Of a stretch of 64,000 nucleotides of DNA, positions 1 to 64,000 are shown piece by piece (position 1 is the stretch's first letter; each line of letters opens with the position of its first letter). Where the stretch lies: contig NZ_JAUFPN010000059.1 in the NCBI RefSeq assembly GCF_030409335.1, positions 1-64,000 of the forward strand, given 5' to 3'. The position numbers were made by a program, and so were the translations under genes. The notes under the pieces were generated by a model, which made no database searches, was not told the DNA's origin, and saw only the letters and a program-made list of their open reading frames with translations. Origin of the DNA: Paeniroseomonas aquatica. GTDB taxonomy: Bacteria > Pseudomonadota > Alphaproteobacteria > Acetobacterales > Acetobacteraceae.

Positions 1-177
1 GGGCGCCGTGCGCCGGCGGGCGGCCGGCCGGGCGGGCGGGCGCGCCGGTGCGGCCGGTGCCGCCCGGGCGCGGGCCGGCGCAGCCCGTTCGGCAGCCAGG
101 GTCTGGCCAGTGGCCGGAGCCGTGGGAAGCGCCAGGGCGGCCCCCAGCAGGCACAGCAATTTCAGGGCATTCGTCAC
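1..177 (-). CDS. Partial CDS, exported Ala/Pro/Arg-rich protein of unknown function
   Basis: A frame opens at GTG 177 and runs off the left edge, so only 59 residues are visible. They begin with a hydrophobic stretch (LKLLCLLGAALALP) that looks like a signal peptide, followed by Ala/Pro/Arg-rich low-complexity sequence. The nearby ATG at 170 is in another frame and stops at once, which favours the GTG. It lies on the same strand just after the inositol-monophosphatase gene and could be its operon partner. No family can be named from this fragment, and a clear ribosome binding site is lacking, so the call rests mainly on the signal-like N-terminus. Confidence 0.5.
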   Translation of the reverse strand, partial: MTNALKLLCLLGAALALPTAPATGQTLAAERAAPARARAAPAAPARPPARPAARRRTAP

Positions 178-249
178 GCGGAGCAAACTAGGCCAGCGTG
201 GCGGGCGGCGTCCATGGCACTACGTCGGGTTTCGCGGGGTCTTGCGCGA

Positions 250-1104
250 TCAGCCTTGCTGGCGAGTGCGCCCGGCCTCGGCGGCGGCGATTCCCTCGAC
301 CACCACGTCGCGCAGCTTGCCGTGCAGCGCCTGGTTGCCGGCGACGACATTGCCCTCGGCATAGGCGTCGCCGCCCTCGGGGTCGGTGACGAAGCCGCCG
401 GCCTCCTTCACCATGATCAGCCCCGCCGCCATGTCCCACTTGTTCAGGTTCAGCTCCCAGTAGCCGTCGTAGCGGCCGGCGGCGACCCAGGCGAGGTCGA
501 GCGCCGCGGCGCCGAAGCGGCGGACGCCGGCGACCTGCGGCATCAGCTTCGACAGGGTGTGGCTGAATTCGGCCCGACGCGGCGCGGCGGCGAAGGGGAT
601 GCCGGTGGCGAAGAGCGCCTCCCGCATGTCGCGGCGGCCGGAGACGCGCAGGCGGCGGTCGTTGAGGAAGGCGCCGACGCCCTTCTCTGCCCAGAACATC
701 TCGTTCGCCGCCGGGTTGTAGATCACCCCGGCGACGATCTCGGAACGCTGGGCATCGATCCGCTTCTCGATCCCGACGCTGATCGCCCAGTGCGGGATGC
801 CGTGCAGGAAGTTGCTGGTGCCGTCCAGCGGATCGACCACCCAGCGCCACTCCCAGTCCGCCGACCCGTGCGCGCCGCTCTCCTCCATCAGGAAGGCGAA
901 GCCCGGGCGCGCCCGGCCGAGGTCGGCGCGGAGGGATTCCTCCGCCCGGATGTCGGCGGCCGAAACGAAATCCCCCGGGCCCTTGGCCGAGACCTGCAGC
1001 TGCTCGACCTCGGCGAAGTCGCGCAGCAGGCGGCGGCCCGCCTTCTGGACCGCCGAGACGACGACGTTGAGGGCGGGAGAGAGGCGGGGCGAGGAGGGGG
1101 CCAA
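250..1104 (-). CDS. suhB: Inositol monophosphatase family protein (SuhB-like)
   Basis: This 284-residue protein belongs to the Mg2+-dependent inositol monophosphatase family, which dephosphorylates myo-inositol phosphates and related sugar or nucleotide phosphates in the cytoplasm. The metal-binding signature WVVDPLDGTSNF lies near residue 90, preceded by the GDFVSAAD and MEES acidic motifs, and the C-terminal signature WDMAAGLIMVKEAGG is present. Length and motif order match SuhB. In other bacteria SuhB also joins the rRNA antitermination complex; nothing here shows whether this copy does. It follows efp by 48 bp on the same strand, so co-transcription is likely. The exact physiological substrate cannot be read from sequence. 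Confidence 0.9.
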   Translation of the reverse strand: MAPSSPRLSPALNVVVSAVQKAGRRLLRDFAEVEQLQVSAKGPGDFVSAADIRAEESLRADLGRARPGFAFLMEESGAHGSADWEWRWVVDPLDGTSNFLHGIPHWAISVGIEKRIDAQRSEIVAGVIYNPAANEMFWAEKGVGAFLNDRRLRVSGRRDMREALFATGIPFAAAPRRAEFSHTLSKLMPQVAGVRRFGAAALDLAWVAAGRYDGYWELNLNKWDMAAGLIMVKEAGGFVTDPEGGDAYAEGNVVAGNQALHGKLRDVVVEGIAAAEAGRTRQQG

Positions 1105-1152
1105 GATGCGGTCCTTAGTAAATGGCGGCCAGGCGGGGGCGGGGCTGGCGCG

Positions 1153-1722
1153 TCAGCTCTTGGCGCGTTCCACGTAGGAGGCGTCCTCGGTCTTGACCAC
1201 GACCCGCTCGCCGGTGGTCACGAAGGGCGGCACCATGGTCTTGATGCCGTTCGAGAGCATCGCCGGCTTGTAGGAGGAGGTGGCGGTCTGCCCCTTCACC
1301 ACCGGATCGGCCTCGACCACCTCGAGCGTCACCTGCTCCGGCAGGGTCATCGCCACCGGCTCGCTCTCGATCAGGCGGACGTTGACGGTCATGTTCTCGA
1401 CCAGGAAGGGCAGGCGGTCGCCGAGGATGTCCTTCGGCACCGTCGTCTGCTCGTAGGTCTCCGGATCCATCAGGATCAGCGTGTCGCCCTCGGCATAGGA
1501 ATAGGTGAATTCCTTATCCTCGGTCATCAACCGCTCGACCACGTCCGCGGTGCGCCAGCGCTGGTCCTTCTTCGACCCCGTCTTGATGTTGCGCATGTCG
1601 ACCTGGATGATCGCGTTGCCCTTGCCCGGGATCATGATGTTCTGCTTGAGGATGGTGTAGCGCTGGCCCTCGAATTCGATGACCATGCCGGCACGCATCT
1701 GGTTGGCTTGCATCTTTGCCAT
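1153..1722 (-). CDS. efp: Elongation factor P
   Basis: EF-P (189 residues) binds between the ribosomal P and E sites and promotes peptide bonds at polyproline stretches. The three-domain length is normal. Counting from the ATG at 1722, the modifiable lysine falls at K34 in the loop IPGKGNA, the same position that E. coli EF-P carries for beta-lysylation, which supports this start. An AGG lies about 11 bases upstream. Unusually informative neighbours follow: the aminomutase epmB is directly upstream on the same strand and the ligase epmA is divergent beyond it, so the modification machinery sits with its substrate. The C-terminal OB domain motif (TATSSYKPAMLSNG) is intact. Confidence 0.97.
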   Translation of the reverse strand: MAKMQANQMRAGMVIEFEGQRYTILKQNIMIPGKGNAIIQVDMRNIKTGSKKDQRWRTADVVERLMTEDKEFTYSYAEGDTLILMDPETYEQTTVPKDILGDRLPFLVENMTVNVRLIESEPVAMTLPEQVTLEVVEADPVVKGQTATSSYKPAMLSNGIKTMVPPFVTTGERVVVKTEDASYVERAKS

Positions 1723-1833
1723 GGGGCGGGACCTGCCGTGTGGTGAGGTGAATGAGCGATGGCGCCCCGGCGGAGCCGGCGCGTTGGGTGGCCGGGTGTA
1801 ATAGCGAAGACGGAAAGTGGCAACCTTCCGTGG

Positions 1834-2808
1834 TCAGGCCTCGAAGACCGGCCCCAGCGGCACCTTGCCGCCGCCGCCCGGCGTCTCCTGCACATAGGTC
1901 GGCCAGGCGAGCCCCGTCACCCGCCGTCGCAGCCCCCGCAGCAGGGCTCGGCCTTCGGCCACCGGCACCGCGAAGCGCGCCGTCCCCGGCGCCGCATCCA
2001 GCTGGTGCAGGTAATACGGCTTCACCCGGGCCCGCAGCATGGCCCGGAACAGATCCTCGAGCGCCGCCTCGCTGTCGTTCACCCCGCGCAGCAGCACGCT
2101 CTGCCCGAGCAGCACCACCCCCGCCCCATGCAGCCGCCGCAGCGCCGCCTGCGCCTCGGCCGAGAATTCCCGCGCGTGGTTGGCATGGACGCAGAGGTAC
2201 AGCGGCTTGCCCAGGTCGAGGGCCGCCGCCATCGCTGCCGTCACCAGCCCCGGCGCCGCGACCGGCACCCGGCTATGGATCCGCAGCAGCTCGATATGCG
2301 GGATCGCGGCCAGCCGCCGCAGGATCTCCCCTAAGCGCCGGGCCGAGAGCATCAGCGGGTCGCCCCCGGTCAGGATCGCCTCCCGCACCGCCGGCGTCCG
2401 CGCGAACCAGCCGAGCGCCGCCTCCAGCTCGGCCTCGCCCAGCACCCCGCCATCCGGCCCCACCGCCTCCCGCCGGAAGCAGAAGCGGCAATAGACCGGG
2501 CAGGCCAGCAGCGGCTTCAGCAGCGCCCGGTCGGGGTAGCGGTGGACCACCCCCGGCAGGGGCGTGAAGGGCGCGTCGGCGGTCGGGTCGGCGCTTTCGT
2601 GCGGCGCCGTCACCAGCTCCGCCGCATCCGGGACGTATTGCCGGGCGATCGGGTCGGCCGGGTCGGCGCGGTCGATCAGCCCGGCGACCGCCGGCGTCAC
2701 CGCGATGCTGTAGCGGGCGCCGACCCGGCCGGCCGCGGCCAGCGCCGCCGCGGGGATCAGCCCGGCGGCATGGAGGTCTTCGGCGGAGCGGAGCGTGCGG
2801 GGTGCCAT
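1834..2808 (-). CDS. epmB: EF-P beta-lysylation protein EpmB (radical SAM lysine 2,3-aminomutase)
   Basis: EpmB converts (S)-alpha-lysine to (R)-beta-lysine, which EpmA attaches to EF-P. The radical SAM cysteines are C103, C107 and C110 (CPVYCRFC) and the PLP-binding lysine motif PGGGGK is at the C-terminus (K315), as in lysine 2,3-aminomutases. I chose ATG 2808 (324 residues, MAPRTLRSAEDLH). An ATG at 2835 and a TTG at 2847 are also in frame, but they would extend into the divergent epmA start. It lies 111 bp upstream of efp on the same strand and head-to-head with epmA, so all three genes of the pathway share about 2.7 kb. EpmC, the hydroxylase, is not in the window. Confidence 0.93.
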   Translation of the reverse strand: MAPRTLRSAEDLHAAGLIPAAALAAAGRVGARYSIAVTPAVAGLIDRADPADPIARQYVPDAAELVTAPHESADPTADAPFTPLPGVVHRYPDRALLKPLLACPVYCRFCFRREAVGPDGGVLGEAELEAALGWFARTPAVREAILTGGDPLMLSARRLGEILRRLAAIPHIELLRIHSRVPVAAPGLVTAAMAAALDLGKPLYLCVHANHAREFSAEAQAALRRLHGAGVVLLGQSVLLRGVNDSEAALEDLFRAMLRARVKPYYLHQLDAAPGTARFAVPVAEGRALLRGLRRRVTGLAWPTYVQETPGGGGKVPLGPVFEA

Positions 2809-2846
2809 GATGCGGCCGTGGCTAATCCCTGGCATGATCGGCGGCA

Positions 2847-3872
2847 ATGGCCTCCCTCCCGAACTGGCACCCCGAAAGCCTGGCGAACCGGCTGCCCTTT
2901 CTCCGCCGCCGCGCCACCCTGACCGCCGCGACCCGCGCCTTCTTCACCGGGCATGGCTTCACCGAGGTGGAGACCCCGAGCCTGGTCCCGGTGCCCGGCA
3001 TGGAGGTCCACCTCCACGCCTTCCGCAGCGAGTTCATCCCCCACCTCGGCATCGGCGAGCCCCGCACCCTCTGGCTCCGCACCTCGCCCGAGCTGGCCCT
3101 GAAGCGCCTGCTGGTCGCCGGCGCCGGCCCGGTCTTCGAGCTGGCCCGGGTCTGGCGCAACGGCGAGGCCAGCCCGCGCCATGCCCCCGAATTCACCATG
3201 CTGGAATGGTACGCCCCGGGCCTGTCCCTGGCCGGGCTGATGGACCAGACCGAAGCCTTCATCCGTGCCGTCTGCCCCAGGCACGTCACCCATGGCGACA
3301 CCACCACCAACTTGCGCCTGCCCTTCGAACGCCTGACCATGGCCGAGGCCTTCCACCGCTGGTGCAACGGCCTCGACATCCTGGCAACCGAGGGCGACGC
3401 CGCCGCCCTCGGCGCCGCGGCGGCCGCCATCGGCATCCCGCCGCGGGAGGGCGAGGGGTGGGAGGATCTCTTCTTCCGCCTGCTGCTCGAACGGGTGGAG
3501 CCCAACCTCGGCCGCGACCGCGCCACCTTCCTCACCCATTGGCCGGCGCCTCAGGCCGCGCTGGCCCGGCGCGACCCCGCCGACCCCCGCGCCGCCCTGC
3601 GCTTCGAGCTCTTCGCCGCCGGCCTCGAATTGGCCAATGCCTTCGACGAACTGACCGACGCCGCCGAGCAGCGCGCCCGCTTCGTCGCCGACGTCGCCGC
3701 CCGCCGGGCGCTGCATCCCGGCGAGGGCTGGGATGTCGACGAGGATTTCCTCGCCGCGCTGGAGCACGGCATGCCCGCCGGCAGCGGCATCGCCCTCGGC
3801 TTCGACCGGCTGGCGATGCTGGCCAGCGGCGCGCGGTCGATCAGCGACGTGCTGTGGCTGCCCCAGTTCTGA
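2847..3872 (+). CDS. epmA: EF-P--(R)-beta-lysine ligase EpmA (GenX/PoxA)
   Basis: EpmA is a truncated class II lysyl-tRNA synthetase paralogue that uses ATP to attach beta-lysine to K34 of EF-P. The 341 residues cover only the catalytic core; no anticodon-binding OB domain precedes it, which separates it from LysS. Class II motifs are visible: motif 1 region VETPSLVPVPGMEVH, motif 2 FELARVWRNGEASPRHAPEF and motif 3 GIALGFDRLAML. It is transcribed divergently from epmB and efp, with only about 40 bp between the start codons. The 3' end overlaps the tail of the convergent methyltransferase gene by about 30 bp. Confidence 0.95.
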   Translation: MASLPNWHPESLANRLPFLRRRATLTAATRAFFTGHGFTEVETPSLVPVPGMEVHLHAFRSEFIPHLGIGEPRTLWLRTSPELALKRLLVAGAGPVFELARVWRNGEASPRHAPEFTMLEWYAPGLSLAGLMDQTEAFIRAVCPRHVTHGDTTTNLRLPFERLTMAEAFHRWCNGLDILATEGDAAALGAAAAAIGIPPREGEGWEDLFFRLLLERVEPNLGRDRATFLTHWPAPQAALARRDPADPRAALRFELFAAGLELANAFDELTDAAEQRARFVADVAARRALHPGEGWDVDEDFLAALEHGMPAGSGIALGFDRLAMLASGARSISDVLWLPQF

Positions 3873-4572
3873 GCTTGGCCAGCATCCCGTCGCTGCTCTC
3901 CCGCGGCAGGAAGTAGAAGACGAAGACATAGGGGTCCGAGGCGGCAAACACCGTCGGGTCCGCGCTCGCCACCTGCATGGAGGCGCGGTCGAAGCCCGCC
4001 ATCGGCCGCCACTCGTCCCAGTGCTCCCAGAAGCCGTCGTAGCCCAGGGCATCGAGGTAGGCCGGCACCGCCCAGGTGGCGCCCATCCGGTGCCGCTCCT
4101 CGATCTCGATCGAGAGCACCGGGCGGCAGCGCAGCAGCGTCTCCCGCCCGCCGCGCAGCACCTCGTACTCGGCGCCCTCGGCATCGAGCTTCACCGCCGT
4201 CAGGTCCTCGAGGCCGAACTCGTCCAGCCGCCGCAGCGGCACGGTGACGCGCTGTTCCGCCACGCGTGGCCCGTGCCCGGCGTAGTCCTTGGCCATGCTG
4301 GCCCATTGCTCGTTCGGGACGCCGTCGACCACCGGCAGGCGCAGCACCGCCTCGCCGGCCGCGTCCCCCAGTGCCTCCTCGCGGATGGTGACGTTGGTAA
4401 GGCCCGCCACCGCCGCCCGCAGCCGGGCGAAGCTTGCCGGCAGCGGCTCGAAGGCCAGCACGCGGGCGCCGGGGAGGGCGGCCAGCGGCAGGGTGAAGCC
4501 GCCATCATGCGCGCCGACGTCGAGCAGGGTGCCGGGCCGGTGGAGGCAGCGGTGGAAGCCGATCTCGTCCAC
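3841..4572 (-). CDS. FkbM family SAM-dependent methyltransferase
   Basis: The 243-residue product has the SAM-binding glycine motif LLDVGAHDGG near residue 20, the acidic AFEP end of the second strand, and the KLDAEGAEYEVLRG segment typical of FkbM methyltransferases, which O-methylate sugars or small molecules. I use GTG 4572: it overlaps the stop codon of the upstream phosphatase by one base (TAGTG), a translational-coupling arrangement. Longer readings run back through that gene and are not credible. The 3' end overlaps convergent epmA by about 30 bp. The acceptor substrate is unknown. Confidence 0.8.
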   Translation of the reverse strand: MDEIGFHRCLHRPGTLLDVGAHDGGFTLPLAALPGARVLAFEPLPASFARLRAAVAGLTNVTIREEALGDAAGEAVLRLPVVDGVPNEQWASMAKDYAGHGPRVAEQRVTVPLRRLDEFGLEDLTAVKLDAEGAEYEVLRGGRETLLRCRPVLSIEIEERHRMGATWAVPAYLDALGYDGFWEHWDEWRPMAGFDRASMQVASADPTVFAASDPYVFVFYFLPRESSDGMLAKLRTGAATARR

Positions 4573-5369
4573 TAGGCGGCGGCCCGCAGCACCCGGTAGC
4601 GTCCCGTCTCGAGCTGCGCCGCGGCGACCACGCCCGTGACGGCGCTGCCGCCATCGAGGTTCAGCCGCCCCTCCGCCAGCACATGCGGGTCCTCCAGCCC
4701 GGTGAAGGGCCGCTGCTTGGCCGGCGGGGTATGCCCATGCACCACCACCGTCCCGCCGAAGCCGTCCTTCCAATCGAGGAAGCCGCCGGTGATCCAGGCC
4801 CAGTGCTTCGGCCGCAGCGCGATGTCGTCCCAGGGCAGCGCCAGGAAGGCGTCCCGGTCCTGCGCCGGGTCCAGCCCGGCATGCACCAGCAGCAGGTTGC
4901 CGACCTGGACGTGGGAGATCAGCTTCCCCAGCGCCGCTTCCGTCCGCTGGCCCAGCGCCGCCCGCAGCATCGCCGCATCCGGCACCTGTCCCAGCCGCCC
5001 GCTCGCGGCCTGCAGCTCGCCCAGCATCGTCTCGCCGTTCAGCGAGAGCCAGAGGTCGCGCGCCGCGGCATCCCCGCGCGCGGCCAGCAGCAGCATCTGC
5101 TCATGGTTGCCCAGCAGCCGGTCCACCCGGGCGATCCCCGGCACCGGCTCGGCCCTGGCCCAGCGCCGCAGGGTGCCGATGCCATCCGGCCCGCGGTCGA
5201 TCATGTCGCCGAGGAAGACCAGCCGCGGCGCCGCCACCGGCAGCAGCCCTTCGATCCCCGCCAGCATGGCCTCGAGCAGCGGGGTGCAGCCATGCACGTC
5301 CCCCACCGCGAAGACCGTCTCGCCGGCGGTCTCGATGGGTGCCGCGATCCAATCCCCGGCGCTGAACAT
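4572..5369 (-). CDS. PPP-family metallophosphoesterase (Ap4A hydrolase / Ser-Thr phosphatase type)
   Basis: The protein (265 residues) carries the PPP signature in order: GDVHGCTPLLEAML, FLGDMIDRGPDG, LLGNHEQ and the late VHGHTPP histidine motif, all ligands of the bimetal centre. Members hydrolyse phosphoproteins or bis(5'-nucleosyl) tetraphosphates. Its length and lack of added domains fit the small bacterial ApaH/PrpE-like branch, but substrate cannot be assigned from sequence. The ATG at 5369 directly abuts the thiE stop codon (TGAATG), and the 3' end overlaps the methyltransferase GTG, so thiE, this gene and the methyltransferase form one tightly packed unit. Confidence 0.85.
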   Translation of the reverse strand: MFSAGDWIAAPIETAGETVFAVGDVHGCTPLLEAMLAGIEGLLPVAAPRLVFLGDMIDRGPDGIGTLRRWARAEPVPGIARVDRLLGNHEQMLLLAARGDAAARDLWLSLNGETMLGELQAASGRLGQVPDAAMLRAALGQRTEAALGKLISHVQVGNLLLVHAGLDPAQDRDAFLALPWDDIALRPKHWAWITGGFLDWKDGFGGTVVVHGHTPPAKQRPFTGLEDPHVLAEGRLNLDGGSAVTGVVAAAQLETGRYRVLRAAA

Positions 5370-6014
5370 TCAATCCTCCGCTGCCATGGCGCCGGCCGCC
5401 GCGATCGCCTGGTTCATCGCCTTCACCCCGGCCGCCGGTCCTTCCGGATGGTTCCAGACCGCGCCGACCACCGCCAGGAAATTGGCCCCCGCCTGGACCA
5501 GCGGCGCGCAATTGGCCGCCGTGATGCCGCCGATGGCGACCGAGGGCACCTCGAAGACCTCCGACCACCACTCCAGCACCTCCATCTCGGCCGCCTCGGA
5601 GACCTCCTTGGTGGCCGTCGGGAAGAAGGCGCCGAAGGCGACGTAGTCGGCGCCCTGCTCGCCCGCCCGCATCGCCAGGTGGCGGCTGCCGTGGCAGGTG
5701 ATGCCGAGGATGCGGTCCTTCAGCAGGGCCCGCGCCGCGACGTGGTCGCCGTCGGATTGCCCGAGATGCGCGCCGTCGCAGCCCATCTCGGCCGCCAGCG
5801 CCGCGTCGTCGTTCAGCAGGAAGGCCACATCGCGCGCCTGGGCGATGGGCATGAGTTCCTCGATGGCCCGCCGGACCTCGTCCGGCGTCGCATCCTTCAG
5901 CCGCAATTGCAGGCTGGCGACATCCCCGGCGTCGAGCGCCTGGGCGAGCTGCCAGGCGAAGCGCGGCGGCAATACGGGGGGGGTGATGAGATACAGCCGG
6001 CAATCAGGGTCCAT
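5370..6014 (-). CDS. thiE: Thiamine phosphate synthase
   Basis: ThiE couples 4-amino-5-hydroxymethyl-2-methylpyrimidine pyrophosphate with thiazole phosphate to give thiamine monophosphate. The 214-residue TIM barrel shows the family motifs SLQLRLKD (usually QLR-K), [18 protein letters not shown] and ILGITCH. The glycine-rich phosphate-binding end (SVAIGGIT and NFLAVVGA) is complete. It is separated from the upstream aldolase by a 32-bp palindrome and starts its own cluster with the phosphatase and methyltransferase. I saw no TPP riboswitch in the 67 bp upstream. Other thi genes are absent from the window. Confidence 0.93.
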
Positions 6015-6044
6015 GCGCCCTATCTGGCGCGGGACCGGCGGTTT

Positions 6045-6076
6045 GGGAAGCGCCCGGCCGCGGCCGGGCGCTTCCC
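6045..6076 (-). terminator. 32-bp perfect palindrome, probable terminator of the aldolase gene
   Basis: Two 16-base arms, GGGAAGCGCCCGGCCG and its exact complement, meet without a spacer. The element lies 5 bp after the aldolase stop (6082) and 30 bp before the thiE start. On the - strand only a few A/T bases follow, so it is a strong hairpin rather than a textbook intrinsic terminator. Termination or 3'-end protection is inferred. Confidence 0.6.
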
Positions 6077-6081
6077 GCCGA

Positions 6082-7008
6082 TCAGCCGGCCGGCTTCTGG
6101 TAGATGCCGATGATGTCGGAGAGCAGCTGCAGCGCCTCGGCCTTCGGCCGCTGGAAGGTGTTGCGGCCGATGATGGAGCCGTTGCCGCCGCCGGCGTGGA
6201 TGCCGCGCGCCATGGCCATCATGCTCTCGACGGTGCCGGATTCGCCGCCCGAGAAGACCACCAGCCGGCGGCCGCCGAAGCAGGCCTGCACGATATGGGT
6301 GATCCGGCCGGACAGCTCGCCGAGGTTCGGCACCGGCGACTTCTCGTAGGTCTTCTTCGCCGCCTCGAAGCTGATCGCCTCGGTCGGCGGCTTCACCTTG
6401 ATGATGTGGGCGCCGCAGAGCGCCGCCATGTGCGCGGCATAGGCGCAGATGTCGAGAGCGGTCTCGGCGACCTTGTCGAGGTTCGGGCCGCGCGGATAGG
6501 ACCAGACCACCACGGCGAGGCCGGCGGCCTTGGCCTCGGCGGCGAGCTCGCGCAGCTCCTCCATCATCTCGAACTGGTATTCGGAGCCGGGGTAGATGGT
6601 GAAGCCGATGGCGGCGCAGCCGAGGCGCAGCGCGTCGGAGACGGTGGCGGTCACGGCCTGGTCCTTGGTGGTGGACAGGCTGTTGCTGCTGTTCACCTTC
6701 AGGATGGTCGGGATGGCGCCGGCGAAGGTGCTGGCGCCGGCCTCGATCATGCCGAGCGGCGCGGCATAGGCGTTCAGCCCGGCCTCGATCGCCAGCTCGA
6801 AGTGGTAGCGCGGGTCATAGGCCGCCGGGTTCGGCGCGAAGCTGCGGGCCGGGCCGTGCTCGAAGCCCTGGTCGACCGGCAGGATCACCATGCGGCCGGT
6901 GCCGCCCAGCTTGCCTTCCATCAGGATGCGGGCGAGGTTGCCCTTGGTGCCGGGATTGTCGCTCTCGTACCAGGAAAGGATCTCCTGGACCTTCTGCGTC
7001 AGCTTCAT
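6082..7008 (-). CDS. Class I fructose-bisphosphate aldolase (FbaB/DhnA type)
   Basis: This 308-residue protein belongs to the archaeal-type class I aldolases, which cleave fructose-1,6-bisphosphate through a Schiff base. Visible family features are VDQGFEHGP near the N-terminus, the [11 protein letters not shown] segment, the lysine-bearing strand IIKVKPP and the phosphate-binding end [11 protein letters not shown] with [11 protein letters not shown] chose ATG 7008 because a good Shine-Dalgarno (AAAGGGAA) lies just upstream; a longer frame upstream has no such site. It is followed by the 32-bp palindrome at 6045. A small uncharacterised gene precedes it by 62 bp on the same strand. Confidence 0.9.
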
Positions 7009-7070
7009 GGGATTCCCTTTTGAGCCGGTATCTGGCGGATGCCGTCCTGTAGCGCGAGGTTGCCCGGCTG

Positions 7071-7532
7071 TCACCCGGCCGGGCGTAACCATGCCGACAG
7101 CTTGTCCCGGCCGCGGCATTTTCCCGCCGCCCAGCCGGCGACCCCGAGCGGGCCGAGGTCGAGCGCCGGCGGCCGCGCCGGCCAGACCCGGGCGCCGCAG
7201 GCCGCCGCCGCGCCCGCCACCGCGGCGAAGGCCGGGCAGGCCGGGTCCAGCACCACCGTGGCGATGCCGGCGCGGAAGGCCGCCAGCGCGTGGCCCGGCG
7301 CATCGGCGCAGTCGAGCACCGCCCGGCAGGGCACCGCCGGATGCGCCGCCCGGGCGGCGGCGACGATCGCCTGGAACCAGCCCGGCCCCAGGCTGCCCGC
7401 CGCCCCCGGCGCCGAGAGCAGCACCACCCCGGCCGGCCCGGCCAGGGCCAGCGCGGCCCGCGCCTCCGCCAGCCCGTGCACCACCACGGCGGGCGCGAGT
7501 CCCGCCTCCGCTGGGCCGTCCGCTGCCGTCAT
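7071..7532 (-). CDS. Hypothetical protein, Ala/Gly-rich, 153 residues
   Basis: The frame from ATG 7532 encodes an alanine-rich protein with alternating short hydrophobic strands (PAVVVHG, GVVLLSAPG, IATVVLDP) and helices, resembling a small TIM-barrel or Rossmann-like fold fragment. Cysteines occur in VPCRAVLDC and DPACPAF. There is no signal peptide or transmembrane segment. The strand-helix pattern recalls half of a ThiE-like barrel, but no catalytic motif supports that. It lies 62 bp upstream of the aldolase and may be co-transcribed. Function is unknown; in such GC-rich DNA a spurious frame is possible, though the flanking space would otherwise be empty. Confidence 0.6.
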   Translation of the reverse strand: MTAADGPAEAGLAPAVVVHGLAEARAALALAGPAGVVLLSAPGAAGSLGPGWFQAIVAAARAAHPAVPCRAVLDCADAPGHALAAFRAGIATVVLDPACPAFAAVAGAAAACGARVWPARPPALDLGPLGVAGWAAGKCRGRDKLSAWLRPAG

Positions 7533-7676
7533 GCGCCTGTCCCGTCGCGCATTCCTATTGGTCCCCGCGCGAGCCGTTGACCCGCTCCGGCGCGCATGCG
7601 AAGGCTTCCAGCATGCCGGGGCAGGGGCGTCCAGCGCGCTGCCCGGCCATTCGGGCTACCATCTGGCAGGGGCGGC

Positions 7677-7910
7677 ATGAGCGACGGCGCAAGGGACCCG
7701 ATGGCGATGGCGGCGGCACGGCTTGAGGCGGCGGTCGAGCGCCTGGCCCAGGCCGTCGCCCGGCCCCGTGCCGTGACCGGCCGCGAGGATTCCGAGACGG
7801 TGCCCCGCGCCGAGGTCGCCGCCATGGCGGAGCGGCTGGATGCGACCATCGCCCGGCTGCGCGTCGCCCTCGCGGAGGAGTTGCGCCCCGCGCCGAGCGA
7901 GACGGACTGA
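7677..7910 (+). CDS. Small coiled-coil protein upstream of zapA
   Basis: A 77-residue, highly charged, alanine-rich protein from ATG 7677, preceded by GGCAGGGGC. Almost the whole length (AAARLEAAVERLAQAV, AEVAAMAERLDATIARLRVA) has heptad-like spacing expected of a coiled coil, and there are no cysteines. Small proteins of this kind often stand before zapA in Alphaproteobacteria (general knowledge). It ends 10 bp before the zapA start, so translation is probably coupled. A role in division-ring assembly alongside ZapA is inference from position only. Confidence 0.7.
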   Translation: MSDGARDPMAMAAARLEAAVERLAQAVARPRAVTGREDSETVPRAEVAAMAERLDATIARLRVALAEELRPAPSETD

Positions 7911-7920
7911 GGAGCAGCGC

Positions 7921-8247
7921 GTGGGGCAGGTCACCGTCCGGGTCAACGGCTATAGCCATACCATCGGCTGCAAGGATGGCGAGGAGCACCACGTCGCCGC
8001 CCTCGCCGCCCAGATCGAGGACAAGGTCAAGCTCATCCGCGGCATGGGCGGGCAGTTCTCCGAGGCGCGCATGCTGCTCCACGTGGCGCTGCTGCTGGCC
8101 GACGAGGGCGGCGACATGCGCGGCGAGCTCCAGCGGCTGAAATCGGGCCAGCCCGGCGGCGCGGCGGGAGATCCCCAGCTGGCGGAACGGCTGGCCCGCA
8201 TCGCCGAGCGGATCGAGGGCCTGGCGCAGACCCTGGACCACGCCTGA
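7921..8247 (+). CDS. zapA: Cell division protein ZapA
   Basis: ZapA binds FtsZ and bundles its filaments in the cytoplasmic Z-ring. The 108-residue product begins GQVTVRVNGYSHTIGC, matching the N-terminal beta-sheet domain, and continues into a long helix (VKLIRGMGGQFSEARMLL and onwards) used for tetramerisation. I chose GTG 7921 since GAGGAGC lies at the right distance and the family N-terminus starts exactly there; longer readings invade the preceding gene. The gene order zapA - 6S RNA - ygfA that follows is a classical proteobacterial arrangement and supports the assignment. Confidence 0.93.
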   Translation: MGQVTVRVNGYSHTIGCKDGEEHHVAALAAQIEDKVKLIRGMGGQFSEARMLLHVALLLADEGGDMRGELQRLKSGQPGGAAGDPQLAERLARIAERIEGLAQTLDHA

Positions 8248-8266
8248 CGGGGCCGGCCGCCGCCGT

Positions 8267-8334
8267 CATGCCCCGCGGTGGGGTCTAGCCCCACCGCCGC
8301 CATACCCCGAAGCGGGGCCTAGCCCCGCCGCCCC
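8267..8334. repeat. Two tandem 34-bp units, each forming a GC hairpin with a CTAG loop
   Basis: Units 8267-8300 and 8301-8334 both begin CATRCCCCG and contain a hairpin: GGTGGGG/CCCCACC (8277-8295) and GCGGGG/CCCCGC (8312-8328), with loops TCTAG and CCTAG. They sit between the zapA stop and the presumed 6S RNA promoter. They may insulate or terminate zapA transcription, but no T-tract follows. Confidence 0.6.
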
Positions 8335-8341
8335 GGGCCCC

Positions 8342-8347
8342 CTATAT
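8342..8347 (+). promoter_or_regulatory. Candidate -10 box of the 6S RNA gene
   Basis: CTATAT is a rare A/T-rich hexamer in this GC-rich stretch. It lies about 10 bases before the GGGG that opens the closing stem of the 6S RNA (8357), which would be the natural transcription start. No convincing -35 box is visible. Confidence 0.4.
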
Positions 8348-8356
8348 GGCAGGGGC

Positions 8357-8506
8357 GGGGCTGCCCGGTGCGTCAGGTTACACATCCCCAGGGCCAATAA
8401 GCATCCTCAGGGAGCTGGCTCTGTCCGGATCTTGGTCCGGGTACCCGGTGCCCACCTGCTCACGCAGGCCTTGGGAGGATGAGACGCCAACGGCCATGGT
8501 GGCTCC
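8357..8506 (+). ncRNA. ssrS: 6S RNA
   Basis: 6S RNA mimics an open promoter and sequesters sigma70 RNA polymerase in stationary phase. The call rests on synteny (zapA upstream, ygfA immediately downstream, same strand) and on a nested rod-like fold. The ends pair (8357-8365 GGGGCTGCC with 8498-8506 GGTGGCTCC, 9 bp with G-U pairs). GCGTC 8370-8374 pairs with GACGC 8483-8487. CCCAGGGCC, ending at 8395, pairs with GGCCTTGGG 8467-8475. The interior 8396-8466 can form the bubble and apical hairpin. The length, about 150 nt, is normal. The 3' end overlaps the ygfA start codon by about 11 bases, so exact ends are estimates. Confidence 0.8.
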
Positions 8507-9089
8507 GCACTCAGACGACGCCAACCTCTGCCCCGAGCTGCTGGCCGGGCGGAAGGCCGAGGCCCGGCGCGCGGCCCTCGCCCGCCGCGCCGGCTGCGAC
8601 CCGGCGCTGGGCGCCCGGCTCGCCGAACGGCTGCTGGCCGAGGCGCCGCCCCCGGCCGGCGCCGTGATCGCCGGCTTCTGGCCCATGGGCCAGGAAATCG
8701 ACACCCGCCCGCTGCTCCAGGCGCTCGAGGTCCGCGGTCACCGCCTGGTGCTGCCGGTCACCCCGAGGCGCGGCCAGCCCCTGCGCTTCCGTCGCTGGGC
8801 CTGGGGCGATCCGCTCGCCGCCGGCCCCATGGGCACGCGCCAGCCCGCCACGGGCGAGGAGCTCGCGCCCGACTGGCTGCTGGTGCCGCTGCTGGCCTTC
8901 GACCGGGCCGGCAGGCGGCTCGGCTACGGCGGCGGCTACTACGACCGGACCCTGGCCATGCTGCCCCATGCCGTGGCAATGGGTTGCGCCTATGCCGCCC
9001 AGGAGGCGGTCGAGGTGCCGGCCGGGCCGCTCGACTTCCGCCTGCGGCAGGTGGCGACGGAACAAGGTGTGATCGCATGCGGGGCCTGA
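8496..9089 (+). CDS. ygfA: 5-formyltetrahydrofolate cyclo-ligase
   Basis: This 197-residue enzyme converts 5-formyltetrahydrofolate to 5,10-methenyltetrahydrofolate with ATP. Typical features are the N-terminal basic segment GRKAEARRAALARR, the FWPMGQEIDTRPLL region, PDWLLVPLLAFDRAGRRLGYGGGYYDR (nucleotide and folate site) and the GCAYAAQE strand. ATG 8496 is the first plausible start and overlaps the 6S RNA 3' end; a strong ribosome binding site is not obvious. In E. coli ygfA is co-transcribed with 6S RNA and the same is likely here. The stop is 4 bp before the next gene's TTG start, implying a transcript that also carries the YmdB-like phosphoesterase. Confidence 0.92.
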   Translation: MVAPHSDDANLCPELLAGRKAEARRAALARRAGCDPALGARLAERLLAEAPPPAGAVIAGFWPMGQEIDTRPLLQALEVRGHRLVLPVTPRRGQPLRFRRWAWGDPLAAGPMGTRQPATGEELAPDWLLVPLLAFDRAGRRLGYGGGYYDRTLAMLPHAVAMGCAYAAQEAVEVPAGPLDFRLRQVATEQGVIACGA

Positions 9090-9093
9090 TCGG

Positions 9094-9909
9094 TTGAGAA
9101 TCCTGTTCCTCGGCGATGTCGTCGGCCGCTCCGGCCGGGACGCGCTGACCGCCGCCCTGCCGGGCCTGAAGGCCAAGCTCCGCGCCGACCTGGTCATCGT
9201 GAACGGCGAGAATGCCAGCCACGGCTTCGGCCTGGCCCCCGACATGGCGCGCGCCTTCCTCGCCGCCGGGGCCGACGTGATCACCCTCGGCAACCACAGC
9301 TGGGACCGCAAGGAGATCATCCCCTACATGGAGCAGGAGCCGCGCATCCTCCGCCCGGCGAATTTCCCGCCGGGCACCCCCGGCCGCGGCGCCGTGGTCG
9401 TGGATGTCCCCGGCAACCGCCGCGCGCTGGTCGTGCAGGTGATGGGCCGGCTCTTCATGGACCCGCTCGACGACCCCTTCCGCGCGGTCCAGGCCGAGAT
9501 CCAGAAGCACCGCCTGGGCGGGACCATCCATGCCTCCGTCATCGACGTCCATGCCGAGGCCAGCAGCGAGAAATGCGCCTTCGGCCACAGCTTCGACGGG
9601 CTGGTGAGCTTCGTCGTCGGCACCCACACCCATGTGCCGACCGCCGACCACCAGATCCTGCCGGGCGGCACCGCCTTCCAGTCGGACGCCGGCATGTGCG
9701 GCGACTACGACAGCGTTATCGGCATGCAGAAGGGCGGCGCGGCGCTGCGCTTCTGGCGCAAGATGCCCGGCGAGAAGCTGGCGCCGGCGGAGGGCGAGGC
9801 GACGGTGTGCGGGGTGTTCGTCGAGACGAGCGACGCGACCGGGCTGGCGACGCGGATCGAGCCGTTGCGGGTCGGGGGGCGGTTGTCGCAGGTGATGCCG
9901 GCGGCATAA
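9094..9909 (+). CDS. YmdB-like metallophosphoesterase (TIGR00282 type)
   Basis: The 271-residue protein starts at TTG 9094, 4 bp after ygfA. It opens with RILFLGDVVGRSGRDAL and carries IVNGENASHGFG, ITLGNHSWDRKEI and VVGTHTHVPTADHQILPGGTAFQSDAGMCG in shorter runs, the metal-binding set of this family. Bacillus YmdB is a 2',3'-/3',5'-cyclic nucleotide phosphodiesterase that influences biofilm formation; the alphaproteobacterial members are little studied, so the substrate is uncertain. Length and motif spacing are normal and no signal peptide is present. A repeat-family stem-loop immediately follows the stop. Confidence 0.9.
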   Translation: MRILFLGDVVGRSGRDALTAALPGLKAKLRADLVIVNGENASHGFGLAPDMARAFLAAGADVITLGNHSWDRKEIIPYMEQEPRILRPANFPPGTPGRGAVVVDVPGNRRALVVQVMGRLFMDPLDDPFRAVQAEIQKHRLGGTIHASVIDVHAEASSEKCAFGHSFDGLVSFVVGTHTHVPTADHQILPGGTAFQSDAGMCGDYDSVIGMQKGGAALRFWRKMPGEKLAPAEGEATVCGVFVETSDATGLATRIEPLRVGGRLSQVMPAA

Positions 9910-9913
9910 GGCA

Positions 9914-9956
9914 AAGGCCGGGGAGAAGGTAATCTCCCCGGACCCTTCATCTATGT
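9914..9956 (+). repeat. Stem-loop repeat family, copy A
   Basis: Stem CCGGGGAGA (9918-9926) pairs with TCTCCCCGG (9933-9941) around AGGTAA, followed by the family tail ACCCTTCATCTATGTCTAT. It lies directly after the YmdB-like gene and its tail meets the stop codon of the convergent small gene at 9957. Probable 3'-end or terminator function. Confidence 0.7.
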
Positions 9957-10154
9957 CTATTCGTCGCGCAGGGGGTGCTTGCGGGTCGGGGTGATGTCGA
10001 CGGGGCCACCGCGGGCGGCGGCGGCTTCGCCCATCTCGCCGGGCTGGACCTCACCGGGCGAGACCGGGTTGTCGATCGTGCCCGCGGCGCGGTCGTCCTC
10101 GTTGTCCGGCGCGGTCGGATCGGTGCCCGGCTTGCCGGATGTCTTGTCGCTCAT
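9957..10154 (-). CDS. Hypothetical small hydrophilic protein, 65 residues
   Basis: ATG 10154 is preceded by GAGAGGG. The product is acidic, hydrophilic and rich in Pro, Gly, Asp and Thr (KPGTDPTAPDNEDDRAAG, VSPGEVQPGEMGEAAA, ending TRKHPLRDE), with no hydrophobic core, so it is probably intrinsically disordered. There are no cysteines and no signal. It stands alone between two repeat-family hairpins, convergent with the YmdB-like gene. Small disordered proteins of this composition are often general-stress or unknown proteins; I cannot assign a function. Confidence 0.7.
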   Translation of the reverse strand: MSDKTSGKPGTDPTAPDNEDDRAAGTIDNPVSPGEVQPGEMGEAAAARGGPVDITPTRKHPLRDE

Positions 10155-10219
10155 GGCGGCGCCCTCTCTGCTGATGCCCCCGCCAACGCGCCCCGAAAAT
10201 CCTGGTTGCCCCCACGTCC

Positions 10220-10286
10220 AACGCAGAAAAACCGATGAGGGGTTGGACGCATGCGTCCAACGGGAGAATGCCTTCTCCCCGACCTT
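10220..10286 (-). repeat. Stem-loop repeat family, copy E, with embedded palindrome
   Basis: Read on the - strand, AAGG is followed by a stem GGGAGAA-GGCA-TTCTCCC (10262-10279). Before the family tail CCCCTCATCGG comes a perfect 18-bp palindrome TTGGACGCATGCGTCCAA (10243-10260) that other copies lack. The element lies 3 bp after the prpE stop. Confidence 0.65.
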
Positions 10287-10288
10287 CC

Positions 10289-12187
10289 CTACTTCACCAG
10301 CGCCGCCAGGGTCCCCTGCATCTCCTCCAGGATCGTCGGATCGTCGATCGTCGGCGGCACCACATACGCCTCGCCATCCGCGATCTTCCGAAGCGTGGCC
10401 CGCAGGATCTTGCCGCTGCGGGTCTTCGGCAGGCGGGAGACGATCCGCGCATCCCGGAAGGCCGCCACCGGCCCGATGCGGTCGCGCACCAGGGCGACCA
10501 GCTCGCGCGCCAGATCCGCCTCGGTCTTGGTGATTCCCGCCTTCACCACCACCAGGCCCAGTGGCACCTGGCCCTTCAGGCTGTCCTTCACGCCCACGAC
10601 CGCGCATTCCGCCACGTCCGGGTGCGCCGCCAGCACCTCCTCCATCGCCCCGGTGCTCAGCCGGTGGCCGGCGACGTTGATGATGTCGTCGGTGCGGGAC
10701 ATGACGGAGACATAGCCCTCGGCGTCCACCACCCCGGCGTCGGAGGTGTTGTACCAGCCGGGGAAGGCCTCGAGGTAGGCCTCGCGGCAGCGGTCGTCGG
10801 CATGCCACAGGGTCGCCAGGCAACCCGGCGGCAAGGGCAGGCGGATCGCCAGGGTCCCGGTCTGCCCGGCCGGCAGCGGCTGCCCCGCCTCGTCCAGCGC
10901 CGCGACCTCGTAGCCGGGTGAGGGCTTGCCGCCGCTGCCGAATCGGGCCGGGAACAGCCCCATGCCGCGAAAATTGCCGGTGATGGCCCAGCCCGTCTCG
11001 GTCTGCCACCAATGGTCGATCACCGGCTTGCCCAGCATCGCCGCCGCCCATTCCGCGGTCGGCGGATCGCAGCGCTCGCCGGCCAGAAACAGCGCCTCGA
11101 GCCGCGAGAGGTCGTAGGTGGCGAAGAGCCTGCCCTCGGCATCCTCCCGCTTGATGGCGCGGATGGCGGTGGGGGCGGTGAAGAAGGCCTTCACCTTGTG
11201 CTCGGCGCAGACCCGCCAGAAGGCGCCGGCATCCGGCGTGCCCACCGGCTTGCCCTCGTAGACGACGGTGGTCGCGCCGACCAGCAGCGGCGCATAGACG
11301 ATGTAGGAATGCCCGACCACCCAGCCGACGTCGGAGGCGGTGAACATCACATCCCCCGGCCCGACGCCGTAGAGCATGGCCATGGAGTTGTGCAGCGCGA
11401 CCGCATGCCCGCCGTTGTCGCGGACGATGCCCTTCGGCTTGCCGGTGGTGCCGCTGGTATAGAGGATATACAGCGGGTCGGTCGCCGCGACGGGCACGCA
11501 GGCGTGCGCCGCCGCCGCCGCCTCCGCCGCCAGCAGGTCCTGGTCCCGCCCGGGGGTCAGGTCGCAGGCCAGCTCGGGCCGCTGCAGGATCAGGCAGCCC
11601 AACGGCTTGTGCGGCGACAGCGCGATCGCCGCGTCCAGCAGCGGCTTGTAGGCGATGACCCGGACCTCGCTCCCCTTGGGCTCGAGCCCGCAGGAGGCGC
11701 TGATGACGACCTTGGGCCGGGCATCGGCGATCCGCGCCGCCAGCTCGGCCGCGGCGAAGCCGCCGAAGACCACCGAATGCACCGCGCCCAGCCGGGCGCA
11801 GGCGAGCATGGCGACGGGGGCTTCCAGCACCATCGGCAGGTAGATCACCACCCGGTCGCCCTGGCCGACGCCGAGCGCCGCCAGCGCCCCGGCCAGCTTC
11901 GAGACCCGCTCCAGCAGCCGGGCATAGGTGAGGGTCTCGACCCGGCCGGTGACCGGGCTGTCGTGGATGATGGCCGGCTGGCCGCCGCGTCCCGCCGCCA
12001 CATGCCGGTCGACCGCGTTGTGGCAGGTATTGAGCCGGGCATCGGGGAACCAGCGGCCATAGACGCCGGCGGCGGGGTCGAAGATCCGCTCCGGCGCCCG
12101 GTCCCAGTCGATCCCCCGTGCCGCGGCGCGCCAGTAGTCCTCCGGCGCCGCCCGCCAGGCCGCATAGGTGGCGTCATAGCCCGTCAT
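10289..12187 (-). CDS. prpE: Propionyl-CoA synthetase / acyl-CoA synthetase PrpE
   Basis: This 632-residue ANL-superfamily enzyme activates propionate (or a close short acid) to its CoA thioester through an acyl-adenylate. The ATP motif is LYILYTSGTTGKPKGIVRD, with later HWWQTETGWAI and WYNTSDAGVVDAEGY. The C-terminal catalytic lysine motif is KTRSGKILRATLRKIADGE in shorter runs. The N-terminal ACAS domain starts near residue 4 (YAAWRAAPEDYWRAAA). I chose ATG 12187. The length and the R-NGGHAVALHNSM segment favour PrpE over acetyl-CoA synthetase. No prpBCD genes are nearby. The gene ends beside a repeat-family hairpin; upstream lies the terminator of the MFS gene, so it probably has its own promoter. 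Confidence 0.88.
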   Translation of the reverse strand: MTGYDATYAAWRAAPEDYWRAAARGIDWDRAPERIFDPAAGVYGRWFPDARLNTCHNAVDRHVAAGRGGQPAIIHDSPVTGRVETLTYARLLERVSKLAGALAALGVGQGDRVVIYLPMVLEAPVAMLACARLGAVHSVVFGGFAAAELAARIADARPKVVISASCGLEPKGSEVRVIAYKPLLDAAIALSPHKPLGCLILQRPELACDLTPGRDQDLLAAEAAAAAHACVPVAATDPLYILYTSGTTGKPKGIVRDNGGHAVALHNSMAMLYGVGPGDVMFTASDVGWVVGHSYIVYAPLLVGATTVVYEGKPVGTPDAGAFWRVCAEHKVKAFFTAPTAIRAIKREDAEGRLFATYDLSRLEALFLAGERCDPPTAEWAAAMLGKPVIDHWWQTETGWAITGNFRGMGLFPARFGSGGKPSPGYEVAALDEAGQPLPAGQTGTLAIRLPLPPGCLATLWHADDRCREAYLEAFPGWYNTSDAGVVDAEGYVSVMSRTDDIINVAGHRLSTGAMEEVLAAHPDVAECAVVGVKDSLKGQVPLGLVVVKAGITKTEADLARELVALVRDRIGPVAAFRDARIVSRLPKTRSGKILRATLRKIADGEAYVVPPTIDDPTILEEMQGTLAALVK

Positions 12188-12234
12188 GGTGTCGCTCCCC
12201 GTCTGGTTTTGGCGGCAAGGTGCGCCGGACATGG

Positions 12235-12264
12235 AAAAGGCGCCAGGGTCTCCCCCGGCGCCTT
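12235..12264 (-). terminator. Intrinsic terminator of the MFS transporter gene
   Basis: On the - strand AAGGCGCC (12264-12257) pairs with GGCGCCTT (12244-12237) around a 12-base loop and is followed by TTCC. It lies 17 bp after the MFS stop codon and before prpE. Confidence 0.7.
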
Positions 12265-12281
12265 GCCTGCGTCGCCGGGGT

Positions 12282-14003
12282 TCAGCGCCGGCTGGAGCCG
12301 GCGCCATCCTCGGAGAAGATATCGACGTTCTTGGTTTCCGGCACGAAGAGCGCGCCGACCACCACGGTGATCAGGGCGATGACGATGGGATACCAGAGCC
12401 CGTAGTAGACATCGCCGGTCTGGGCGATCATGGCGAAGGCCGTCGCCGGCAGCAGCCCGCCGAACCAGCCGTTGCCGATGTGGTAGGGCAGCGACATGGA
12501 GGTGTAGCGGATGCGGGTCGGGAAGAGCTCGACCAGCGCCGCGGCGATCGGGCCGTAGACCATGGTCACGTAGATCACCAGGATCGTCAGGATGCCGATC
12601 AGCACCGCCGGCTGTTCGCGGAAGATGTCGAAGGGGCTCGACATCTTCACGACCGAGGGGTTGGAGGCCGCCGGGTAGCCCGCCGCGGTCAGCGCCGCGC
12701 CGAGGTCACGCGCGAAGGTCGGCGAATCCGCCGGGATCGGCGCCGCGCCCTGGATGCGCACCGCGGCGATGCTCCCCGCCGGGGCTTCCTCGACCGTGTA
12801 GTTGACGGAAGCGCGCGCCAGCGCCGCCTTGGCCACGTCGCAGGGCTGGTTGAACTTCGCCGTGCCGGTCGGGTTGAACTGGAAGGAGCAGCTCGACTTG
12901 TCCGCGACCACCTGGACCGAGATCTCGGAATGCGCCTTGTGCAGGGCCGGATTGGCCTCCGCGCTCATGAGCTTGAACAGCGGGAAGTAGGTCAGCGCCG
13001 CCAGCAGGCAGCCGCCGAGGATGATCGGCTTGCGGCCGATCTTGTCGGACAGCCAGCCGAACAGCACGAAGCCGCCCGAGCCCAGCAGCAGCGACCAGGC
13101 GATCAGCATGTTGGTGGTGAAGCCGTCCACCTTCAGCACGCTGCCCATGAAGAACAGCGCGTAGAACTGCCCGGTGTACCAGACCACCGCCTGGCCCATG
13201 GTCAGCCCGACCAGCGCCAGCAGGGCGACCTTGGCGTTCTTCCACTGGCCGAAGGCCTCGCCGATCGGCGCCTTGGAGCCGGTGCCCTCCGCCTTCATCT
13301 TCACGAAGGCCGGGCTCTCCTCCATCTGGAGGCGGATCCAGACCGAGATGCCGAGCAGCAGGACCGAGACGAGGAAGGGGATGCGCCAGCCCCAGGCCTT
13401 GAAGTTCGCGTCGCCGACCGCGAGCTGGGTGAACAGGATCACCAGCAGCGACAGGAACAGCCCCGCCGTCGCGGTGATCTGGATGAAGCTGGTGTAGAAG
13501 CCGCGCCGGCCCTGCGGCGCATGCTCGGCCACGTAGGTCGCCGCGCCGCCGTATTCGCCGCCCAGCGCCAGGCCCTGGAGCATCCGCAGGATGATGAGGA
13601 TGACCGCGGCCGAGATGCCGATGTCGGCCGAGGTGGGCAGGATGCCGACCACGAAGGTCGAGGTGCCCATGATGAGGATGGTGACGAGGAAGGTGTACTT
13701 CCGCCCGACCAGGTCGCCGAGCCGGCCGAAGACCAGGGCGCCGAAGGGCCGCACCAGGAAGCCGGCGGCGAAGGCGAGCAGCGCGAAGATGTTGCGCGTC
13801 GCCTCGTTGAACATCGGCTGGCCGTCGGCGCCGAGCGGGTTGAAGAAATTCGCCCCGATGACCACCGCCAGCGAGCCGAACAGGTAGAAGTCGTACCATT
13901 CGAAGACGGTGCCGAGCGAGGAGGCGATGATGACCTTCCGCTCTTCCTTGGTCATGGACCGGGTCTTTGCCGCCTCAAGCGACGATGCCGTATATGCGCT
14001 CAT
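12282..14003 (-). CDS. MFS transporter, metabolite:H+ symporter (MHS) type, with a large soluble insertion
   Basis: The protein (573 residues) begins like MHS-family symporters: FEWYDFYLFGSLAVVIG in TM1, then GRLGDLVGRKYTFL between TM2 and TM3 and RMLQGLALGGEYGG in TM4. About twelve hydrophobic segments are visible. Between the GWLSDKIGRKPIILGG loop region and the last four helices there is an extra hydrophilic stretch (about residues 355-465) with two cysteines (SSCSF and QPCDV). MHS proteins are normally about 430-450 residues, so this adds roughly 110. Substrates of the family are organic acids, proline/betaine or shikimate; this one is unknown. The start has a good AAGGGCAGGAA site. Confidence 0.9.
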   Translation of the reverse strand: MSAYTASSLEAAKTRSMTKEERKVIIASSLGTVFEWYDFYLFGSLAVVIGANFFNPLGADGQPMFNEATRNIFALLAFAAGFLVRPFGALVFGRLGDLVGRKYTFLVTILIMGTSTFVVGILPTSADIGISAAVILIILRMLQGLALGGEYGGAATYVAEHAPQGRRGFYTSFIQITATAGLFLSLLVILFTQLAVGDANFKAWGWRIPFLVSVLLLGISVWIRLQMEESPAFVKMKAEGTGSKAPIGEAFGQWKNAKVALLALVGLTMGQAVVWYTGQFYALFFMGSVLKVDGFTTNMLIAWSLLLGSGGFVLFGWLSDKIGRKPIILGGCLLAALTYFPLFKLMSAEANPALHKAHSEISVQVVADKSSCSFQFNPTGTAKFNQPCDVAKAALARASVNYTVEEAPAGSIAAVRIQGAAPIPADSPTFARDLGAALTAAGYPAASNPSVVKMSSPFDIFREQPAVLIGILTILVIYVTMVYGPIAAALVELFPTRIRYTSMSLPYHIGNGWFGGLLPATAFAMIAQTGDVYYGLWYPIVIALITVVVGALFVPETKNVDIFSEDGAGSSRR

Positions 14004-14461
14004 TTCCTGCCCTTCTCCCGGCCAGATGGCACCGGGTTGACGTCACGCCGGAGAGCCGTGGCAGCGGGACCTGACGGCCCTGGCGCACTGATTTCCCTCC
14101 TGGAACGCAATGTCCGGAAGGTCGCCGCCAAGCTCAACTATTAAGAAGATGACAAAACGTTTATCGATAGGCAAGAATTTGCCGTTCGCCGCGAGGAACG
14201 GGGTGCGCCGTGCAACGGAAATGCCCAGCCGCCCGGCGGCCCCGCCCGGACCGCGCCCGAGGGCGCTCGAAAGCCCCTTGCCGGGCGCAGGTGCCGGGCG
14301 GCCACCGGCCCGGGGCCAGGGTCGCGCATGCCCCTCGCCCCGGCGCATTGCGCCAGGGCAAAATGGACGAATTATGACGCGATAGTCATTCCGGCCGGAG
14401 GAAGGCGGGTTTTTCCGCCGCCTGTGGCCGTGGGGCGACGGACCGCCGCCGCCGCTGCCGC
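14004..14461. other. Intergenic region between the MFS and fpr genes
   Basis: This 458-bp gap holds no credible gene. An A/T-rich patch at about 14135-14178 stands out and may contain the MFS promoter (read on -). Near the fpr stop, GGCGG-N6-CCGCC at about 14406-14421 could be a weak hairpin at the end of fpr. The rest is GC-rich with no recognisable element. Confidence 0.4.
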
Positions 14462-15271
14462 CTATTTGGTCACGAAGGCCTTCTCGACCACATAGGTGCC
14501 GGGGCTGTTGTTGGACCCCTCGGTGAAGCCGCGCGCTTCCAGCAGCGCCTTCACATCCGCATTCATCGCCTCGGACCCGCAGAGCATCACCCGGTCATGC
14601 TCGGCCGAGAGCGGCGGCAGGCCGAGGTCGGTGCAGACCTTGCCGGATTCGAGCAGGGTGGTGATCCGCCCCTGGGTGGGGAAGGGCTCCCGCGTCACGC
14701 TCGGGTAGTAGAGCAGCTTGTCGCGCAGCATCTCGCCGAGGAACTCGTGCTCCGGCAGCTCCTTGCTGATGATCTCCCGGTAGGCCAGCTCCTTCACCTC
14801 GCGCACGGTATGGGCGACCACGACATGCTCGTAGCGCTCGTAGACATCCGGCTCGCGGATGAGGGACATGAAGGGCGCGAGGCCGGTGCCGGTCGCCAGC
14901 AGCCAGAGCGTCTTGCCCGGCAGCAGGTTCTCGGTCAGCAGCGTCCCGGTCGGCTTCCTGCCGATCAGCACCGTGTCGCCGAGCTTGATGTGCTGCAGCC
15001 GCGAGGTCAGCGGCCCGTTCTGCACCTTGATCGAGAGGAACTCGAGTTCCTCGTCCCAGGGCGGGCTCACCACCGAATAGGCCCGCACCAGCGGCTTGCC
15101 CTCGACCATCAGGCCGATCATAGCGAACTGGCCGGCGACGAAGCGGAAGGTCGGGTCGCGGGTGCAGCGGAAGCTGAAGAGGCGATCGGTCCAGTGGTGG
15201 ACCCAGGTGACCGTCTCGCCGAAGAAGGCGGGCGGGATCGTCGGCTTCGGGCGGGGGGCGAGGGCGTCCAT
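14462..15271 (-). CDS. fpr: Ferredoxin--NADP+ reductase
   Basis: FAD-dependent Fpr (269 residues) passes electrons between NADPH and ferredoxin or flavodoxin. The FAD-binding motif RAYSVVSPPW, the GPLTSRLQHI segment, the NADP pyrophosphate motif LLATGTGLAPFMSL and MLCGSEAMN are present. The C-terminus ends VEKAFVTK, the bacterial (subclass I) type. Length is normal and it is cytoplasmic. The gene is monocistronic, divergent from the amidase, with a 378-bp shared upstream region. Reduced ferredoxin from such an enzyme could supply the 6-hydroxynicotinate reductase-like protein encoded at 52.6-54.1 kb, but this is speculation. Confidence 0.95.
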   Translation of the reverse strand: MDALAPRPKPTIPPAFFGETVTWVHHWTDRLFSFRCTRDPTFRFVAGQFAMIGLMVEGKPLVRAYSVVSPPWDEELEFLSIKVQNGPLTSRLQHIKLGDTVLIGRKPTGTLLTENLLPGKTLWLLATGTGLAPFMSLIREPDVYERYEHVVVAHTVREVKELAYREIISKELPEHEFLGEMLRDKLLYYPSVTREPFPTQGRITTLLESGKVCTDLGLPPLSAEHDRVMLCGSEAMNADVKALLEARGFTEGSNNSPGTYVVEKAFVTK

Positions 15272-15649
15272 GGCCCAGCTAGATGCTGCGCTGCGGCGGA
15301 AAGTGCAACCGCTTCCGGCGCGGCCGCGGCATGCGTCCAGGGCGCGTCGACCCCGGCATTCGTTGTAACAGGAAATTGACCAACGGCTGCGGTGCCGGCC
15401 GGGATCGGGTTGCGCCGCAAAATCTTGGGTTTACCGAGGGTTTCGGAAATTTCGATCGGGGTGCCGCAGGATGCATTCCGGGCATCTGTGTCATCTGCCG
15501 TACAGACGGCCGGCGCGGGGCGCAGCACCATCATTGGACCGTTCGTCGCGTCTGGTCCTCCGCGGTCGGGCACGGCCTGGCCAGGCTTTGGCCGAAGGCG
15601 CCAGGTGCCGGCCCTGGGCTGCAACCCCAACCATGGAACCGAAGGCCTC
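15272..15649. other. Divergent intergenic region between fpr and the amidase gene
   Basis: These 378 bp separate two divergent start codons and must hold both promoters. The region has less extreme composition than its flanks (for example around 15370-15480). I see no clear operator, riboswitch or small gene; open frames here lack a binding site and are unsupported. Confidence 0.4.
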
Positions 15650-16849
15650 ATGCCCGATTGGCTGAACGATACCGCCGGCGCCTTCGTGCCGGGTTGCCGG
15701 GCCGCGGTCGCCGGCGCCGCCGGCGGCCCCCTCGCCGGGCTGGGCTTCGCGGTCAAGGATCTCTTCGACGTCGCCGGCCACCCCACCACCTATGGCAACC
15801 CCGACTGGGCCCGGACCAACCCGCCGGCCGCCGCCACCGCCCCGGTGGTGCGATCCCTCCTCGAGGCGGGCGCGAGCCTGTGCGGCAAGACCAAGACGGT
15901 CGAGCTGGCCTATGGCCTGACCGGCGAGAATGTCTGGTACGGCACCCCGCTGAACCCGGCGGCGCCCGATCGCTTCCCCGGCGGCTCCTCCTGCGGCTCG
16001 GCCGCCGCCGTCGCCGCCGGTCTGGTCGACTTCGCCCTGGGCTCGGACACCGGCGGCTCTGTCCGCATCCCCGCCAGCTATTGCGGCGTCTTCGGCATCC
16101 GGCCGAGCTGGGGCGCCATCAGCCTCGCCGGCGCCCGCGGCCTCGGCCCGAGCTTCGACACCCCCGGCTGGTTCGCCCGCGATCCCGCGGTGCTGGCCCG
16201 GGTCGGCGAGGTGCTGCTGCCGGAGGATGCCGGTGCCCCGGCCCTCGGCCCGCTGCTGAAGGCCAACGAGGCCTGGATCAACGCCGCCCCTGCCACCGTC
16301 GTCGCCCTGGCCGAGCCGATGCTGGTGCTGGAGACCCTGCTCGGCCGCGCCGTCTGGGTCGATGTGGCGCCCGAGGGCCTCGGCACCCTTTACGAGCATT
16401 TCCGCTGCGTGCAGGCCGAGGAGGCCTGGGCCACCCTCGGCAGCTGGGTCGAGGCGACCCGGCCCGCCTTCGGCCCCGGCGTCGGCGAGCGATTCGCCGC
16501 CGCCCGCGCCATGGACCCGGGCAAGGCCGCGGCTGGCCGCAGCTTCCGCCGCGCCTTCCGGGCGCGGCTGCAGGCGTTGCTCGCCGGCGGCGCGGTGCTG
16601 GCCTACCCGACCTCCCCGGTTCCGGCACCGAAGCTGGACGCCTCCCTGGCGGAGCAGAATGCCGTGCGGGAGCGCAGCATGGGCGTCACCGCCATCGCCG
16701 GCCTCTGCGGCCTGCCGGAGGTGTCGCTGCCGCTGGGCCGGGCCGAGGGTACGCCGGTCGGGCTTTCGCTGGTCACCGCCGCCGGGCGGGACCGGGCGCT
16801 GCTGGCCCTGGCGGGGCGGCTGGCCGCGGCGCTCGGCCGGGCCGGCTGA
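15650..16849 (+). CDS. Amidase (amidase-signature family)
   Basis: From ATG 15650 (399 residues) the protein carries the Ser-cisSer-Lys triad region of amidase-signature hydrolases. The lysine is K36 in GFAVKDLFD, the GGSS at 111-114 supplies the cis-serine, and GSDTGGS ends with the nucleophile S137. These enzymes hydrolyse aliphatic or aromatic amides; the short length (no C-terminal extension) resembles plain amidases rather than GatA. GAAGG precedes the start. It is divergent from fpr and followed by an acetyltransferase on the same strand after 119 bp. Substrate is not predictable, and there is no signal peptide. Confidence 0.9.
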   Translation: MPDWLNDTAGAFVPGCRAAVAGAAGGPLAGLGFAVKDLFDVAGHPTTYGNPDWARTNPPAAATAPVVRSLLEAGASLCGKTKTVELAYGLTGENVWYGTPLNPAAPDRFPGGSSCGSAAAVAAGLVDFALGSDTGGSVRIPASYCGVFGIRPSWGAISLAGARGLGPSFDTPGWFARDPAVLARVGEVLLPEDAGAPALGPLLKANEAWINAAPATVVALAEPMLVLETLLGRAVWVDVAPEGLGTLYEHFRCVQAEEAWATLGSWVEATRPAFGPGVGERFAAARAMDPGKAAAGRSFRRAFRARLQALLAGGAVLAYPTSPVPAPKLDASLAEQNAVRERSMGVTAIAGLCGLPEVSLPLGRAEGTPVGLSLVTAAGRDRALLALAGRLAAALGRAG

Positions 16850-16968
16850 GCATCCGGGCCGGCACGGCGGCGGGGGCGGCCCGCGCCCGGCGCACCTCGC
16901 TTGTGCCGGCGGCCACTGCCGGTTAGGACGGGGGACACCGCAAGCCGCTGTCCACCGAGGGATGCTGC

Positions 16969-17511
16969 ATGATCATCCGTGATGCCGGGCCGCCGGATCT
17001 GCCGGCGATCACCGCCATCTACGCCCACCACGTCCTGCACGGCGCCGGCACCTTCGAGGAGGTGCCACCCGACCAGGCGATGATGGCCGAGCGCCTGGAG
17101 AAGGTGCAGGACAGCGGCTGGGCCTGGCTGGTGGCCGAGGCGGAGGGCGACGAGGGCCAGGGCATCGTCGGCTTCGCCTACTACACCCAGTTCCGCGACC
17201 GCTCCGCCTTCCGCTTCACCGCCGAGGACAGCATCTACGTCCGCGACAACGTGCGCGGGCAGGGGGTCGGCAAGGCGCTGGTGGCGGCGCTGCTGCAGCG
17301 TGCCACGGAGGCCGGCTTCCGCCAGATGTTCGCCCTCATCGGCGACAGCGACAACGTCGGCTCGATCGGCCTGCATCTCTCGCTCGGCTTCCGCCAGGCG
17401 GGGGTGCTGCGCTCGGCGGGGCTGAAGTTCGGCCGCTGGGTCGACCTCGTCTTCATGCAGCGCGGCATCGGCCTGGCCGACCGCGACGTGCCCGGCGATT
17501 CTGGCGAGTGA
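16969..17511 (+). CDS. GNAT acetyltransferase, phosphinothricin acetyltransferase-like
   Basis: The 180-residue protein opens with IIRDAGPPDLPAITAIYAHHV and contains the acetyl-CoA loop VRDNVRGQGVGKAL, the FALIGDSDNVGSIGLH segment and GFRQAGVLRSAGLKFGRW. Together these match the PAT/YncA group of GNAT enzymes that acetylate phosphinothricin, methionine sulfoximine or other small amines. The real substrate is unknown. A GAGGG binding site precedes ATG 16969. The stop is 1 bp from the convergent urtE stop, leaving no room for a separate terminator. Confidence 0.9.
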   Translation: MIIRDAGPPDLPAITAIYAHHVLHGAGTFEEVPPDQAMMAERLEKVQDSGWAWLVAEAEGDEGQGIVGFAYYTQFRDRSAFRFTAEDSIYVRDNVRGQGVGKALVAALLQRATEAGFRQMFALIGDSDNVGSIGLHLSLGFRQAGVLRSAGLKFGRWVDLVFMQRGIGLADRDVPGDSGE

Positions 17512-17512
17512 G

Positions 17513-18205
17513 CTAGACGGTCAGCAGCTTCCGCACCGCCTCGTCCTCGAGCTCCCCGACCGGGCCGCCAAGCGCCACCTCCCCGCGCACCATCACCGCG
17601 ATCCGGTCCGCCAGGTCGCGGGCGAATTCGTAGTATTGCTCCACCAGCACCACCGCCAGCGTCTTCTCCCGCGCCAGCAGGCGGATGATGCGGGCGATGT
17701 CCTTGATGACGTTGGGCTGGATGCCCTCGGTCGGCTCGTCCAATATCAGCAATCGCGGCCGCGCCGTCAGCGCCCGGCCGATCGCCAGCTGCTGCTGCTG
17801 CCCGCCCGAGAGGTCGCCGCCCCGCCGCGCCAGGAACTGCTTGAGGATGGGGAAGAGCACGAAGATCTCCTCCGGCACCCGGGCGCCGCGCGGCGCCGCT
17901 GCCAGCGCGGTCTCGAGGTTCTCCTGCACCGTCAGGAAGGGAAAGATCTCCCGCCCCTGCGGCACGTAGCCGATGCCGGCCCGTGCGCGTTCCGCCGGGG
18001 CCATGCGGGCGATGTCCTTGCCTTCCCACAGGATGCGGCCGGACTGCACCTTCTCCAGCCCGACGATCGCCCGCATGAGCGAGGATTTGCCGACGCCGTT
18101 CCGCCCGAGCACGCAGGTGATGCGCCCGGGGTCGGCCTCGAGCGAGACTCCGCGGAGGCAGCGCGAGGCGCCGTAGGACAGGTCGATGTTCTCTACCCGC
18201 AGCAT
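17513..18205 (-). CDS. urtE: Urea ABC transporter ATP-binding subunit UrtE
   Basis: UrtE (230 residues) is the LivF-like ATPase of the high-affinity urea importer. Walker A is GRNGVGKSS, the signature LSGGQQQQLAIGRAL has the multi-Gln form typical of UrtE, and Walker B is LLILDEPTEGIQPNV. The Q-loop lies in YVPQGREIFPF. It is the last gene of the operon urtABCDE and starts 3 bp after the urtD stop. It shares its 3' boundary with the convergent acetyltransferase gene. Confidence 0.95.
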   Translation of the reverse strand: MLRVENIDLSYGASRCLRGVSLEADPGRITCVLGRNGVGKSSLMRAIVGLEKVQSGRILWEGKDIARMAPAERARAGIGYVPQGREIFPFLTVQENLETALAAAPRGARVPEEIFVLFPILKQFLARRGGDLSGGQQQQLAIGRALTARPRLLILDEPTEGIQPNVIKDIARIIRLLAREKTLAVVLVEQYYEFARDLADRIAVMVRGEVALGGPVGELEDEAVRKLLTV

Positions 18206-18208
18206 GGT

Positions 18209-19000
18209 TCAGCGCCCCAGATAGACTTCGATGACCCGCGGGTCGTTCTGCACATGGTCGATGCTGCCCTCGGACAGCATCGACCCCTCGCAGAGCACCG
18301 TCACCTTGGAGCCCAGCGCCCGGACGAACTCCAGGTCGTGCTCGACGACGACGACGCTGCGGGCGCCGGCGATGCGGACCAGCAGCGCCGCGGTATGCTC
18401 GGTCTCCTGGTCGGTCATGCCCGCCACCGGCTCATCCACCAGCAGCAGCTCCGGGTCCTGCATCAGCAGCATGCCGATCTCCAGCCATTGCCGCTGGCCG
18501 TGGCTGAGCACCCCGGCGCGGTCATGCGCCCGCGCCGTCAGCCCGACCTCCGCCATCGTCGACTCGATCTTCTGGCGGGATGTCCGGTCGAGCACCCAGC
18601 GCAGGCAGGAAAACGGCCCGCGTGGCGCCTTCAGTGCCAGCTCGAGGTTCTCGAAGACGGTCAGCGCATCGAACATCGTCGGCTTCTGGAATTTCCGCCC
18701 GATGCCGAGGTTGGCGATGGTCGCCTCGTCCAGCCTGGTCAGGTCGTGGTCGTGGAAGCGCACCACCCCCGCGGTCGGCCGGGTCTTGCCGGTGATGACA
18801 TCCATCATGGTGGTCTTGCCCGCGCCGTTCGGGCCGATGATGGCGCGCAGCTCGCCCGCCTCGACGATGAGCGAGAGGTTGTTCAGCGCCCGGAAGCCGT
18901 CGAAGACGACCGAGACGCCGTCGAGGTAGAGCACCGCATCGGGCACGGCCTGGCCGCGGGGCGGGTGCGGCGCCCCGGCCGCGAGTTCGGTCGCGCTCAT
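18209..19000 (-). CDS. urtD: Urea ABC transporter ATP-binding subunit UrtD
   Basis: UrtD (263 residues from ATG 19000) is the LivG-like ATPase. Walker A is GPNGAGKTT, signature LSHGQRQWLEIGMLL and Walker B LLLVDEPVAGMTDQE; the H-loop is VVEHDLEFVR. The signature with H instead of the second G (LSHGQ) is characteristic of UrtD. An ATGA overlap with the urtC stop shows tight coupling. About 25 N-terminal residues precede the ATPase core and are Pro/Ala-rich. Confidence 0.95.
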   Translation of the reverse strand: MSATELAAGAPHPPRGQAVPDAVLYLDGVSVVFDGFRALNNLSLIVEAGELRAIIGPNGAGKTTMMDVITGKTRPTAGVVRFHDHDLTRLDEATIANLGIGRKFQKPTMFDALTVFENLELALKAPRGPFSCLRWVLDRTSRQKIESTMAEVGLTARAHDRAGVLSHGQRQWLEIGMLLMQDPELLLVDEPVAGMTDQETEHTAALLVRIAGARSVVVVEHDLEFVRALGSKVTVLCEGSMLSEGSIDHVQNDPRVIEVYLGR

Positions 19001-20091
19001 CTCCGCTCCTTCTGGAACAGGCCGATCAGGCCGCGCGGCAGGAACAGCGTCACCGCGACGAACAACCCGCCGAGGGCGAAGAGCCAGAGGTCCGGCGCCA
19101 CGGTGGTCAGCCAGGTCTTCAGCGCATTGACCGAGAAGGCGCCGAGCAGCGCCCCCACCAGCGTGCCCCGCCCGCCGACCGCCACCCAGATCACCGCCTC
19201 GATGCTGTTGCCCGGGCTGAACTCGCCGGGATTGATGATGCCGACCTGCGGCACATACAGCGCCCCGGCCAGCCCGGCGATCATGGCCGAGAGCACGAAG
19301 ACGAAGAGCTTGTGCTGCGTCACGTCGTAGCCGAGGAAGCGGGTCCGGCTCTCGGCGTCGCGGATCGCCACCAGCACCCGGCCGAGCTTCGACCGCGTCA
19401 CCCGGCCGCAGACCCAGAGCGAGCCCAGCAGCAGCAGGAGCGAGGCGTAGAACAGCGTGCTGCGGGCCGAGGGGGTGTTCAGCGGCATGCCCAGCAACTC
19501 CTTGAAGTCGGTGAAGCCGTTGTTGCCGCCGAAGCCCATGTCGTTGCGGAAGAAGGCCAGCATCAGCGCATAGGTCATGGCCTGGGTGATGATCGAGAGG
19601 TAGACGCCGGTGATCCGGCTGCGGAAGGCGAGGTAGCCGACCACCCCGGCCAGCAGCCCAGGCACCGCCATCGCCATCAGGATGGCGAAGGGAAAATGCT
19701 CGAAGCCCAGCCAGTACCAGGGCAATTCCCGGTAGCCGAGGAAGACCATGAAATCCGGCAGGGTCGGATGCCCATAGACCCCGCGCGGCCCGATCAGCCG
19801 CATGAGGTGCATCCCGATCGCGTAGCCGCCGAGCGCGAAGAAGGCGCCGTGCCCGAGCGAGAGGATGCCGGCATAGCCCCAGGCCAGATCGATCGCCAGG
19901 GCGAGGATGGCATAGGTGATCCACTTGCCGGTGATGCTGACGATGAAGTCCGAGACATGGAGCGCGCTGTCCGGCGGCAGCCGGTTCAGCACCGGCAGCA
20001 TGGCGAGGACCAGCATCGCGCCGATCAGCACCAGCCGCAGGGTCATGCGGCCGGCGCCGGCCGGGGCAGGGGCGGCGAGGGAGGCGCTCAT
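18997..20091 (-). CDS. urtC: Urea ABC transporter permease UrtC
   Basis: UrtC (364 residues) is the LivM-like inner-membrane permease. It has about nine to ten hydrophobic segments, a short basic/alanine N-terminus and the family motif AIDLAWGYAGILSLGHGAFF in TM3. The EAA-like cytoplasmic loop (LVAIRDAESRTRFLGYDV) precedes the last helices. ATG 20091 overlaps the urtB stop as ATGA, and its own stop overlaps the urtD start the same way. Confidence 0.95.
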   Translation of the reverse strand: MSASLAAPAPAGAGRMTLRLVLIGAMLVLAMLPVLNRLPPDSALHVSDFIVSITGKWITYAILALAIDLAWGYAGILSLGHGAFFALGGYAIGMHLMRLIGPRGVYGHPTLPDFMVFLGYRELPWYWLGFEHFPFAILMAMAVPGLLAGVVGYLAFRSRITGVYLSIITQAMTYALMLAFFRNDMGFGGNNGFTDFKELLGMPLNTPSARSTLFYASLLLLLGSLWVCGRVTRSKLGRVLVAIRDAESRTRFLGYDVTQHKLFVFVLSAMIAGLAGALYVPQVGIINPGEFSPGNSIEAVIWVAVGGRGTLVGALLGAFSVNALKTWLTTVAPDLWLFALGGLFVAVTLFLPRGLIGLFQKERR

Positions 20092-21656
20092 GATTCCGCG
20101 GCCCGTCCCTTGAGTGCGAACAATCCGCGCGGGCGGCGCTGGATGAACAGCATGATGGCCACCAGCACGAAGACCTTGGCGAGCACCGCGCCCGCGTAGG
20201 GCTCCAGCACCTTGTTGACGACGCCGAGGGTGAGCGCCCCCACCAGCGTCCCGGCCAGCGAGCCGACGCCGCCGAAGACCACCACCATGAAGCTGTCGAT
20301 GATGTAGCCGGTGCCGAGGTTGGGCGAGACATTGTCGATCTGGCTCAGCGCCACCCCCGCCATGCCGGCGATGCCCGACCCGAAGGCGAAGGTCAGCGCA
20401 TCGACGCGGCCGGTGCGGATGCCCATGGTCGCCGCGATGCGGCGGTTCTGCACCACCGCCCGCATCTCGAGGCCGAAGCGGGTGTAGCGGATGGCGGCGA
20501 TCACCAGCAGCAGCACGGCGATGCCGAAGACGATGATCCACATGCGGTTCTGCGTCACCGCGATGCCGCCCGGCAACATCATCGTGCCCTGCATCCAGGC
20601 CGGCGAGGTCACCTCCCGGTTCTGCGCCCCGAAGATGCTGCGGACCGCCTGCTGCAGGATCATGCCGACGCCGAAGGTCATCAGCAGCGTCTCGAGCGGC
20701 CGGCCGTACAGGTGCCGGATCAGCCCGCGCTCGAGGATCGCCCCCGCCGCCGCTGCCAGCAGGAAGGCCGCCGGCACCGCAAGGGGCAGGGACCAGGGCG
20801 CCAGCCAGGGAATGCCGCGGCAGGCCTCCTGCACCATGAAGGTCGCGTAGGCGCCGAGCATGACGAACTCGCCATGCGCCATGTTGATCACGCCCATGAC
20901 GCCGAAGGTGACGGCCAGCCCCAGCGCCGCCAGCAGCAGGACCGAGCCGAGGCTGAGCCCCTGGAACAGCGTCTCCGCCGCCCGGCGGATCGCCAGCGTC
21001 TGCTCGATGGCGGCGAGCGAGACATCGATCGCCGTCGCCATATCCGGATTGGCGATCCGCGCCTCGATCAGCAGCGCCCGCGCCTCGGTGGTGCCCGCCG
21101 AGCCCAGCCGGGCGATGGCGCTGCGCTTGCCCTCGGCCTCGGTGCCGACGAGCTGTGAGGCGGCGAGGGCGAGTTCCATCTGCTCGCGGATGCGCGGCAC
21201 CGTCTCCTTCGCCAGCGCCGCCTCCAGCAGCGGCACGTTGGCGGCGCTGCGGCTGCGGAACACGCCCTCGGCGGCGGCCAGCCGCTCGCCCGCATCAGGC
21301 GAGATGATCTGCAATTGCCCGAGCGCCCCGCGCAACGCCTGGCGCACCCGGTTGTTCAGCCGCACCGTCTCGGCGCCCGCCGCATCGGCCGGCTGCCCGG
21401 TCGCGGGGTCGACGAAGCCATCCCCCTGCGGGACGCGCAGCGCCCCCTCCGGCGTCTTCTGCAGGCGGCCCTCGGCCATGGCGCGCAGCACCGGCAGGGC
21501 GCGGGGATCCGCCGAGGCGCCCAACTGCTCCACCGCCGCCGCCGCCTCACTGAAGCCGCCGGCCAGTCCGGGCAGGGCGGTGGTGAATGCGTCCTGCGCC
21601 CGGGCCGGCAAGGCCAGCACCAGCAGCAGCAGGAGTCCTGCAATGAGTTTTTCCAT
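20088..21656 (-). CDS. urtB: Urea ABC transporter permease UrtB
   Basis: UrtB is the LivH-like permease but longer, as is normal for urea systems: 522 residues from ATG 21656. A signal peptide (KLIAGLLLLLVLALPARA) is followed by a soluble periplasmic HEAT-like region (about residues 20-230). The permease domain then starts at LGSVLLLAALGLAVTFGVMG, with NMAHGEFVMLGAY as the conserved TM loop. Two internal HEAT-like phrases (RALPVLRAMAEG and NVPLLEAALAKE) are visible. It follows urtA after 49 bp. Confidence 0.94.
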   Translation of the reverse strand: MEKLIAGLLLLLVLALPARAQDAFTTALPGLAGGFSEAAAAVEQLGASADPRALPVLRAMAEGRLQKTPEGALRVPQGDGFVDPATGQPADAAGAETVRLNNRVRQALRGALGQLQIISPDAGERLAAAEGVFRSRSAANVPLLEAALAKETVPRIREQMELALAASQLVGTEAEGKRSAIARLGSAGTTEARALLIEARIANPDMATAIDVSLAAIEQTLAIRRAAETLFQGLSLGSVLLLAALGLAVTFGVMGVINMAHGEFVMLGAYATFMVQEACRGIPWLAPWSLPLAVPAAFLLAAAAGAILERGLIRHLYGRPLETLLMTFGVGMILQQAVRSIFGAQNREVTSPAWMQGTMMLPGGIAVTQNRMWIIVFGIAVLLLVIAAIRYTRFGLEMRAVVQNRRIAATMGIRTGRVDALTFAFGSGIAGMAGVALSQIDNVSPNLGTGYIIDSFMVVVFGGVGSLAGTLVGALTLGVVNKVLEPYAGAVLAKVFVLVAIMLFIQRRPRGLFALKGRAAES

Positions 21657-21705
21657 AATGCCCTTCGGACCAGCGGCGCCGCGACCGCGGCGCCGCCCCA
21701 CATGC

Positions 21706-22950
21706 TTACCGACGGCGGTTGGCGTTCTCCGGAATGTACGTCGACCAATTCTCGGCCTTCACCGCATCCGGGGTCTTCCAGACCGTGGTGATCTGGCCAT
21801 CGGCCTGGATCTCGCCGATCAGCACCGGCTTCGAGAGGTGGTGGTTCGCCAGCATCTCCTCCTCGTAGCCGCAGGGCGCCATCAGCTTCTGCCCGATCAG
21901 CGCCGGGGTGACGGCGGCGACCGCGGTGGACTTGGCCTTCTCGGCGGCCTGCATCCACATCCGGAAGCCGGTGTAGGTGGCCTCCATCGGGTCATTGGTC
22001 ACCCGCTTCGGGTTCTTGATGTAGGACTGCCAGAGCGCCTTGAACTCCTCGTTCGGCTTCCCCGGCGTGGACATGAAGTAGTTCCAGGCAGCGAGGTGCC
22101 CGACCAGCGGCTTGGTGTCGATGCCGGCCAGCTCCTCCTCGCCCACGCTGAAGGCGACGCAGGGGATGTCCTCGGCCTTGATCCCCTGGTTGCCGAGCTC
22201 GCGGTAGAAGGGGACGTTGGCATCGCCGTTGATGGTGGAGACGATGGCGGTCTTCTTGCCCTCGCCGGCGAAGCGCTTTACCCGTGCCACGATGCCCTGC
22301 CAGTCGGAATGACCGAAGGGGGTGTATTCCTCCATGATGTCGGCATCGGCGATGCCCTTCGACTTCAGGAAGCCGCGCAGGATCCGGTTGGTGGTGCGGG
22401 GATAGACGTAGTCGGTGCCAAGGAGGGCGATGCGCTTGGCCTCGCCGCCGTCCTTCGACATCAGGTACTCAACCGCCGGGATCGCCTGCTGGTTCGGCGC
22501 GGCGCCGGTGTAGAAGATGTTCTTGCTCTCCTCCTCGCCCTCGTACTGGACGGGGTAGAAGAGCAACCCGTTCAGCTCCTCGAAGACCGGCAGCACCGAT
22601 TTGCGGGAGACCGAGGTCCAGCAGCCGAAGGTCACGTCCACCTTGTGGACGGCCAGCAGCTCCCGCGCCTTCTCGGCGAACAGCGGCCAGTTGGAGGCGG
22701 GGTCGACCACCACGGCTTCCAGCCGGCGGCCGAGCACGCCGCCCTTGCTGTTGGCGTATTCGACCATCATCAGCACGGTATCGCGCAGCGCCGTCTCGCT
22801 GATCGCCATGGTGCCCGAGAGCGAATGCAGCACGCCGACCTTGATCGGCGCCGATTGCGCGAAGGAGGGCTTGACATAGGGCAGGGCGAGGGCGGCGCCG
22901 AGGCCGCCGAGCGTCGCGCGCCGGGTGAAACGGGAGGCGTTCGAAATCAC
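21706..22950 (-). CDS. urtA: Urea ABC transporter substrate-binding protein UrtA
   Basis: UrtA (414 residues) is the periplasmic urea receptor. GTG 22950 follows a strong GGAAGG site. The N-terminus is a twin-arginine signal (FTRRATLGGLGAALALPYV). Mature sequence begins near APIKVGVLHSLSGTMAISET, and the family phrases DPASNWPLFAEKARELL, TFGCWTSVSRKSVLPVFEE and LLFYPVQYEGEEESKN follow. It heads the five-gene operon. In proteobacteria urt genes are usually under nitrogen control; no convincing NtrC or sigma54 site is visible here. Confidence 0.95.
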   Translation of the reverse strand: MISNASRFTRRATLGGLGAALALPYVKPSFAQSAPIKVGVLHSLSGTMAISETALRDTVLMMVEYANSKGGVLGRRLEAVVVDPASNWPLFAEKARELLAVHKVDVTFGCWTSVSRKSVLPVFEELNGLLFYPVQYEGEEESKNIFYTGAAPNQQAIPAVEYLMSKDGGEAKRIALLGTDYVYPRTTNRILRGFLKSKGIADADIMEEYTPFGHSDWQGIVARVKRFAGEGKKTAIVSTINGDANVPFYRELGNQGIKAEDIPCVAFSVGEEELAGIDTKPLVGHLAAWNYFMSTPGKPNEEFKALWQSYIKNPKRVTNDPMEATYTGFRMWMQAAEKAKSTAVAAVTPALIGQKLMAPCGYEEEMLANHHLSKPVLIGEIQADGQITTVWKTPDAVKAENWSTYIPENANRRR

Positions 22951-23106
22951 CGATTTTTCCTTCCTGTTGGCGGCAAGCAGCCGCGTCACCCTTGCCGGGC
23001 GTTCGGATGCGAAGCGGCGTTGCGAGATGCGTGCCAAACGGTTGCCGGCCTGCACCGCGCCGGCGCCGATTCTTTCCGCTCAAAAAACAGGCAGCCGTGC
23101 CAGGAA

Positions 23107-23125
23107 GCGACGCATGTTGCGTCGC
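23107..23125. other. Hairpin GCGACGCA-TGT-TGCGTCGC between urtA and the EamA gene
   Basis: An 8-bp perfect stem with a 3-base loop lies 27 bp after the stop of the EamA gene (read on -) and about 157 bp before the urtA start. It may end the upstream transcript or be an operator of urtA; no T-tract follows. Confidence 0.4.
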
Positions 23126-23151
23126 AGCGAAGCGGGCCGGGTCCGCCGCCC

Positions 23152-24087
23152 TTACCCCGGCCGCGCCGGCCGGTTCACCAGCCAGAGGCCCAGCGCCACC
23201 AGCGCCACCGCCGCGCCGAACAGGCTGCCCAGCCGGTCCCCCATCAGCAGCCAGCCCGCCAGCACGCCGAAGATCGGCGTCAGCACGCTGAAGGCGGCCA
23301 AGCGCGAGGCCGAGTGGCGCGAGACCAGCCAGAACCAGGCGGCGTAGCTGACCCCGGCGATGCCGATCCCCTGGTAGGCCAGCGCCCCCAGTACCAGCGG
23401 CGTCGGCACGATCCGCCAGGTCTCGCCCAGCGCCCAGGAGGCCAGCAGCAGCAGCGGCGCCGAGACGACAAGCTGGTAGAGCAGCACCGTCACCGGCGGC
23501 GAGGCCCGCAGCCGCGAGGCCTTCACCAGCACCGTCGTCGCCCCCCAGAGCGCCCCGCCCAGCAGGCACAGCAGGTCGCCGAGCAGCGCCGCATCCCCGG
23601 CCGGCGCCCGCAGCCCCTCGGCGAAGGCCAGCACCAGCCCGCCGAAGGCGACCAGCAGCCCGACCGCCTTGGCCCGGGTCAGCCGGTCGTCCGGGATCAG
23701 CCAATGCGCCCCCAGCGCCACGAAGAAGGGCGCGCCATAGAGGAAGACCACGGCGCGGGAGGCGGTGGTGAGGCCGACCCCGATGAAGAGGGCGACGAAC
23801 TCGAGGGTGAAGAGCAGCCCCGCCGCCACCCCGGGCAGCAGGCTGCCGTCCTGCCGCCAGGGGCCAAGCGCGGCGCCGATGCCGCCGCCCCGCCAGGCGC
23901 ACCAGCCGAACAGCACCGCGGTGGCGATGACCGACCGCAGCCCGGCCTGCAGCACCGGCGGGATGCCGGCATTGCCGAGCTTGATGGCGACCAGGTTCAG
24001 TCCCCAGACCAGGCAGAGCAGGAGCATGACGGCGACCGCCCGGGGCGGCAGGGCTCCGCCGGTCGTGGCGCGCGGTGACTCGGGCAT
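23152..24087 (-). CDS. DMT family transporter (EamA domains)
   Basis: A 311-residue membrane protein with ten hydrophobic segments arranged as two EamA halves. The first half opens with LLCLVWGLNLVAIKLGN and the second with LLCLLGGALWGATTVLVK, the usual duplicated W-G motif. These drug/metabolite transporters export amino acids, their derivatives or other small metabolites; the substrate cannot be predicted. It lies upstream of urtA on the same strand, but the 201-bp gap and hairpin suggest separate transcription. It is divergent from the peptide-binding protein gene at 24200. Confidence 0.9.
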   Translation of the reverse strand: MPESPRATTGGALPPRAVAVMLLLCLVWGLNLVAIKLGNAGIPPVLQAGLRSVIATAVLFGWCAWRGGGIGAALGPWRQDGSLLPGVAAGLLFTLEFVALFIGVGLTTASRAVVFLYGAPFFVALGAHWLIPDDRLTRAKAVGLLVAFGGLVLAFAEGLRAPAGDAALLGDLLCLLGGALWGATTVLVKASRLRASPPVTVLLYQLVVSAPLLLLASWALGETWRIVPTPLVLGALAYQGIGIAGVSYAAWFWLVSRHSASRLAAFSVLTPIFGVLAGWLLMGDRLGSLFGAAVALVALGLWLVNRPARPG

Positions 24088-24199
24088 GGCGCAGCCTGCG
24101 GGGCGCGGCGCGGCCCGTCCAGCCCGCCTGCCGCGCCGCGGCTTGCTGCCACCGGGGCGGCTGCCCTAGCCTCGCTCCGGGCAAGCGGGAGATGGGGGC

Positions 24200-25726
24200 A
24201 TGCTGCGACGGGATATGCTGCTAGCGGGCGCCGGCACGGCGGCGGGCCTCGCCCTCGGGCAGCAGGCGGCGGCGCAGAAGGCGCAGGACACGCTGCGGAT
24301 CGTCGACCGCTTCGCCCTGCCGAACATCGACCCCTACTACAACTCGCTCCGCACCGGCCTCGTGCAGGCGCACCAGGCCTGGGACACGCTGGTCCACCGC
24401 GACCCCGAGACCTTCGAGCTGAAGCCGCTGCTGGCCACCGAATGGCGCTGGGTCGACCCCAAGCAGCTCGAGTTCACCCTCCGCCGCGGCGTGAAGTTCC
24501 ACGACGGCAGCGCCTTCTCCGCCGATGACGTGGTCTATACGCTGAACCTCGCCAGCAACCCGGAAAGCCGGGTGGCGACGCCCAGCAACTTCTCCTGGAT
24601 CGCCAACGCCGAGAAGATCGACGACTTCAAGGTCCGGGTGAACCTGAAGCAGCCGACGCCCGCCGCGCTCGAATACTTCGCGCTCGTCATCCCGATCTAC
24701 CCCGCGGCCTATCGCCAGCGGGTCGGGCCGGAGGCCTATACCAAGGCCCCCGTCGGCTCCGGCCCGTACCGGATCACCAAATTCGAGCCCGGCGCCAGCG
24801 TCGAGTACGAGCGCTTCGAGGAGTACTGGGCCGGCAGCCCGAAGGGCCGCCCGGCGATCCGCCGCCTGCACGTCCGCTTCGTCCCCGACGCGACGACCGA
24901 GATGACGGAGCTGCTCTCGGGCCGCGCCGACTGGGTCTGGAACGTCAACCCCGACCAGTACGAGAACATCAACCGCCTGCCGATGGTCCAGGCGGTGCGC
25001 CAGGAATCGATGCGCATCGGCTACCTCTCGATCGACGCCGCCGGCCGCAGCGGGTCCGGCAACCCGCTGACCAACCTCAAGGTCCGCCAGGCGATCTGGC
25101 ATGCGATCGACCGCGAGACCATCGCCACCCGCCTCATCACCGGCGGCTCCCGCGTGCCCGCCGCGCCCTGCTACCCCTCGCAGTTCGGCTGCGACGCCGC
25201 GGCCGCGGTGCTGTACGACTACAATCCCGCCAAGGCGCGCGCGCTGCTGGCCGAGGCCGGCTTCGCCGCCGGCTTCGAGATGGAGCTGGTCAGCTACGTC
25301 ACCCCGCAATGGACCGCCTCGGTGCAGAGCTACCTCGGCGCCGTCGGCATCCGCGCCAAGGTGAACCAGATGCAGGTCGCCGCCGCGGTGCAGCGGGCCT
25401 GGGAGGGGCGCAACCCGTTGTACATGGGCAGCTGGGGCAGCTATTCGATCAACGACGTCTCCGCCGTGCTGCCGGTCATGTTCGGCGGCGGCTCGGAGGA
25501 CTACACCCGCGACCCGGAGCTGCAGAAGCTGATCCTCGAGGGCGGCGCCACCACCGACGAGGCCACCCGCAAGACCGCCTACAGCGCCGCCATCCGCCGC
25601 ATCACCGAGAACGCCTACTGGCTGCCGCTGCACACCTACGTCACCATCTACGGCTTCAGCCGGCAGCTCGACTTCAGGCCGTACCGGGACGAGCTCCCGC
25701 GGTTCTACCTGGCGAAATGGAAATAG
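24200..25726 (+). CDS. ABC transporter substrate-binding protein, family 5 (peptide/nickel type)
   Basis: The 508-residue protein has a Tat-like signal (LRRDMLLAGAGTAAGLALGQ) and SBP_bac_5 phrases: ATEWRWVDPKQLEFTLRRGVK, followed by FHDGSAFSADDVVYTLN, then GSGPYRITKFEPGASVEY and IWHAIDRETIA. It presents peptides or similar cargo to an inner-membrane permease. No permease follows; the nearest match is the opp/dpp-like set at 28.0-31.7 kb on the other strand, which lacks its own binding protein. Pairing the two is a reasonable inference. ATG 24200 has GGGAGATGGGG upstream. Confidence 0.9.
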   Translation: MLRRDMLLAGAGTAAGLALGQQAAAQKAQDTLRIVDRFALPNIDPYYNSLRTGLVQAHQAWDTLVHRDPETFELKPLLATEWRWVDPKQLEFTLRRGVKFHDGSAFSADDVVYTLNLASNPESRVATPSNFSWIANAEKIDDFKVRVNLKQPTPAALEYFALVIPIYPAAYRQRVGPEAYTKAPVGSGPYRITKFEPGASVEYERFEEYWAGSPKGRPAIRRLHVRFVPDATTEMTELLSGRADWVWNVNPDQYENINRLPMVQAVRQESMRIGYLSIDAAGRSGSGNPLTNLKVRQAIWHAIDRETIATRLITGGSRVPAAPCYPSQFGCDAAAAVLYDYNPAKARALLAEAGFAAGFEMELVSYVTPQWTASVQSYLGAVGIRAKVNQMQVAAAVQRAWEGRNPLYMGSWGSYSINDVSAVLPVMFGGGSEDYTRDPELQKLILEGGATTDEATRKTAYSAAIRRITENAYWLPLHTYVTIYGFSRQLDFRPYRDELPRFYLAKWK

Positions 25727-25731
25727 GCCGC

Positions 25732-26373
25732 ATGGCGCTGAAAGCCGCGATCATCCCGGTCACCCCCTTCGAGCAGAATTGCTCGCTGTTCTGGGACGAC
25801 GTCACCCTGCGCGGCGTGGTCATCGACCCCGGCGGCGAGGTGGAGCGCATCCTCACCGCCGTCGCCGAGCTCAAGCTCGGCATCGAGGCGATCCTGCTGA
25901 CCCATGGCCACATGGACCATGCCGGCGGCGCCGCCGAACTCAAGGCCGCGCTGCCCGACGCGCCGCCGATCATCGGCCCGGACCGGCGCGACGCCTTCCT
26001 GCTCGAGGGTCTCGAGGCCCAGGGCGCCAAATACGGCATCACCGCCCGCAACGTGACGCCCGACCGCTGGCTGGCCGAAGGCGATGCGGTCAGCATCGCC
26101 GGCGAGGAATTCGCCGTGCTGCACTGCCCCGGCCACACCCCGGGACACGTCGTCTTCGTCAGCGAGGCGCTGCGCCTGGCGGTGGTCGGCGACGTGGTCT
26201 TCCGCGGCTCGATCGGCCGCACCGACTTCCCCTATGGCGACCACGCGGCGCTGCTCGCGGCCATCCACGGCAAGCTGCTGCCGCTCGGCGACGACATCTC
26301 CTTCCTCTGCGGCCATGGGCCGGGTTCGACCCTGGGGCATGAGAGGCAGCGGAACCCCTTCCTGCAGGGCTGA
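25732..26373 (+). CDS. MBL-fold metallo-hydrolase (glyoxalase II-like)
   Basis: This 213-residue protein has the zinc motif THGHMDHAGG (H58, H60, D62, H63), then CPGHTPGHVVF and VVGDVVFRGSIGRTDFPYGD, and the terminal CGHGPGSTLGHER histidine. These define small YcbL/glyoxalase-II-type thioesterases acting on S-lactoylglutathione or related thioesters. ATG 25732 is 5 bp after the stop of the binding-protein gene; an in-frame ATG at 25717 would overlap it. Cytoplasmic, no signal. Coupling to the transport gene seems positional rather than functional. Confidence 0.88.
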   Translation: MALKAAIIPVTPFEQNCSLFWDDVTLRGVVIDPGGEVERILTAVAELKLGIEAILLTHGHMDHAGGAAELKAALPDAPPIIGPDRRDAFLLEGLEAQGAKYGITARNVTPDRWLAEGDAVSIAGEEFAVLHCPGHTPGHVVFVSEALRLAVVGDVVFRGSIGRTDFPYGDHAALLAAIHGKLLPLGDDISFLCGHGPGSTLGHERQRNPFLQG

Positions 26374-26535
26374 GGCCGGCGCGCGTAAACGCGCTGTAAC
26401 ATGACCGATCATGCGCGACCTTCGGCTCGGCCGGAGTTCAGTGAAATTCCCGCTGGTTGCGCATCCGTCCGGATTGCCTGTTCGTAACCCATGCGACGCG
26501 CCGCGAGGCGCGTCATATTGGGAGAGAGCATCAGC

Positions 26536-27993
26536 ATGGCCTGGAAGCATTTCGACTTCGCCCCGATCGCCGAGTTCCTGCAGCATGCCAAGGCGCCGCT
26601 GGCCGGACTCTGGCGCGGCGGCCACAATGATGTGGCCCGCCTCGACGTCACCCGGGACGCCGCCACCAGCCAGGACCTCGGCAAGGGTGAGGACACCGTC
26701 CTGGTGAAGGGCTCGGCCGAGCAGGTCCGCCTGACCTTCACCAGCGCCGAGGTCGGCAACGGCAACCCGCTCGATTCCAACACCATGGCCAACCAGGATG
26801 GCGGCCTCGCCGTCCGGCTCCAGGCCGAGAACGGCGCCGATGGCCTGACCGGTCCCATCAGCCGCTTCGACGATGAGGGGATCACCTTCAAGTCGGCCAG
26901 CCCCGGCCTGACCTTCGACGTGCGGGACCTCGTCGCCGGCACCCAGCGCGGCGACCAGTTCGACGCCGTCACCCTCGGCACCGCCAAGGACGACCGCACC
27001 GACGTCAGCGGCAGCCGCGAGGCCTATTACATCAACGCCGGCATGGGCAACGACAGCCTGACCGGTGGCAAGGGCAATGATTTCCTCGTCGGCGGCGCCG
27101 GCGACGATTGGCTCAAGGGCGGCCGCGGCGATGATTCCCTGCTTGGCGGCGCCGGCAACGACACCGCCGTCTTCAAGCCCTCCCGCGACGGGGCCGATGT
27201 CATCGACCTCGGCGCCGGCGACGACACGGTCCTGGTGAAGCACGGTCACGGCGAGCAGATCCGCCTGACCTTCACCAGCGCCGAGGTCGGCAATGGCAAC
27301 GCCAACGACGCCGGCACCATGTTGAACCAGGATGGCGGCCTCGCGGTCCGCTTCCAGATGGAGGACGGCGCCGATGGCTTGGCCGGCCCCATCAGCCGCT
27401 TCGACGACGAGGGCATCACCTTCAAGGCGACGGCCGGCTCCACCTTCGACGTCCGCGACCTGGTCGCCGGCACCCAGCGCGGCGATCAGTTCGAGGCGGT
27501 CCAGCTCGGCACCATGGCGAACGACGTCATCGACCACGGCGGCGACGATGAGGCCTACTACGTCAACGCCGGCATGGGCGACGATGCCGTCACCGGCGGC
27601 AGCGGCCGTGACTTCCTCGTCGGCGGCGCCGGCAACGATACTCTGACCGGCGGCGCCGGCCAGGATTCCGTGCTTGGCGGCGGCGGCGCCGATACCTTCG
27701 TCTTCAACACCTGCGACACCAGCCCGGACAGCCTCGTCGACTTCGTCGCGGCCGACGACACCATCCAGCTCGACGGCCGGATCTTCCAGGGCCTGCCCGC
27801 CGGCGTGCTGGCGGCGGAATCCTTCGCCCTGCTCTCCGCCGCCGAATCCGCCGATGACCGCATCCTCTACGACGCGGACACCGGCAACCTCTTCTTCGAT
27901 GCGGATGGCGGCTCGCGCGATGATCTATTGAACTTCGCCGTGCTGACGACGAAGCCGGCGGGGGTGTCGGCGGCGGATTTCGTGATCGCGTAA
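26536..27993 (+). CDS. RTX-type calcium-binding protein with a duplicated ~177-residue module
   Basis: A 485-residue acidic protein from ATG 26536 with GGGAGAGAG upstream. Residues 53-229 and 230-407 are two copies of one module. Each starts DTVLVK, continues RLTFTSAEVGNGN and GPISRFDDEGITFK, TFDVRDLVAGTQRGDQF and EAYY-NAGMG, and ends in RTX nonapeptides (GGAGDD, GGRGDD, GGAGND) that bind Ca2+. The third start DTIQLDG (408) opens a partial unit with the usual C-terminal region DADTGNLFFDADGGS. There is no N-terminal signal, as expected for type I secretion, but no HlyB/D-type exporter lies in the window. Function (adhesin, surface protein or other) is unknown. Confidence 0.85.
   Translation: MAWKHFDFAPIAEFLQHAKAPLAGLWRGGHNDVARLDVTRDAATSQDLGKGEDTVLVKGSAEQVRLTFTSAEVGNGNPLDSNTMANQDGGLAVRLQAENGADGLTGPISRFDDEGITFKSASPGLTFDVRDLVAGTQRGDQFDAVTLGTAKDDRTDVSGSREAYYINAGMGNDSLTGGKGNDFLVGGAGDDWLKGGRGDDSLLGGAGNDTAVFKPSRDGADVIDLGAGDDTVLVKHGHGEQIRLTFTSAEVGNGNANDAGTMLNQDGGLAVRFQMEDGADGLAGPISRFDDEGITFKATAGSTFDVRDLVAGTQRGDQFEAVQLGTMANDVIDHGGDDEAYYVNAGMGDDAVTGGSGRDFLVGGAGNDTLTGGAGQDSVLGGGGADTFVFNTCDTSPDSLVDFVAADDTIQLDGRIFQGLPAGVLAAESFALLSAAESADDRILYDADTGNLFFDADGGSRDDLLNFAVLTTKPAGVSAADFVIA
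26692..27756 (+). repeat. Tandem duplication inside the RTX gene (531 and 534 bp)
   Basis: Unit 1 is 26692-27222 and unit 2 is 27223-27756. Long stretches are nearly identical at the DNA level, for example CTGACCTTCACCAGCGCCGA in both. Spacing is exactly 177 codons, so the duplication is in frame. Confidence 0.85.
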
Positions 27994-28000
27994 GGGAAGA

Positions 28001-28049
28001 AAGGTTTGGGGGGAGGTATCCCCCCAAGCCCCCTTCTATTTTTATTAGT
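28001..28049 (+). repeat. Stem-loop repeat family, copy B
   Basis: TTGGGGGGA (28006-28014) pairs with TCCCCCCAA (28019-28027) around GGTA, followed by the tail CTTCTATTTTTATTAGT. It lies just after the RTX stop, and its tail contains the stop codon of the convergent peptide-transporter ATPase (28045-28047). Confidence 0.75.
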
Positions 28050-28986
28050 CCGCCGCGAGCAGGCATTCGACGGCGCCGCGTTGCGGGACGTCCGTCGCGC
28101 AGCGAGGTTCCGCCACGGGGCAACGCGGGTGGAAGCGGCAGCCGGGGGGGATATTCGCCGGGTCCGGCAGGATATCCCCCAGGCCCACGTCGGGCACGCC
28201 AAGCCCGGGCTCCGGCGTCAACACGCTCGCCAGCAGGGCCCGCGTATAGGGATGCCGCGGCGCCCGGAACAGGGCATCCGCCTCGCCCCGCTCGACGATG
28301 CGCCCGAGGTACATCACCGCCACCTCCGTCGCCACATGCTCCACCACCGCCAGGTTGTGGCTGATGAACAGCAACGTCAGATCCAGTTCCCGCCGCAACT
28401 GCGCCAGCAGGTTCAGGATCTGCGCCTGCACCGAGACATCCAGCGCCGACGTCGGCTCGTCGCAGATGACGATGCGCGGCCGCAGCACCAGCGCCCGCGC
28501 GATCGCCACCCGCTGCCGCTGCCCGCCCGAGAGCTGCGCCGGATACCGCCCCGCCTGCTCGGCGGACAGGCCCACCCGCCCCAGCATCTCGAGGACCCGC
28601 GCCTCCACCTCGCGCCGCCCGATGCCCCCCTGCGCCTCCAGCGGCATCGCCACGATGTCGCGGATGCGCCGCCGCGGATTGAGCGAGGCGAAGGGGTCCT
28701 GGAACACCGGCTGGATCAGCCGCGCCCGCGCCCGCCGGTCCATCGTGTCCAGCCGCTGCCCCTCGACCAGCACCTCACCGGCGGTTGGCGGCAGCAGCCC
28801 CAAAATCACCCGCGCCAGGGTCGACTTGCCGCAGCCGGATTCCCCGACGACCCCCAGCACGCCGCCCTTCGGCACGCTGAAGGAGACATCGTCGACCGCG
28901 ACGACCTCCCGGTCCCGCCCCAGCAGCCCGCCGCCCACGCGGAAGACCCGCCGCAGCCCCCGCACCTCGATCGCCGGCCCGCTCAT
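28045..28986 (-). CDS. Peptide ABC transporter ATP-binding protein (OppF/DppF type)
   Basis: This 313-residue ATPase has Walker A GESGCGKST, signature LSGGQRQRVAIARAL, Walker B IVICDEPTSALDVSVQ and the C-terminal oligopeptide-ABC domain with CRFHPRCPVAEPRC. The last motif is typical of OppD/OppF partners. ATG 28986 overlaps the previous stop (ATGA). It is the final gene of an operon ggt-dppB-dppC-oppD-oppF, and its stop codon lies within a repeat-family element. Confidence 0.92.
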   Translation of the reverse strand: MSGPAIEVRGLRRVFRVGGGLLGRDREVVAVDDVSFSVPKGGVLGVVGESGCGKSTLARVILGLLPPTAGEVLVEGQRLDTMDRRARARLIQPVFQDPFASLNPRRRIRDIVAMPLEAQGGIGRREVEARVLEMLGRVGLSAEQAGRYPAQLSGGQRQRVAIARALVLRPRIVICDEPTSALDVSVQAQILNLLAQLRRELDLTLLFISHNLAVVEHVATEVAVMYLGRIVERGEADALFRAPRHPYTRALLASVLTPEPGLGVPDVGLGDILPDPANIPPGCRFHPRCPVAEPRCATDVPQRGAVECLLAAD

Positions 28987-30005
28987 GCCGCCCATCCCGG
29001 CGCCAGGCGGCAGAGATACTCATGCCCACCCCCCGCATTCTGCCGCGGCACCGGCGCCGCGCACCCGGCCACCGCATGCTCGCAGCGGTCGCGGAAGCCG
29101 CAGCCGACAAAACCCGGCGGGATGCGCGGTACCACGCCGGGGATGCTGCCGAGCAGCTCGTCCCGCTTCACCTTGCCCGGCACCGGCACGCAGCGCAGCA
29201 GCCCGCGGGTATAGGGATGCGACGGCGCGGCGAAGATCGGCGCCGTCGCCCCGCTCTCCACTACCTCGCCCGCATACATCACGCTCACCTTGTCGGCGAT
29301 CCGTGCGACGATGCCGAGGTCATGGGTGATCAGCAGGATCGCCAGCCCCAAGTCGCGCTGCAACTCCGCCAGCAGCCGCAGGATCTGCGCCTGCACCGTG
29401 ACATCCAGCGCCGTCGTCGGCTCATCCGCGATCAGCAGCTCGGGGTCGCACATCAGCGCCATGGCGATCATCACCCGCTGCCGCAGCCCGCCCGAGAGCT
29501 GGTGCGGAAACTGCCCCAGCCGCATCCCCGGCGCGGTGATGCCGACGCGGCCCAGCAAGCCCGCCGCCCGCTCCAGCGCCGCCGCCCGGCCGCCGCCGCG
29601 ATGCCGGGTGAAGACCTCCGCCATCTGCGAGCCGATGGTATAGGCCGGGTTCAGGCTGGTCATCGGCTCCTGGAAGATCATCGCCATGCGGTCGCCCCGC
29701 AGCGCCGCCATGCGCTTGGCCGGCAGGGTCAGCAGATCCTCCCCGCCGAACTGCAGGCGGTCCGCGCTTCGCTGCGCGCCCTGCACCAGCAGATCCATCA
29801 CCGCCAGCGCCGTGACGGACTTGCCGCAGCCGCTCTCGCCGACGACGCAATGCGTCTCCCCCCGCGCCACGCTGAAGGAGGCGCCGCGCACCGCCGCCGT
29901 CTGCCCGAAGGTGACCCGCAGCCCCTCGATTTCCAGCAGTGACTTTGCCTCTGGCGGCGGCCGATTCACGCTCCGCGCCTGCGGCGCTCCACGATCGGAC
30001 GCCAT
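28983..30005 (-). CDS. Peptide ABC transporter ATP-binding protein (OppD/DppD type)
   Basis: A 340-residue ATPase: Walker A GESGCGKSV, signature LSGGLRQRVMIAMAL, Walker B LLIADEPTTALDVTVQ, and C-terminal oligopeptide-ABC region GCGFRDRCEHAVAGC. The variant L in the signature (SGGLRQR) is common in OppD. ATG 30005 overlaps the permease stop by one base (TGATG); a GTG two codons' width upstream at 30008 is an alternative. About 20 charged residues precede the ATPase fold. Confidence 0.92.
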   Translation of the reverse strand: MASDRGAPQARSVNRPPPEAKSLLEIEGLRVTFGQTAAVRGASFSVARGETHCVVGESGCGKSVTALAVMDLLVQGAQRSADRLQFGGEDLLTLPAKRMAALRGDRMAMIFQEPMTSLNPAYTIGSQMAEVFTRHRGGGRAAALERAAGLLGRVGITAPGMRLGQFPHQLSGGLRQRVMIAMALMCDPELLIADEPTTALDVTVQAQILRLLAELQRDLGLAILLITHDLGIVARIADKVSVMYAGEVVESGATAPIFAAPSHPYTRGLLRCVPVPGKVKRDELLGSIPGVVPRIPPGFVGCGFRDRCEHAVAGCAAPVPRQNAGGGHEYLCRLAPGWAA

Positions 30006-30829
30006 CACCGCGTATCCCCCGTCCCCAGCAGGTCGCGCAGCCCGTCGCCCAGCAGGTTGATGCCGATCACCAGCACGAACAGCGCCACGCCGGGAATGAA
30101 GATCACCCAAGGAGAGAAGAACATGTAGTCCTTCCCCTCCGCGATCATCAGCCCCCAGGAGGGCAGGGGCGGCGGCACCCCGAGGCCGAGGAAGCTCAAG
30201 GTCGCCTCCAGCAATATCGCCAGCGCCATCTCCAGGGTCGCCACCACGGCCAGATGGCTGGCGATGTTCGGCAGCACCTCGGCCAGCAATATCCGCGGCG
30301 TCGAACACCCCGCCGCCCAGGCCGCCGCGACGTAATCGAGGTTGCGCACCTGCATGGTGGTGGACCGCGCCACGACGGCGAAGCGGTCCCAGAGCAGCAG
30401 CCCCAGCACGAGAATAACCAAGGTCAGGCTCGACCCCAGCAGCCCGACCACGGCCAGCGCCACCAGCACCACCGGGATCGCCAGCCGGCAGGTGATGGCG
30501 AACAGGACCGCATCATCGACGCGGCCGCCGAAGAAGCCGCCGACCACGCCGAGGGTGATGCCGATCGCCCCCGAGGTCACCACCGTCAGCAGCCCGATCA
30601 GCAGCGAGATCCGCGCCCCGTAGATCAGCCGCGAGAGGTAGTCCCGCCCGATCCCGTCGGTGCCGAGCCAGTATCCCGGCTTCGTGCCCTCCATCCAGAA
30701 GGGCACCGCCAGCCGGTTGTCGAGGTCCTGGGCGAAGGGATCCTGCGGCATGATCCAGGGCGCGAAGACCGCGCAGACCAGGACGATGCCAATGATGATC
30801 CCGCCGAGGATCAGCCCCGCCTTTCTCAT
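30005..30829 (-). CDS. Peptide ABC transporter permease (DppC/OppC type)
   Basis: This 274-residue inner-membrane permease opens with the DppC N-terminal helix (LILGGIIIGIVLVCAVFAPW) and the periplasmic phrase WLGTDGIGRDYLSRLIYGAR. The EAA loop is YVAAAWAAGCSTPRILLAEVLPN, followed by LSFLGLGVPPPLPSWGLMIAEG in shorter runs. Six TM segments are visible. ATG 30829 overlaps the dppB stop (ATGA). Confidence 0.92.
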   Translation of the reverse strand: MRKAGLILGGIIIGIVLVCAVFAPWIMPQDPFAQDLDNRLAVPFWMEGTKPGYWLGTDGIGRDYLSRLIYGARISLLIGLLTVVTSGAIGITLGVVGGFFGGRVDDAVLFAITCRLAIPVVLVALAVVGLLGSSLTLVILVLGLLLWDRFAVVARSTTMQVRNLDYVAAAWAAGCSTPRILLAEVLPNIASHLAVVATLEMALAILLEATLSFLGLGVPPPLPSWGLMIAEGKDYMFFSPWVIFIPGVALFVLVIGINLLGDGLRDLLGTGDTR

Positions 30830-31743
30830 TGCGCGCGCAGCCGCGGGTCGAGCAGCCCGTTCAGCAGATCCGCCGCCATGGTCAGCGCGATGTAGATCAG
30901 GGCGAGGACCAGCACCACCGCCTGCACCACCGGGAAGTCGTTCTTGCTGATGCTCTCCCAGGCGAGGAAGCCCACGCCATGCAGCGCGAAGACCGTCTCG
31001 ATCACGATCGACCCGCCCAGCATGAAGCCGAGCTGCACCGCCGCGATCGAGACCACCGGGATCGCCGCGTTGCGCAGCGCATGCTTCCCCAGGATCGACA
31101 GCCGCGACAGCCCCTTGGCCCGCGCCGTGCGGATGTAATCCGAGCCCAGCGCCTGGATCATGCCGCTGCGGGTCAGCCGCGTCAGCGCCGGGATGGCGGA
31201 AAACGCCAGCACGATCCCCGGCATGACGTAATGCTGCCACGACCCCGTCCCCGAAATGGGCAGCCAGCCGAGGTTCAGCCCGAGGGTGATCATCAGGATC
31301 AGCCCCAGCCAGAAACTCGGCATCGCCTGGCCGATCATGGCAAACAGCTGCACCAGCCGGTCGATCCAGCTGTTCTCCCGCACCGCCGCCAGCACGCCGA
31401 GCGGGATGGAGACCACCAGCGCGATCGCCAGCCCGGTCAGGCCGAGCGTCAGGGTGATCGGCATCCGCTCGAGGATCAGGTCGGAAACCCGCGCCTTGAA
31501 GAAATAGCTCTCGCCGAAGTCGCCCACTGCGGCGCGCCCGACCCAGTCGAGGAACTGCACCGCCAGCGGCCGGTCCAGCCCGTAGGCGTGGCGGATCAGC
31601 GCCACATCCTGCTCGGTCGCCGAGGCTCCGGCGATGGAGATGGCGAGATCGCCGGAGACCCGGGTGAGGGCGAAGCTCAGGGTCATCACCGTCAGCGCCA
31701 CCAGCAGCGCCAGCACCAACCGCCGCAGCGCGAATTTCAGCAC
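30826..31743 (-). CDS. Peptide ABC transporter permease (DppB/OppB type)
   Basis: This 305-residue permease has the N-terminal helix and LALLVALTVMTLSFALTRV, GDFGESYFFKARVSDLI, the EAA loop YIRTARAKGLSRLSILGKHALRN and ETVFALHGVGFLAWESI. Its GTG start at 31743 directly abuts the ggt stop codon (TAGGTG), so translation of the transporter is coupled to the gamma-glutamyltransferase gene. Six membrane segments are visible. Confidence 0.92.
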   Translation of the reverse strand: MLKFALRRLVLALLVALTVMTLSFALTRVSGDLAISIAGASATEQDVALIRHAYGLDRPLAVQFLDWVGRAAVGDFGESYFFKARVSDLILERMPITLTLGLTGLAIALVVSIPLGVLAAVRENSWIDRLVQLFAMIGQAMPSFWLGLILMITLGLNLGWLPISGTGSWQHYVMPGIVLAFSAIPALTRLTRSGMIQALGSDYIRTARAKGLSRLSILGKHALRNAAIPVVSIAAVQLGFMLGGSIVIETVFALHGVGFLAWESISKNDFPVVQAVVLVLALIYIALTMAADLLNGLLDPRLRAQ

Positions 31744-33354
31744 CTAATGGGCCCCCGCCCAGCCATCCCGCCGCGGATCGCTGCCCGCCGCCCGCACCCC
31801 GTTCTCCAGCACCCGGATGGCGGCCACGCTGCAGGCCCCCTCCAGCGGCGGCACCAGCTTGACCCTATGCCCCAGCGCCTCCAGCCCCGGCGCCGCCGCG
31901 GCCAGCCCGGCCTCCATGGTCAGCACGGCATCCCCGCCATGCGGGTAGTTCGCCGCCTGGCCCGGCTGGCTGCTGGTCCAGCGCGGCGCTTCCACCGCCT
32001 GCTGCGGATCCAGGCCGAAATCCGCCATGCCCACCAGGATCTGCAGGTTGACCTGCACCTGGTTGTCCGCCCCGGGCGTGCCGAAGGCGCCCCAGAGCTT
32101 CCCGTCGCGGAAGACCATCGGCGCATTCATCGTGTGCCGCACCCGCTGCCCCGGCCGCAGCCGGTTCGCATGCCCCTCGTCCAGGTGCCAATAGGCCATG
32201 CGGTTGTTCATCAGCACGCCGGTATCCCCCGCCGTCACCCCGCTGCCGAAGGCCGAGTTGATCGACTGGATCGCCGAGACGGCATGGCCCGCCCGGTCGA
32301 CCACGCAGAAATAGGTCGTGTCGCCCTCGGCCATCGGCCGCACCGGCAGGTCGGCGGCGCGCCGGAAGTCGATCGCCGCCGCATGCGCCGCGGCATGCTC
32401 GGCCGAGAGCAGCCGCTCCAGCGGCACCGCCCGCGCCCGCGGGTCCGTGCCATGCGCCTCGCGGTCGAGGAAGGCCCGCTTCTTCGCCTCCACCAGCAGG
32501 TGGATCAGCGCCGCGCTGTCCCGGCCCAGCGCCGCCAGGTCGAAGCGCTCGATGATCCGCAGCATCTGCAGGAAGGTGAAGCCGGTGGAATTCGGCCCGG
32601 TCTGCCGCACCTCGAAGCCGCGGTAGGGCACAATGATCGGCGCCTGCAGCTCGGCCGTGCAGGCGGCGAGATCCGCCTCGGCCACCAGCCCGCCCGCCGC
32701 GGCGATGCCGGCCGCCAGCCGCTTGGCCAGCGCGCCGCGGTAGAAGCCCTCGGCCCCGTCGCGGGCGATCCCGCCCAGGGTCTCCGCCAGTTCCGGCTGC
32801 ACCACCAGGGCACCCAGGGCAGGGGCCTCGCCCGCCGCCAGGAAGCGCGCGGCGCTGCCGGCATCCGGCCGCAGCCGGCCGAGGTTGTCGCCGGCGAAAT
32901 GCCGGAAGGCATGGGTCGCGGCGAAGCCGTCCCGCGCCGCCGCCTCGGCAGGGGCCACCAGCCGGGCCCAGGGGATCGTGCCATGCCCGGCATGCAGCAG
33001 CGCCAGCCCGGCCAGCAGCCCCGGCGTCTGGATGCTGAGCGGCCCGGCCACCGGCACGCCGCCCGCCGCACGATACCGCTCGGCGGTCGCCGCCGCCGGC
33101 GCCGCCGCGGTCGCATTCACGCAGAAGCCCGGGCGCCCCGGCACATGCACGTGGAAGAAGCCGTCGCCGCCGAGACCCGACATATGCGGCTCGACCACGC
33201 CGAGGGTGAGGGAGACGGCGACCGCCGCATCCATCGCCGTGCCGCCGGCCCGCAGCACGTCGAGTCCGGCCTGGGTCGCCACCGGATGGTTGGTCGCCAC
33301 CGCCCCGTTGCGGCCCATCAGCAGCGGACGGTGGGAACGCAGGGTCGGGTACAT
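31744..33354 (-). CDS. ggt: Gamma-glutamyltransferase family protein
   Basis: This Ntn-hydrolase (536 residues) cleaves gamma-glutamyl bonds, as in glutathione, after self-processing. The nucleophile is the first Thr of DTTYFCVVD (T346), giving a large subunit of about 345 residues and a small one of about 190, the normal proportions. The PNSTGFTFLQML and GTPGADNQVQVNLQI segments also match. There is no signal peptide (start MYPTLRSHRPLLMGRNG), so it appears cytoplasmic, unlike periplasmic E. coli Ggt. It heads the operon with the peptide importer, suggesting import and internal hydrolysis of gamma-glutamyl peptides. Confidence 0.9.
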   Translation of the reverse strand: MYPTLRSHRPLLMGRNGAVATNHPVATQAGLDVLRAGGTAMDAAVAVSLTLGVVEPHMSGLGGDGFFHVHVPGRPGFCVNATAAAPAAATAERYRAAGGVPVAGPLSIQTPGLLAGLALLHAGHGTIPWARLVAPAEAAARDGFAATHAFRHFAGDNLGRLRPDAGSAARFLAAGEAPALGALVVQPELAETLGGIARDGAEGFYRGALAKRLAAGIAAAGGLVAEADLAACTAELQAPIIVPYRGFEVRQTGPNSTGFTFLQMLRIIERFDLAALGRDSAALIHLLVEAKKRAFLDREAHGTDPRARAVPLERLLSAEHAAAHAAAIDFRRAADLPVRPMAEGDTTYFCVVDRAGHAVSAIQSINSAFGSGVTAGDTGVLMNNRMAYWHLDEGHANRLRPGQRVRHTMNAPMVFRDGKLWGAFGTPGADNQVQVNLQILVGMADFGLDPQQAVEAPRWTSSQPGQAANYPHGGDAVLTMEAGLAAAAPGLEALGHRVKLVPPLEGACSVAAIRVLENGVRAAGSDPRRDGWAGAH

Positions 33355-33458
33355 GGCGAGGCTCCCTCGGGAGCCGTCACACCAGCACGGACCGCCCGCC
33401 CGGGGAAGCGCCGAAGCCGAGGCCAGGGCGCCCTCGGCCGGCGCCCCCCGGTGCCGCC

Positions 33459-34013
33459 TCAGCGGTCGTGGCGGCCCTCGGCGAATTCCTCAATCATCTT
33501 GCGGTTGAAGGCCGGGATGTCATCCGGCTTGCGCGAGGTGACCAGGCCGCGGTCGGTCACCACCTCGCTGTCCTCCCACTGCGCCCCGGCATTGCCGAGA
33601 TCGGCCTTCAGCGAAGGCCAGCTCGTCATCCGCCGGCCGCTGACCCCGCCGGCGTCGATCAGGGTCCAGGGGCCGTGGCAGATCGCCGCGATCGGCTTCT
33701 TCGCCTGCACGAAGTGGCGGATGAAGTCGATCGCCTTCGGCTCCAGCCGCAGCTGGTCCGGGTTCACCACGCCGCCCGGCAGCAGCAGAGCGTCGAAGCC
33801 CGCCGGATCCACCTGGTCGAGCGCTTGGTCCACCGGGATGGCATCGCCCTTGTCCATGTGGTTCCAGCCCTGGATGGTGCCGGGTTTCGGCGCGACCACG
33901 ACGACCTTCGCCCCGGCCGCCTTCAGCGCCTTCACCGGCTCGGTCAGCTCCACCTGCTCCACCCCGTCGGTGGCCAGGACCGCGACCGAGCGCCCGTTCA
34001 ATTCGCCTGCCAT
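33459..34013 (-). CDS. DJ-1/PfpI family protein (general-stress protein type)
   Basis: A 184-residue class I glutamine-amidotransferase-like protein. The nucleophile elbow is AAICHGPWTLID (C112, H113), and the VEQVEL and LLLPGGVVNPD segments complete the DJ-1/PfpI site. Relatives act as deglycases, chaperones or proteases under stress; which applies here is unclear. ATG 34013 is preceded by GGAG. It lies 104 bp upstream of ggt on the same strand and is divergent from a TTT binding-protein gene. Confidence 0.9.
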   Translation of the reverse strand: MAGELNGRSVAVLATDGVEQVELTEPVKALKAAGAKVVVVAPKPGTIQGWNHMDKGDAIPVDQALDQVDPAGFDALLLPGGVVNPDQLRLEPKAIDFIRHFVQAKKPIAAICHGPWTLIDAGGVSGRRMTSWPSLKADLGNAGAQWEDSEVVTDRGLVTSRKPDDIPAFNRKMIEEFAEGRHDR

Positions 34014-34152
34014 TGCAATCTCCTGCTTGCCGGATGGCCGCGACAACGGCGCCCCCCGGCCCGGGTTGCGCCGCCCCCCTTCGCTTGACGGCATCCGTCG
34101 CACGGCGGATCGTCCGGCAAACGGCGCAAGCCAGGCGATGGCGGGGAAACGG

Positions 34153-35130
34153 ATGATCGAGAGACGCGGGATGCTGGCGGGGACGGCCGCGCTGGCCCTG
34201 GCGGCGGCCGGGCCGGGCAGGGCCCAGGGGCCGGGCGGCTGGCCCGAGCGTCCGGTGCGCCTCGTCATCGGCTATCCCGCCGGCGGCCCGACCGATTTCG
34301 CCGCCCGGCTGCTGCAGCCGCATCTCCAGGCGCTCTGGGGCCAGCCGCTGGTGATCGAGAACCGCGCCGGCGCCAATGGCATCATCGGCTCCGAGGCCGT
34401 CGCCCGCGCCGCGCCCGACGGCTACACGCTGCTGCTCGGCAACAGCCCGAATACCATCAACCCGGCGATCCAGCCGCAGATGCCCTTCGACAGCCTGGCC
34501 GATCTCGCGCCGGTGGTGCTGATCTATGTCTCGCCCACGGTGCTCTTCACCGGGCCGGAGACGAAGCTGCACACGCTGGCCGATGTCGTCGCCGCGGCCA
34601 AGGCGCAGCCGGGGATGGCCTATGCGGTCTCCGGCATGGGCTCGCCCGGGCATTTCGCCGGCGAGGTCTTCAGGCTTGCCGCCGGCATCGACATCACCCC
34701 GGTCGCCTATCGCGGCGCGCCGCCGGCGCTGGCCGATGTCGTCGGCGGCCGCGTCGCCATCACCTTCAGCACGCTGTCGGGCGCCATCGCCCTGCTGCGC
34801 GACGGCAAGCTGCGGCCGATCGCGGTCTCCGGGCCCGACCGGATCGAGAGCCTGCCGGGGGTGCCGACCTTCGTCGAGGCCGGCTTCGACGTGGCGGATA
34901 CCAATGGCTGGTACGGCATCATCGCCCCCGCCGGGACCCCGGCGCCGATCCAGCAGAAGATCGCCGACGACATCGCCGGGCTGCTGGCCCGGCCTGAGAT
35001 CCGCCAGCGCTTCCTCGACAGCGCCGCCATTCCGCTGGCCGAGGGCCCGGCCGCCTTCACCGCCCGCTACCGCGCCGAGATCGGCCGCTGGACCGCCATC
35101 GCCCGCGCCGCCGACATCAAGGCCGAATGA
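34153..35130 (+). CDS. Tripartite tricarboxylate transporter substrate-binding protein (Bug family), copy 1
   Basis: This 325-residue periplasmic receptor has a signal sequence (ERRGMLAGTAALALAAAG) and the Bug-family phrases YPAGGPTDFAARLLQ, PLVIENRAGANGIIG, DGYTLLLGNSP and VPTFVEAGFD. Bug proteins bind carboxylates or other small organics for TctA/TctB-type permeases. No TctAB genes are present, so it is an orphan receptor, common in such genomes. ATG 34153 is chosen (an in-frame ATG at 34138 is possible). It is 22 bp upstream of a closely related copy. Confidence 0.92.
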   Translation: MIERRGMLAGTAALALAAAGPGRAQGPGGWPERPVRLVIGYPAGGPTDFAARLLQPHLQALWGQPLVIENRAGANGIIGSEAVARAAPDGYTLLLGNSPNTINPAIQPQMPFDSLADLAPVVLIYVSPTVLFTGPETKLHTLADVVAAAKAQPGMAYAVSGMGSPGHFAGEVFRLAAGIDITPVAYRGAPPALADVVGGRVAITFSTLSGAIALLRDGKLRPIAVSGPDRIESLPGVPTFVEAGFDVADTNGWYGIIAPAGTPAPIQQKIADDIAGLLARPEIRQRFLDSAAIPLAEGPAAFTARYRAEIGRWTAIARAADIKAE

Positions 35131-35152
35131 GAAACCATCAGGGAGGTCCAGG

Positions 35153-36112
35153 ATGATGCTGACCCGCCGCTCGCTCGCCGCCGCCGCCCTGCTGCCGGTG
35201 GCAGCGCATGCCCAGGGTGCCTGGCCGGACCGCCCGGTGCGCCTGCTGGTCGGCTTCCCCGCCGGCGGCCCGACCGATTTCGCCGCCCGCATCCTGCAGG
35301 ACCCGCTGCAGCAGCTCTGGGGCCAGCCGCTGGTGATCGAGAACCGCCCCGGCGCCAGCCAGATGATCGCCGCCGAGGCGGTGGTGAAATCACCCCCCGA
35401 CGGCTACACGCTGATGCTCTGCACCAGCAACCTGACCACCAACCCGGCGGTCTTCTCGCGGCTGCCCTACGATACCATCCGCGACTTCACCCCGATCGTG
35501 GTCATCTACTCCTCGCCGACCGTGCTGTTCACCGGGCCGGACCAGCCCTACCGGACGGTGCGCGACGTGGTGGAGGCGGCGAAGCGCCGGCCGGGCATGG
35601 CCGCGGCCTCCTCCGGCGTCGCCACCTCGGGCCACTTCGCCACCGAGATGTTCATGCGCGCGGCCGGCGTGGAACTCACCCACGTGCCCTATCGCGGCGC
35701 CATGCCGGCTGTGCAGGACGTCATCGGCGGCCGGGTGCCGATCACCTTCTCGACGCTCTCCGGCGTCATCGCCCTGGCCCGCGACGGCAAGCTGCGGCCG
35801 CTCGCCATCGCCGCGCCGCGGCGGTCCAAGGTCTTCCCCGAGGTGCCGACCATGGCGGAGGCCGGCTTCCCGATCCGCGACACCTCGCCCTGGTACAGCT
35901 TCGTCGCCCCCGCCGGGCTGCCCACCCCGCTTCTCGACCGCATCGTCGCCGACGTGCAGGGCCTGCTGCAACGCCCCGACGTCATCGCCCGGATCGAGGA
36001 GAGCGGCGGCGTGGTGGAAGGCGAGGGGCCGGCGGCATTCCGCGCCCGCATCCCGCGCGAGATCGCCATCAACACCGAAGTGGCCCGCGCGGCCAATATC
36101 CACATCGAATAG
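35153..36112 (+). CDS. Tripartite tricarboxylate transporter substrate-binding protein (Bug family), copy 2
   Basis: The 319-residue protein has a signal peptide (LTRRSLAAAALLPVAAHA) and the same core phrases as copy 1: FPAGGPTDFAARILQ, GQPLVIENRPGAS, DGYTLMLCTSN, HVPYRGAMPAVQDVIGG. High similarity and adjacency point to a tandem duplication followed by divergence of ligand specificity. GGGAGGTCCAGG precedes ATG 35153. It ends 10 bp before the alcohol dehydrogenase, forming a three-gene transcript. Confidence 0.92.
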   Translation: MMLTRRSLAAAALLPVAAHAQGAWPDRPVRLLVGFPAGGPTDFAARILQDPLQQLWGQPLVIENRPGASQMIAAEAVVKSPPDGYTLMLCTSNLTTNPAVFSRLPYDTIRDFTPIVVIYSSPTVLFTGPDQPYRTVRDVVEAAKRRPGMAAASSGVATSGHFATEMFMRAAGVELTHVPYRGAMPAVQDVIGGRVPITFSTLSGVIALARDGKLRPLAIAAPRRSKVFPEVPTMAEAGFPIRDTSPWYSFVAPAGLPTPLLDRIVADVQGLLQRPDVIARIEESGGVVEGEGPAAFRARIPREIAINTEVARAANIHIE

Positions 36113-36122
36113 GACCCGCCTC

Positions 36123-37256
36123 ATGCGCATGCAGGCCGCCATCATGTACCAGCAGGGGCTGCCGCGCCCCTATGCCAGCAGCAACGCCCTGGTCATCGAG
36201 GAGGTGAACCTCGAGGGCCCCGGGCCCGGCGAGGTGCTGATCGAGGTCGCCGCCGCCGGGCTCTGCCATTCCGACCTCTCCGCCATCGAGGGCATCCGGC
36301 CGCGGCCGTTGCCCGTGGTCATCGGCCACGAGGGGGCGGGGATCGTGCGCGAGGTCGGCCAGGGGGTGACGGACCTGAAGCGGGACGACCACGTCATCAC
36401 CGTCTTCGTCGCCTCCTGCGGGGTCTGCCGCAACTGCGTGCGGGGCCGGCCGAACATCTGCAACGTCGGCAATGCGGCGCGCGCGGCGGGGACGCTGCTC
36501 TCGGGGGCCAAGCGGATCAGCCGGCTGGACGGCACGCCTATCAACCACGGCAGCGGGCTGTCGCTGTTCGCGCAATACGCCGTGGTCGGCCGCCGCTCGG
36601 CGGTAAAGATCGACCCGGCCGTGCCGCTCGACGATGCCGCCATCTTCGGCTGCGCGGTCATGACCGGTGCCGGGGCGGTGCTGAACACCGCGGGGATGCG
36701 GGCGGGCGATACCATCGCCGTGCTGGGCCTCGGCGGGGTCGGCATGAATGCGCTGTTCGCGGCCGTCGCCGGCGGGGCGGAGCGGATCATCGCGATCGAC
36801 ACCAGCCCGGAGAAGCTCGGCCTCGCCCGGCAATGGGGCGCGACGGATACCTTCCTCGCCACCGACAAGGATGTGGTCGAGCAGATCAAGGCGGCCACCG
36901 ATGGCGGGGTCGATACCGTCATCGAAACCGCGGGCAACATCCGCGCGATGGAGCTCGCCTATGCCGTCACCGCCCGCGGCGGCAGCGTGGTCAGCGCCGG
37001 GCTGCCGGCCCAGGGCGCCAATTTCAGCTACATGCATGCCGGGCTGGTGGGCGACGAGAAATCCATCCTCGGCAGCTACATGGGCAGCTGCGTGCCGGAG
37101 CGCGACATCCCGCGCTTCCTCGGCATGTACAAGCGCGGCAAGCTGCCGGTGGAGCGGCTGAAGTCGGGCAGCCTGCCGCTGTCCGAGATCAACGCCGGCT
37201 TCGACCGGCTGGCGGATGGCAACGTGCTGCGCCAGGTGCTGCGGCCGAACGGCTAG
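36123..37256 (+). CDS. Zinc-dependent alcohol dehydrogenase (MDR family)
   Basis: This 377-residue oxidoreductase has catalytic-zinc ligands C48 (GLCHSD) and H69-E70 (GHEGAG), the structural-zinc set C99, C102, C105 and C113 (CGVCRNCVRGRPNIC), and the Rossmann motif VLGLGGVGMNAL for NAD(P). The pattern is that of the class III/benzyl alcohol dehydrogenase group. The substrate is unknown. It is the third gene of the transcript with two TTT binding proteins, so their ligand may be related to its substrate. Two hairpins follow the stop. Confidence 0.92.
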   Translation: MRMQAAIMYQQGLPRPYASSNALVIEEVNLEGPGPGEVLIEVAAAGLCHSDLSAIEGIRPRPLPVVIGHEGAGIVREVGQGVTDLKRDDHVITVFVASCGVCRNCVRGRPNICNVGNAARAAGTLLSGAKRISRLDGTPINHGSGLSLFAQYAVVGRRSAVKIDPAVPLDDAAIFGCAVMTGAGAVLNTAGMRAGDTIAVLGLGGVGMNALFAAVAGGAERIIAIDTSPEKLGLARQWGATDTFLATDKDVVEQIKAATDGGVDTVIETAGNIRAMELAYAVTARGGSVVSAGLPAQGANFSYMHAGLVGDEKSILGSYMGSCVPERDIPRFLGMYKRGKLPVERLKSGSLPLSEINAGFDRLADGNVLRQVLRPNG

Positions 37257-37279
37257 GCCGGGCAGCAGACCGATGGTCT

Positions 37280-37301
37280 CCAAAGGCCCTCCGGCCTTTG
37301 G
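37280..37301. terminator. Hairpin CCAAAGGCC-CTCC-GGCCTTTGG
   Basis: A 9-bp perfect stem with a 4-base loop, 24 bp after the alcohol dehydrogenase stop. It is the first of two stacked hairpins between convergent genes. Confidence 0.6.
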
Positions 37302-37305
37302 TGGG

Positions 37306-37338
37306 GTAGCCTGAAGGGGCAAGGCCCCTTCAGGCTAC
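37306..37338. terminator. Bidirectional terminator hairpin between convergent genes
   Basis: GTAGCCTGAAGGGGC (37306-37320) pairs perfectly with 37324-37338 around AAG, a 15-bp stem. It abuts the stop codon of the - strand ATPase gene (37339) and lies 50 bp after the + strand dehydrogenase, so it can serve both. Confidence 0.75.
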
Positions 37339-38040
37339 CTACACCGACAAGTACTGCTCCCGCACCGCCTCCGCCCCCATCAACTCCGGGATCGTCCCGC
37401 TCCAGCGGATCCGCCCCTTCTCGATGATGGTCGCCCGGTCGCTCACCGCCTGGGCGAAATGCAGGTTCTGCTCCGAGAGCAATATCGCCAGCCCCTCCGC
37501 CTTCAGCCGGCCGATCGCCCTCGCCATCCGCTCGATGATCACCGGCGCCAGCCCCTCGCTCGGCTCATCGAGCAAGACAAGCCTGGGATTGCCCATCAGC
37601 GTCCGGGCGATGGTCAGCATCTGCTGCTCGCCGCCGCTCATCCGCCCGCCCGGCCGGTCCCGCATGGCGCCGAGGCTCGGGAACAGCTCGAACAACCGCT
37701 CCGGCGTCCAGGCCCGCTGCCCCGGCCCGGCAGGCCGCCGCCCGACCTCCAGATTCTCCATCACGGTGAGACCCGTGAAGATCCGCCTTTCCTCCGGCAC
37801 GTAGCCGAGGCCGAGGCGGGCGATCTCGAACGGCTCCCACCCGGCGATCTCGGCGCCCGCGAAGCACACCTGCCCCCCGCTCGGCGGCACGAGGCCCATG
37901 ATGGCCTTCATCGTGGTCGACTTGCCCGCGCCATTGCGCCCAAGCAGCACGACGACCTCGCCCGCCGCCACCTCCAGCGCCACGCCGTCGAGGATATGCG
38001 CCCGCCCGTAATGCGCCGAGAGGCCGGTGACCTGCAGCAT
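37339..38040 (-). CDS. Branched-chain amino acid-type ABC transporter ATP-binding protein (LivF-like)
   Basis: This 233-residue ATPase has Walker A GRNGAGKSTT, Q-loop YVPEERRIF, signature MSGGEQQMLTIARTL and Walker B LVLLDEPSEGLAPVI, all LivF-type. The ATG at 38040 follows the livG stop with no gap (TAGATG). It is the last gene of a four-gene HAAT-type importer. Substrate (amino acid, amide or aromatic acid) is not determined. Confidence 0.93.
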   Translation of the reverse strand: MLQVTGLSAHYGRAHILDGVALEVAAGEVVVLLGRNGAGKSTTMKAIMGLVPPSGGQVCFAGAEIAGWEPFEIARLGLGYVPEERRIFTGLTVMENLEVGRRPAGPGQRAWTPERLFELFPSLGAMRDRPGGRMSGGEQQMLTIARTLMGNPRLVLLDEPSEGLAPVIIERMARAIGRLKAEGLAILLSEQNLHFAQAVSDRATIIEKGRIRWSGTIPELMGAEAVREQYLSV

Positions 38041-38799
38041 CTAATGCGCCCCCGTCACCGCGCCGGAGCCGAGATAGACCTCCCGCACCCGCGGGTCCGC
38101 CCGCACGGCGGCCGGCGCCCCCTCGGCGATCAGCGCGCCGCGGTCGAGCACCAGGATGCGGTCGGCATGGGCGAAGACCACGTCCATGTCGTGTTCGGTG
38201 AAGAGCACCGCGATGCCGCTCTCCCGCGCGATGGCGGCGGTCAGCGCCATCAGCGCCACCCGCTCCTGCGGCGCCATGCCCGCGGTCGGCTCGTCCATCA
38301 GCAGCAGCTTCGGCGCATTCGCCAGGGCGATCGCCAGCTCCACCCGCTTCAGGTCGCCATAGGCGAGGATGCCGCAGGGCCGTGCCGCCTGCTCGGCCAT
38401 GCCGAGGCGCTCCAGCAGCGCCCGGGCCGGCGCCGCGTCCATCCGCGCCACCGGCCGCCACAACCCGCCGAGCCGCCGCTGGTGCGACAGCAGCGCCATC
38501 TGCACGTTCTCAAGCACGGTCATGGAGCCGAAGGTCGCGGTGATCTGGAAGGTCCGCCCGACGCCGAGCCGCCACACCGCCCGCGGCGCCAGCCCGGTGA
38601 TGGGCCGGCCCAGCAGCTTCACCACCCCCGCATCCGGCCGCAGCTGGCCGTTCAGCATGTTGAAGCAGGTGGATTTCCCGGCGCCGTTGGGGCCGATCAG
38701 CGCCAGCATCTCGCCCGGCTGCACCGTGAAGGAGACACCCTGCACGGCGCGCACGCCGCCGAAGCTCTTGGCCAGCCCCTCGACCTCAAGCGTCGCCAC
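38041..38799 (-). CDS. Branched-chain amino acid-type ABC transporter ATP-binding protein (LivG-like)
   Basis: This 252-residue LivG-type ATPase has Walker A GPNGAGKST, GRTFQITATFGSMTVLENV, Walker B LLLMDEPTAGMAPQE and H-loop FTEHDMDVVF. The signature region reads LAYGDLKRVELAIAL, the usual LivG variation. It starts with GTG 38799 and overlaps the permease gene by 14 bp. Confidence 0.93.
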   Translation of the reverse strand: MATLEVEGLAKSFGGVRAVQGVSFTVQPGEMLALIGPNGAGKSTCFNMLNGQLRPDAGVVKLLGRPITGLAPRAVWRLGVGRTFQITATFGSMTVLENVQMALLSHQRRLGGLWRPVARMDAAPARALLERLGMAEQAARPCGILAYGDLKRVELAIALANAPKLLLMDEPTAGMAPQERVALMALTAAIARESGIAVLFTEHDMDVVFAHADRILVLDRGALIAEGAPAAVRADPRVREVYLGSGAVTGAH

Positions 38800-40633
38800 G
38801 CGATGCCTCCCAGCGGGCCCGGGCCGCCCCCGCCAGCCCCTGCGGGAAGAACAGCACCAGCGCGACGATGACGCAGCCCAGCACCAGCCGCCAGAGATCG
38901 GTCAGCCGCACCAGCTGTTCCTGCAGCCCGGTGAAGGCCAGCGCCCCGACGATCGGCCCGCTGAGCGTCTGCACCCCGCCCAGCAGCACCATCAGCAGCG
39001 CATCGACGCTGCGGGGGATGCCCATATAGGTCGGGAAGACGCTGCCCTTGCCATAGGCAAACAGCCCGCCGGCGACGCCCGCCGCCGCGGCGGCGAGGCC
39101 GAAGCCCAGCCAGCGGATGCGGAAGGCATCGATGCCGATCGCCTCGGCCCGCAGGCTGCTGTCCCGCTGCGCCCGCAGGGCGTAGCCGAAGGGCGCATGG
39201 ATGACCCGCCGCAGCAGCAGCGTGGCGCCTAGGCAGAGCCCCAGCGCCAGGTAGTAGTAGACCAGCTTCGGCGCCGCCCAGGCATCCGGCCAGACGCCGA
39301 GGATGCCGTTGTCGCCCCCCGTCACCTCCACCCATTGGAAGGCGACCGACCAGGCGATCTGCGCGAAGGCGAGCGTCAGCATCGCCGAGTAGACGCCGGA
39401 AAGCCGCACGCAGAAGAAGCCGAAGACCAGGCCGAAGATGCCGGCCATGACAGGGGCGATCGCCAGCCCCGCCAGCATCGGCGCGCCGAGCCATTGCGCC
39501 GCCAGCGCCGCCCCATAGGCGCCGAGGCCGAAATAGGCCGCATGCCCGAAGCTCGCCATGCCGCCCGGTCCCATGATGAGGTGCAGGCTGGCGGCAAACA
39601 GCACGAAGATCGCCATCTCCGTCAGCACGCTGATCCCGTAGTCGCCGAGGAAGGGCGGCACCGCCACCGCCAGCAGCGCCGCCGCCAGCGCCGCCCACCT
39701 CAGCGCCGCCGGCGCCGGCCCGACCAAGGGTTCCGCACTGCCCTGGCCGCCGCGCGCCGCCGCCTCCGGCTTGCCGAGCAGCCCATGCGGCCGCACCACC
39801 AGCACGATCGCCATCACCAGGAAGACCAGCACCAGTGTGATCTTCGGCACGATCAGGATGCCGAAGGCATGCAGCTCCCCGATCAGCAGCGCCGCCAGCG
39901 CCGCGCCCGAGAGGCTGCCGAGCCCGCCCACCACCACGACCACGAAGGCCTCGGTGATGATCGAGAGGTCCATGTGCAGGTTCACGCTCTCCCGCGGCAG
40001 CTGCAGCGCGCCGCCGAGCCCGGCGAGCAGGCTGCCGAGGAAGAAGACCGAGGTGAACAGCATCCGCTGGTTGACGCCGAGCGCCCCCACCATCTCCCTA
40101 TCCTGCGTCGCCGCCCGCACCAGCGTGCCCCAGCGCGTGCGGTGGAAGAGCAGCCACAGCAGCCCGAGCACCACCGGCCCGACCCCGATTAGGAACAGCT
40201 CGTACAGCGGAAAGCGCAGGCCGAGGATCTCGGTGCTGCCGCGCAGCCCCGGCGCCCGCGGACCCAGCAGGTCCTGCGCGCCCCAGGTCAGCAGCGCGAG
40301 GTCCTGCACGATCAGCACCACGCCGAAGGTCGCCAGCAGCTGGAAGAGCTCCGGCGCCCGATAGATGCGCCGCAGCAGCAGCACCTCCACCACCAGCCCG
40401 ATCAGCCCGACCAGCACCGCCGCCCCCAGCACCCCGCCCCAGAAGCCGAGATGCCCGCGCGGCAGGCTGGTCACCAGGGTCCAGGCGAGATAGGCGCCCA
40501 GCATGTAGAGCGAGCCATGGGCGAAATTGACCACGCGGCTGACCCCGAAGATGACGGTCAGCCCGGAGGCCACGAGGAAGAGCGAGGAGGCGCTCGCCAG
40601 GCCGCTGAGGGCCTGGAGGACCAGGTTCTCCAA
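38786..40633 (-). CDS. Fused LivH-LivM permease of an amino-acid-type ABC transporter
   Basis: One 615-residue protein carries both permease subunits. Residues about 1-290 are LivH-like (VIFGVSRVVNFAHGSLYMLG, VVVVGGLGSLSGAALAALL). A short linker rich in Ala, Gly and Pro follows (about 290-310), then LivM-like sequence (LIMGPGGMASFGHAAYFGLG and DSSLRAEAIGIDAFRIRWLG). Hydrophobic segments of both halves are complete, so this is a real fusion rather than a frameshift. The start appears to be TTG 40633, 9 bp after the binding-protein stop, with no strong binding site. Confidence 0.9.
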   Translation of the reverse strand: MENLVLQALSGLASASSLFLVASGLTVIFGVSRVVNFAHGSLYMLGAYLAWTLVTSLPRGHLGFWGGVLGAAVLVGLIGLVVEVLLLRRIYRAPELFQLLATFGVVLIVQDLALLTWGAQDLLGPRAPGLRGSTEILGLRFPLYELFLIGVGPVVLGLLWLLFHRTRWGTLVRAATQDREMVGALGVNQRMLFTSVFFLGSLLAGLGGALQLPRESVNLHMDLSIITEAFVVVVVGGLGSLSGAALAALLIGELHAFGILIVPKITLVLVFLVMAIVLVVRPHGLLGKPEAAARGGQGSAEPLVGPAPAALRWAALAAALLAVAVPPFLGDYGISVLTEMAIFVLFAASLHLIMGPGGMASFGHAAYFGLGAYGAALAAQWLGAPMLAGLAIAPVMAGIFGLVFGFFCVRLSGVYSAMLTLAFAQIAWSVAFQWVEVTGGDNGILGVWPDAWAAPKLVYYYLALGLCLGATLLLRRVIHAPFGYALRAQRDSSLRAEAIGIDAFRIRWLGFGLAAAAAGVAGGLFAYGKGSVFPTYMGIPRSVDALLMVLLGGVQTLSGPIVGALAFTGLQEQLVRLTDLWRLVLGCVIVALVLFFPQGLAGAARARWEASRGDA

Positions 40634-40642
40634 GGTCGCGTG

Positions 40643-41860
40643 TTACGCCTGGGGCCGCAGCGTCCGCACCACCTCATCCGCGGGCAGGTAGTCCTTCCCA
40701 TCGGCATAGCGCCAATCGGCCATCGCGCCCTTGCCGTTCTTCAGCACGGTGCGGCCGACGAAGGCCCCCATGGTGGATTGGTGGTCGATGGCGCGGAATT
40801 CCACCGGCCCGAGCACCGACTGGAATTGCAGCCCCGCCATGGCATCGACCAGCGGCTCGGTCTCCAGCGCGGGCGCCTTCTTCAGCAGCGCCGCGATCGC
40901 CATGACCGTGTCGTAGCCGACCACGCTGCCGAGCCGGGGGTAGTCGTTCCAACGCTTCCGGTAGGCATCGCGGAAGGGGGTATGCGCCGGCGTGTCGATC
41001 TGGTCCCAGGGATAGCCGGTGACGATCCAGTCCTCCGGCGCCTCGTCGCCCAGCGGGTCGAGGTATTCCGGCTCGCCGGTCAGCAGGGAGACGACGCGGC
41101 GGCGCTCGAACAGCCCGCGGGTGCTGCCCTGGCGGACGAAATTGGTGAGGTCGGCGCCGAAGGTGACGTTGAAGATCGCCTCGGGGTTGGCCGCCGCCAG
41201 CGCCTGCACCGTGGCCCCTGCATCGATCCGGCCGAGGGCGGGGAATTGCTCCGCGACGAAGCTGACGTCAGGCCGGGCCTTGGTCAGCAACTCCTTGAAC
41301 CAGCGCACGGCGGACTGGCCGTATTCGTAGTTCGGCGCGACCGTCGCCCAGCGCTTGGCCGGCAGCTTGGCGGCTTCCTCGACCAGCATGGCGGATTGCA
41401 TGTAGGTGCTGGCCCGCAGCCGGAATGTGTAGCGGTTGCCGCGCGCCCAGACGAGCGCATCGGTCAGCGGTTCGCTGGCGACGAAGAGCTTCTTGTTCTG
41501 GTTGGCGAAGTCGCCGAGCGCCAGCCCGACGTTGGACAGGAACCCACCCGCCAGCAGGCTCACCTTCTCCGCATTCACCAGCTCCCCGGCGAGGCGCACC
41601 GCATCCTCGGGCCGGCCGGCGTCGTCGCGGAAGACCGTCTCGATCGGCCGGCCGTTGATGCCGCCGGCGGCGTTCACCTGTTCCTGCGCCAGGGTCCAGG
41701 CGTTGCGATAGGGCTGCAGGAAGGCCGGCTGGGCGGTGTAGCTGTTGATCTCGCCGATGCGGATGGGCCCGGCCGCCTGGGCGTTGCCAATGCGCGGTGC
41801 CGCCAATGCCATGCCAGCGCCTGCCAGAATATGGCGGCGCCCGATCGCCCGTTCCGTCAT
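40643..41860 (-). CDS. ABC transporter substrate-binding protein (LivJ/amide-type periplasmic receptor)
   Basis: A 405-residue type I periplasmic receptor heads the transporter operon. The N-terminus is Tat-like (IGRRHILAGAGMALAAPRIG), and the mature part starts IRIGEINSYTAQPAF. NAAGGINGRPIETVFRDDAG is the typical HAAT first-domain motif, and VAPNYEYGQSAVRWFKELL follows. I chose ATG 41860. Ligand unknown. No regulator is adjacent. Confidence 0.92.
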   Translation of the reverse strand: MTERAIGRRHILAGAGMALAAPRIGNAQAAGPIRIGEINSYTAQPAFLQPYRNAWTLAQEQVNAAGGINGRPIETVFRDDAGRPEDAVRLAGELVNAEKVSLLAGGFLSNVGLALGDFANQNKKLFVASEPLTDALVWARGNRYTFRLRASTYMQSAMLVEEAAKLPAKRWATVAPNYEYGQSAVRWFKELLTKARPDVSFVAEQFPALGRIDAGATVQALAAANPEAIFNVTFGADLTNFVRQGSTRGLFERRRVVSLLTGEPEYLDPLGDEAPEDWIVTGYPWDQIDTPAHTPFRDAYRKRWNDYPRLGSVVGYDTVMAIAALLKKAPALETEPLVDAMAGLQFQSVLGPVEFRAIDHQSTMGAFVGRTVLKNGKGAMADWRYADGKDYLPADEVVRTLRPQA

Positions 41861-41943
41861 GCAAGCCCCCGGTATCGCTGCAGCTGCGAAGGCCGCATGG
41901 AAGCCCACCAGCCGTTATTGTGCAAACGGAATTTGCTAATCCC

Positions 41944-41965
41944 GGGCGAGGCCGCGGCCTCGCCC
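41944..41965 (-). terminator. 22-bp perfect palindrome after the PimD-like gene
   Basis: GGGCGAGGCCG and its exact complement CGGCCTCGCCC meet with no spacer. On the - strand it begins 10 bp after the dehydrogenase stop and is followed by GGGATTAGC. It also lies about 80 bp upstream of the receptor gene start. Likely a transcription end. Confidence 0.6.
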
Positions 41966-41975
41966 AGGCGTTGCC

Positions 41976-43118
41976 TCAGGCCGCGACCAGCCCGCCGGTA
42001 TCGGCCAGGAAGCGGACGTAGTGGTCGGCATCGCCGAACATCGCGTCGTTCACCGTCAGCCGCTTGAAGTAATGGCCGCAGGCATACTCGATGGTCATGG
42101 CGATGCCGCCATGCAGCTGGATGGACTGCTGGCCGACGAAGCGCTGCGAGCGGCCGATCTGCACCTTCACCGCGGCCATCGCCTTGCGCCGCTCGGCCGG
42201 GTTGCGCTCCTCGGCCGAGATCGCGGCGTAGTAGGACATCGACCGCGCCTGCTCCAGCGCCACCAGCATATCCGCCGCGCGGTGCTGCAGCGCCTGGAAG
42301 GAGGCGATGGGCCGGCCGAACTGCTGGCGCGTCTTCATGTAGTCGATGGTCATGTCATGGGCGACCTGCATGGCGCCCACCGCCTCGCCGGCGAGCGCCG
42401 CAATGGTCTCGTCCACCACCTGGTCGACCAGCGGCAGCCCGTCCTCGGGGTTGCCCAGCACCGCGGTCGCCCGCGCGCCGGAGAACTCGACCTCCGCCGC
42501 CCGCTGGCCGTCCACGGTGCGGTAGCCGCGGCGCTGCACGCCCGGCCCCTTGGCATCCACCAGGAAGACGCCGACGCCCTTCCGGTCCCGCGCCCCGCCG
42601 GCGGTGCGGGCGGTGACGATCAGCGTATCGGCGGAATCACCATGCACCACGTAGCCCTTGCGGCCGGTGATGACCCAGCCGTCGCCGTCCTTCTTCGCCG
42701 TGGTCTGCACGTCGAACAAATCGTAGCGGGACTGCCGCTCGGCCTGGGCGAAGGCCAGCAGCAGCTCGCCGGCCGCGACCTGCGGCACCAGCTTGCTGCG
42801 CAGCGCGGCGGAAGCGCCGTTGCGGAGGAAGCCGCCGCCGATCACCACCGTGCTCAGCCAGGGCTCGAGGGTGATGGCGCGGCCGAGCTGCTCCGCGACC
42901 AGCAAGGTCTCCACCGGGCCGCCACCGAAGCCGCCCTCATCCTCGGCGAAGGGCAACCCCAGCAAACCGAGCTCGGCATATTGCGCCCAGATCTCCCGGC
43001 TCCAGCCGTCGGGGGTCTTCATGTAGGCCTTGCGCTGCTCGAAGCCGTACTTGTCGCCGAGCAGGCGCGCCACGCTGTCCTGGAGGAGGCGCTGCTCTTC
43101 CGTCAGGTCGAAGTCCAT
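41976..43118 (-). CDS. pimD: Acyl-CoA dehydrogenase, pimeloyl-CoA dehydrogenase small subunit type
   Basis: A 380-residue flavin acyl-CoA dehydrogenase starting MDFDLTEEQRLLQDSVARLL. The phrases EIWAQYAELGLLGLPFAEDE, GGGPVETLLVAEQLG and EPWLSTVVIGGGFLR closely match what I recall of PimD. FAD-binding and C-terminal QLHGGIAMTIEYACGHYFKR are present. PimC/PimD act together on dicarboxylyl-CoA (pimelate-type) substrates. It starts 5 bp after the partner's stop. The catalytic base cannot be assigned with certainty by eye. Confidence 0.85.
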   Translation of the reverse strand: MDFDLTEEQRLLQDSVARLLGDKYGFEQRKAYMKTPDGWSREIWAQYAELGLLGLPFAEDEGGFGGGPVETLLVAEQLGRAITLEPWLSTVVIGGGFLRNGASAALRSKLVPQVAAGELLLAFAQAERQSRYDLFDVQTTAKKDGDGWVITGRKGYVVHGDSADTLIVTARTAGGARDRKGVGVFLVDAKGPGVQRRGYRTVDGQRAAEVEFSGARATAVLGNPEDGLPLVDQVVDETIAALAGEAVGAMQVAHDMTIDYMKTRQQFGRPIASFQALQHRAADMLVALEQARSMSYYAAISAEERNPAERRKAMAAVKVQIGRSQRFVGQQSIQLHGGIAMTIEYACGHYFKRLTVNDAMFGDADHYVRFLADTGGLVAA

Positions 43119-43123
43119 GTGTC

Positions 43124-44326
43124 TCAGAGCCCCAGGAATGCTTTGGCCATGATGTTCCGCTGGATCTCGTTCGACCCACCGTAGATGCTCTGCTTGCGCC
43201 AATTGAAGTAGACGCCGGCGAGGCCGAAGGCCCAGTCGGGCGCCACGTCCACGTCGTTGCTGCCCTCTTCCTCGTCCGGGTCGCCATCGACCCAGGCATA
43301 GGGCCCGGCCGCCTTCATCAGCAGCTCGGAGCACATCTGCTGGATCTCGGTGCCCTTGATCTTCAGCACCGAAGTGGCGGGGTCCGGCTTCTTGTCCTTC
43401 CGCTTGGTCTCGGTGGCGATGACGCGCATGACGGTCATCTCCAGCGCCTTCAGCTCGACCTCGATCTCCGTCACCTTGCGGCGGAAGTCGGGGTCGTTCA
43501 TCAGCGGCTCGCCGCCGTCCATGCTCTCCTGCGCGATCAGCTTCAGGCGGCGGATGCGCTCGCGGCTCGCACCCACGCGCGCCTGGCCGAAGCGCTCGTT
43601 GCCGAGCAGGAATTTGGCGCAATCCCAGCCGCGGTTCTCCTGGCCGACCAGGTTCTCGAGCGGCACCTTCACGTCGTCGAAGAAGACCTCGTTGACCTCA
43701 TGCCCGCCCTCGATGGTGATGATCGGGCGGACGGTGATCCCCGGCGTTTTCATGTCGCAGAGCAGGAAGGAGATGCCCTCCTGCTTCTTCGCCGCGGGGT
43801 CGGTGCGGACCAGCAGGAAGATCCAATCGGCGTGCTGCGCCAGGGTGGTCCAGGTCTTCTGGCCATTCACCACCCAGTGGTCGCCCTCCTTCACCGCGCG
43901 GGTCTTGAGGCCCGCGAGGTCGGAGCCGGCGCCCGGCTCGGAGAAGCCCTGGCACCACCAATCGTCGAGGTTCAGCATCCGCGGCAGGAACTTCTTCTTC
44001 TGCTCCTCGGTGCCGAACTCGATGATGACCGGGCCGCACATGTTGATGTTGAAGCCGAGCGGGGAGGGGGCCGGGGCCTGCTGCAGCTCCTCGCGGAAGA
44101 TGTAGCGCTGGGCCAGCGTCCAGCCGGGGCCGCCGGCCTCCTTCGGCCATTCCGGCGCAGCCCAGCCGCGGCTGTTCAGCTTCTGCTGCCACTCGACCAC
44201 CTGGGCCTTGGTGGGGCTGCGGCCGGCGACCATGCGGGCCCGAGTCTCGGCGGGAAGTTCCTTGGCGATGAAGTCGCGGACTTCCTGGCGGAAGGCGATC
44301 TCGGCGTCGGTGAAGCGGAGGTCCAT
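43124..44326 (-). CDS. pimC: Acyl-CoA dehydrogenase, pimeloyl-CoA dehydrogenase large subunit type
   Basis: A 400-residue acyl-CoA dehydrogenase that opens DLRFTDAEIAFRQEVRDFI and contains DDWWCQGFSEPGAGSDLAG, VVNGQKTWTTLAQHADWIF, GGHEVNEVFFDDV and the C-terminal YGGSNEIQRNIMAKAFLGL. These are strongly PimC-like. ATG 44326 follows AGAAGGAGCC. The leader contains an antisense copy of the repeat family. It forms an operon with the PimD-like gene and lies downstream of the multifunctional beta-oxidation gene at 44450-46516, with the repeat pair between. Confidence 0.87.
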   Translation of the reverse strand: MDLRFTDAEIAFRQEVRDFIAKELPAETRARMVAGRSPTKAQVVEWQQKLNSRGWAAPEWPKEAGGPGWTLAQRYIFREELQQAPAPSPLGFNINMCGPVIIEFGTEEQKKKFLPRMLNLDDWWCQGFSEPGAGSDLAGLKTRAVKEGDHWVVNGQKTWTTLAQHADWIFLLVRTDPAAKKQEGISFLLCDMKTPGITVRPIITIEGGHEVNEVFFDDVKVPLENLVGQENRGWDCAKFLLGNERFGQARVGASRERIRRLKLIAQESMDGGEPLMNDPDFRRKVTEIEVELKALEMTVMRVIATETKRKDKKPDPATSVLKIKGTEIQQMCSELLMKAAGPYAWVDGDPDEEEGSNDVDVAPDWAFGLAGVYFNWRKQSIYGGSNEIQRNIMAKAFLGL

Positions 44327-44347
44327 GGGGGGCTCCTTCTGGGAGAA

Positions 44348-44400
44348 GAAAGCACGGGAGGAAGTATCCTCCCGCACCCTCCTCTATTTTTATTAGTTAA
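44348..44400 (+). repeat. Stem-loop repeat family, copy C1
   Basis: CGGGAGGA (44355-44362) pairs with TCCTCCCG (44367-44374) around AGTA, with the tail CCTCTATTTTTATTAGTTAA. It is oriented + within the 5' leader of the - strand pimC-like gene and is tail-to-tail with copy C2; they share GTTAAC at 44396-44401. Confidence 0.75.
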
Positions 44401-44449
44401 CTTATAGAAATAGATGAGGGGCTTGGGGAGAATACCTTCTCCCCAACCT
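44396..44449 (-). repeat. Stem-loop repeat family, copy C2
   Basis: On the - strand TTGGGGAGAA-GGTA-TTCTCCCCAA (44446-44423) is followed by GCCCCTCATCTATTTCTATA. It begins at the stop codon of the 3-hydroxyacyl-CoA dehydrogenase gene and forms an inverted pair with C1. Confidence 0.78.
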
Positions 44450-46516
44450 TCACTTGCCTTTGGCGAAGCTCCCGCCCTCGGCAGCGAGCTTCTCGATCAA
44501 CGCACAAGGCTCCATGTTCCGGTCGCCCGTCGCCTCGGCATAATGCGCCAGCTTGTCGCGCACCGCCTTCAGCCCCATCCGGTCCGCCCAGAACATCGGG
44601 CCACCGCGGAAGGCCGGCCAGCCGAAGCCGTTGCAGAAGATCACGTCGATATCGATCGCCCGCGCGGCGACGCCTTCCTCGAGGATGCGCGCCCCCTCGT
44701 TCACCATCGGCAGCAGGAGGCGTTCGAGGATTTCCTGGTCGTCGATCGTGCGGCGCCGCACCTGCATCTTCTCGGCGACGTCGAGGATGATGGCCTCGAC
44801 CTCCGGCGCCGGGATGCGCTTGCGGTTCTCGTCGTAGTTGTACCAGCCCTTGCCGGTCTTCTGCCCGAAGCGCCCCTGCGCGCAGACCGCATCGGCGATC
44901 GGCGCCACGGTGCCGCGCGCCTTGCGCACCGCCATGCCGATATCGAGCCCGGCGAGGTCGCCCGTCGCCAGCGGCCCCATCGCCATGCCGTAGGCTTCCA
45001 TCACCCGGTCGATGTCGGCCGGCAGGCAGCCCTCCAGCAGCAGCTTCTCCACCTGCGGGCCGCGCTTGCCGGTCATCCGGTTGCCGACGAAGCCGTCGCA
45101 ATTGCCGACCAGCACCGGCAGCTTGCCGATCCGCTTGCCGATCTCGGTCGCGGTGGCGATGGCAGGATAGCCGGTCTTGGTCCCCCGCACGTTCTCCAGC
45201 AGCCGCATGACATTGGCCGGGCTGAAGAAATGCATCCCGATGACGAGCTCGGGCCGCGCGGTGGCCGAGGCGATCTCGTCGATGTCGAGCGTCGAGGTAT
45301 TGGAGGCCAGCACCACGCCGGGACGGGCCGCCTTGTCCAGCCGGGCGAAGACTTCCTTCTTCACCGCCATGTTCTCGAACACCGCCTCGATGACGAGGTC
45401 GGCCTGACCGACGGTGCCCTCGAAATCGGTGCTGCCGGTGAGCAGCGACTTGCGCTTGTCGACCTCGGCCTGGGACATGCGGCCGGAGGTGACGCTGCGC
45501 TGCCAGTTCTGCGCGCAGCGCTCGAGGCCCTTCTGCAGCGCCTCCTCCGAGGTCTCGACGATGGTCACGGGCAGGCCGAAATTCGCCGCCGACATGGCGA
45601 TGCCGCCGCCCATGGTGCCGCCGCCGATGACCACCAGCTTGTTCACCGTCAGCGGCTTGGTATCGGCCGGCAGGTCGGTGACGCGCTGCGCCTCGCGCTC
45701 GCCGAAGAAGATGTGCCGCAGCGCCTGGCTCTGCTCGCCGGCGACCAGCCGCTGGAACTGGTCGCGCTCGACCTTCATGCCCTCCTCGAAGGGCAGGGTG
45801 AAGGCGGCCCGCACCGCCTCGACGCAGCCCTTGGGGCTTTCCTGGCCGCGCGCGCGCGCCAGCAGCGGCTTCACCGCGGCATCGAAGGCGGTCGCGTCGT
45901 AGCCGCCGATCTTGTCCTGGCGGTTGCGCGCCAGGGTGAAGGACTTGCCGGCATTGGCCCGCGCCCAGTCGACCGCGGCCTTCTCGAGGTCGCCGGTCAC
46001 CACCGCGTCGACGAAGCCCATCTTCACCGCCTGCTCGGCGGTCACCGGCTCGCCGCCGACGATGATCTTCAGCGCCTCGAGCCCGATCATCCGCGGCAGC
46101 CGCTGGGTGCCGCCGGCGCCGGGCACGAAGCCGCGCTTCACCTCGGGCAGGCCGACCTGGGCGCCGGGGGCGGCGACGCGGGCATGGCAGGCGAGCGCCA
46201 GCTCCAGCCCGCCGCCGAGCGCATTGCCATGGATCGCGGCCACGACCGGCACCGGCGAGGCCTCGATCGCATCGAAGACATCGGTGAGGGACGGCGCGAC
46301 CCGCGGCTTGCCGAATTCGGTCATCTCGGCGCCGGCGCTGAAATTGCGCCCCGAGCCGATGATGACCACGGCCTTGGCCCCGGCGGCCGCCTTGAGCCCG
46401 GCCATCAGCCCGGCCCGCACCTCGGTCCGCAGCGTGTTGACTGGCGCATTGGCGATGCGGACGACATGCACATCCCCGTCCCGGGCATGCTCGACGAATT
46501 GGGGGCCTTGGGCCAT
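44450..46516 (-). CDS. Enoyl-CoA hydratase / 3-hydroxyacyl-CoA dehydrogenase (FadB/FadJ/PimF type)
   Basis: A 688-residue bifunctional beta-oxidation enzyme. The N-terminal crotonase half has SGRNFSAGAEMTEFG and GNALGGGLELALACHARVAA, with PGAGGTQRLPR. The NAD-binding half starts VVIGGGTMGGGIAMSAANFG and contains GMHFFSPANVMRLLE and GNCDGFVGNRM; the C-terminal repeat domain follows. With the PimC/PimD-like genes downstream on the same strand it makes a set for breakdown of dicarboxylic or cyclic acids (as in Rhodopseudomonas pim). ATG 46516 follows a GAGGA site. Confidence 0.93.
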   Translation of the reverse strand: MAQGPQFVEHARDGDVHVVRIANAPVNTLRTEVRAGLMAGLKAAAGAKAVVIIGSGRNFSAGAEMTEFGKPRVAPSLTDVFDAIEASPVPVVAAIHGNALGGGLELALACHARVAAPGAQVGLPEVKRGFVPGAGGTQRLPRMIGLEALKIIVGGEPVTAEQAVKMGFVDAVVTGDLEKAAVDWARANAGKSFTLARNRQDKIGGYDATAFDAAVKPLLARARGQESPKGCVEAVRAAFTLPFEEGMKVERDQFQRLVAGEQSQALRHIFFGEREAQRVTDLPADTKPLTVNKLVVIGGGTMGGGIAMSAANFGLPVTIVETSEEALQKGLERCAQNWQRSVTSGRMSQAEVDKRKSLLTGSTDFEGTVGQADLVIEAVFENMAVKKEVFARLDKAARPGVVLASNTSTLDIDEIASATARPELVIGMHFFSPANVMRLLENVRGTKTGYPAIATATEIGKRIGKLPVLVGNCDGFVGNRMTGKRGPQVEKLLLEGCLPADIDRVMEAYGMAMGPLATGDLAGLDIGMAVRKARGTVAPIADAVCAQGRFGQKTGKGWYNYDENRKRIPAPEVEAIILDVAEKMQVRRRTIDDQEILERLLLPMVNEGARILEEGVAARAIDIDVIFCNGFGWPAFRGGPMFWADRMGLKAVRDKLAHYAEATGDRNMEPCALIEKLAAEGGSFAKGK

Positions 46517-46602
46517 TGGACGGTCCTCGTTTGCTTCATGGTGCGATCGGCGGCGCATCCTGTTGCCGGCCCCGACCGCTGTCAACACGACTAGATAGCT
46601 TG

Positions 46603-47142
46603 CTATCGGCCGATCGCGCCGCCCTGCAGCAGGCCGGTGTAGAGCAGCGCGACCACCCCCATCACCAGATAGGGGCTGGCGCCGCGCCACAAGGCCAGGG
46701 TGCAGACCAGAAGCGTCGCGACCTCCAGCCAGCCGGCGCCATCGGCGCGGATCAGGGTATAGACCCCGGCGAAGATCAACCCGACCGCGATCGGCGCCAG
46801 CCCGCGCTCGATCACCCGCCGCAGCGGGCTGTCGCCGCGCCGCCGCCACCAATGCCCGACCAGCAGCAGCAGGCAGGAGGAGGGGACATAGAGCCCGAGC
46901 GCCGCCGCCAGCGCGCCCCAGAACCCCGCCGCCTCCCAGCCGATCAGCGCCGCGATCAGCGACCCCGGCCCCGGCGCCGCGCGGGAGATGGCGAAGAGGT
47001 CGACGAACTGCGCCGCGGTCAGCCAGCCATGCACCTCGACGCCCTGGCGCTGCATCTCGGCGAAGACCGAGGGCCCGCCGCCGAGCGAGACCAGCGACAG
47101 CGGCGCGAAGACCGCCAGCAGCGCTAGGATGCGGTCAGGCAC
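46603..47142 (-). CDS. chrA: Chromate transporter, short-chain (single CHR domain), second half
   Basis: A 179-residue membrane protein with FAPLSLVSLGGGPSVFAEMQR near the start and AAPGPGSLIAALIGW after, the CHR-domain signature, and about five to six hydrophobic segments. It starts at GTG 47142, overlapping the partner by 8 bp. Paired short CHR proteins work together as one ChrA-like exporter of chromate, though many members transport other anions. It is probably dependent on its partner. Confidence 0.88.
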   Translation of the reverse strand: MPDRILALLAVFAPLSLVSLGGGPSVFAEMQRQGVEVHGWLTAAQFVDLFAISRAAPGPGSLIAALIGWEAAGFWGALAAALGLYVPSSCLLLLVGHWWRRRGDSPLRRVIERGLAPIAVGLIFAGVYTLIRADGAGWLEVATLLVCTLALWRGASPYLVMGVVALLYTGLLQGGAIGR

Positions 47143-47704
47143 GCCGCGTCTCCCGCCACCAGGCGAGGCCGATGCTGGCCGGCGCCGCCACCAGCACCAC
47201 CGGGATCATCGGCAGCCGCAGCAGCCCTATCGCGGCGAAGGTCCCGGCCGCCACCGCCCAGGGGCCGAGTCCCCGCAGGTGCCGCGCCGTCCGCAGCCCG
47301 GTATAGGCCGAGTTGGCCAGCCCCGCCGCGGCGACGCCCCCCAGCACCACCCCCATGCCGGCGAAGCCCACCCCCCAGCCATAGAGCAGGGCCAGCCCGA
47401 GGATGAAGAGGAAGGGCGGCCCCAGCATGCCGAGGAAGGCCGCGGCCGCTCCGGGTACGCCCCGCAGCTGCTGCCCGATATAGAGCGCCAGGTTCACGCT
47501 GTTCGCCCCCGGCAGCACCTGGCCCAGGGCGACGCCGGCGAGGAAGCCCTCCTCGCTCAGCCAGCGTCGCTTCTCGACGACCTCCCGGTGCATCCACCCC
47601 GCCAGCCCGCCGCCGAAGCTGGCCATGCCGAGGCTGGTGAAGACCCGCAGGATCTCGCCCAGCCCCGCCTGCGGTGCGGCCGGGGGGAGGGGTGTCTCGG
47701 GCAT
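47135..47704 (-). CDS. chrA: Chromate transporter, short-chain (single CHR domain), first half
   Basis: A 189-residue CHR-domain protein from ATG 47704: FTSLGMASFGGGLAGWMHREV, then VALGQVLPGANSVNLALYIG, the expected P-G-N motif. Together with the next gene it makes the two-domain equivalent of long ChrA. A short hydrophilic N-terminus (PETPLPPAAPQAG) precedes the membrane part. No ChrB regulator is adjacent. Confidence 0.88.
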   Translation of the reverse strand: MPETPLPPAAPQAGLGEILRVFTSLGMASFGGGLAGWMHREVVEKRRWLSEEGFLAGVALGQVLPGANSVNLALYIGQQLRGVPGAAAAFLGMLGPPFLFILGLALLYGWGVGFAGMGVVLGGVAAAGLANSAYTGLRTARHLRGLGPWAVAAGTFAAIGLLRLPMIPVVLVAAPASIGLAWWRETRRA

Positions 47705-47874
47705 CGAATCCCCTGGGTTAGGCAAGGCACCGATGCTCCGGCAATCCGCCCGGCGTGTCGAGGCCATGGCCTTGCTTCCGCCACCCCATCGCCATGCCGC
47801 CACCGCATCGCCGTTGCCTGATGCGACCTTCCCCGCCCCCGCGCGTTACGGCGGCGGATCGGAGACAACTCGGC

Positions 47875-48288
47875 ATGACCTCGAAGTTCTGGCTGGCCGC
47901 CGTGGCCGTCCTTCCGCTGGGCGGCTGCGTGGTGGTGGAGCCGCAGCCGTACTATGCCGCGCCGGCTTCCAGTACCGCGACGGGTGCCATCGGCGGCGCG
48001 GCGGCGGGCGGCCTGCTCGGTGCGGTCATCGGCCGCGGGCCGGGCGCGGTGATCGGCGGCGCCGCGGCGGGGGCCCTGGTGGGCGGCGTGCTCGGCAATT
48101 CCGCCGATCAGCGCAATGCGGCGGCGGCGCAGGGCTACTACGCCCAGCCGCAATACCAGCCGTCCCAGTACCCGCCGCAATACCAGCAGCCGGACTACCA
48201 GCCGCAGTACCAGCAGCCCTACGAGCAGCCGCAGTCCTACGAACCCTACCCCGACAGGCCCTATGCGGAGCCGCAGCCGCGCTGGTAG
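47875..48288 (+). CDS. Glycine-zipper lipoprotein with Tyr/Pro/Gln-rich tail
   Basis: The 137-residue product starts with a lipoprotein signal (KFWLAAVAVLPLGGC, lipobox LGGC), so it should be lipidated at C18. Residues about 36-75 form a glycine-zipper (GAIGGAAAGGLLGAVIG, then GAVIGGAAAGALVGGVLG), which usually inserts in or spans the envelope. The C-terminal 55 residues are repeats of the YQP/YQQP type. Proteins of this layout are outer-membrane or stress proteins of unknown role. ATG 47875 is the natural start for the lipobox; no strong binding site was seen. Confidence 0.82.
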   Translation: MTSKFWLAAVAVLPLGGCVVVEPQPYYAAPASSTATGAIGGAAAGGLLGAVIGRGPGAVIGGAAAGALVGGVLGNSADQRNAAAAQGYYAQPQYQPSQYPPQYQQPDYQPQYQQPYEQPQSYEPYPDRPYAEPQPRW

Positions 48289-48348
48289 CCACCCTTGGCG
48301 GATGCGGCCCGGCGCCGCATCATCCCCGGCAAAACCGGGGGAACGCCA

Positions 48349-49323
48349 ATGCTGCACCGTCGCCACCTGCTGGCCGCCGCCGCGGTCCCGAGCCTCGCCC
48401 GTCCCGCCCTGGCGCAGCCGGCGGAATGGCCCTCCCGCCCGATCCGCCTGCTGGTACCCTATCCCCCCGGCGGGCCGAACGACATCATCGCCCGGCTCTA
48501 TGCCCAGCCGATGTCGGCCATGCTGAAGCAGCCGGTGGTGATCGAGAACCGCAGCGGCGCCGGCGGCACCATCGGCGTCGATGCCGCGGCCAAGGCGGCG
48601 CCCGACGGCCATACCCTGGTCGTCACCAGCAGCGGCCCGCTGGTCATCCTGCCGCATGTCAGCGCCAACATGCCCTACCGGGTGCCGCAGGACTTCACCC
48701 CGCTCAGCATCCTGACGCTGGTGCCGGAAGCCCTGGTGGCGACGCCCTCGCTCGGGGTGAAGGACATGGCCGGGCTGCTGGAGTATGGCCGCCGCAACCC
48801 GGGCAAGCTGAATATCGGCACCGCCGGCTCGGCCGGCATCTCCCACCTGGCGGCCGAGCTGTTCCGCAGCCAGACCGGGCTCGACGTGACGGTGGTGCCC
48901 TATCGCGGCGCGGCGCCGGCGGTGGTCGACCTGCTCGGCGGCTCGATCCAGCTGCTCTTCGCCGACCTGCCCGTCATCATGCCGCATATCCGCAGCGGGG
49001 CGCTGGTGGCCGTCGCCCTGGCCAGCAGGCGCCGCCACCCGGCGACGCCCGACCTGCCCATAACCGCCGAGCTCGGCTACCCCGAATTGCTGGCCGACAA
49101 TTGGTACAGCATCCTCGGCCCCGCCGGGCTGCCGGCGCCGATCCGCGACCGGCTCTCGGCCGTGCTGAAGGCCGCCAGCGAGACGCCCGAGGTCCGCGAC
49201 AGCCTGGCGGGGCAGGGCGCCGCCGCCAACTGGACCAGCCCGGCCGAGTTCGCCGAGACCATCGCCCGCGAATCCGCCGTCTGGAAGCGCATCGCCGAGG
49301 CGGCGAACATCCGCACCGACTGA
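48349..49323 (+). CDS. Tripartite tricarboxylate transporter substrate-binding protein (Bug family), copy 3
   Basis: A 324-residue periplasmic receptor with signal LHRRHLLAAAAVPSLARPA, then YPPGGPNDIIARLYAQPM, VVIENRSGAGGTIGVDAAAK and VVPYRGAAPAVVDLLGG. It is more distant from the tandem pair at 34-36 kb. ATG 48349 follows GGGGGAACG. No permease genes are close; the convergent neighbour is a BenE-type transporter 7 bp away. Confidence 0.92.
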   Translation: MLHRRHLLAAAAVPSLARPALAQPAEWPSRPIRLLVPYPPGGPNDIIARLYAQPMSAMLKQPVVIENRSGAGGTIGVDAAAKAAPDGHTLVVTSSGPLVILPHVSANMPYRVPQDFTPLSILTLVPEALVATPSLGVKDMAGLLEYGRRNPGKLNIGTAGSAGISHLAAELFRSQTGLDVTVVPYRGAAPAVVDLLGGSIQLLFADLPVIMPHIRSGALVAVALASRRRHPATPDLPITAELGYPELLADNWYSILGPAGLPAPIRDRLSAVLKAASETPEVRDSLAGQGAAANWTSPAEFAETIARESAVWKRIAEAANIRTD

Positions 49324-49330
49324 GCCGGCC

Positions 49331-50500
49331 CTACCCCCGGCGGCGATGCAGCAGCAGCATCGCCCCGCCCGCCAGCAGCCCCCAGAAGGCGCCGCTGACC
49401 CCGGCCACCGACAGGCCCGAGGCGGTGACCACGAAGGTGATCACCGCCGCCTCCCGCTGCGCCGGCACCGCCAGCGCCCCGTGCAGCGCGCCGGAGAAGG
49501 CGCCGAGCAGCGCCAGCCCGGCGACCGCCTGGATCAGCACCGGCGGCGCCGCGCCGACGAAGGCGACCGCCGCCCCGGCCAGCAGCCCGAAGCCGACATA
49601 CACGAGCCCGGCCACCACCGCCGCCCACCAGCGCCGCGCCGGGTCCGGCTGCGCCTCGGGGCTGGCGCAGAGCGCGGCGGTGATGGCCGCGAGGTTCACC
49701 GCATGGCCGCCGAGCGGGGCGCCGAGCAGGCTGAACAGGCCGGTGACGGTGAACAGCGGCCCCGGCGCCGGCCGGTAGCCGTTCACCGCCAGCACCGCCA
49801 TGCCCGGGATGTTCTGCGAGGCCATGGTGACGATGAACAGCGGCAGCGCCAGGCCGACCGCGGCCGGCCAGGTGAAGGCCGGCGTCACCCAGACGGGCAC
49901 CGGGCCCGCCGCCGCCAGGATGCCCTCGGGCAGCGCGACGGTCGCGGCGATCAGCCCGCCCGCCACCAGCACCGCCGCCGGCACCGCCAGCAGCCGGTTC
50001 ACCCGCCCGACCAGCGCCCAGGCCAGCACGATGGCGAGCCCCATCGCCGGCGCCTCCGCCACCGCCCGCATCGGCGCGAGACAGAGGCCGAGCAGCACCC
50101 CGGCCAGCATGGCATTGGCCAGCGGCGCCGGGATGGCGGCGACCGCCCGGCCCAGCGGCCGCCACAGCCCCGCCGCCACCAGCAGCGTGGCGGACATCAG
50201 GAAGGCGCCGACCGCGACCGGGAAGCCGCCCTCCGGCATGGCCGAGGCCGCCAGCAGCGCCGCCCCCGGCGTCGACCAGGCGACGCTGATCGGCATCCGC
50301 CGCCAGGCGCTGAGGATGATGCCGCAGAGCCCCATCGCGATCGACAGCGCCATCAGGCCGGAGGCTGCCTGCGCCGCATCCGCCCCCATGGCGCGCAGCC
50401 CCTGCAGCACCACGGCGAAGGAGGAGGCGAAGCCGACGAAGCCCGCCAGCAGCCCGGCCGCCAGCGCCGGCCAGGAGAGGCCGGAGCGCAGCCCGCTCAA
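49331..50500 (-). CDS. BenE-family transporter (benzoate/purine-type secondary transporter)
   Basis: A 389-residue membrane protein with about eleven or twelve hydrophobic segments. BenE phrases are WPALAAGLLAGFVGFASSFA, ISVAWSTPGAALLA, VTMASQNIPGMAVLAVNGY and GLFSLLGAPLGGHAVNLAA. The family imports benzoate and perhaps other aromatic acids. The start is TTG 50500, which overlaps the upstream stop as TTGA; the resulting length equals the family norm. It is co-transcribed with the enolase-superfamily gene, suggesting uptake of that enzyme's substrate. Confidence 0.88.
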   Translation of the reverse strand: MSGLRSGLSWPALAAGLLAGFVGFASSFAVVLQGLRAMGADAAQAASGLMALSIAMGLCGIILSAWRRMPISVAWSTPGAALLAASAMPEGGFPVAVGAFLMSATLLVAAGLWRPLGRAVAAIPAPLANAMLAGVLLGLCLAPMRAVAEAPAMGLAIVLAWALVGRVNRLLAVPAAVLVAGGLIAATVALPEGILAAAGPVPVWVTPAFTWPAAVGLALPLFIVTMASQNIPGMAVLAVNGYRPAPGPLFTVTGLFSLLGAPLGGHAVNLAAITAALCASPEAQPDPARRWWAAVVAGLVYVGFGLLAGAAVAFVGAAPPVLIQAVAGLALLGAFSGALHGALAVPAQREAAVITFVVTASGLSVAGVSGAFWGLLAGGAMLLLHRRRG

Positions 50501-51573
50501 GCCAGGGCCACCGGGTCCAGTTCCATGCCCAGGCCCGGCCCATCGGGCACCGCGACGAAGCCCTGGCGCGGGATCAGCCCGGGGTAGGGCGGCGTCGCCA
50601 GGTCGGCGAAATAGACCTCGAGCGGCTCCTCCACCGGCGCCGCGGCCAGCAGGTGCAGGCTGGCCAGCAGCCCGGGGCCGAAATAGGGGCAATGCGGCAC
50701 CACCGCGACGCCGTGCCGCTTCGCCAGCGCCTGCACCGCCAGGACGCCGCTGATGCCGATCTTGGTCACGCTCGGCTGCACCACGTCGACCGCGCCGGCC
50801 GCCATCATGGCGCCGAGGCTCGCCGGCTCGCCCAGGCACTCGCCGGCGGCGATGCCGACGCCGCCCGCCGCCCGCACCGCGGCGATGGCGGCGAAATCCT
50901 CCGGCGGCCAGACCGGCTCCTCGACCCAGCGGACGTTCATGCCGGCGACGGCGCGGCAGAATTCCACGGCCTGCTCCGCCGTGTCCCAGGCGCAGTTGAT
51001 GTCGAGCATCAGCGGGATCTCGGCCGGCGCCGCCTCCCGCGCCGCGCGGATGCAGGCGAGGTCGACCTCGTGCAGCTTGATCCGGCCATAGCCGCGCGCC
51101 ACCGCGGTGGCGACGGCGCGGCCGACCAGCTCCGGATCGCCGTAGCGCAGCAGGCTGGCATAGGCCGGCACCCGGTCCCGGTTCCCCCGGCCGATCAGCG
51201 CATGCAGCGGCGCCCCCGCCGCCTGGGCCGCGATGTCCCAGAGCGCGATGTCGAGGCCGGCCAGCGCGAAGCTCATCGGCCCGTTGCGGCCGAAATTGTG
51301 GAAGCGCCGCTGCAGCCGCAGCATCAGCCCGGCGATGTCCGCCGGGTCCTCGCCGAGGCAGGCCGGGGCCAGCAGCCCGACCAGCGCCTCCTGCGTGGTG
51401 CCGACGAGGGAGAAGCCGAAGCCCTCGCCCCAGCCGGTGAGGCCGGCATCGGTCTCGACCCGGACCAGCAGCGTGTCCATGGCCCGGAGGTGCAGGTTGC
51501 CGCCCCGCCCGGCCGGATTGCCGTAGCTGAAGGGCGTGCTGAGTATCCGGCCGGTGACGGCGGTGATGCGCAT
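50497..51573 (-). CDS. Mandelate racemase / muconate lactonizing enzyme family protein
   Basis: A 358-residue enolase-superfamily protein with an N-terminal capping domain and a TIM barrel. Metal ligands are visible at D191 (LDINCAWD), E218/E219 (WVEEP) and E245 (AAGECLGEP). The first acid/base motif reads K166-x-H168 (IKLHE) where many members have K-x-K. H in VVPHCPYFGPG may supply the other side. Reaction (racemase, dehydratase or cycloisomerase) is not predictable. It precedes a BenE-type transporter, pointing to acid-sugar or aromatic-acid use. Confidence 0.88.
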   Translation of the reverse strand: MRITAVTGRILSTPFSYGNPAGRGGNLHLRAMDTLLVRVETDAGLTGWGEGFGFSLVGTTQEALVGLLAPACLGEDPADIAGLMLRLQRRFHNFGRNGPMSFALAGLDIALWDIAAQAAGAPLHALIGRGNRDRVPAYASLLRYGDPELVGRAVATAVARGYGRIKLHEVDLACIRAAREAAPAEIPLMLDINCAWDTAEQAVEFCRAVAGMNVRWVEEPVWPPEDFAAIAAVRAAGGVGIAAGECLGEPASLGAMMAAGAVDVVQPSVTKIGISGVLAVQALAKRHGVAVVPHCPYFGPGLLASLHLLAAAPVEEPLEVYFADLATPPYPGLIPRQGFVAVPDGPGLGMELDPVALA

Positions 51574-51593
51574 GGATGGTATCCCCTGGACCC

Positions 51594-51633
51594 GGCCGCG
51601 GATCCCGCGGCCCCGGCCGCGGGATCCGCGGCC
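51594..51633. repeat. Perfect 19-bp inverted repeat in the leader of the enolase-superfamily gene
   Basis: GGCCGCGGATCCCGCGGCC (51594-51612) and its exact reverse complement (51615-51633) are separated by CC. It starts 20 bp upstream of the ATG at 51573. It could end the UPF0280 transcript, block the leader, or be an operator. No T-tract follows. Confidence 0.7.
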
Positions 51634-51643
51634 CGGCGCGACC

Positions 51644-51683
51644 CTAGAGCAAACTCCGATCTGATGGACGCATCAGACCGGAG
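51644..51683. repeat. Hairpin repeat starting CTAGAGC (extragenic palindrome)
   Basis: CTCCG-A-TCTGATG and CATCAGA-C-CGGAG (51654-51683) form a 12-bp stem with one A-C mismatch and loop GACG, preceded by CTAGAGCAAA. It looks like an interspersed palindrome of alphaproteobacteria. It lies beside a second CTAGAGC element. Confidence 0.6.
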
Positions 51684-51707
51684 ATATTCGCTCGCCAGAA
51701 CAACAAG

Positions 51708-51751
51708 CTAGAGCGGGCTCCGTGAGCCAGTGCGAACGGAAACCGCTCTAG
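51708..51751. repeat. 44-bp element bounded by CTAGAGCGG / CCGCTCTAG
   Basis: The ends are exact 9-bp inverted repeats, and the interior can form a second stem (GGCTC-CGT-GAGCC). It ends 5 bp from the UPF0280 stop (51757). Together with 51644-51683 it makes an intergenic palindrome pair; similar CTAGAGC elements are widespread in related genomes as I recall. Confidence 0.65.
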
Positions 51752-51756
51752 CCGCC

Positions 51757-52602
51757 CTACCGCCAGTCGCCCAGGCTGCCGCCCACCAGGCGCACCGCGT
51801 CGCCGACCACCAGCGCCGCGCCCTGGATCAGCCCGGCCGCGAGCAGCGCCTCGGCCCGCGCCTCGCCGGCATCGAGTGCCTCGGCCGCCACCGCCGCCGG
51901 CAGCGGCCCGACCGCGACGGTCACCTCCCGGTCGCCGAGGTCGCTGTCGGGGTCCAGCAGCTGCGCCGGCATCCGGCGGATGCTCGGATGCGCGGCATCC
52001 ACCGCATTGGCGATCACCGTCGCCGCGGCATCGGCCCGGGCGGCGCCGGCGGCCAGCACCGTCACCGCATCGGCGATGCCGCAGGAGAAGCTTCGCCCCG
52101 GCCAGCCGCTGGTGGCGATGCCCTGCACCCCGTCGCCGGCCCTGAGCCGGATCAGCGCCTCCGGCATGGCCACCGCCAGCCGCTGCACCACGCCGACCCG
52201 CAGCGTGGCGCCCGGCGCCAGGTACACCGCGATGTCGCCGCCGTTGTTCACATGCGCCGCGGTCAGCCCGCGCAGGCCGGCGACGGCGGCCAGCACCTCC
52301 TCGGCGACCGCCCCGGCGACCGCCGCCATCGGGGTGATGAAGCCGGCGCGGAAGGGCCAGACCGCATCCGCCATGCGCCGCGCCACCGCGCCGCGCAGCG
52401 CCGGCCGGTCGACGCCGAGCGGCTGGCGCAGCAGCGGCAGCTCGGCCACCAGCCCGGCCAGCAGCCCGTCGAAGCGCGCGCTCGCCCGCCGGGCCGCCTC
52501 GGCGATCCCGGCCCGGGTGCCTTCCAGCCCGATCACCAGGTCGATCGGCCCTTCCTGCAGGTGCAGCCGGCCGTCCGGCAGCAAGGCTAGGGCAGCGGCC
52601 AT
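51757..52602 (-). CDS. UPF0280 family protein with ApbE-like motifs
   Basis: A 281-residue protein of the uncharacterised UPF0280 family. It keeps three short motifs known from ApbE flavin transferases: HVNNGGDIAVYL (residues 117-128, compare N-x-GG-D/E), GIATSG (161-166) and ADAAAT (190-195, compare the Mg-binding ADAxxT). There is no lipoprotein signal, unlike most ApbE. The start overlaps the preceding Fe-S protein gene by 16 bp, so the two are translationally coupled. It ends the cluster of nicotinate-type genes. A flavinylation role is inference. Confidence 0.85.
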   Translation of the reverse strand: MAAALALLPDGRLHLQEGPIDLVIGLEGTRAGIAEAARRASARFDGLLAGLVAELPLLRQPLGVDRPALRGAVARRMADAVWPFRAGFITPMAAVAGAVAEEVLAAVAGLRGLTAAHVNNGGDIAVYLAPGATLRVGVVQRLAVAMPEALIRLRAGDGVQGIATSGWPGRSFSCGIADAVTVLAAGAARADAAATVIANAVDAAHPSIRRMPAQLLDPDSDLGDREVTVAVGPLPAAVAAEALDAGEARAEALLAAGLIQGAALVVGDAVRLVGGSLGDWR

Positions 52603-54074
52603 GGGTTCCCCGCGATCCAGCCCTCGCGCCGGGCGCCGCCGCCATGCTCGGCCAGCAGCGCCTCCAGCGGCACCGCATGATCCACATGCCCGCCCAGCCG
52701 GGCATAGAGCTCCGCGCCCAGGGTGAACTCGATCGGCGCCACCAGCGCCGGCGTCGGCACATGGCCGAAGGCGCCATCCGGTATCCGCAGCACATCCGCC
52801 ATGATGGTGATCCCACCCCCCGGCCAGAGCATGCACGGCGCGCCGCCGATCGTCACCCGCACCAGCGAGGCCTGCACCTCGCGGGTCAGCAACACGGGAT
52901 TCTCGGTCACACCCGCCCGCAACGATCCGCCCGCGCCGGCCATGAAGAGGATGGAGGTGAGCGCCGGCTCGCAATTCTCGCCGATCCGCTCGACCGTCCG
53001 GGCCACGGCTTCCGGCGCCGGAACCGGCACCGGCCGCAACGATTCATCCAGCACGCAGTAGAGCGAGTCCTCGCCCGTGGTGCTGGTCAGCAGCAGCCGC
53101 AGCCCCGGCCAGGCGATCTTCGGATCGATCCGCTCGATCACCGCCAGCGGGTCGGTGATATCGGTGCCGCCCCAGCCCTTGCCGGGCTGCGCCACCTGGA
53201 AGTACCGCCCCGGGGTCGAGCGCCGGCCGCGCACGCGGATGCCGCTCGGCGGCACGTCGAGGCACCTGCCCGCCTGGTGCTCGCTGAGCACCCCGGTGAT
53301 GTGGTCGTCGACCACGATCACCTCGTCCACATGGCCGTGCCACTGCCGGGCGAAGATGCCGATGGCGGCCGAGCCGCAGCCGACCCGCATCCGCCGCTCC
53401 GGCGTGCCGTCGACGATGGGCGCCGTGCCCGCCTGCAGCACCAGCCTCGGCCCGCCGTCGATCGAGACCTCCACCGCCTGCTTGTTGCAGAGCGCCAGCA
53501 TGGCCGCGCAGGTGACGTTGCCCTCCCGCTTCGAGCCGCCCGTCAGGTGCCGCACCCCGCCGAGGCTCAGCATCTGGCTGCCGTATTCGGCCGTGGTGAC
53601 ATGGCCGATCTGCTCGCCATCGACCCGCACCGCGGCGGTCTCGGCGCCGAGGTGCCGGTCGGTGTCGATCTTTACCTTCAGGCCGCAGTAGCTGAAGATC
53701 CCCTCGGTCACGACGGTGACGGTATCGACGCCGGCATGGCGCGAGCCGACGATGAAGGGCGCCGGCTTGTAGTCCGGGTAGGTCGTGCCAGCGCCGATGG
53801 CGGTGACGAAGGTCGCCTTGTCCCTTTGGGGCGCCAAGCCCCCGGCCCAATCCTCGGAGCCTTCGAGGAAGGGAACCGTCTCCCCGCCCGCATCGACGGT
53901 CCGCTCCATCAGCACCAGCGGATCGGTCCGGACCAGCGCGCCATCCCGGTTGGCATAGCGGCTGCACGCGCCCGCGCGCCCCGGGCGGATGCGGCACAGC
54001 ACCGGGCAGGCATCGCAGCGCACGATGCCCTCGTTGCCCTCGCGGGCGCCGAAGATCGCGGTCCGGTCGCTCAT
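52587..54074 (-). CDS. hnr: 6-hydroxynicotinate reductase-like Fe-S protein
   Basis: A 495-residue protein whose N-terminus holds a four-cysteine cluster motif, C20, C23, C27 and C37 (CDACPVLCRIRPGRAGAC). The body contains TEGIFSYCGLKVKIDTDRHL, VGCGSAAIGIFARQWHGHVD and GKGWGGTDITDPLAVIERID. It resembles the protein family annotated as 6-hydroxynicotinate reductase, which in E. barkeri reduces 6-hydroxynicotinate to 1,4,5,6-tetrahydro-6-oxonicotinate with ferredoxin. Neighbouring molybdenum hydroxylase and enamidase-like genes support this. ATG 54074 overlaps the previous stop (ATGA). Confidence 0.78.
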   Translation of the reverse strand: MSDRTAIFGAREGNEGIVRCDACPVLCRIRPGRAGACSRYANRDGALVRTDPLVLMERTVDAGGETVPFLEGSEDWAGGLAPQRDKATFVTAIGAGTTYPDYKPAPFIVGSRHAGVDTVTVVTEGIFSYCGLKVKIDTDRHLGAETAAVRVDGEQIGHVTTAEYGSQMLSLGGVRHLTGGSKREGNVTCAAMLALCNKQAVEVSIDGGPRLVLQAGTAPIVDGTPERRMRVGCGSAAIGIFARQWHGHVDEVIVVDDHITGVLSEHQAGRCLDVPPSGIRVRGRRSTPGRYFQVAQPGKGWGGTDITDPLAVIERIDPKIAWPGLRLLLTSTTGEDSLYCVLDESLRPVPVPAPEAVARTVERIGENCEPALTSILFMAGAGGSLRAGVTENPVLLTREVQASLVRVTIGGAPCMLWPGGGITIMADVLRIPDGAFGHVPTPALVAPIEFTLGAELYARLGGHVDHAVPLEALLAEHGGGARREGWIAGNPWPLP

Positions 54075-56755
54075 GTGCGGAGTGCCTCCAGCACGCGGTG
54101 GGGCAGGGCAGGGACGCGGGTGATCTCCGCCCCGGTCGCATCCCGGATGGCGGAGAAGATCGCCGGCGCCGTCGGCACCAGCGCCGGCTCGCCGATCCCC
54201 TTGGCGCCATAGGGGCCGAGCGGCTCCGGATCCTCGATGAGGATATTCTCGATCACCGGCACGTCGCCGATGGTCGGGATGAGGTAGTCGTGCAGGTTCT
54301 CGGTCCGGCCGGGGAGGTATTCCTCCAGCAGCGCCAGCCCGATGCCCTGGGCGATGCCGCCCTCGATCTGCCCCTCGACCAGCATCGGGTTGATCGCCCG
54401 TCCCACGTCATGCGCCGCGACGATGCGGTCCAGCCGCACCGTCCCCAGCTCGGTATCCACCGCCAGCGCCGCGAGCTGCGCGGCGAAGCCATAGGTCGCA
54501 TAGGGCGAACCCTGGCCATCCGCGTCCATCGGCACCGTCGGCGGATCGAAGCGCCCGATCCCCTCCAGCGGCGCCTCGAGCGCAATCGCCCGCCCATCCA
54601 CCAGCAACCGCCCAGCTTCCAAGGCGAGCCGCGCCTCCGGCCCGGCATTGGCGCGCAGCAGGATCGCATCCCGGAGCGCCAGCCCGGCCTCCAGCGCCGC
54701 CCGGCCGCTGACGAAGGTCTGGCGGGAGGCGCTGGTCTTGCCGGCATCCGCGGTCAGGTCGGTATCCCCGAGCACCAGGGCGAAATCCGCCACCGGCAGC
54801 CCCACCGCATCGGCCACGACCTGCAGCAGCACCGAGGTGCTGCCCTGGCCGATATCCACCGCACCGTTGTGGAAGACCAGCCGCCCTTCCGGGGCCAAGG
54901 TCACCCGCATGGTCGAGGGATTGGACATGCCGGTATTGCCGATGCCGTACCACATGCAGGCAACGCCCACGCCATGCCGCAGCAGCCCGCCGCGCGCATT
55001 GGCCCGCGCGGCTTCCGCCCGCAATTCCCGCCAGCGCGGCCGCAGCGCCTCCAGGCACTCCACCAGCCCGACCGAATGGGCGATGACCTGGCCCGTCGCC
55101 GTCGCATCGCCCCGGCGGAGCGCGTTGAGCACCCGGAATTCCAGCCGGTCCAGCCCCGCCGCATCGGCCAGCTTGTCCCACAGCGCCTCCTGCGCGATGG
55201 CCGCCTGCGGCACGCCGAAGCCGCGGAAGGCACCGGAGGGCGGGTTGTTGGTCAGCACCGCCCGCGCCCGGCTCCGCGCATGGGGCATGCGGTAGGGCCC
55301 GGTCGAATGCGCCGGCACCCGCCCGGCGACGGTCGGCCCCCAGCTGGCATAGGCGCCGGTGTCGTAGACGCCCTCGAACTCGAAGCCGACCAGCCGCCCC
55401 GCGGCATCGCAGCCGGCGCGCGCGGTGATGCGTGCGGGATGCCGCTTGGTGCTGCTCGCCATGCTCTCGCCGCGGGTCCAGACCGCCCGCACCGGCCGCC
55501 GCAGCACCCAGGCGGCCACCGCGATCATCGGCTGCACCGCCACGTCGAGCTTGCCGCCGAAGCCGCCGCCGCAGGCGGTCGGCACGATCCGCACCGCGGA
55601 CTGCGGAATGCCCAGCACCCCCGCCACCTCTTCCAGATCCATGTACGGTGCCTGGGTGGAGGCATGGACCTCGATCCGGTCGCCGACGCGCCGGGCCCAG
55701 CCCGCCTCGGGCTCGATATAGGCATGCTCGACGAAGCCGGTCTGCCACGCGCCCTCGGCGACATGCGCCGCCCCGGCCAGCGCCGCATCGACATCGCCGC
55801 AGGCCAGCCGCCCGGTGGTCAGCACATTGTCCGGCCAGCGGTCGTGCAGCGCCGGGGCGCCCGGGGCCAGCGCCGCCCCGGGATCCGCCAGGGCCGGCAG
55901 CACCTCCCAGACGATCGGCAGCTCCGCCACCGCGATGGCCTCCACCGCCGCCCGCTCCCCGACCAGGGCGCAGACCGTGTCGCCGCGGTAGCGCACCAGC
56001 CCCGCGGCAAACACCGCTTGGTCCTTGATATCCGGGTAGATGCCGAAACCGTTCCGCCCCGGCACGTCCGCTGCGGTGAGGACCCTCACCAGCCCGGGAT
56101 GCCGCGCGTAGAGCGGCGCGCAATCGCCCAGGGTGAAGCGCGCATGCGCATGCGGGCTCCGCACCGGCCGCAGCCAGAGCGCATCCGCCGGCGCCGCATC
56201 CGCGCCATAGACCTCCGCGCCATCCACCTTGGGCTGGCCATCGGCGCGCGGCATCCGCGCCCCCACCGCCGCGCCCGCCGCCGGCAGCACCACCGCGGGC
56301 GCGTCCAGGAAGGAATGCGCTGCGCAGACCGCATCGATGATCTTGCGATAGCCGGTGCAGCGGCAGAGCACGCCACCCAGCGCCACCTCGACCGCCGCCA
56401 CCGCCGGCCGCGGCTCCACGGCCAGCAACTCCATCGCCGCCAGCAGCATCCCCGGCGTGCAGAAGCCGCATTGCGCCGCGCCATGCGCGAGGAAGGCCCG
56501 CTGCAGCGCCGCGCCCAGCGACAGCGCCGCCAGCCCCTCCACCGTCAGCACCGCGCCGCCCTCGGCCTGGGCCAGCGGCACCAGGCAGGCACAGACCTGC
56601 TTGCCATCCAGCAGCACCGTGCAGGCGCCGCAATCCCCGGCGTCGCAGCCGGACTTGGTCCCGACCAGCCCGAGCGCATCGCGCAGCACCAGGCTCAGCC
56701 GCGTCTCCGGCGCCGCGGCGACATCCCGCGCCGTGCCATTCACCAGCATCCTCAT
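54071..56755 (-). CDS. Molybdenum hydroxylase: fused 2Fe-2S and molybdopterin subunit (nicotinate dehydrogenase type)
   Basis: An 894-residue xanthine-oxidase-family protein. The N-terminal 150 residues carry two 2Fe-2S clusters: C37, C42, C45, C57 (SGCDAGDCGAC and CAC) and C96, C99, C131, C133. From about residue 170 the molybdopterin domain follows, with ACGGGFGGKLDV, SGAFRGFGVPQA, DIGQGSTSVLLQ and the active-site glutamate in GAKGIGEPAL. The FAD domain is not in this chain; it is the next gene upstream, with ATGA overlaps on both sides. Fusion without FAD recalls Desulfovibrio Mop. The likely reaction is hydroxylation of nicotinate at C6, inferred from context. Confidence 0.88.
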   Translation of the reverse strand: MRMLVNGTARDVAAAPETRLSLVLRDALGLVGTKSGCDAGDCGACTVLLDGKQVCACLVPLAQAEGGAVLTVEGLAALSLGAALQRAFLAHGAAQCGFCTPGMLLAAMELLAVEPRPAVAAVEVALGGVLCRCTGYRKIIDAVCAAHSFLDAPAVVLPAAGAAVGARMPRADGQPKVDGAEVYGADAAPADALWLRPVRSPHAHARFTLGDCAPLYARHPGLVRVLTAADVPGRNGFGIYPDIKDQAVFAAGLVRYRGDTVCALVGERAAVEAIAVAELPIVWEVLPALADPGAALAPGAPALHDRWPDNVLTTGRLACGDVDAALAGAAHVAEGAWQTGFVEHAYIEPEAGWARRVGDRIEVHASTQAPYMDLEEVAGVLGIPQSAVRIVPTACGGGFGGKLDVAVQPMIAVAAWVLRRPVRAVWTRGESMASSTKRHPARITARAGCDAAGRLVGFEFEGVYDTGAYASWGPTVAGRVPAHSTGPYRMPHARSRARAVLTNNPPSGAFRGFGVPQAAIAQEALWDKLADAAGLDRLEFRVLNALRRGDATATGQVIAHSVGLVECLEALRPRWRELRAEAARANARGGLLRHGVGVACMWYGIGNTGMSNPSTMRVTLAPEGRLVFHNGAVDIGQGSTSVLLQVVADAVGLPVADFALVLGDTDLTADAGKTSASRQTFVSGRAALEAGLALRDAILLRANAGPEARLALEAGRLLVDGRAIALEAPLEGIGRFDPPTVPMDADGQGSPYATYGFAAQLAALAVDTELGTVRLDRIVAAHDVGRAINPMLVEGQIEGGIAQGIGLALLEEYLPGRTENLHDYLIPTIGDVPVIENILIEDPEPLGPYGAKGIGEPALVPTAPAIFSAIRDATGAEITRVPALPHRVLEALRT

Positions 56756-57624
56756 GCCGCCACCCGCAGCGGCGCCGCCAGCCGCGCCAGCAGCCGCCGC
56801 AGCAGCACCACCGCCGCCTCCTGCCGATAATCCGCGGTTGCCCGCACGTCGCCGATCGGCGCCAGCCCGGCCAGATGCGCCGGCTGCACCACCTGCGCCG
56901 CCTCGGCCGGCGCCACGCCCTCCAGCGCCGCCTCCAGCGCCGGCAGCCGCTGCGCCACCTCCGAACAGGCGCCGACGGCCAGCCGCGCCCGGGCGATCCG
57001 CCCGCCCGGCGCCTCGAGCACCGCCGCCACCATGACGATGGAGATCACGAGGTAGGCCCGCGCCCCCAGCTTCTCGAAGCCCGCGACCGCCTCCGCGCTC
57101 GCCTTCGGCACCAGCAGCGCGACCGCCAGCTCATCCGCCGCCAGCGCCGTCCGCCGGTTGCCCAGGATGAACGCGCCCAGCGACAGCCGCCGCACCCCGC
57201 GCACGCCGGCCAGCTCCACCGTCGCATCCAGCGCCAGCAGCGGCGGCACCCCGTCCGCGGCGGGGGAGGCGTTGCAGAGATTGCCCAGCAGGGTGCCGCG
57301 GTTCTGCACCTGCGCCCCGCCGACCTTGCCCGCCGCCGCACGCAGCCCGTCGAACCAAGCGGGCAGGGCGGCATCCCGCAACCCCGCCCAGGTCACCCCG
57401 GCGCCGATCCGGTGGTGGTCGCCGCGATCCTCGATGCTGGCGAGTCCGGCGATGGCCGAGAGGTCGAGCACCGCCCGCGCATCCGGCGCCCGCCCCCAGG
57501 CCGCCGCCCCCGCCCGCGCCGGATAGACATCCGTGCCCCCCGCCAGCAGCAGCGGCGGCGCGGGGGCCGCCGCCAGCAGCGCCAGGGCCTCCGCCAGCGT
57601 TCCGGGTCGGTGATAGGCGGTCAT
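56752..57624 (-). CDS. FAD-binding subunit of the molybdenum hydroxylase
   Basis: A 290-residue CoxM/XdhB-type subunit. The FAD pyrophosphate motifs LLLAGGTDVYP and GGAQVQNRGTLLGNLCNASP are complete, and the C-terminal CO-dehydrogenase flavoprotein domain follows (VQPAHLAGLAPIGDVRATADYR). It passes electrons from the Fe-S clusters to an acceptor. It is the first gene of the four-gene - strand operon, starting at ATG 57624, 66 bp after the MarR stop. Confidence 0.92.
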   Translation of the reverse strand: MTAYHRPGTLAEALALLAAAPAPPLLLAGGTDVYPARAGAAAWGRAPDARAVLDLSAIAGLASIEDRGDHHRIGAGVTWAGLRDAALPAWFDGLRAAAGKVGGAQVQNRGTLLGNLCNASPAADGVPPLLALDATVELAGVRGVRRLSLGAFILGNRRTALAADELAVALLVPKASAEAVAGFEKLGARAYLVISIVMVAAVLEAPGGRIARARLAVGACSEVAQRLPALEAALEGVAPAEAAQVVQPAHLAGLAPIGDVRATADYRQEAAVVLLRRLLARLAAPLRVAA

Positions 57625-57648
57625 GCTGGCGCCCCGATCATGTGCACA

Positions 57649-57661
57649 CTAACAAGTCTAG
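57649..57661 (-). promoter_or_regulatory. Candidate regulator site upstream of the molybdenum hydroxylase operon
   Basis: On the - strand CTAGACTTGTTAG (57661-57649) lies 25 bp before the ATG at 57624. Its first half CTAGACTT resembles CTAGGCTT at 58147 and CTAGACTC at 58170 in the other control region of the cluster. This is a hypothesis from three short matches. Confidence 0.25.
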
Positions 57662-57690
57662 CGAGCGTCATGCCGGGGTCACAACCGAAT

Positions 57691-58119
57691 TCACCCGAGC
57701 TTTCCGAGGATCGTCCCGAGTCGCGCCTGGTCCTCGCGCGACAGCGGCGCGAGCGTCGCCGCCGTCACCGCCCGGGCCTTGCCGACCCAGGCCGGCAGCG
57801 CCGCCAGCGCCGCCGGGGTGAGCGCCACCCGCAGCCGCCGGGCATCCGCCGCGTCCCGGTCGCGCACCACCAGCCCGCGCGCCATCAGCCGCGTCACCAC
57901 GCCCTTGACCGTCGGCGGGTCCATCGCCAGCGCCCGGCCGAGCAGGTTCTGCGACAGCGGCCCGCGCCGCCAGAGCACGTGCAGCGCGGCGAATTGCATG
58001 GAGGTCGGCCCGTCCTCGCCCATGATGCCCTGGAACAGCGCCAGGTGCCGCTGGTAGGCGCGGCGCAGCAGGTGGCCGACCTGCTCCTCCAGCACGTAGT
58101 CTTCCGGCTCCTGGTCCAT
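57691..58119 (-). CDS. MarR family transcriptional regulator
   Basis: A 142-residue winged-helix repressor: FAALHVLWRRGPLSQNLLGRAL is the helix-turn-helix approach, and MDPPTVKGVVTRLMARGLVVRDRDAADARRLRVALT, in shorter runs, is the recognition helix and wing. MarR proteins bind aromatic or phenolic ligands and release DNA. It stands between the molybdenum hydroxylase operon and the divergent amidohydrolase, 83 bp from the latter start, so it most likely controls the whole nicotinate-type cluster, as analogous regulators do. Confidence 0.92.
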   Translation of the reverse strand: MDQEPEDYVLEEQVGHLLRRAYQRHLALFQGIMGEDGPTSMQFAALHVLWRRGPLSQNLLGRALAMDPPTVKGVVTRLMARGLVVRDRDAADARRLRVALTPAALAALPAWVGKARAVTAATLAPLSREDQARLGTILGKLG

Positions 58120-58146
58120 CGGCGCCTCCGCACCCCGCTTTCGTTT

Positions 58147-58177
58147 CTAGGCTTACGACCGACCGGCCGCTAGACTC
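58147..58177. promoter_or_regulatory. Candidate regulator sites between marR and the enamidase-like gene
   Basis: CTAGGCTT (58147-58154) and CTAGACTC (58170-58177) lie in the 83-bp divergent region. A similar CTAGACTT appears before the molybdenum hydroxylase operon. They are candidates for the MarR operator only. Confidence 0.25.
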
Positions 58178-58202
58178 CGGCGCGGACAGAGGGGACCGAG
58201 CG

Positions 58203-59402
58203 ATGGCGATGGAGGCGATTTCCGGCCCGGCGAAGGGCCGCATCCTGGTGCGCAACATCGGCCTGCTGCTCTCGGGCGACCTGGCGGCACCGATCCTGGA
58301 GGCCGACGCCATCCTGATCGAGGATGGCCGCATCCTGGCCATCGGCCGCGGGGCCGAGCTGGCCGCCCGCGGCCCGGTCGATTCCACCATCGACGCGCAT
58401 GGTGGCGCGGTCTCTCCCGGACTGGTCGACAGCCACGTCCATCCGGTGCTGGGCGACTGGACGCCGCGGCAGAACCAGATGGGCTGGGTCGAAAGCTGCC
58501 TCAATGGCGGCATCACCACCATGATCTCGGCCGGCGAGGTTCATTCCCCCGGCCGGCCGCGCGACATCATCGGGCTGAAGGCGCATGCGATCTTCGCCCA
58601 GCGCAGCTTCCACAACCTTCGCCCGGCCGGGGTGAAGGTGCTGGCCGGCGCCCCGGTGCTCGAGAAGGGCATGGTCGAGAGCGACTTCGCCGAACTCGCC
58701 GCCGCCGGCGTGACCCTGCTCGGCGAGGTCGGCCTCGGCACCGTCAAGGCCGGCTACGAGGCGCGGGAGATGGTCGCCTGGGCCCGCAAATACGGCATCC
58801 AGTCCACCATCCACACCGGCGGCCCCTCGGTCCCCGGCAGCGGCTACATCGACCGCGACACGGTGCTCGAGGCCGATGCCGACATCATCGGCCACATCAA
58901 CGGCGGCCATACCTCGCTCTCCGAGGCGCATGTCTGCGAGCTCTGCGAACGCTCGACCCGCGCCATCGAGATCGTCCACAACGGCAACGAACGCGTCGCC
59001 ATCGCCGCGGTGCAGGCGGCGCGCGACCTCGACGTGCTGCACCGGGTCATCCTCGGCACCGACAGCCCGGCCGGCTCCGGCGTCCAGCCGCTCGGCATCC
59101 TCCGCATGATCTCGCTGCTCTCCTCGATCGGCGGCATCCCGGCGGCCCAGGCCATCGCGCTGGCGACGGGCAATACCGCCCGCATCCGCAATCTCGACAG
59201 TGGCCTGATCGAGCCGGGCCGCGCCGCCGACCTGGTCTTCCTCGACCGTGCCCAGCACTCCGCCGGCCGGGGCCTGCTGCACAGCATCGAACTGGGCGAC
59301 ATCCCCGGCATCGGCGGGGTGATGATCGACGGCACGATGCGCTGCGGCCGCAGCCGCAACACCCCGCCCGCCGAGCGGGTGCCGGAAGTCCTCGGGCATT
59401 GA
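58203..59402 (+). CDS. ena: Enamidase-like amidohydrolase
   Basis: A 399-residue metal-dependent amidohydrolase. Metal ligands: H78 and H80 (DSHVHP), likely K145 or E154 in PAGVKVLAGAPVLEKG, H204 (IHTGG), H231 (GHINGG) and D287 (GTDSPAGSG). The phrases RPAGVKV, GEVGLGT, HTGG-S-PGS and SRNTPPAERV closely match what I recall of E. barkeri enamidase, which hydrolyses 1,4,5,6-tetrahydro-6-oxonicotinate to 2-formylglutarate and ammonia. GAGGGG lies 8 bases upstream of ATG 58203. It is divergent from marR and followed by a membrane protein with a TTGA overlap. Confidence 0.8.
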   Translation: MAMEAISGPAKGRILVRNIGLLLSGDLAAPILEADAILIEDGRILAIGRGAELAARGPVDSTIDAHGGAVSPGLVDSHVHPVLGDWTPRQNQMGWVESCLNGGITTMISAGEVHSPGRPRDIIGLKAHAIFAQRSFHNLRPAGVKVLAGAPVLEKGMVESDFAELAAAGVTLLGEVGLGTVKAGYEAREMVAWARKYGIQSTIHTGGPSVPGSGYIDRDTVLEADADIIGHINGGHTSLSEAHVCELCERSTRAIEIVHNGNERVAIAAVQAARDLDVLHRVILGTDSPAGSGVQPLGILRMISLLSSIGGIPAAQAIALATGNTARIRNLDSGLIEPGRAADLVFLDRAQHSAGRGLLHSIELGDIPGIGGVMIDGTMRCGRSRNTPPAERVPEVLGH

Positions 59403-60379
59403 GTTTGCCCGGCTGGAACAGCGGCATCCGCAACGGGGTGCTGCTGGGCGCGCTGGCGCTGGCCGCCGTCGTCGCGCTGAATTACAGCGAGCTGCCCGGG
59501 CTCGGCGCCATCCTGGCCGACCTGCCGGCCGCCGTCGCCATCTCCGCCGCGGTCCATATCCCGCAGATCCTGCTGACCGCGGCCGCCTGGCGCGCCCTGC
59601 TGCCGCCCGACCGGCGTCCCGCCTTCGGCACCATGGCCATGCTCCGCTGGTTCCGCGAATCGGCCAATGCGCTGCTGCCGGCCGGCGCCCTAGTCGGCCA
59701 GGCCGCCGCCGCCCGGCTGCTCACCCGGCGCGGCGTCCCGGGGCGGCTGGCCGGCGCCACCGCGACGGTGGACCTGACGCTCGAGGCGGTCTCCCAGTTG
59801 TTCTTCACCCTGGCCGGCGTCGCGCTGCTGCTGGGCGTGGGGGATGGCCCGGGCCTGCTCGGCTTCGCCGCCGCCGGCTTCGGCATCGCGCTGGCCGGCG
59901 CCGCGGCCATGCTGGCCTTCCAGCGCAACCTGCCGCTGGCCCTGCTGGAGCGCGGCATGGTGCGGCTCTCGCGCCGCTGGCCGGCGATCGACCCGGCCTG
60001 GATCCACGGGCTGCAGCAATCCATCCTCGACCTCCACGCCGACTGGCCGCGGCTCGCCCTGGCGACGCTGTGGCATACCGGCTCCTGGCTGCTCGGCGCG
60101 GTCGAGATCGCCGGCGTGCTGGCCCTGCTCGGCCACCCCGTCTCGCTGGCCGATGCGCTGGTGATCGAGAGCCTCGCCCAGGCGCTGCGGAACGTCGGCT
60201 TCATGCTGCCGGGGGCGCTGGCCGTGCAGGAGGGCGCCATCATCGGCGCCGCCGCCCTGGTCGGGGTCCCGCCCGGCGCGGCGCTGGCCGTCGCCCTGGT
60301 CCGCCGCACCCGCGAGGTCTGCCTCAGCCTGCCCGGCCTTATCGCTTGGCAGCGGGCCGAAACCAGGGCTATGCGCTAG
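59399..60379 (+). CDS. Flippase-like integral membrane protein (UPF0104/HpnL-like)
   Basis: A 326-residue protein with about eight hydrophobic segments and the LPTM-type phrases ILLTAAAWRALLPPDRRP, WFRESANALLPAGALVGQAA and ALRNVGFMLPGALAVQEGAI. These recall lysylphosphatidylglycerol synthetase/flippase (UPF0104) and HpnL families involved in moving lipids or lipid-linked groups. Its TTG 59399 overlaps the enamidase-like stop (TTGA). No other hopanoid gene is near. A radical SAM gene follows after 115 bp. Confidence 0.85.
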   Translation: MSLPGWNSGIRNGVLLGALALAAVVALNYSELPGLGAILADLPAAVAISAAVHIPQILLTAAAWRALLPPDRRPAFGTMAMLRWFRESANALLPAGALVGQAAAARLLTRRGVPGRLAGATATVDLTLEAVSQLFFTLAGVALLLGVGDGPGLLGFAAAGFGIALAGAAAMLAFQRNLPLALLERGMVRLSRRWPAIDPAWIHGLQQSILDLHADWPRLALATLWHTGSWLLGAVEIAGVLALLGHPVSLADALVIESLAQALRNVGFMLPGALAVQEGAIIGAAALVGVPPGAALAVALVRRTREVCLSLPGLIAWQRAETRAMR

Positions 60380-60494
60380 GGAAACCGCCGGGCCTCCCCA
60401 CATGGGTCCCGAACCACCGCACTGGCCCCGTGGACTGCCGCGCCGCCCCGGATCGACCGGGTGGCGCTGCCGCCGGGCCGCAAGGGGATAGTTG

Positions 60495-61685
60495 ATGGCC
60501 AGCAAGGCAACCGACGCAATGACCGCCGACCTGGCGCCTCTCGTCATGGATACGGCGACCGCCCCGGCCAAGGCGCGCGACCCCAGGACCGCCGGCGTGA
60601 TGGACCTGCTGCGGCTGATCCCCCAGGGCGGCCCGGCGATCTGCAATTTCTCCGTCACCAACATGTGCAACGCCACCTGCGACTTCTGCAATTTCGCCCA
60701 CAACAAGGGTTTCGTGAAGCACCGCAGCTGGCTCGGCGCCGACCTCTTCCCCAAGGCCCTCGCCCATATGCGGGAGAAGGGCAACGTCCGCTTCGCCACC
60801 TTCATGGGCGGCGAGCCGCTGCTGCACCCCCGCATCATCGAGATGGTGCGCGAGGCCACCGCCCAGGGCGTGCAGCCCACCATGGTCACCAACGGCTGGC
60901 TGCTGCCGCCCAAGGTGGATGCCATCGCCGCCAGCGGCATCACCACCATCTTCATCTCGATCGACAGCGAGCACGCCCACCTCCACGAGGAAAACCGCGG
61001 CCTGAAGGGCGTCTGCGCCCGCATCAAGGACGCCAATACCCGCCTGTCCGCCAAGGGCGTCACCCCGATCGCCAGCGTCGCCATGACCCGGCTGGTCAAG
61101 GACTACGAAGCCCTCGGCCACTTCCTGAAGGAGCTCGGCTTCGCCGCCGTCACCTTCTCCTATCCGCGCAAGGCAGCCCTCGGCTCCTCCTCCCTGGTCT
61201 ATTCCGAGGACAGCGACCTCGTCGACATGTCCCGGGACGAGCTGCTGACCGCCTTCGCGGGCGTCGAGCGCGCCCGCGCCGTCATCCCCGTGCACAACCC
61301 GCGCGCCGCCATCGCCGACATGCGCCGCCGCCTGACCGGCGAGGGCGAGCGCTTCACCTGCCATGCCGGCTACAAGTATTTCTACCTCGACTGGAACTAC
61401 GACCTCTGGCGCTGCGAGGACTGGAAGGCGCCGATCTCCAAGGTCTGGGACTTCACGCCCGAGAAGGTCATGCGCGACCCCTGCCAGGCCTGCACCACCG
61501 ACTGCTACCGCGACGCCAGCATCATGCTGCACTTCAGCATCTCGATCGGCGACGCCTTCGCCCGCTTCAAGGAAGGCAAGATCGGCGCCGGGCTGGCGGC
61601 CTTGGCGGATGGGCGGAACCTCGGCTCGCTGGGCGCGGTGATCGGGCATGGGGCGCGGCTGGCGAAGCTGGCGGGGCGGAGCTGA
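60495..61685 (+). CDS. Radical SAM protein of unknown function
   Basis: A 396-residue enzyme with the radical SAM cluster C58, C62 and C65 (MCNATCDFC), the GGEPLLHPRIIEMV segment and SIDSEHAHLH. The C-terminus adds further cysteines (FTCHAGYKYF, WRCEDW, DPCQACTTDC), like auxiliary-cluster (SPASM-type) domains. ATG 60495 follows AAGGGG. I do not recognise a specific subfamily: the motif differs from HpnH. Position after a flippase-like protein suggests a role in lipid or envelope modification, which is inference. Copy D1 of the repeat family follows the stop. Confidence 0.85.
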   Translation: MASKATDAMTADLAPLVMDTATAPAKARDPRTAGVMDLLRLIPQGGPAICNFSVTNMCNATCDFCNFAHNKGFVKHRSWLGADLFPKALAHMREKGNVRFATFMGGEPLLHPRIIEMVREATAQGVQPTMVTNGWLLPPKVDAIAASGITTIFISIDSEHAHLHEENRGLKGVCARIKDANTRLSAKGVTPIASVAMTRLVKDYEALGHFLKELGFAAVTFSYPRKAALGSSSLVYSEDSDLVDMSRDELLTAFAGVERARAVIPVHNPRAAIADMRRRLTGEGERFTCHAGYKYFYLDWNYDLWRCEDWKAPISKVWDFTPEKVMRDPCQACTTDCYRDASIMLHFSISIGDAFARFKEGKIGAGLAALADGRNLGSLGAVIGHGARLAKLAGRS

Positions 61686-61693
61686 AGCAAGCC

Positions 61694-61746
61694 AAGGTTG
61701 GGGAGAAGGTATTCTCCCCAAGCCCCTCATCTGTTTCTATTAGTTA
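61694..61746 (+). repeat. Stem-loop repeat family, copy D1
   Basis: TTGGGGAGAA (61698-61707) pairs with TTCTCCCCAA (61712-61721) around GGTA, with the tail CCCCTCATCTGTTTCTATTA. It begins 8 bp after the radical SAM stop. It is tail-to-tail with copy D2 around GAATTC (61748-61753). Confidence 0.78.
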
Positions 61747-61811
61747 AGAATTCTTACTAATAAAAAGGAAAGGAGGGGTTCGGGGAGGAAGTACTTTTCC
61801 TCCCCGACCTT
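61747..61811 (-). repeat. Stem-loop repeat family, copy D2
   Basis: On the - strand TCGGGGAGGAA (61807-61797) pairs with TTCCTCCCCGA (61790-61780) around AAGTAC, followed by CCCCTCCTTTCCTTTTTATT. It lies in the 5' leader of the + strand gene at 61828, antisense to it, forming an inverted pair with D1. Confidence 0.76.
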
Positions 61812-61827
61812 CCTTGAGGACCCAACC

Positions 61828-62412
61828 ATGCCCGCCATCATCCGCAAGCTCAGCACCATCCTCGACGAGACTCACCGCGAGATGGGCCGCGACCTCGCCC
61901 GCCCCATCCGCCGCGTCGTCGCCTGCGCCGTCATCGAGAACCCCTTCGCCGGCCGCTACGTGGAGGACCTTTCCGAGCTGGTCGCCCAGGGCGAGGAGCT
62001 GGGCGCGCTGCTCGCGGCGCGGGCCATCGCCGCCCTCGGCATCCCGGGCGGGCAGGTCGAGAGCTTCGGCAAGGCCGCCATCGTGGGGGAGGGGGGAGAA
62101 CTCGAGCATGCCGCCGCCCTGCTGCACCCGAAGATGGGCGCCCCGGTGCGGGCTGCGCTGGGGAAGGGGCCGGCGCTGATCCCCTCGGCCAAGAAGTCGG
62201 GCGGGCCGGGCACCGGCATCGACGTGCCGCTCGGCCACAAGGACGCCGCCTTGGTCCGCAGCCACTTCGACGCGATCGAGGCGCGGCTGCCCGATGCCCC
62301 GCGGGCGAACGAGATCCTGGTCTGCCTGGCGCTGACCGACGGCGGCCGCCCCAGCCCGCGCATCGGCGGCCTGACCACGGCCGAAATGATCGGCCAGGAC
62401 GGGCTGCGCTAG
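61828..62412 (+). CDS. Amino acid synthesis family protein (DUF1185 type)
   Basis: A 194-residue protein beginning IIRKLSTILDETHREMGRDL with IRRVVACAVIENPFAGRYVEDLSEL, GKAAIVGEGGELEHAAALLHP and KGPALIPSAKKSGGPGTGIDVPLGHKDA in shorter runs. These match the family annotated 'amino acid synthesis family protein' (DUF1185); the biochemical role is not known. A TTGAGGAC site precedes ATG 61828. No signal peptide. The next genes encode a LivG/LivF transporter pair, a common neighbour for this family, which suggests a catabolic or uptake module. Confidence 0.88.
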   Translation: MPAIIRKLSTILDETHREMGRDLARPIRRVVACAVIENPFAGRYVEDLSELVAQGEELGALLAARAIAALGIPGGQVESFGKAAIVGEGGELEHAAALLHPKMGAPVRAALGKGPALIPSAKKSGGPGTGIDVPLGHKDAALVRSHFDAIEARLPDAPRANEILVCLALTDGGRPSPRIGGLTTAEMIGQDGLR

Positions 62413-62584
62413 GCCGCCCGCCCGCCCCGGGCGCGGCAACCGCGCTTGTGACCGGCAGGGCCGCCCGTTCCGCGGGGGAAAGCCGCAGCACAGCTTGCAT
62501 CCGGCCGCCCGCCCGGCCATACCTAGCCGCAATGACGGCCCCCAGGGACTTCCTGGGGTGACCGCTTCGGGGAGAGCGATCCGG

Positions 62585-63353
62585 GTGACTGATTCCATCC
62601 TGGAAACAATCGGGCTGACCAAGGAATTCCGGGGCTTCGTCGCGGTGAGCGACGTGTCCCTCAAGGTCCGGCGGGGCAGCATCCATGGTCTGATCGGCCC
62701 GAACGGTGCCGGCAAGACCACCTGCTTCAACCTGCTGACCAAGTTCCTGGCGCCGACGCGCGGCCAGATCAAATACGACGGCCGCGACATCACCGGCATG
62801 AAGCCGGCCGAGGTGGCCCGGCTCGGCCTGGTCCGCAGCTTCCAGATCTCGGCGGTCTTCCCCCACCTGACGGTGCTGGAGAACGTGCGCGTCGCGCTGC
62901 AGCGCCAGCGCGGCGGCAGCTTCGACTTCTGGCGCTCCGACAGCCTGCTGCGGGCCTTCGACGACCGCGCCATGGAGCTGCTGGAGGACGTGGGCCTCAC
63001 CTCCTATGCGCGCGCCAATGCCGGCGAGCTGCCCTATGGCCGCAAGCGCGCGCTGGAGATCGCCACCACCCTGGCGCTCGACCCCACCATGATGCTGCTG
63101 GACGAGCCCACCGCCGGCATGACGCATGAGGACGTGGACCGCATCGTCGCGCTGGTGAAGCGCGTCTCGGTCGGCCGCACCGTGCTGCTGGTGGAGCACA
63201 ACCTGAAGGTGGTCTCCGGCCTCTGCGACACCATCACCGTGCTGGCCCGCGGCAGCGTCCTGGCCGAGGGCGACTACGCCGCCGTCTCGCGCAACCCGGA
63301 TGTCATCGCCGCCTACCTCGGCACCGAAGCCACCGCCGAAGGAGCCCCGGCGC

Positions 63354-63361
<8 letters not shown>
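62585..63361 (+). CDS. Branched-chain amino acid-type ABC transporter ATP-binding protein (LivG-like)
   Basis: This 258-residue ATPase begins VTDSILETIGLTKEF at GTG 62585, preceded by GGGGAGAG. Walker A is GPNGAGKTTC, signature region LPYGRKRALEIATTL and Walker B MMLLDEPTAGMTHED, with the H-loop VEHNLKVV. The 172-bp gap upstream shows no gene. It overlaps the next gene by 8 bp (ATGTCTGA). It begins another HAAT-type importer whose other subunits lie beyond the right edge. Confidence 0.92.

Positions 63362-64000
<639 letters not shown>

What the first reader, a model, noticed from the sequence alone, without database searches (positions are those of the whole stretch)
9914..61811. A family of at least seven covarying stem-loop repeats at gene ends, twice as tail-to-tail pairs
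Copies at 9914-9956, 10220-10286, 28001-28049, 44348-44400, 44396-44449, 61694-61746 and 61747-61811 share one plan: AAGG or similar, a 7-11 bp GC stem, a short loop (GGTA in three copies; AGTA, GGCA, AGGTAA and AAGTAC in the others), then a T-rich tail like CCCCTCATCTATTTCTATTAG. The stems differ in sequence (TTGGGGAGAA, CCGGGGAGA, CGGGAGGA, TTGGGGGGA, TCGGGGAGGAA) but both arms change together, so pairing is conserved. Five copies follow a gene in the sense direction; the other two (44348, 61747) lie antisense in the leader of the next gene and form BIME-like inverted pairs. Possible roles are a lineage-specific terminator/3'-end element or a REP-like mobile family.
Basis: seen in the sequence. 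Interest (0 to 1): 0.75.

Follow-up and report, generated by a model that had tools for sequence, protein, structure and literature searches.

The report
Triplex-patterned repeats at gene ends
A family of short dispersed DNA repeats sits right after stop codons in Belnapia and related bacteria; each is a hairpin followed by a stretch that mirrors the hairpin as the third strand of a triple helix would, and many copies look like recent arrivals, so they offer a natural test of whether such triple helices matter in cells.

Summary
All seven copies are real, five in sense after a gene and two antisense. The genome (Belnapia-like) holds at least 42 places; 39 of 249 sampled genomes of its family match. 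Stem G-run and tail C-run have equal length in 160 of 203 copies (82.6 expected with permuted tails, 0 of 5000 reach it), and in 49 of 56 held-out copies. At 5 of 10 copy pairs compared with the sister species both arms and tail changed together. This is the pattern of a potential intrastrand triplex, as in BoxC/PIT repeats, with another sequence and strand order. Where a gene reads into a copy in sense, the stem starts 0-17 nt after its stop codon in 86 of 89; 61 further copies are antisense. Most syntenic sites in two congeners lack it. None of 20 genomes searched has a REP-type Y1 transposase. Judgement: a spreading 3'-end element whose hairpin is constrained by a third strand. Termination, triplex formation and the mover are unproven.

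The parts
9918..9966 (+). Copy 1: stem 9918-9926 / 9933-9941, loop AGGTAA, tail from 9943 (CCCTTCATC, one mismatch to the mirror), then T-rich; stem 8 nt after the stop of the YmdB-like gene 9094-9909
10218..10289 (-). Copy 2: 7-bp stem 10273-10279 / 10262-10268, loop GGCA, inserted palindrome 10242-10261, then CCCCTCATC tail; after the AMP-binding gene on the minus strand (10289-12307)
28006..28052 (+). Copy 3: stem 28006-28014 / 28019-28027, loop GGTA, tail CCCCCTTCTATTTTTATTAG (one mismatch to the mirror); stem 12 nt after the stop of the RTX-like gene 26491-27993; a convergent ABC-transporter gene (28045-28995, minus) ends inside the tail
44355..44400 (+). Copy 4, antisense, in the leader of the acyl-CoA dehydrogenase gene: stem 44355-44362 / 44367-44374, loop AGTA, mirror tail CCCTCCT (7 of 7)
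44397..44446 (-). Copy 5: stem 44437-44446 / 44423-44432, loop GGTA, mirror tail CCCCTCAT; stem 3 nt after the stop of the 3HCDH/ECH (FadB/FadJ-like) gene 44450-46852; tail-to-tail with copy 4
61698..61747 (+). Copy 6: stem 61698-61707 / 61712-61721, loop GGTA, mirror tail CCCCTCAT; stem 12 nt after the stop of the radical SAM gene
61754..61807 (-). Copy 7, antisense, in the leader of the AA_synth gene 61828-62412: stem 61797-61807 / 61780-61790, loop AAGTAC, mirror tail CCCCTCCTT (9 of 9); tail-to-tail with copy 6 around TTAAGAATTCTTA

Best explanation
A dispersed 3'-end repeat family of Belnapia and relatives (Acetobacteraceae by recall). Unit: short purine-rich flank (AAGG/GAAAGG), purine arm, short loop, pyrimidine arm, usually a 3-nt purine linker, a mirror copy of the pyrimidine arm, T-rich tail. 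The mirror copy is what a third strand lying along the hairpin needs: R-Y-Y on the sense strand (class III), R-R-Y on the other DNA strand (class I). The units are copied into gene ends, often two facing tail to tail, where the sense copy acts on the transcript end of the upstream gene (termination and/or protection of the 3' end) and the facing copy does the same for the other direction. SHOWN by sequence: family, three-way covariation, preferred linker length, placement, pairing, absence at many syntenic sites of relatives. INFERRED: that these are gains; that a triplex forms, in DNA or RNA; that it helps stop or protect transcripts; that an unidentified machinery moves it.
For: Mirror code in 147 of 153 parsed copies: stem G faces tail C in 670 of 714 positions, stem A faces A/T in 355 of 402; 91.8% match against 77.7% (maximum 81.3%) for tails permuted within genome, 0 of 2000. 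Held-out set of 56 readings from 10 genomes not used to form the idea: 95.6% against 87.8%, 0 of 5000. Run lengths equal in 160 of 203, 82.6 expected. In copies with equal runs, stem A's flanked by G's face T in 62 of 68. Linker exactly 3 nt in 126 of 153 and 50 of 56, the length of the second loop of the E. coli triplex motif (PMC4666352 section 16). Ten copy pairs at sites shared with the sister species: five changed in both arms and tail together. Stems 0-17 nt after the stop in 86 of 89 copies entered in sense. 53 of 55 neighbouring pairs within 400 bp tail-to-tail, none head-to-head. Absent at 10 of 11 syntenic sites in G005, 9 of 10 in G003, 3 of 8 in the sister G007.
Against: No physical or transcript data. 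Copies are related by descent, so permutations overstate significance. The search models include a C-run tail, so copies without one are under-sampled. With G-run length held fixed, the part after the run still covaries in the Belnapia set (0 of 5000) but not measurably in the held-out set (2511 of 5000). Of the ten shared copy pairs, one is identical and four changed in only some parts, e.g. tail alone at 44346/L145. 61 of 153 copies lie antisense to the gene on their upstream side and 3 could not be assigned. A run of C's as third strand needs protonation; the E. coli motif gave no evidence of a stable triplex in vivo, and PIT elements no terminator activity, according to PMC4666352. The terminator scan is negative.
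Confidence: 0.6

Rival explanations
1. Ordinary intrinsic terminators whose tail pairs by Watson-Crick with the 5' purine flank, giving one long hairpin that ends at the T-rich stretch; the mirror is a by-product of composition.
For: In the minimum-energy RNA fold of all 6 copies tried the flank pairs with part of the tail, ending just before the U-rich stretch in L219 and L222. Position right after stop codons. In G007 own tails pair with the flank slightly better than permuted ones (206 of 5000 as good).
Against: In the two larger sets flank-tail pairing does not covary: permuted tails pair as well in 1522 of 5000 (G035) and 1335 of 5000 (own), while stem G-run and tail C-run correlate at r 0.61-0.72 in all three. 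The scan for T's next to the stem flags none of four copies. Spread of one family into new sites is not usual for terminators (general knowledge).
Confidence: 0.2
2. REP/BIME family mobilised by a REP-associated tyrosine transposase.
For: Short extragenic palindromes, inverted pairs, patchy copy number.
Against: Y1_Tnp absent in 20 of 20 genomes, which include every genome with 14 or more places; the further rich genomes were not searched. Consensus flank is not GTAG.
Confidence: 0.05
3. The three-way match is not selected: whole subfamilies with matching stem and tail replace one another by conversion or fresh insertion.
For: Subfamilies exist (GGGGAGAA, GGGGGAAG, GGGGAGGAAA); L003/L129 differ as whole types.
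Against: It does not explain why the subfamilies obey the same code, nor one-step run changes at shared sites (L022/L126 3 to 4; 61691/L144 4 to 5; 61754/L144 second run 2 to 3), nor rare arms such as GGAGGGAGAA with tail CCACCCTCAT.
Confidence: 0.15

Closest known systems
BoxC / PIT elements / TMECO, potential intrastrand triplex repeats of enterobacteria (PMC4666352: abstract, found passages, section 3 part 1, sections 10, 15, 16, 18 seen)
   Same: Dispersed intergenic hairpin plus third-strand stretch; second loop of 3 nt; inverted pairs joining a type A with a type B copy; large copy-number differences between close relatives.
   Different: Other sequence (its consensus has 0 matches in the window and in 314 loci); strand order R-Y-Y / R-R-Y, not Y-R-R; followed by a T-rich tail; stem 0-17 nt after the stop in 86 of 89 copies entered in sense, whereas the paper reports no strand bias and no set distance for TMECO.
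REP / BIME with RAYT (features recalled)
   Same: Extragenic palindromes in inverted pairs, patchy.
   Different: No Y1 transposase in 20 genomes, no GTAG in the consensus flank, mirror tail present.
Intrinsic (Rho-independent) terminators
   Same: GC hairpin and T-rich stretch at gene 3' ends.
   Different: A mirror core of several nt between stem and T's; spreads into new sites; four of four window copies scanned are not flagged.
Stem-loop repeat families and uptake-sequence terminators (PMC2267715, passages seen)
   Same: Repeated hairpins, some at gene ends and thought to serve as terminators.
   Different: No uptake-word pattern seen; the sequence varies while the three-way relation holds.

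Membership tests
Potential intrastrand triplex repeats (general kind) | Three consecutive blocks able to form G.G-C / A.A-T (or C.G-C / T.A-T) triads with short loops | tested here: met
Potential intrastrand triplex repeats (general kind) | Triplex forms in vitro | not testable with these tools
   needs NMR, CD or footprinting
BoxC / PIT / TMECO | Consensus CCCTCNCCC N3-6 GGGNGAGGG N3 GGGNGAGGG (class II) | tested here: not met
   0 exact matches in window and 314 loci
REP/BIME with RAYT | REP-associated tyrosine transposase (Y1_Tnp) in the genome | tested here: not met
   0 of 20 genomes; rings in 5 of 14 control genomes
REP/BIME with RAYT | Inverted pairs of extragenic palindromes | tested here: met
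   53 of 55 neighbouring pairs
Intrinsic terminator | T-rich window starting 0-2 nt after a GC hairpin | tested here: not met
   none of four copies in 44100-62000 flagged; flank-tail pairing in RNA could bridge the gap
Intrinsic terminator | Transcripts end in the tail | not testable with these tools
   no RNA data
MITE / DNA transposon derivative | Target-site duplication at new insertions | tested here: inconclusive
   none seen by eye at three sites (L015, L002, L005); not counted over all sites
MITE / DNA transposon derivative | A partner transposon with matching ends | not tested
   only Y1_Tnp was searched

The most novel reading that the evidence does not exclude
A new type of bacterial transcript end: a hairpin whose own downstream pyrimidines fold back as a third strand (in the RNA, or as an R.R-Y triplex in the other DNA strand), selected three ways, placed within reach of the terminating ribosome, and spread between genes as a mobile, tail-to-tail cassette by machinery not yet known.
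Probability: 0.3. Interest if true: 0.9.

Novelty: new variant of a known kind. Interest (0 to 1): 0.7.

Why it matters
Intrastrand triplex motifs are known from bacterial genomes, but the one study read here found no in vivo support for a stable triplex and no role in gene expression. Here about two hundred copies, in many variants and several genera, keep both arms and the third strand in step, at one position relative to genes. That makes it directly testable whether such triplexes form and are used in living bacteria, and it gives a case of 3'-end signals that spread like mobile DNA, even between genes that relatives keep 24-25 bp apart.

Tried and rejected
RAYT/REP: disfavoured. Rfam at gathering threshold: only a 6S RNA in the window. 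BoxC consensus: no match. Flank-tail Watson-Crick pairing as the cause of the tail's sequence: no covariation in the two larger sets. I first read the frequent A in the tail as favouring the purine motif (DNA) over the pyrimidine motif (RNA), and wrote so in a note; one search showed that this A is mostly the first base after the G-containing core (67 of 90 there), so the two cannot be told apart, and I dropped the argument. Antiparallel (direct-repeat) relation of stem and tail: lower absolute match (0.59 against 0.86), though also above permutation. Literature searches: (open-licence papers only); their listings show nothing on this family.

Limits: genome searches score a capped number of candidates, so copy numbers are lower bounds. 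Of 61 own hits I kept 45 and of 67 relatives' hits 40, plus 3 from G018; the rest are wrong-strand or weak readings, one 18-nt hit and one duplicate place (L109). G035 copies (69) come from a hairpin scan of loci chosen by R1. 4 of these 157 did not parse; 6 of 153 lacked a usable arm or C-run. Three own copies (L003, L008, L036) were added by hand to the pair count, and its two 'tandem' pairs (L292, L304) are wrong-strand readings of tail-to-tail pairs. The 56 held-out readings include two wrong-strand readings and one misregistered copy, left in. One search's output was cut and repeated in compact form. Only 19 of 32 listed own sites were compared with three congeners; at L005 and 9911 the gap differs by more than the element. 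At shared sites only the ten copy pairs whose G007 copy parsed were compared.

Full report
What is there. The seven copies are real. The window is part of a contig of a 6.5-Mb genome; the first five named relatives listed for the protein at 44450-46852 are Belnapia. A covariance model from 14 copies (R1) finds 42 places in the genome at E up to 0.1, with only 150 of 1585 candidates scored.

Relatives. R1 matches 12 of 60 genomes, the own one counted: 39 places in the own genome, 23 in its sister G007, 1-5 in six other congeners, 81 in G035, and none in the 24 genomes from other families of the class. G035 is probably Plastoroseomonas arctica, from an identical contig number and length. A second model from 48 copies (R2) matches 39 of 249 genomes of the family, 16 of 102 genera, with at most 22 candidates scored each. 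In genus g17 at least one genome has none while four reach that cap. Of 150 genomes of the order, 21 match, all of the same family; how many of the 150 belong to other families was not shown.

Placement. Of 153 copies, 89 are entered in sense by a gene, and in 86 of these the stem begins 0-17 nt after the stop codon; 61 lie antisense to the gene on their upstream side and 3 were unclear. From memory, stems this close to stop codons are expected where RNA polymerase outruns ribosomes; my one search on it found no paper. Neighbouring copies within 400 bp are tail-to-tail in 53 of 55 pairs. Among the 19 pairs of G035 the distances cluster at 98-103 bp (7), 136-138 (3), 181-187 (2) and 211-217 (6), with one at 155 that carries a 20-nt insert, so a pair may be one cassette with optional inner modules.

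Gain. I compared 19 own sites with three congeners. Where both flanks are conserved, G005 lacks the element at 10 of 11 sites and G003 at 9 of 10; the exception in both is L019, which has a single antisense copy. At L004 both have an unrelated hairpin instead, and at L005 and 9911 the gaps differ by more than the element. The sister G007 has it at 5 of 8 sites, once as a half pair, and lacks it at 3 (L015, L005, L026). At 44397 the FadB-like and acyl-CoA dehydrogenase genes are 24-25 bp apart in five named Belnapia without the element, so the pair seems to have entered an operon; at L015 the extra DNA supplies new last codons and the stop. No target duplication is visible by eye at L015, L002 and L005. 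Of 19 G007 sites tested, 9 match one of the 28 own loci held. Gain rather than loss is the simpler reading.

The mirror tail. Reading the copies side by side showed that the tail repeats the 3' arm in mirror order: arm GGGGAGAA, tail CCCCTCAT; GGGGAGGAA, CCCCTCCTT; GGGGGAAG, CCCCCTTC; GGAGGAA, CCTCCTT. Over 147 of 153 copies the code G:C, A:A/T holds at 91.8% of positions against 77.7% (maximum 81.3%) when tails are exchanged within genomes. I then fetched copies from ten genomes that had played no part in the idea: 95.6% against 87.8%, 0 of 5000. The G-run equals the C-run in 160 of 203. The linker is 3 nt in 126 of 153 and 50 of 56. With run length held fixed, the rest still covaries in the Belnapia set but not measurably in the held-out set. 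Of ten copy pairs at sites shared with the sister species, five changed in both arms and tail together (L022/L126, 61691/L144, 61754/L144, L034/L137, L003/L129), one is identical (L004/L127) and four changed in part (44346/L145, L027/L141, L036/L134, L008/L143).

Meaning. A mirror repeat is not made by ordinary templated copying (general knowledge), and pairing with the flank does not explain it in the two larger sets. It is the relation required of a third strand: parallel pyrimidines on the sense strand, or antiparallel purines on the other strand. Which of the two applies cannot be told from sequence. The closest known elements are the enterobacterial BoxC/PIT repeats of PMC4666352 (parts seen), which share the 3-nt second loop and A-with-B inverted pairs but not sequence, strand order, T-rich tail or gene-end placement; that paper reports no terminator activity for them.

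Function. The gene-end position and T-rich tail argue for action on transcript ends, and RNA folding gives an extended hairpin that reaches the T-rich stretch in some copies. But the terminator scan flags none of four copies, and there are no RNA data. Termination or 3'-end protection is therefore an inference. The mover is unknown: Y1 transposases are absent in 20 of 20 genomes; other transposase families were not searched.

Verdict. A real, dispersed, apparently spreading family; known in kind (potential intrastrand triplex repeats), new in sequence, strand order and genomic placement as far as the searches named above show, with three-way covariation as its main evidence.

Noticed in passing
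window 8355-8509: 6S RNA gene by Rfam (77.4 bits).
   Followed up: no
window 10242-10261; L003 1530-1549; L008 1504-1523; also L127, L227, L026, L008 near 1430: Perfect palindromes of about 20 nt sit in the linker or at the loop end of some copies (in the L008 plus copy one interrupts the upper stem). The palindrome of the 10242 copy occurs at three places in the own genome, all inside these elements.
   Followed up: partly
window 37280-37337 and L007 about 1570-1645: Another repeated double hairpin (CCAAAGGCC...GGCCTTTGG followed by a GC-rich stem), in L007 right next to a copy of the family.
   Followed up: no
G035 pairs in L219-L264: Distances between paired hairpins cluster near 100, 137, 184 and 213 bp with palindromic inner sequence (TTGGTGCTGGCTG...), as if built from modules.
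   Followed up: partly
L015 1501-1580: The extra DNA replaces the last codons of the upstream gene and brings its own TAA; G005 and G007 lack it at this place.
   Followed up: partly
window 28028-28055: The convergent ABC-transporter gene ends inside the element's tail; read backwards the tail (CTAATA...) offers stop codons.
   Followed up: no
G003 C24:83198-83560: The only one of seven other congeners searched with a Y1 transposase gene; it has 5 places of the element.
   Followed up: no
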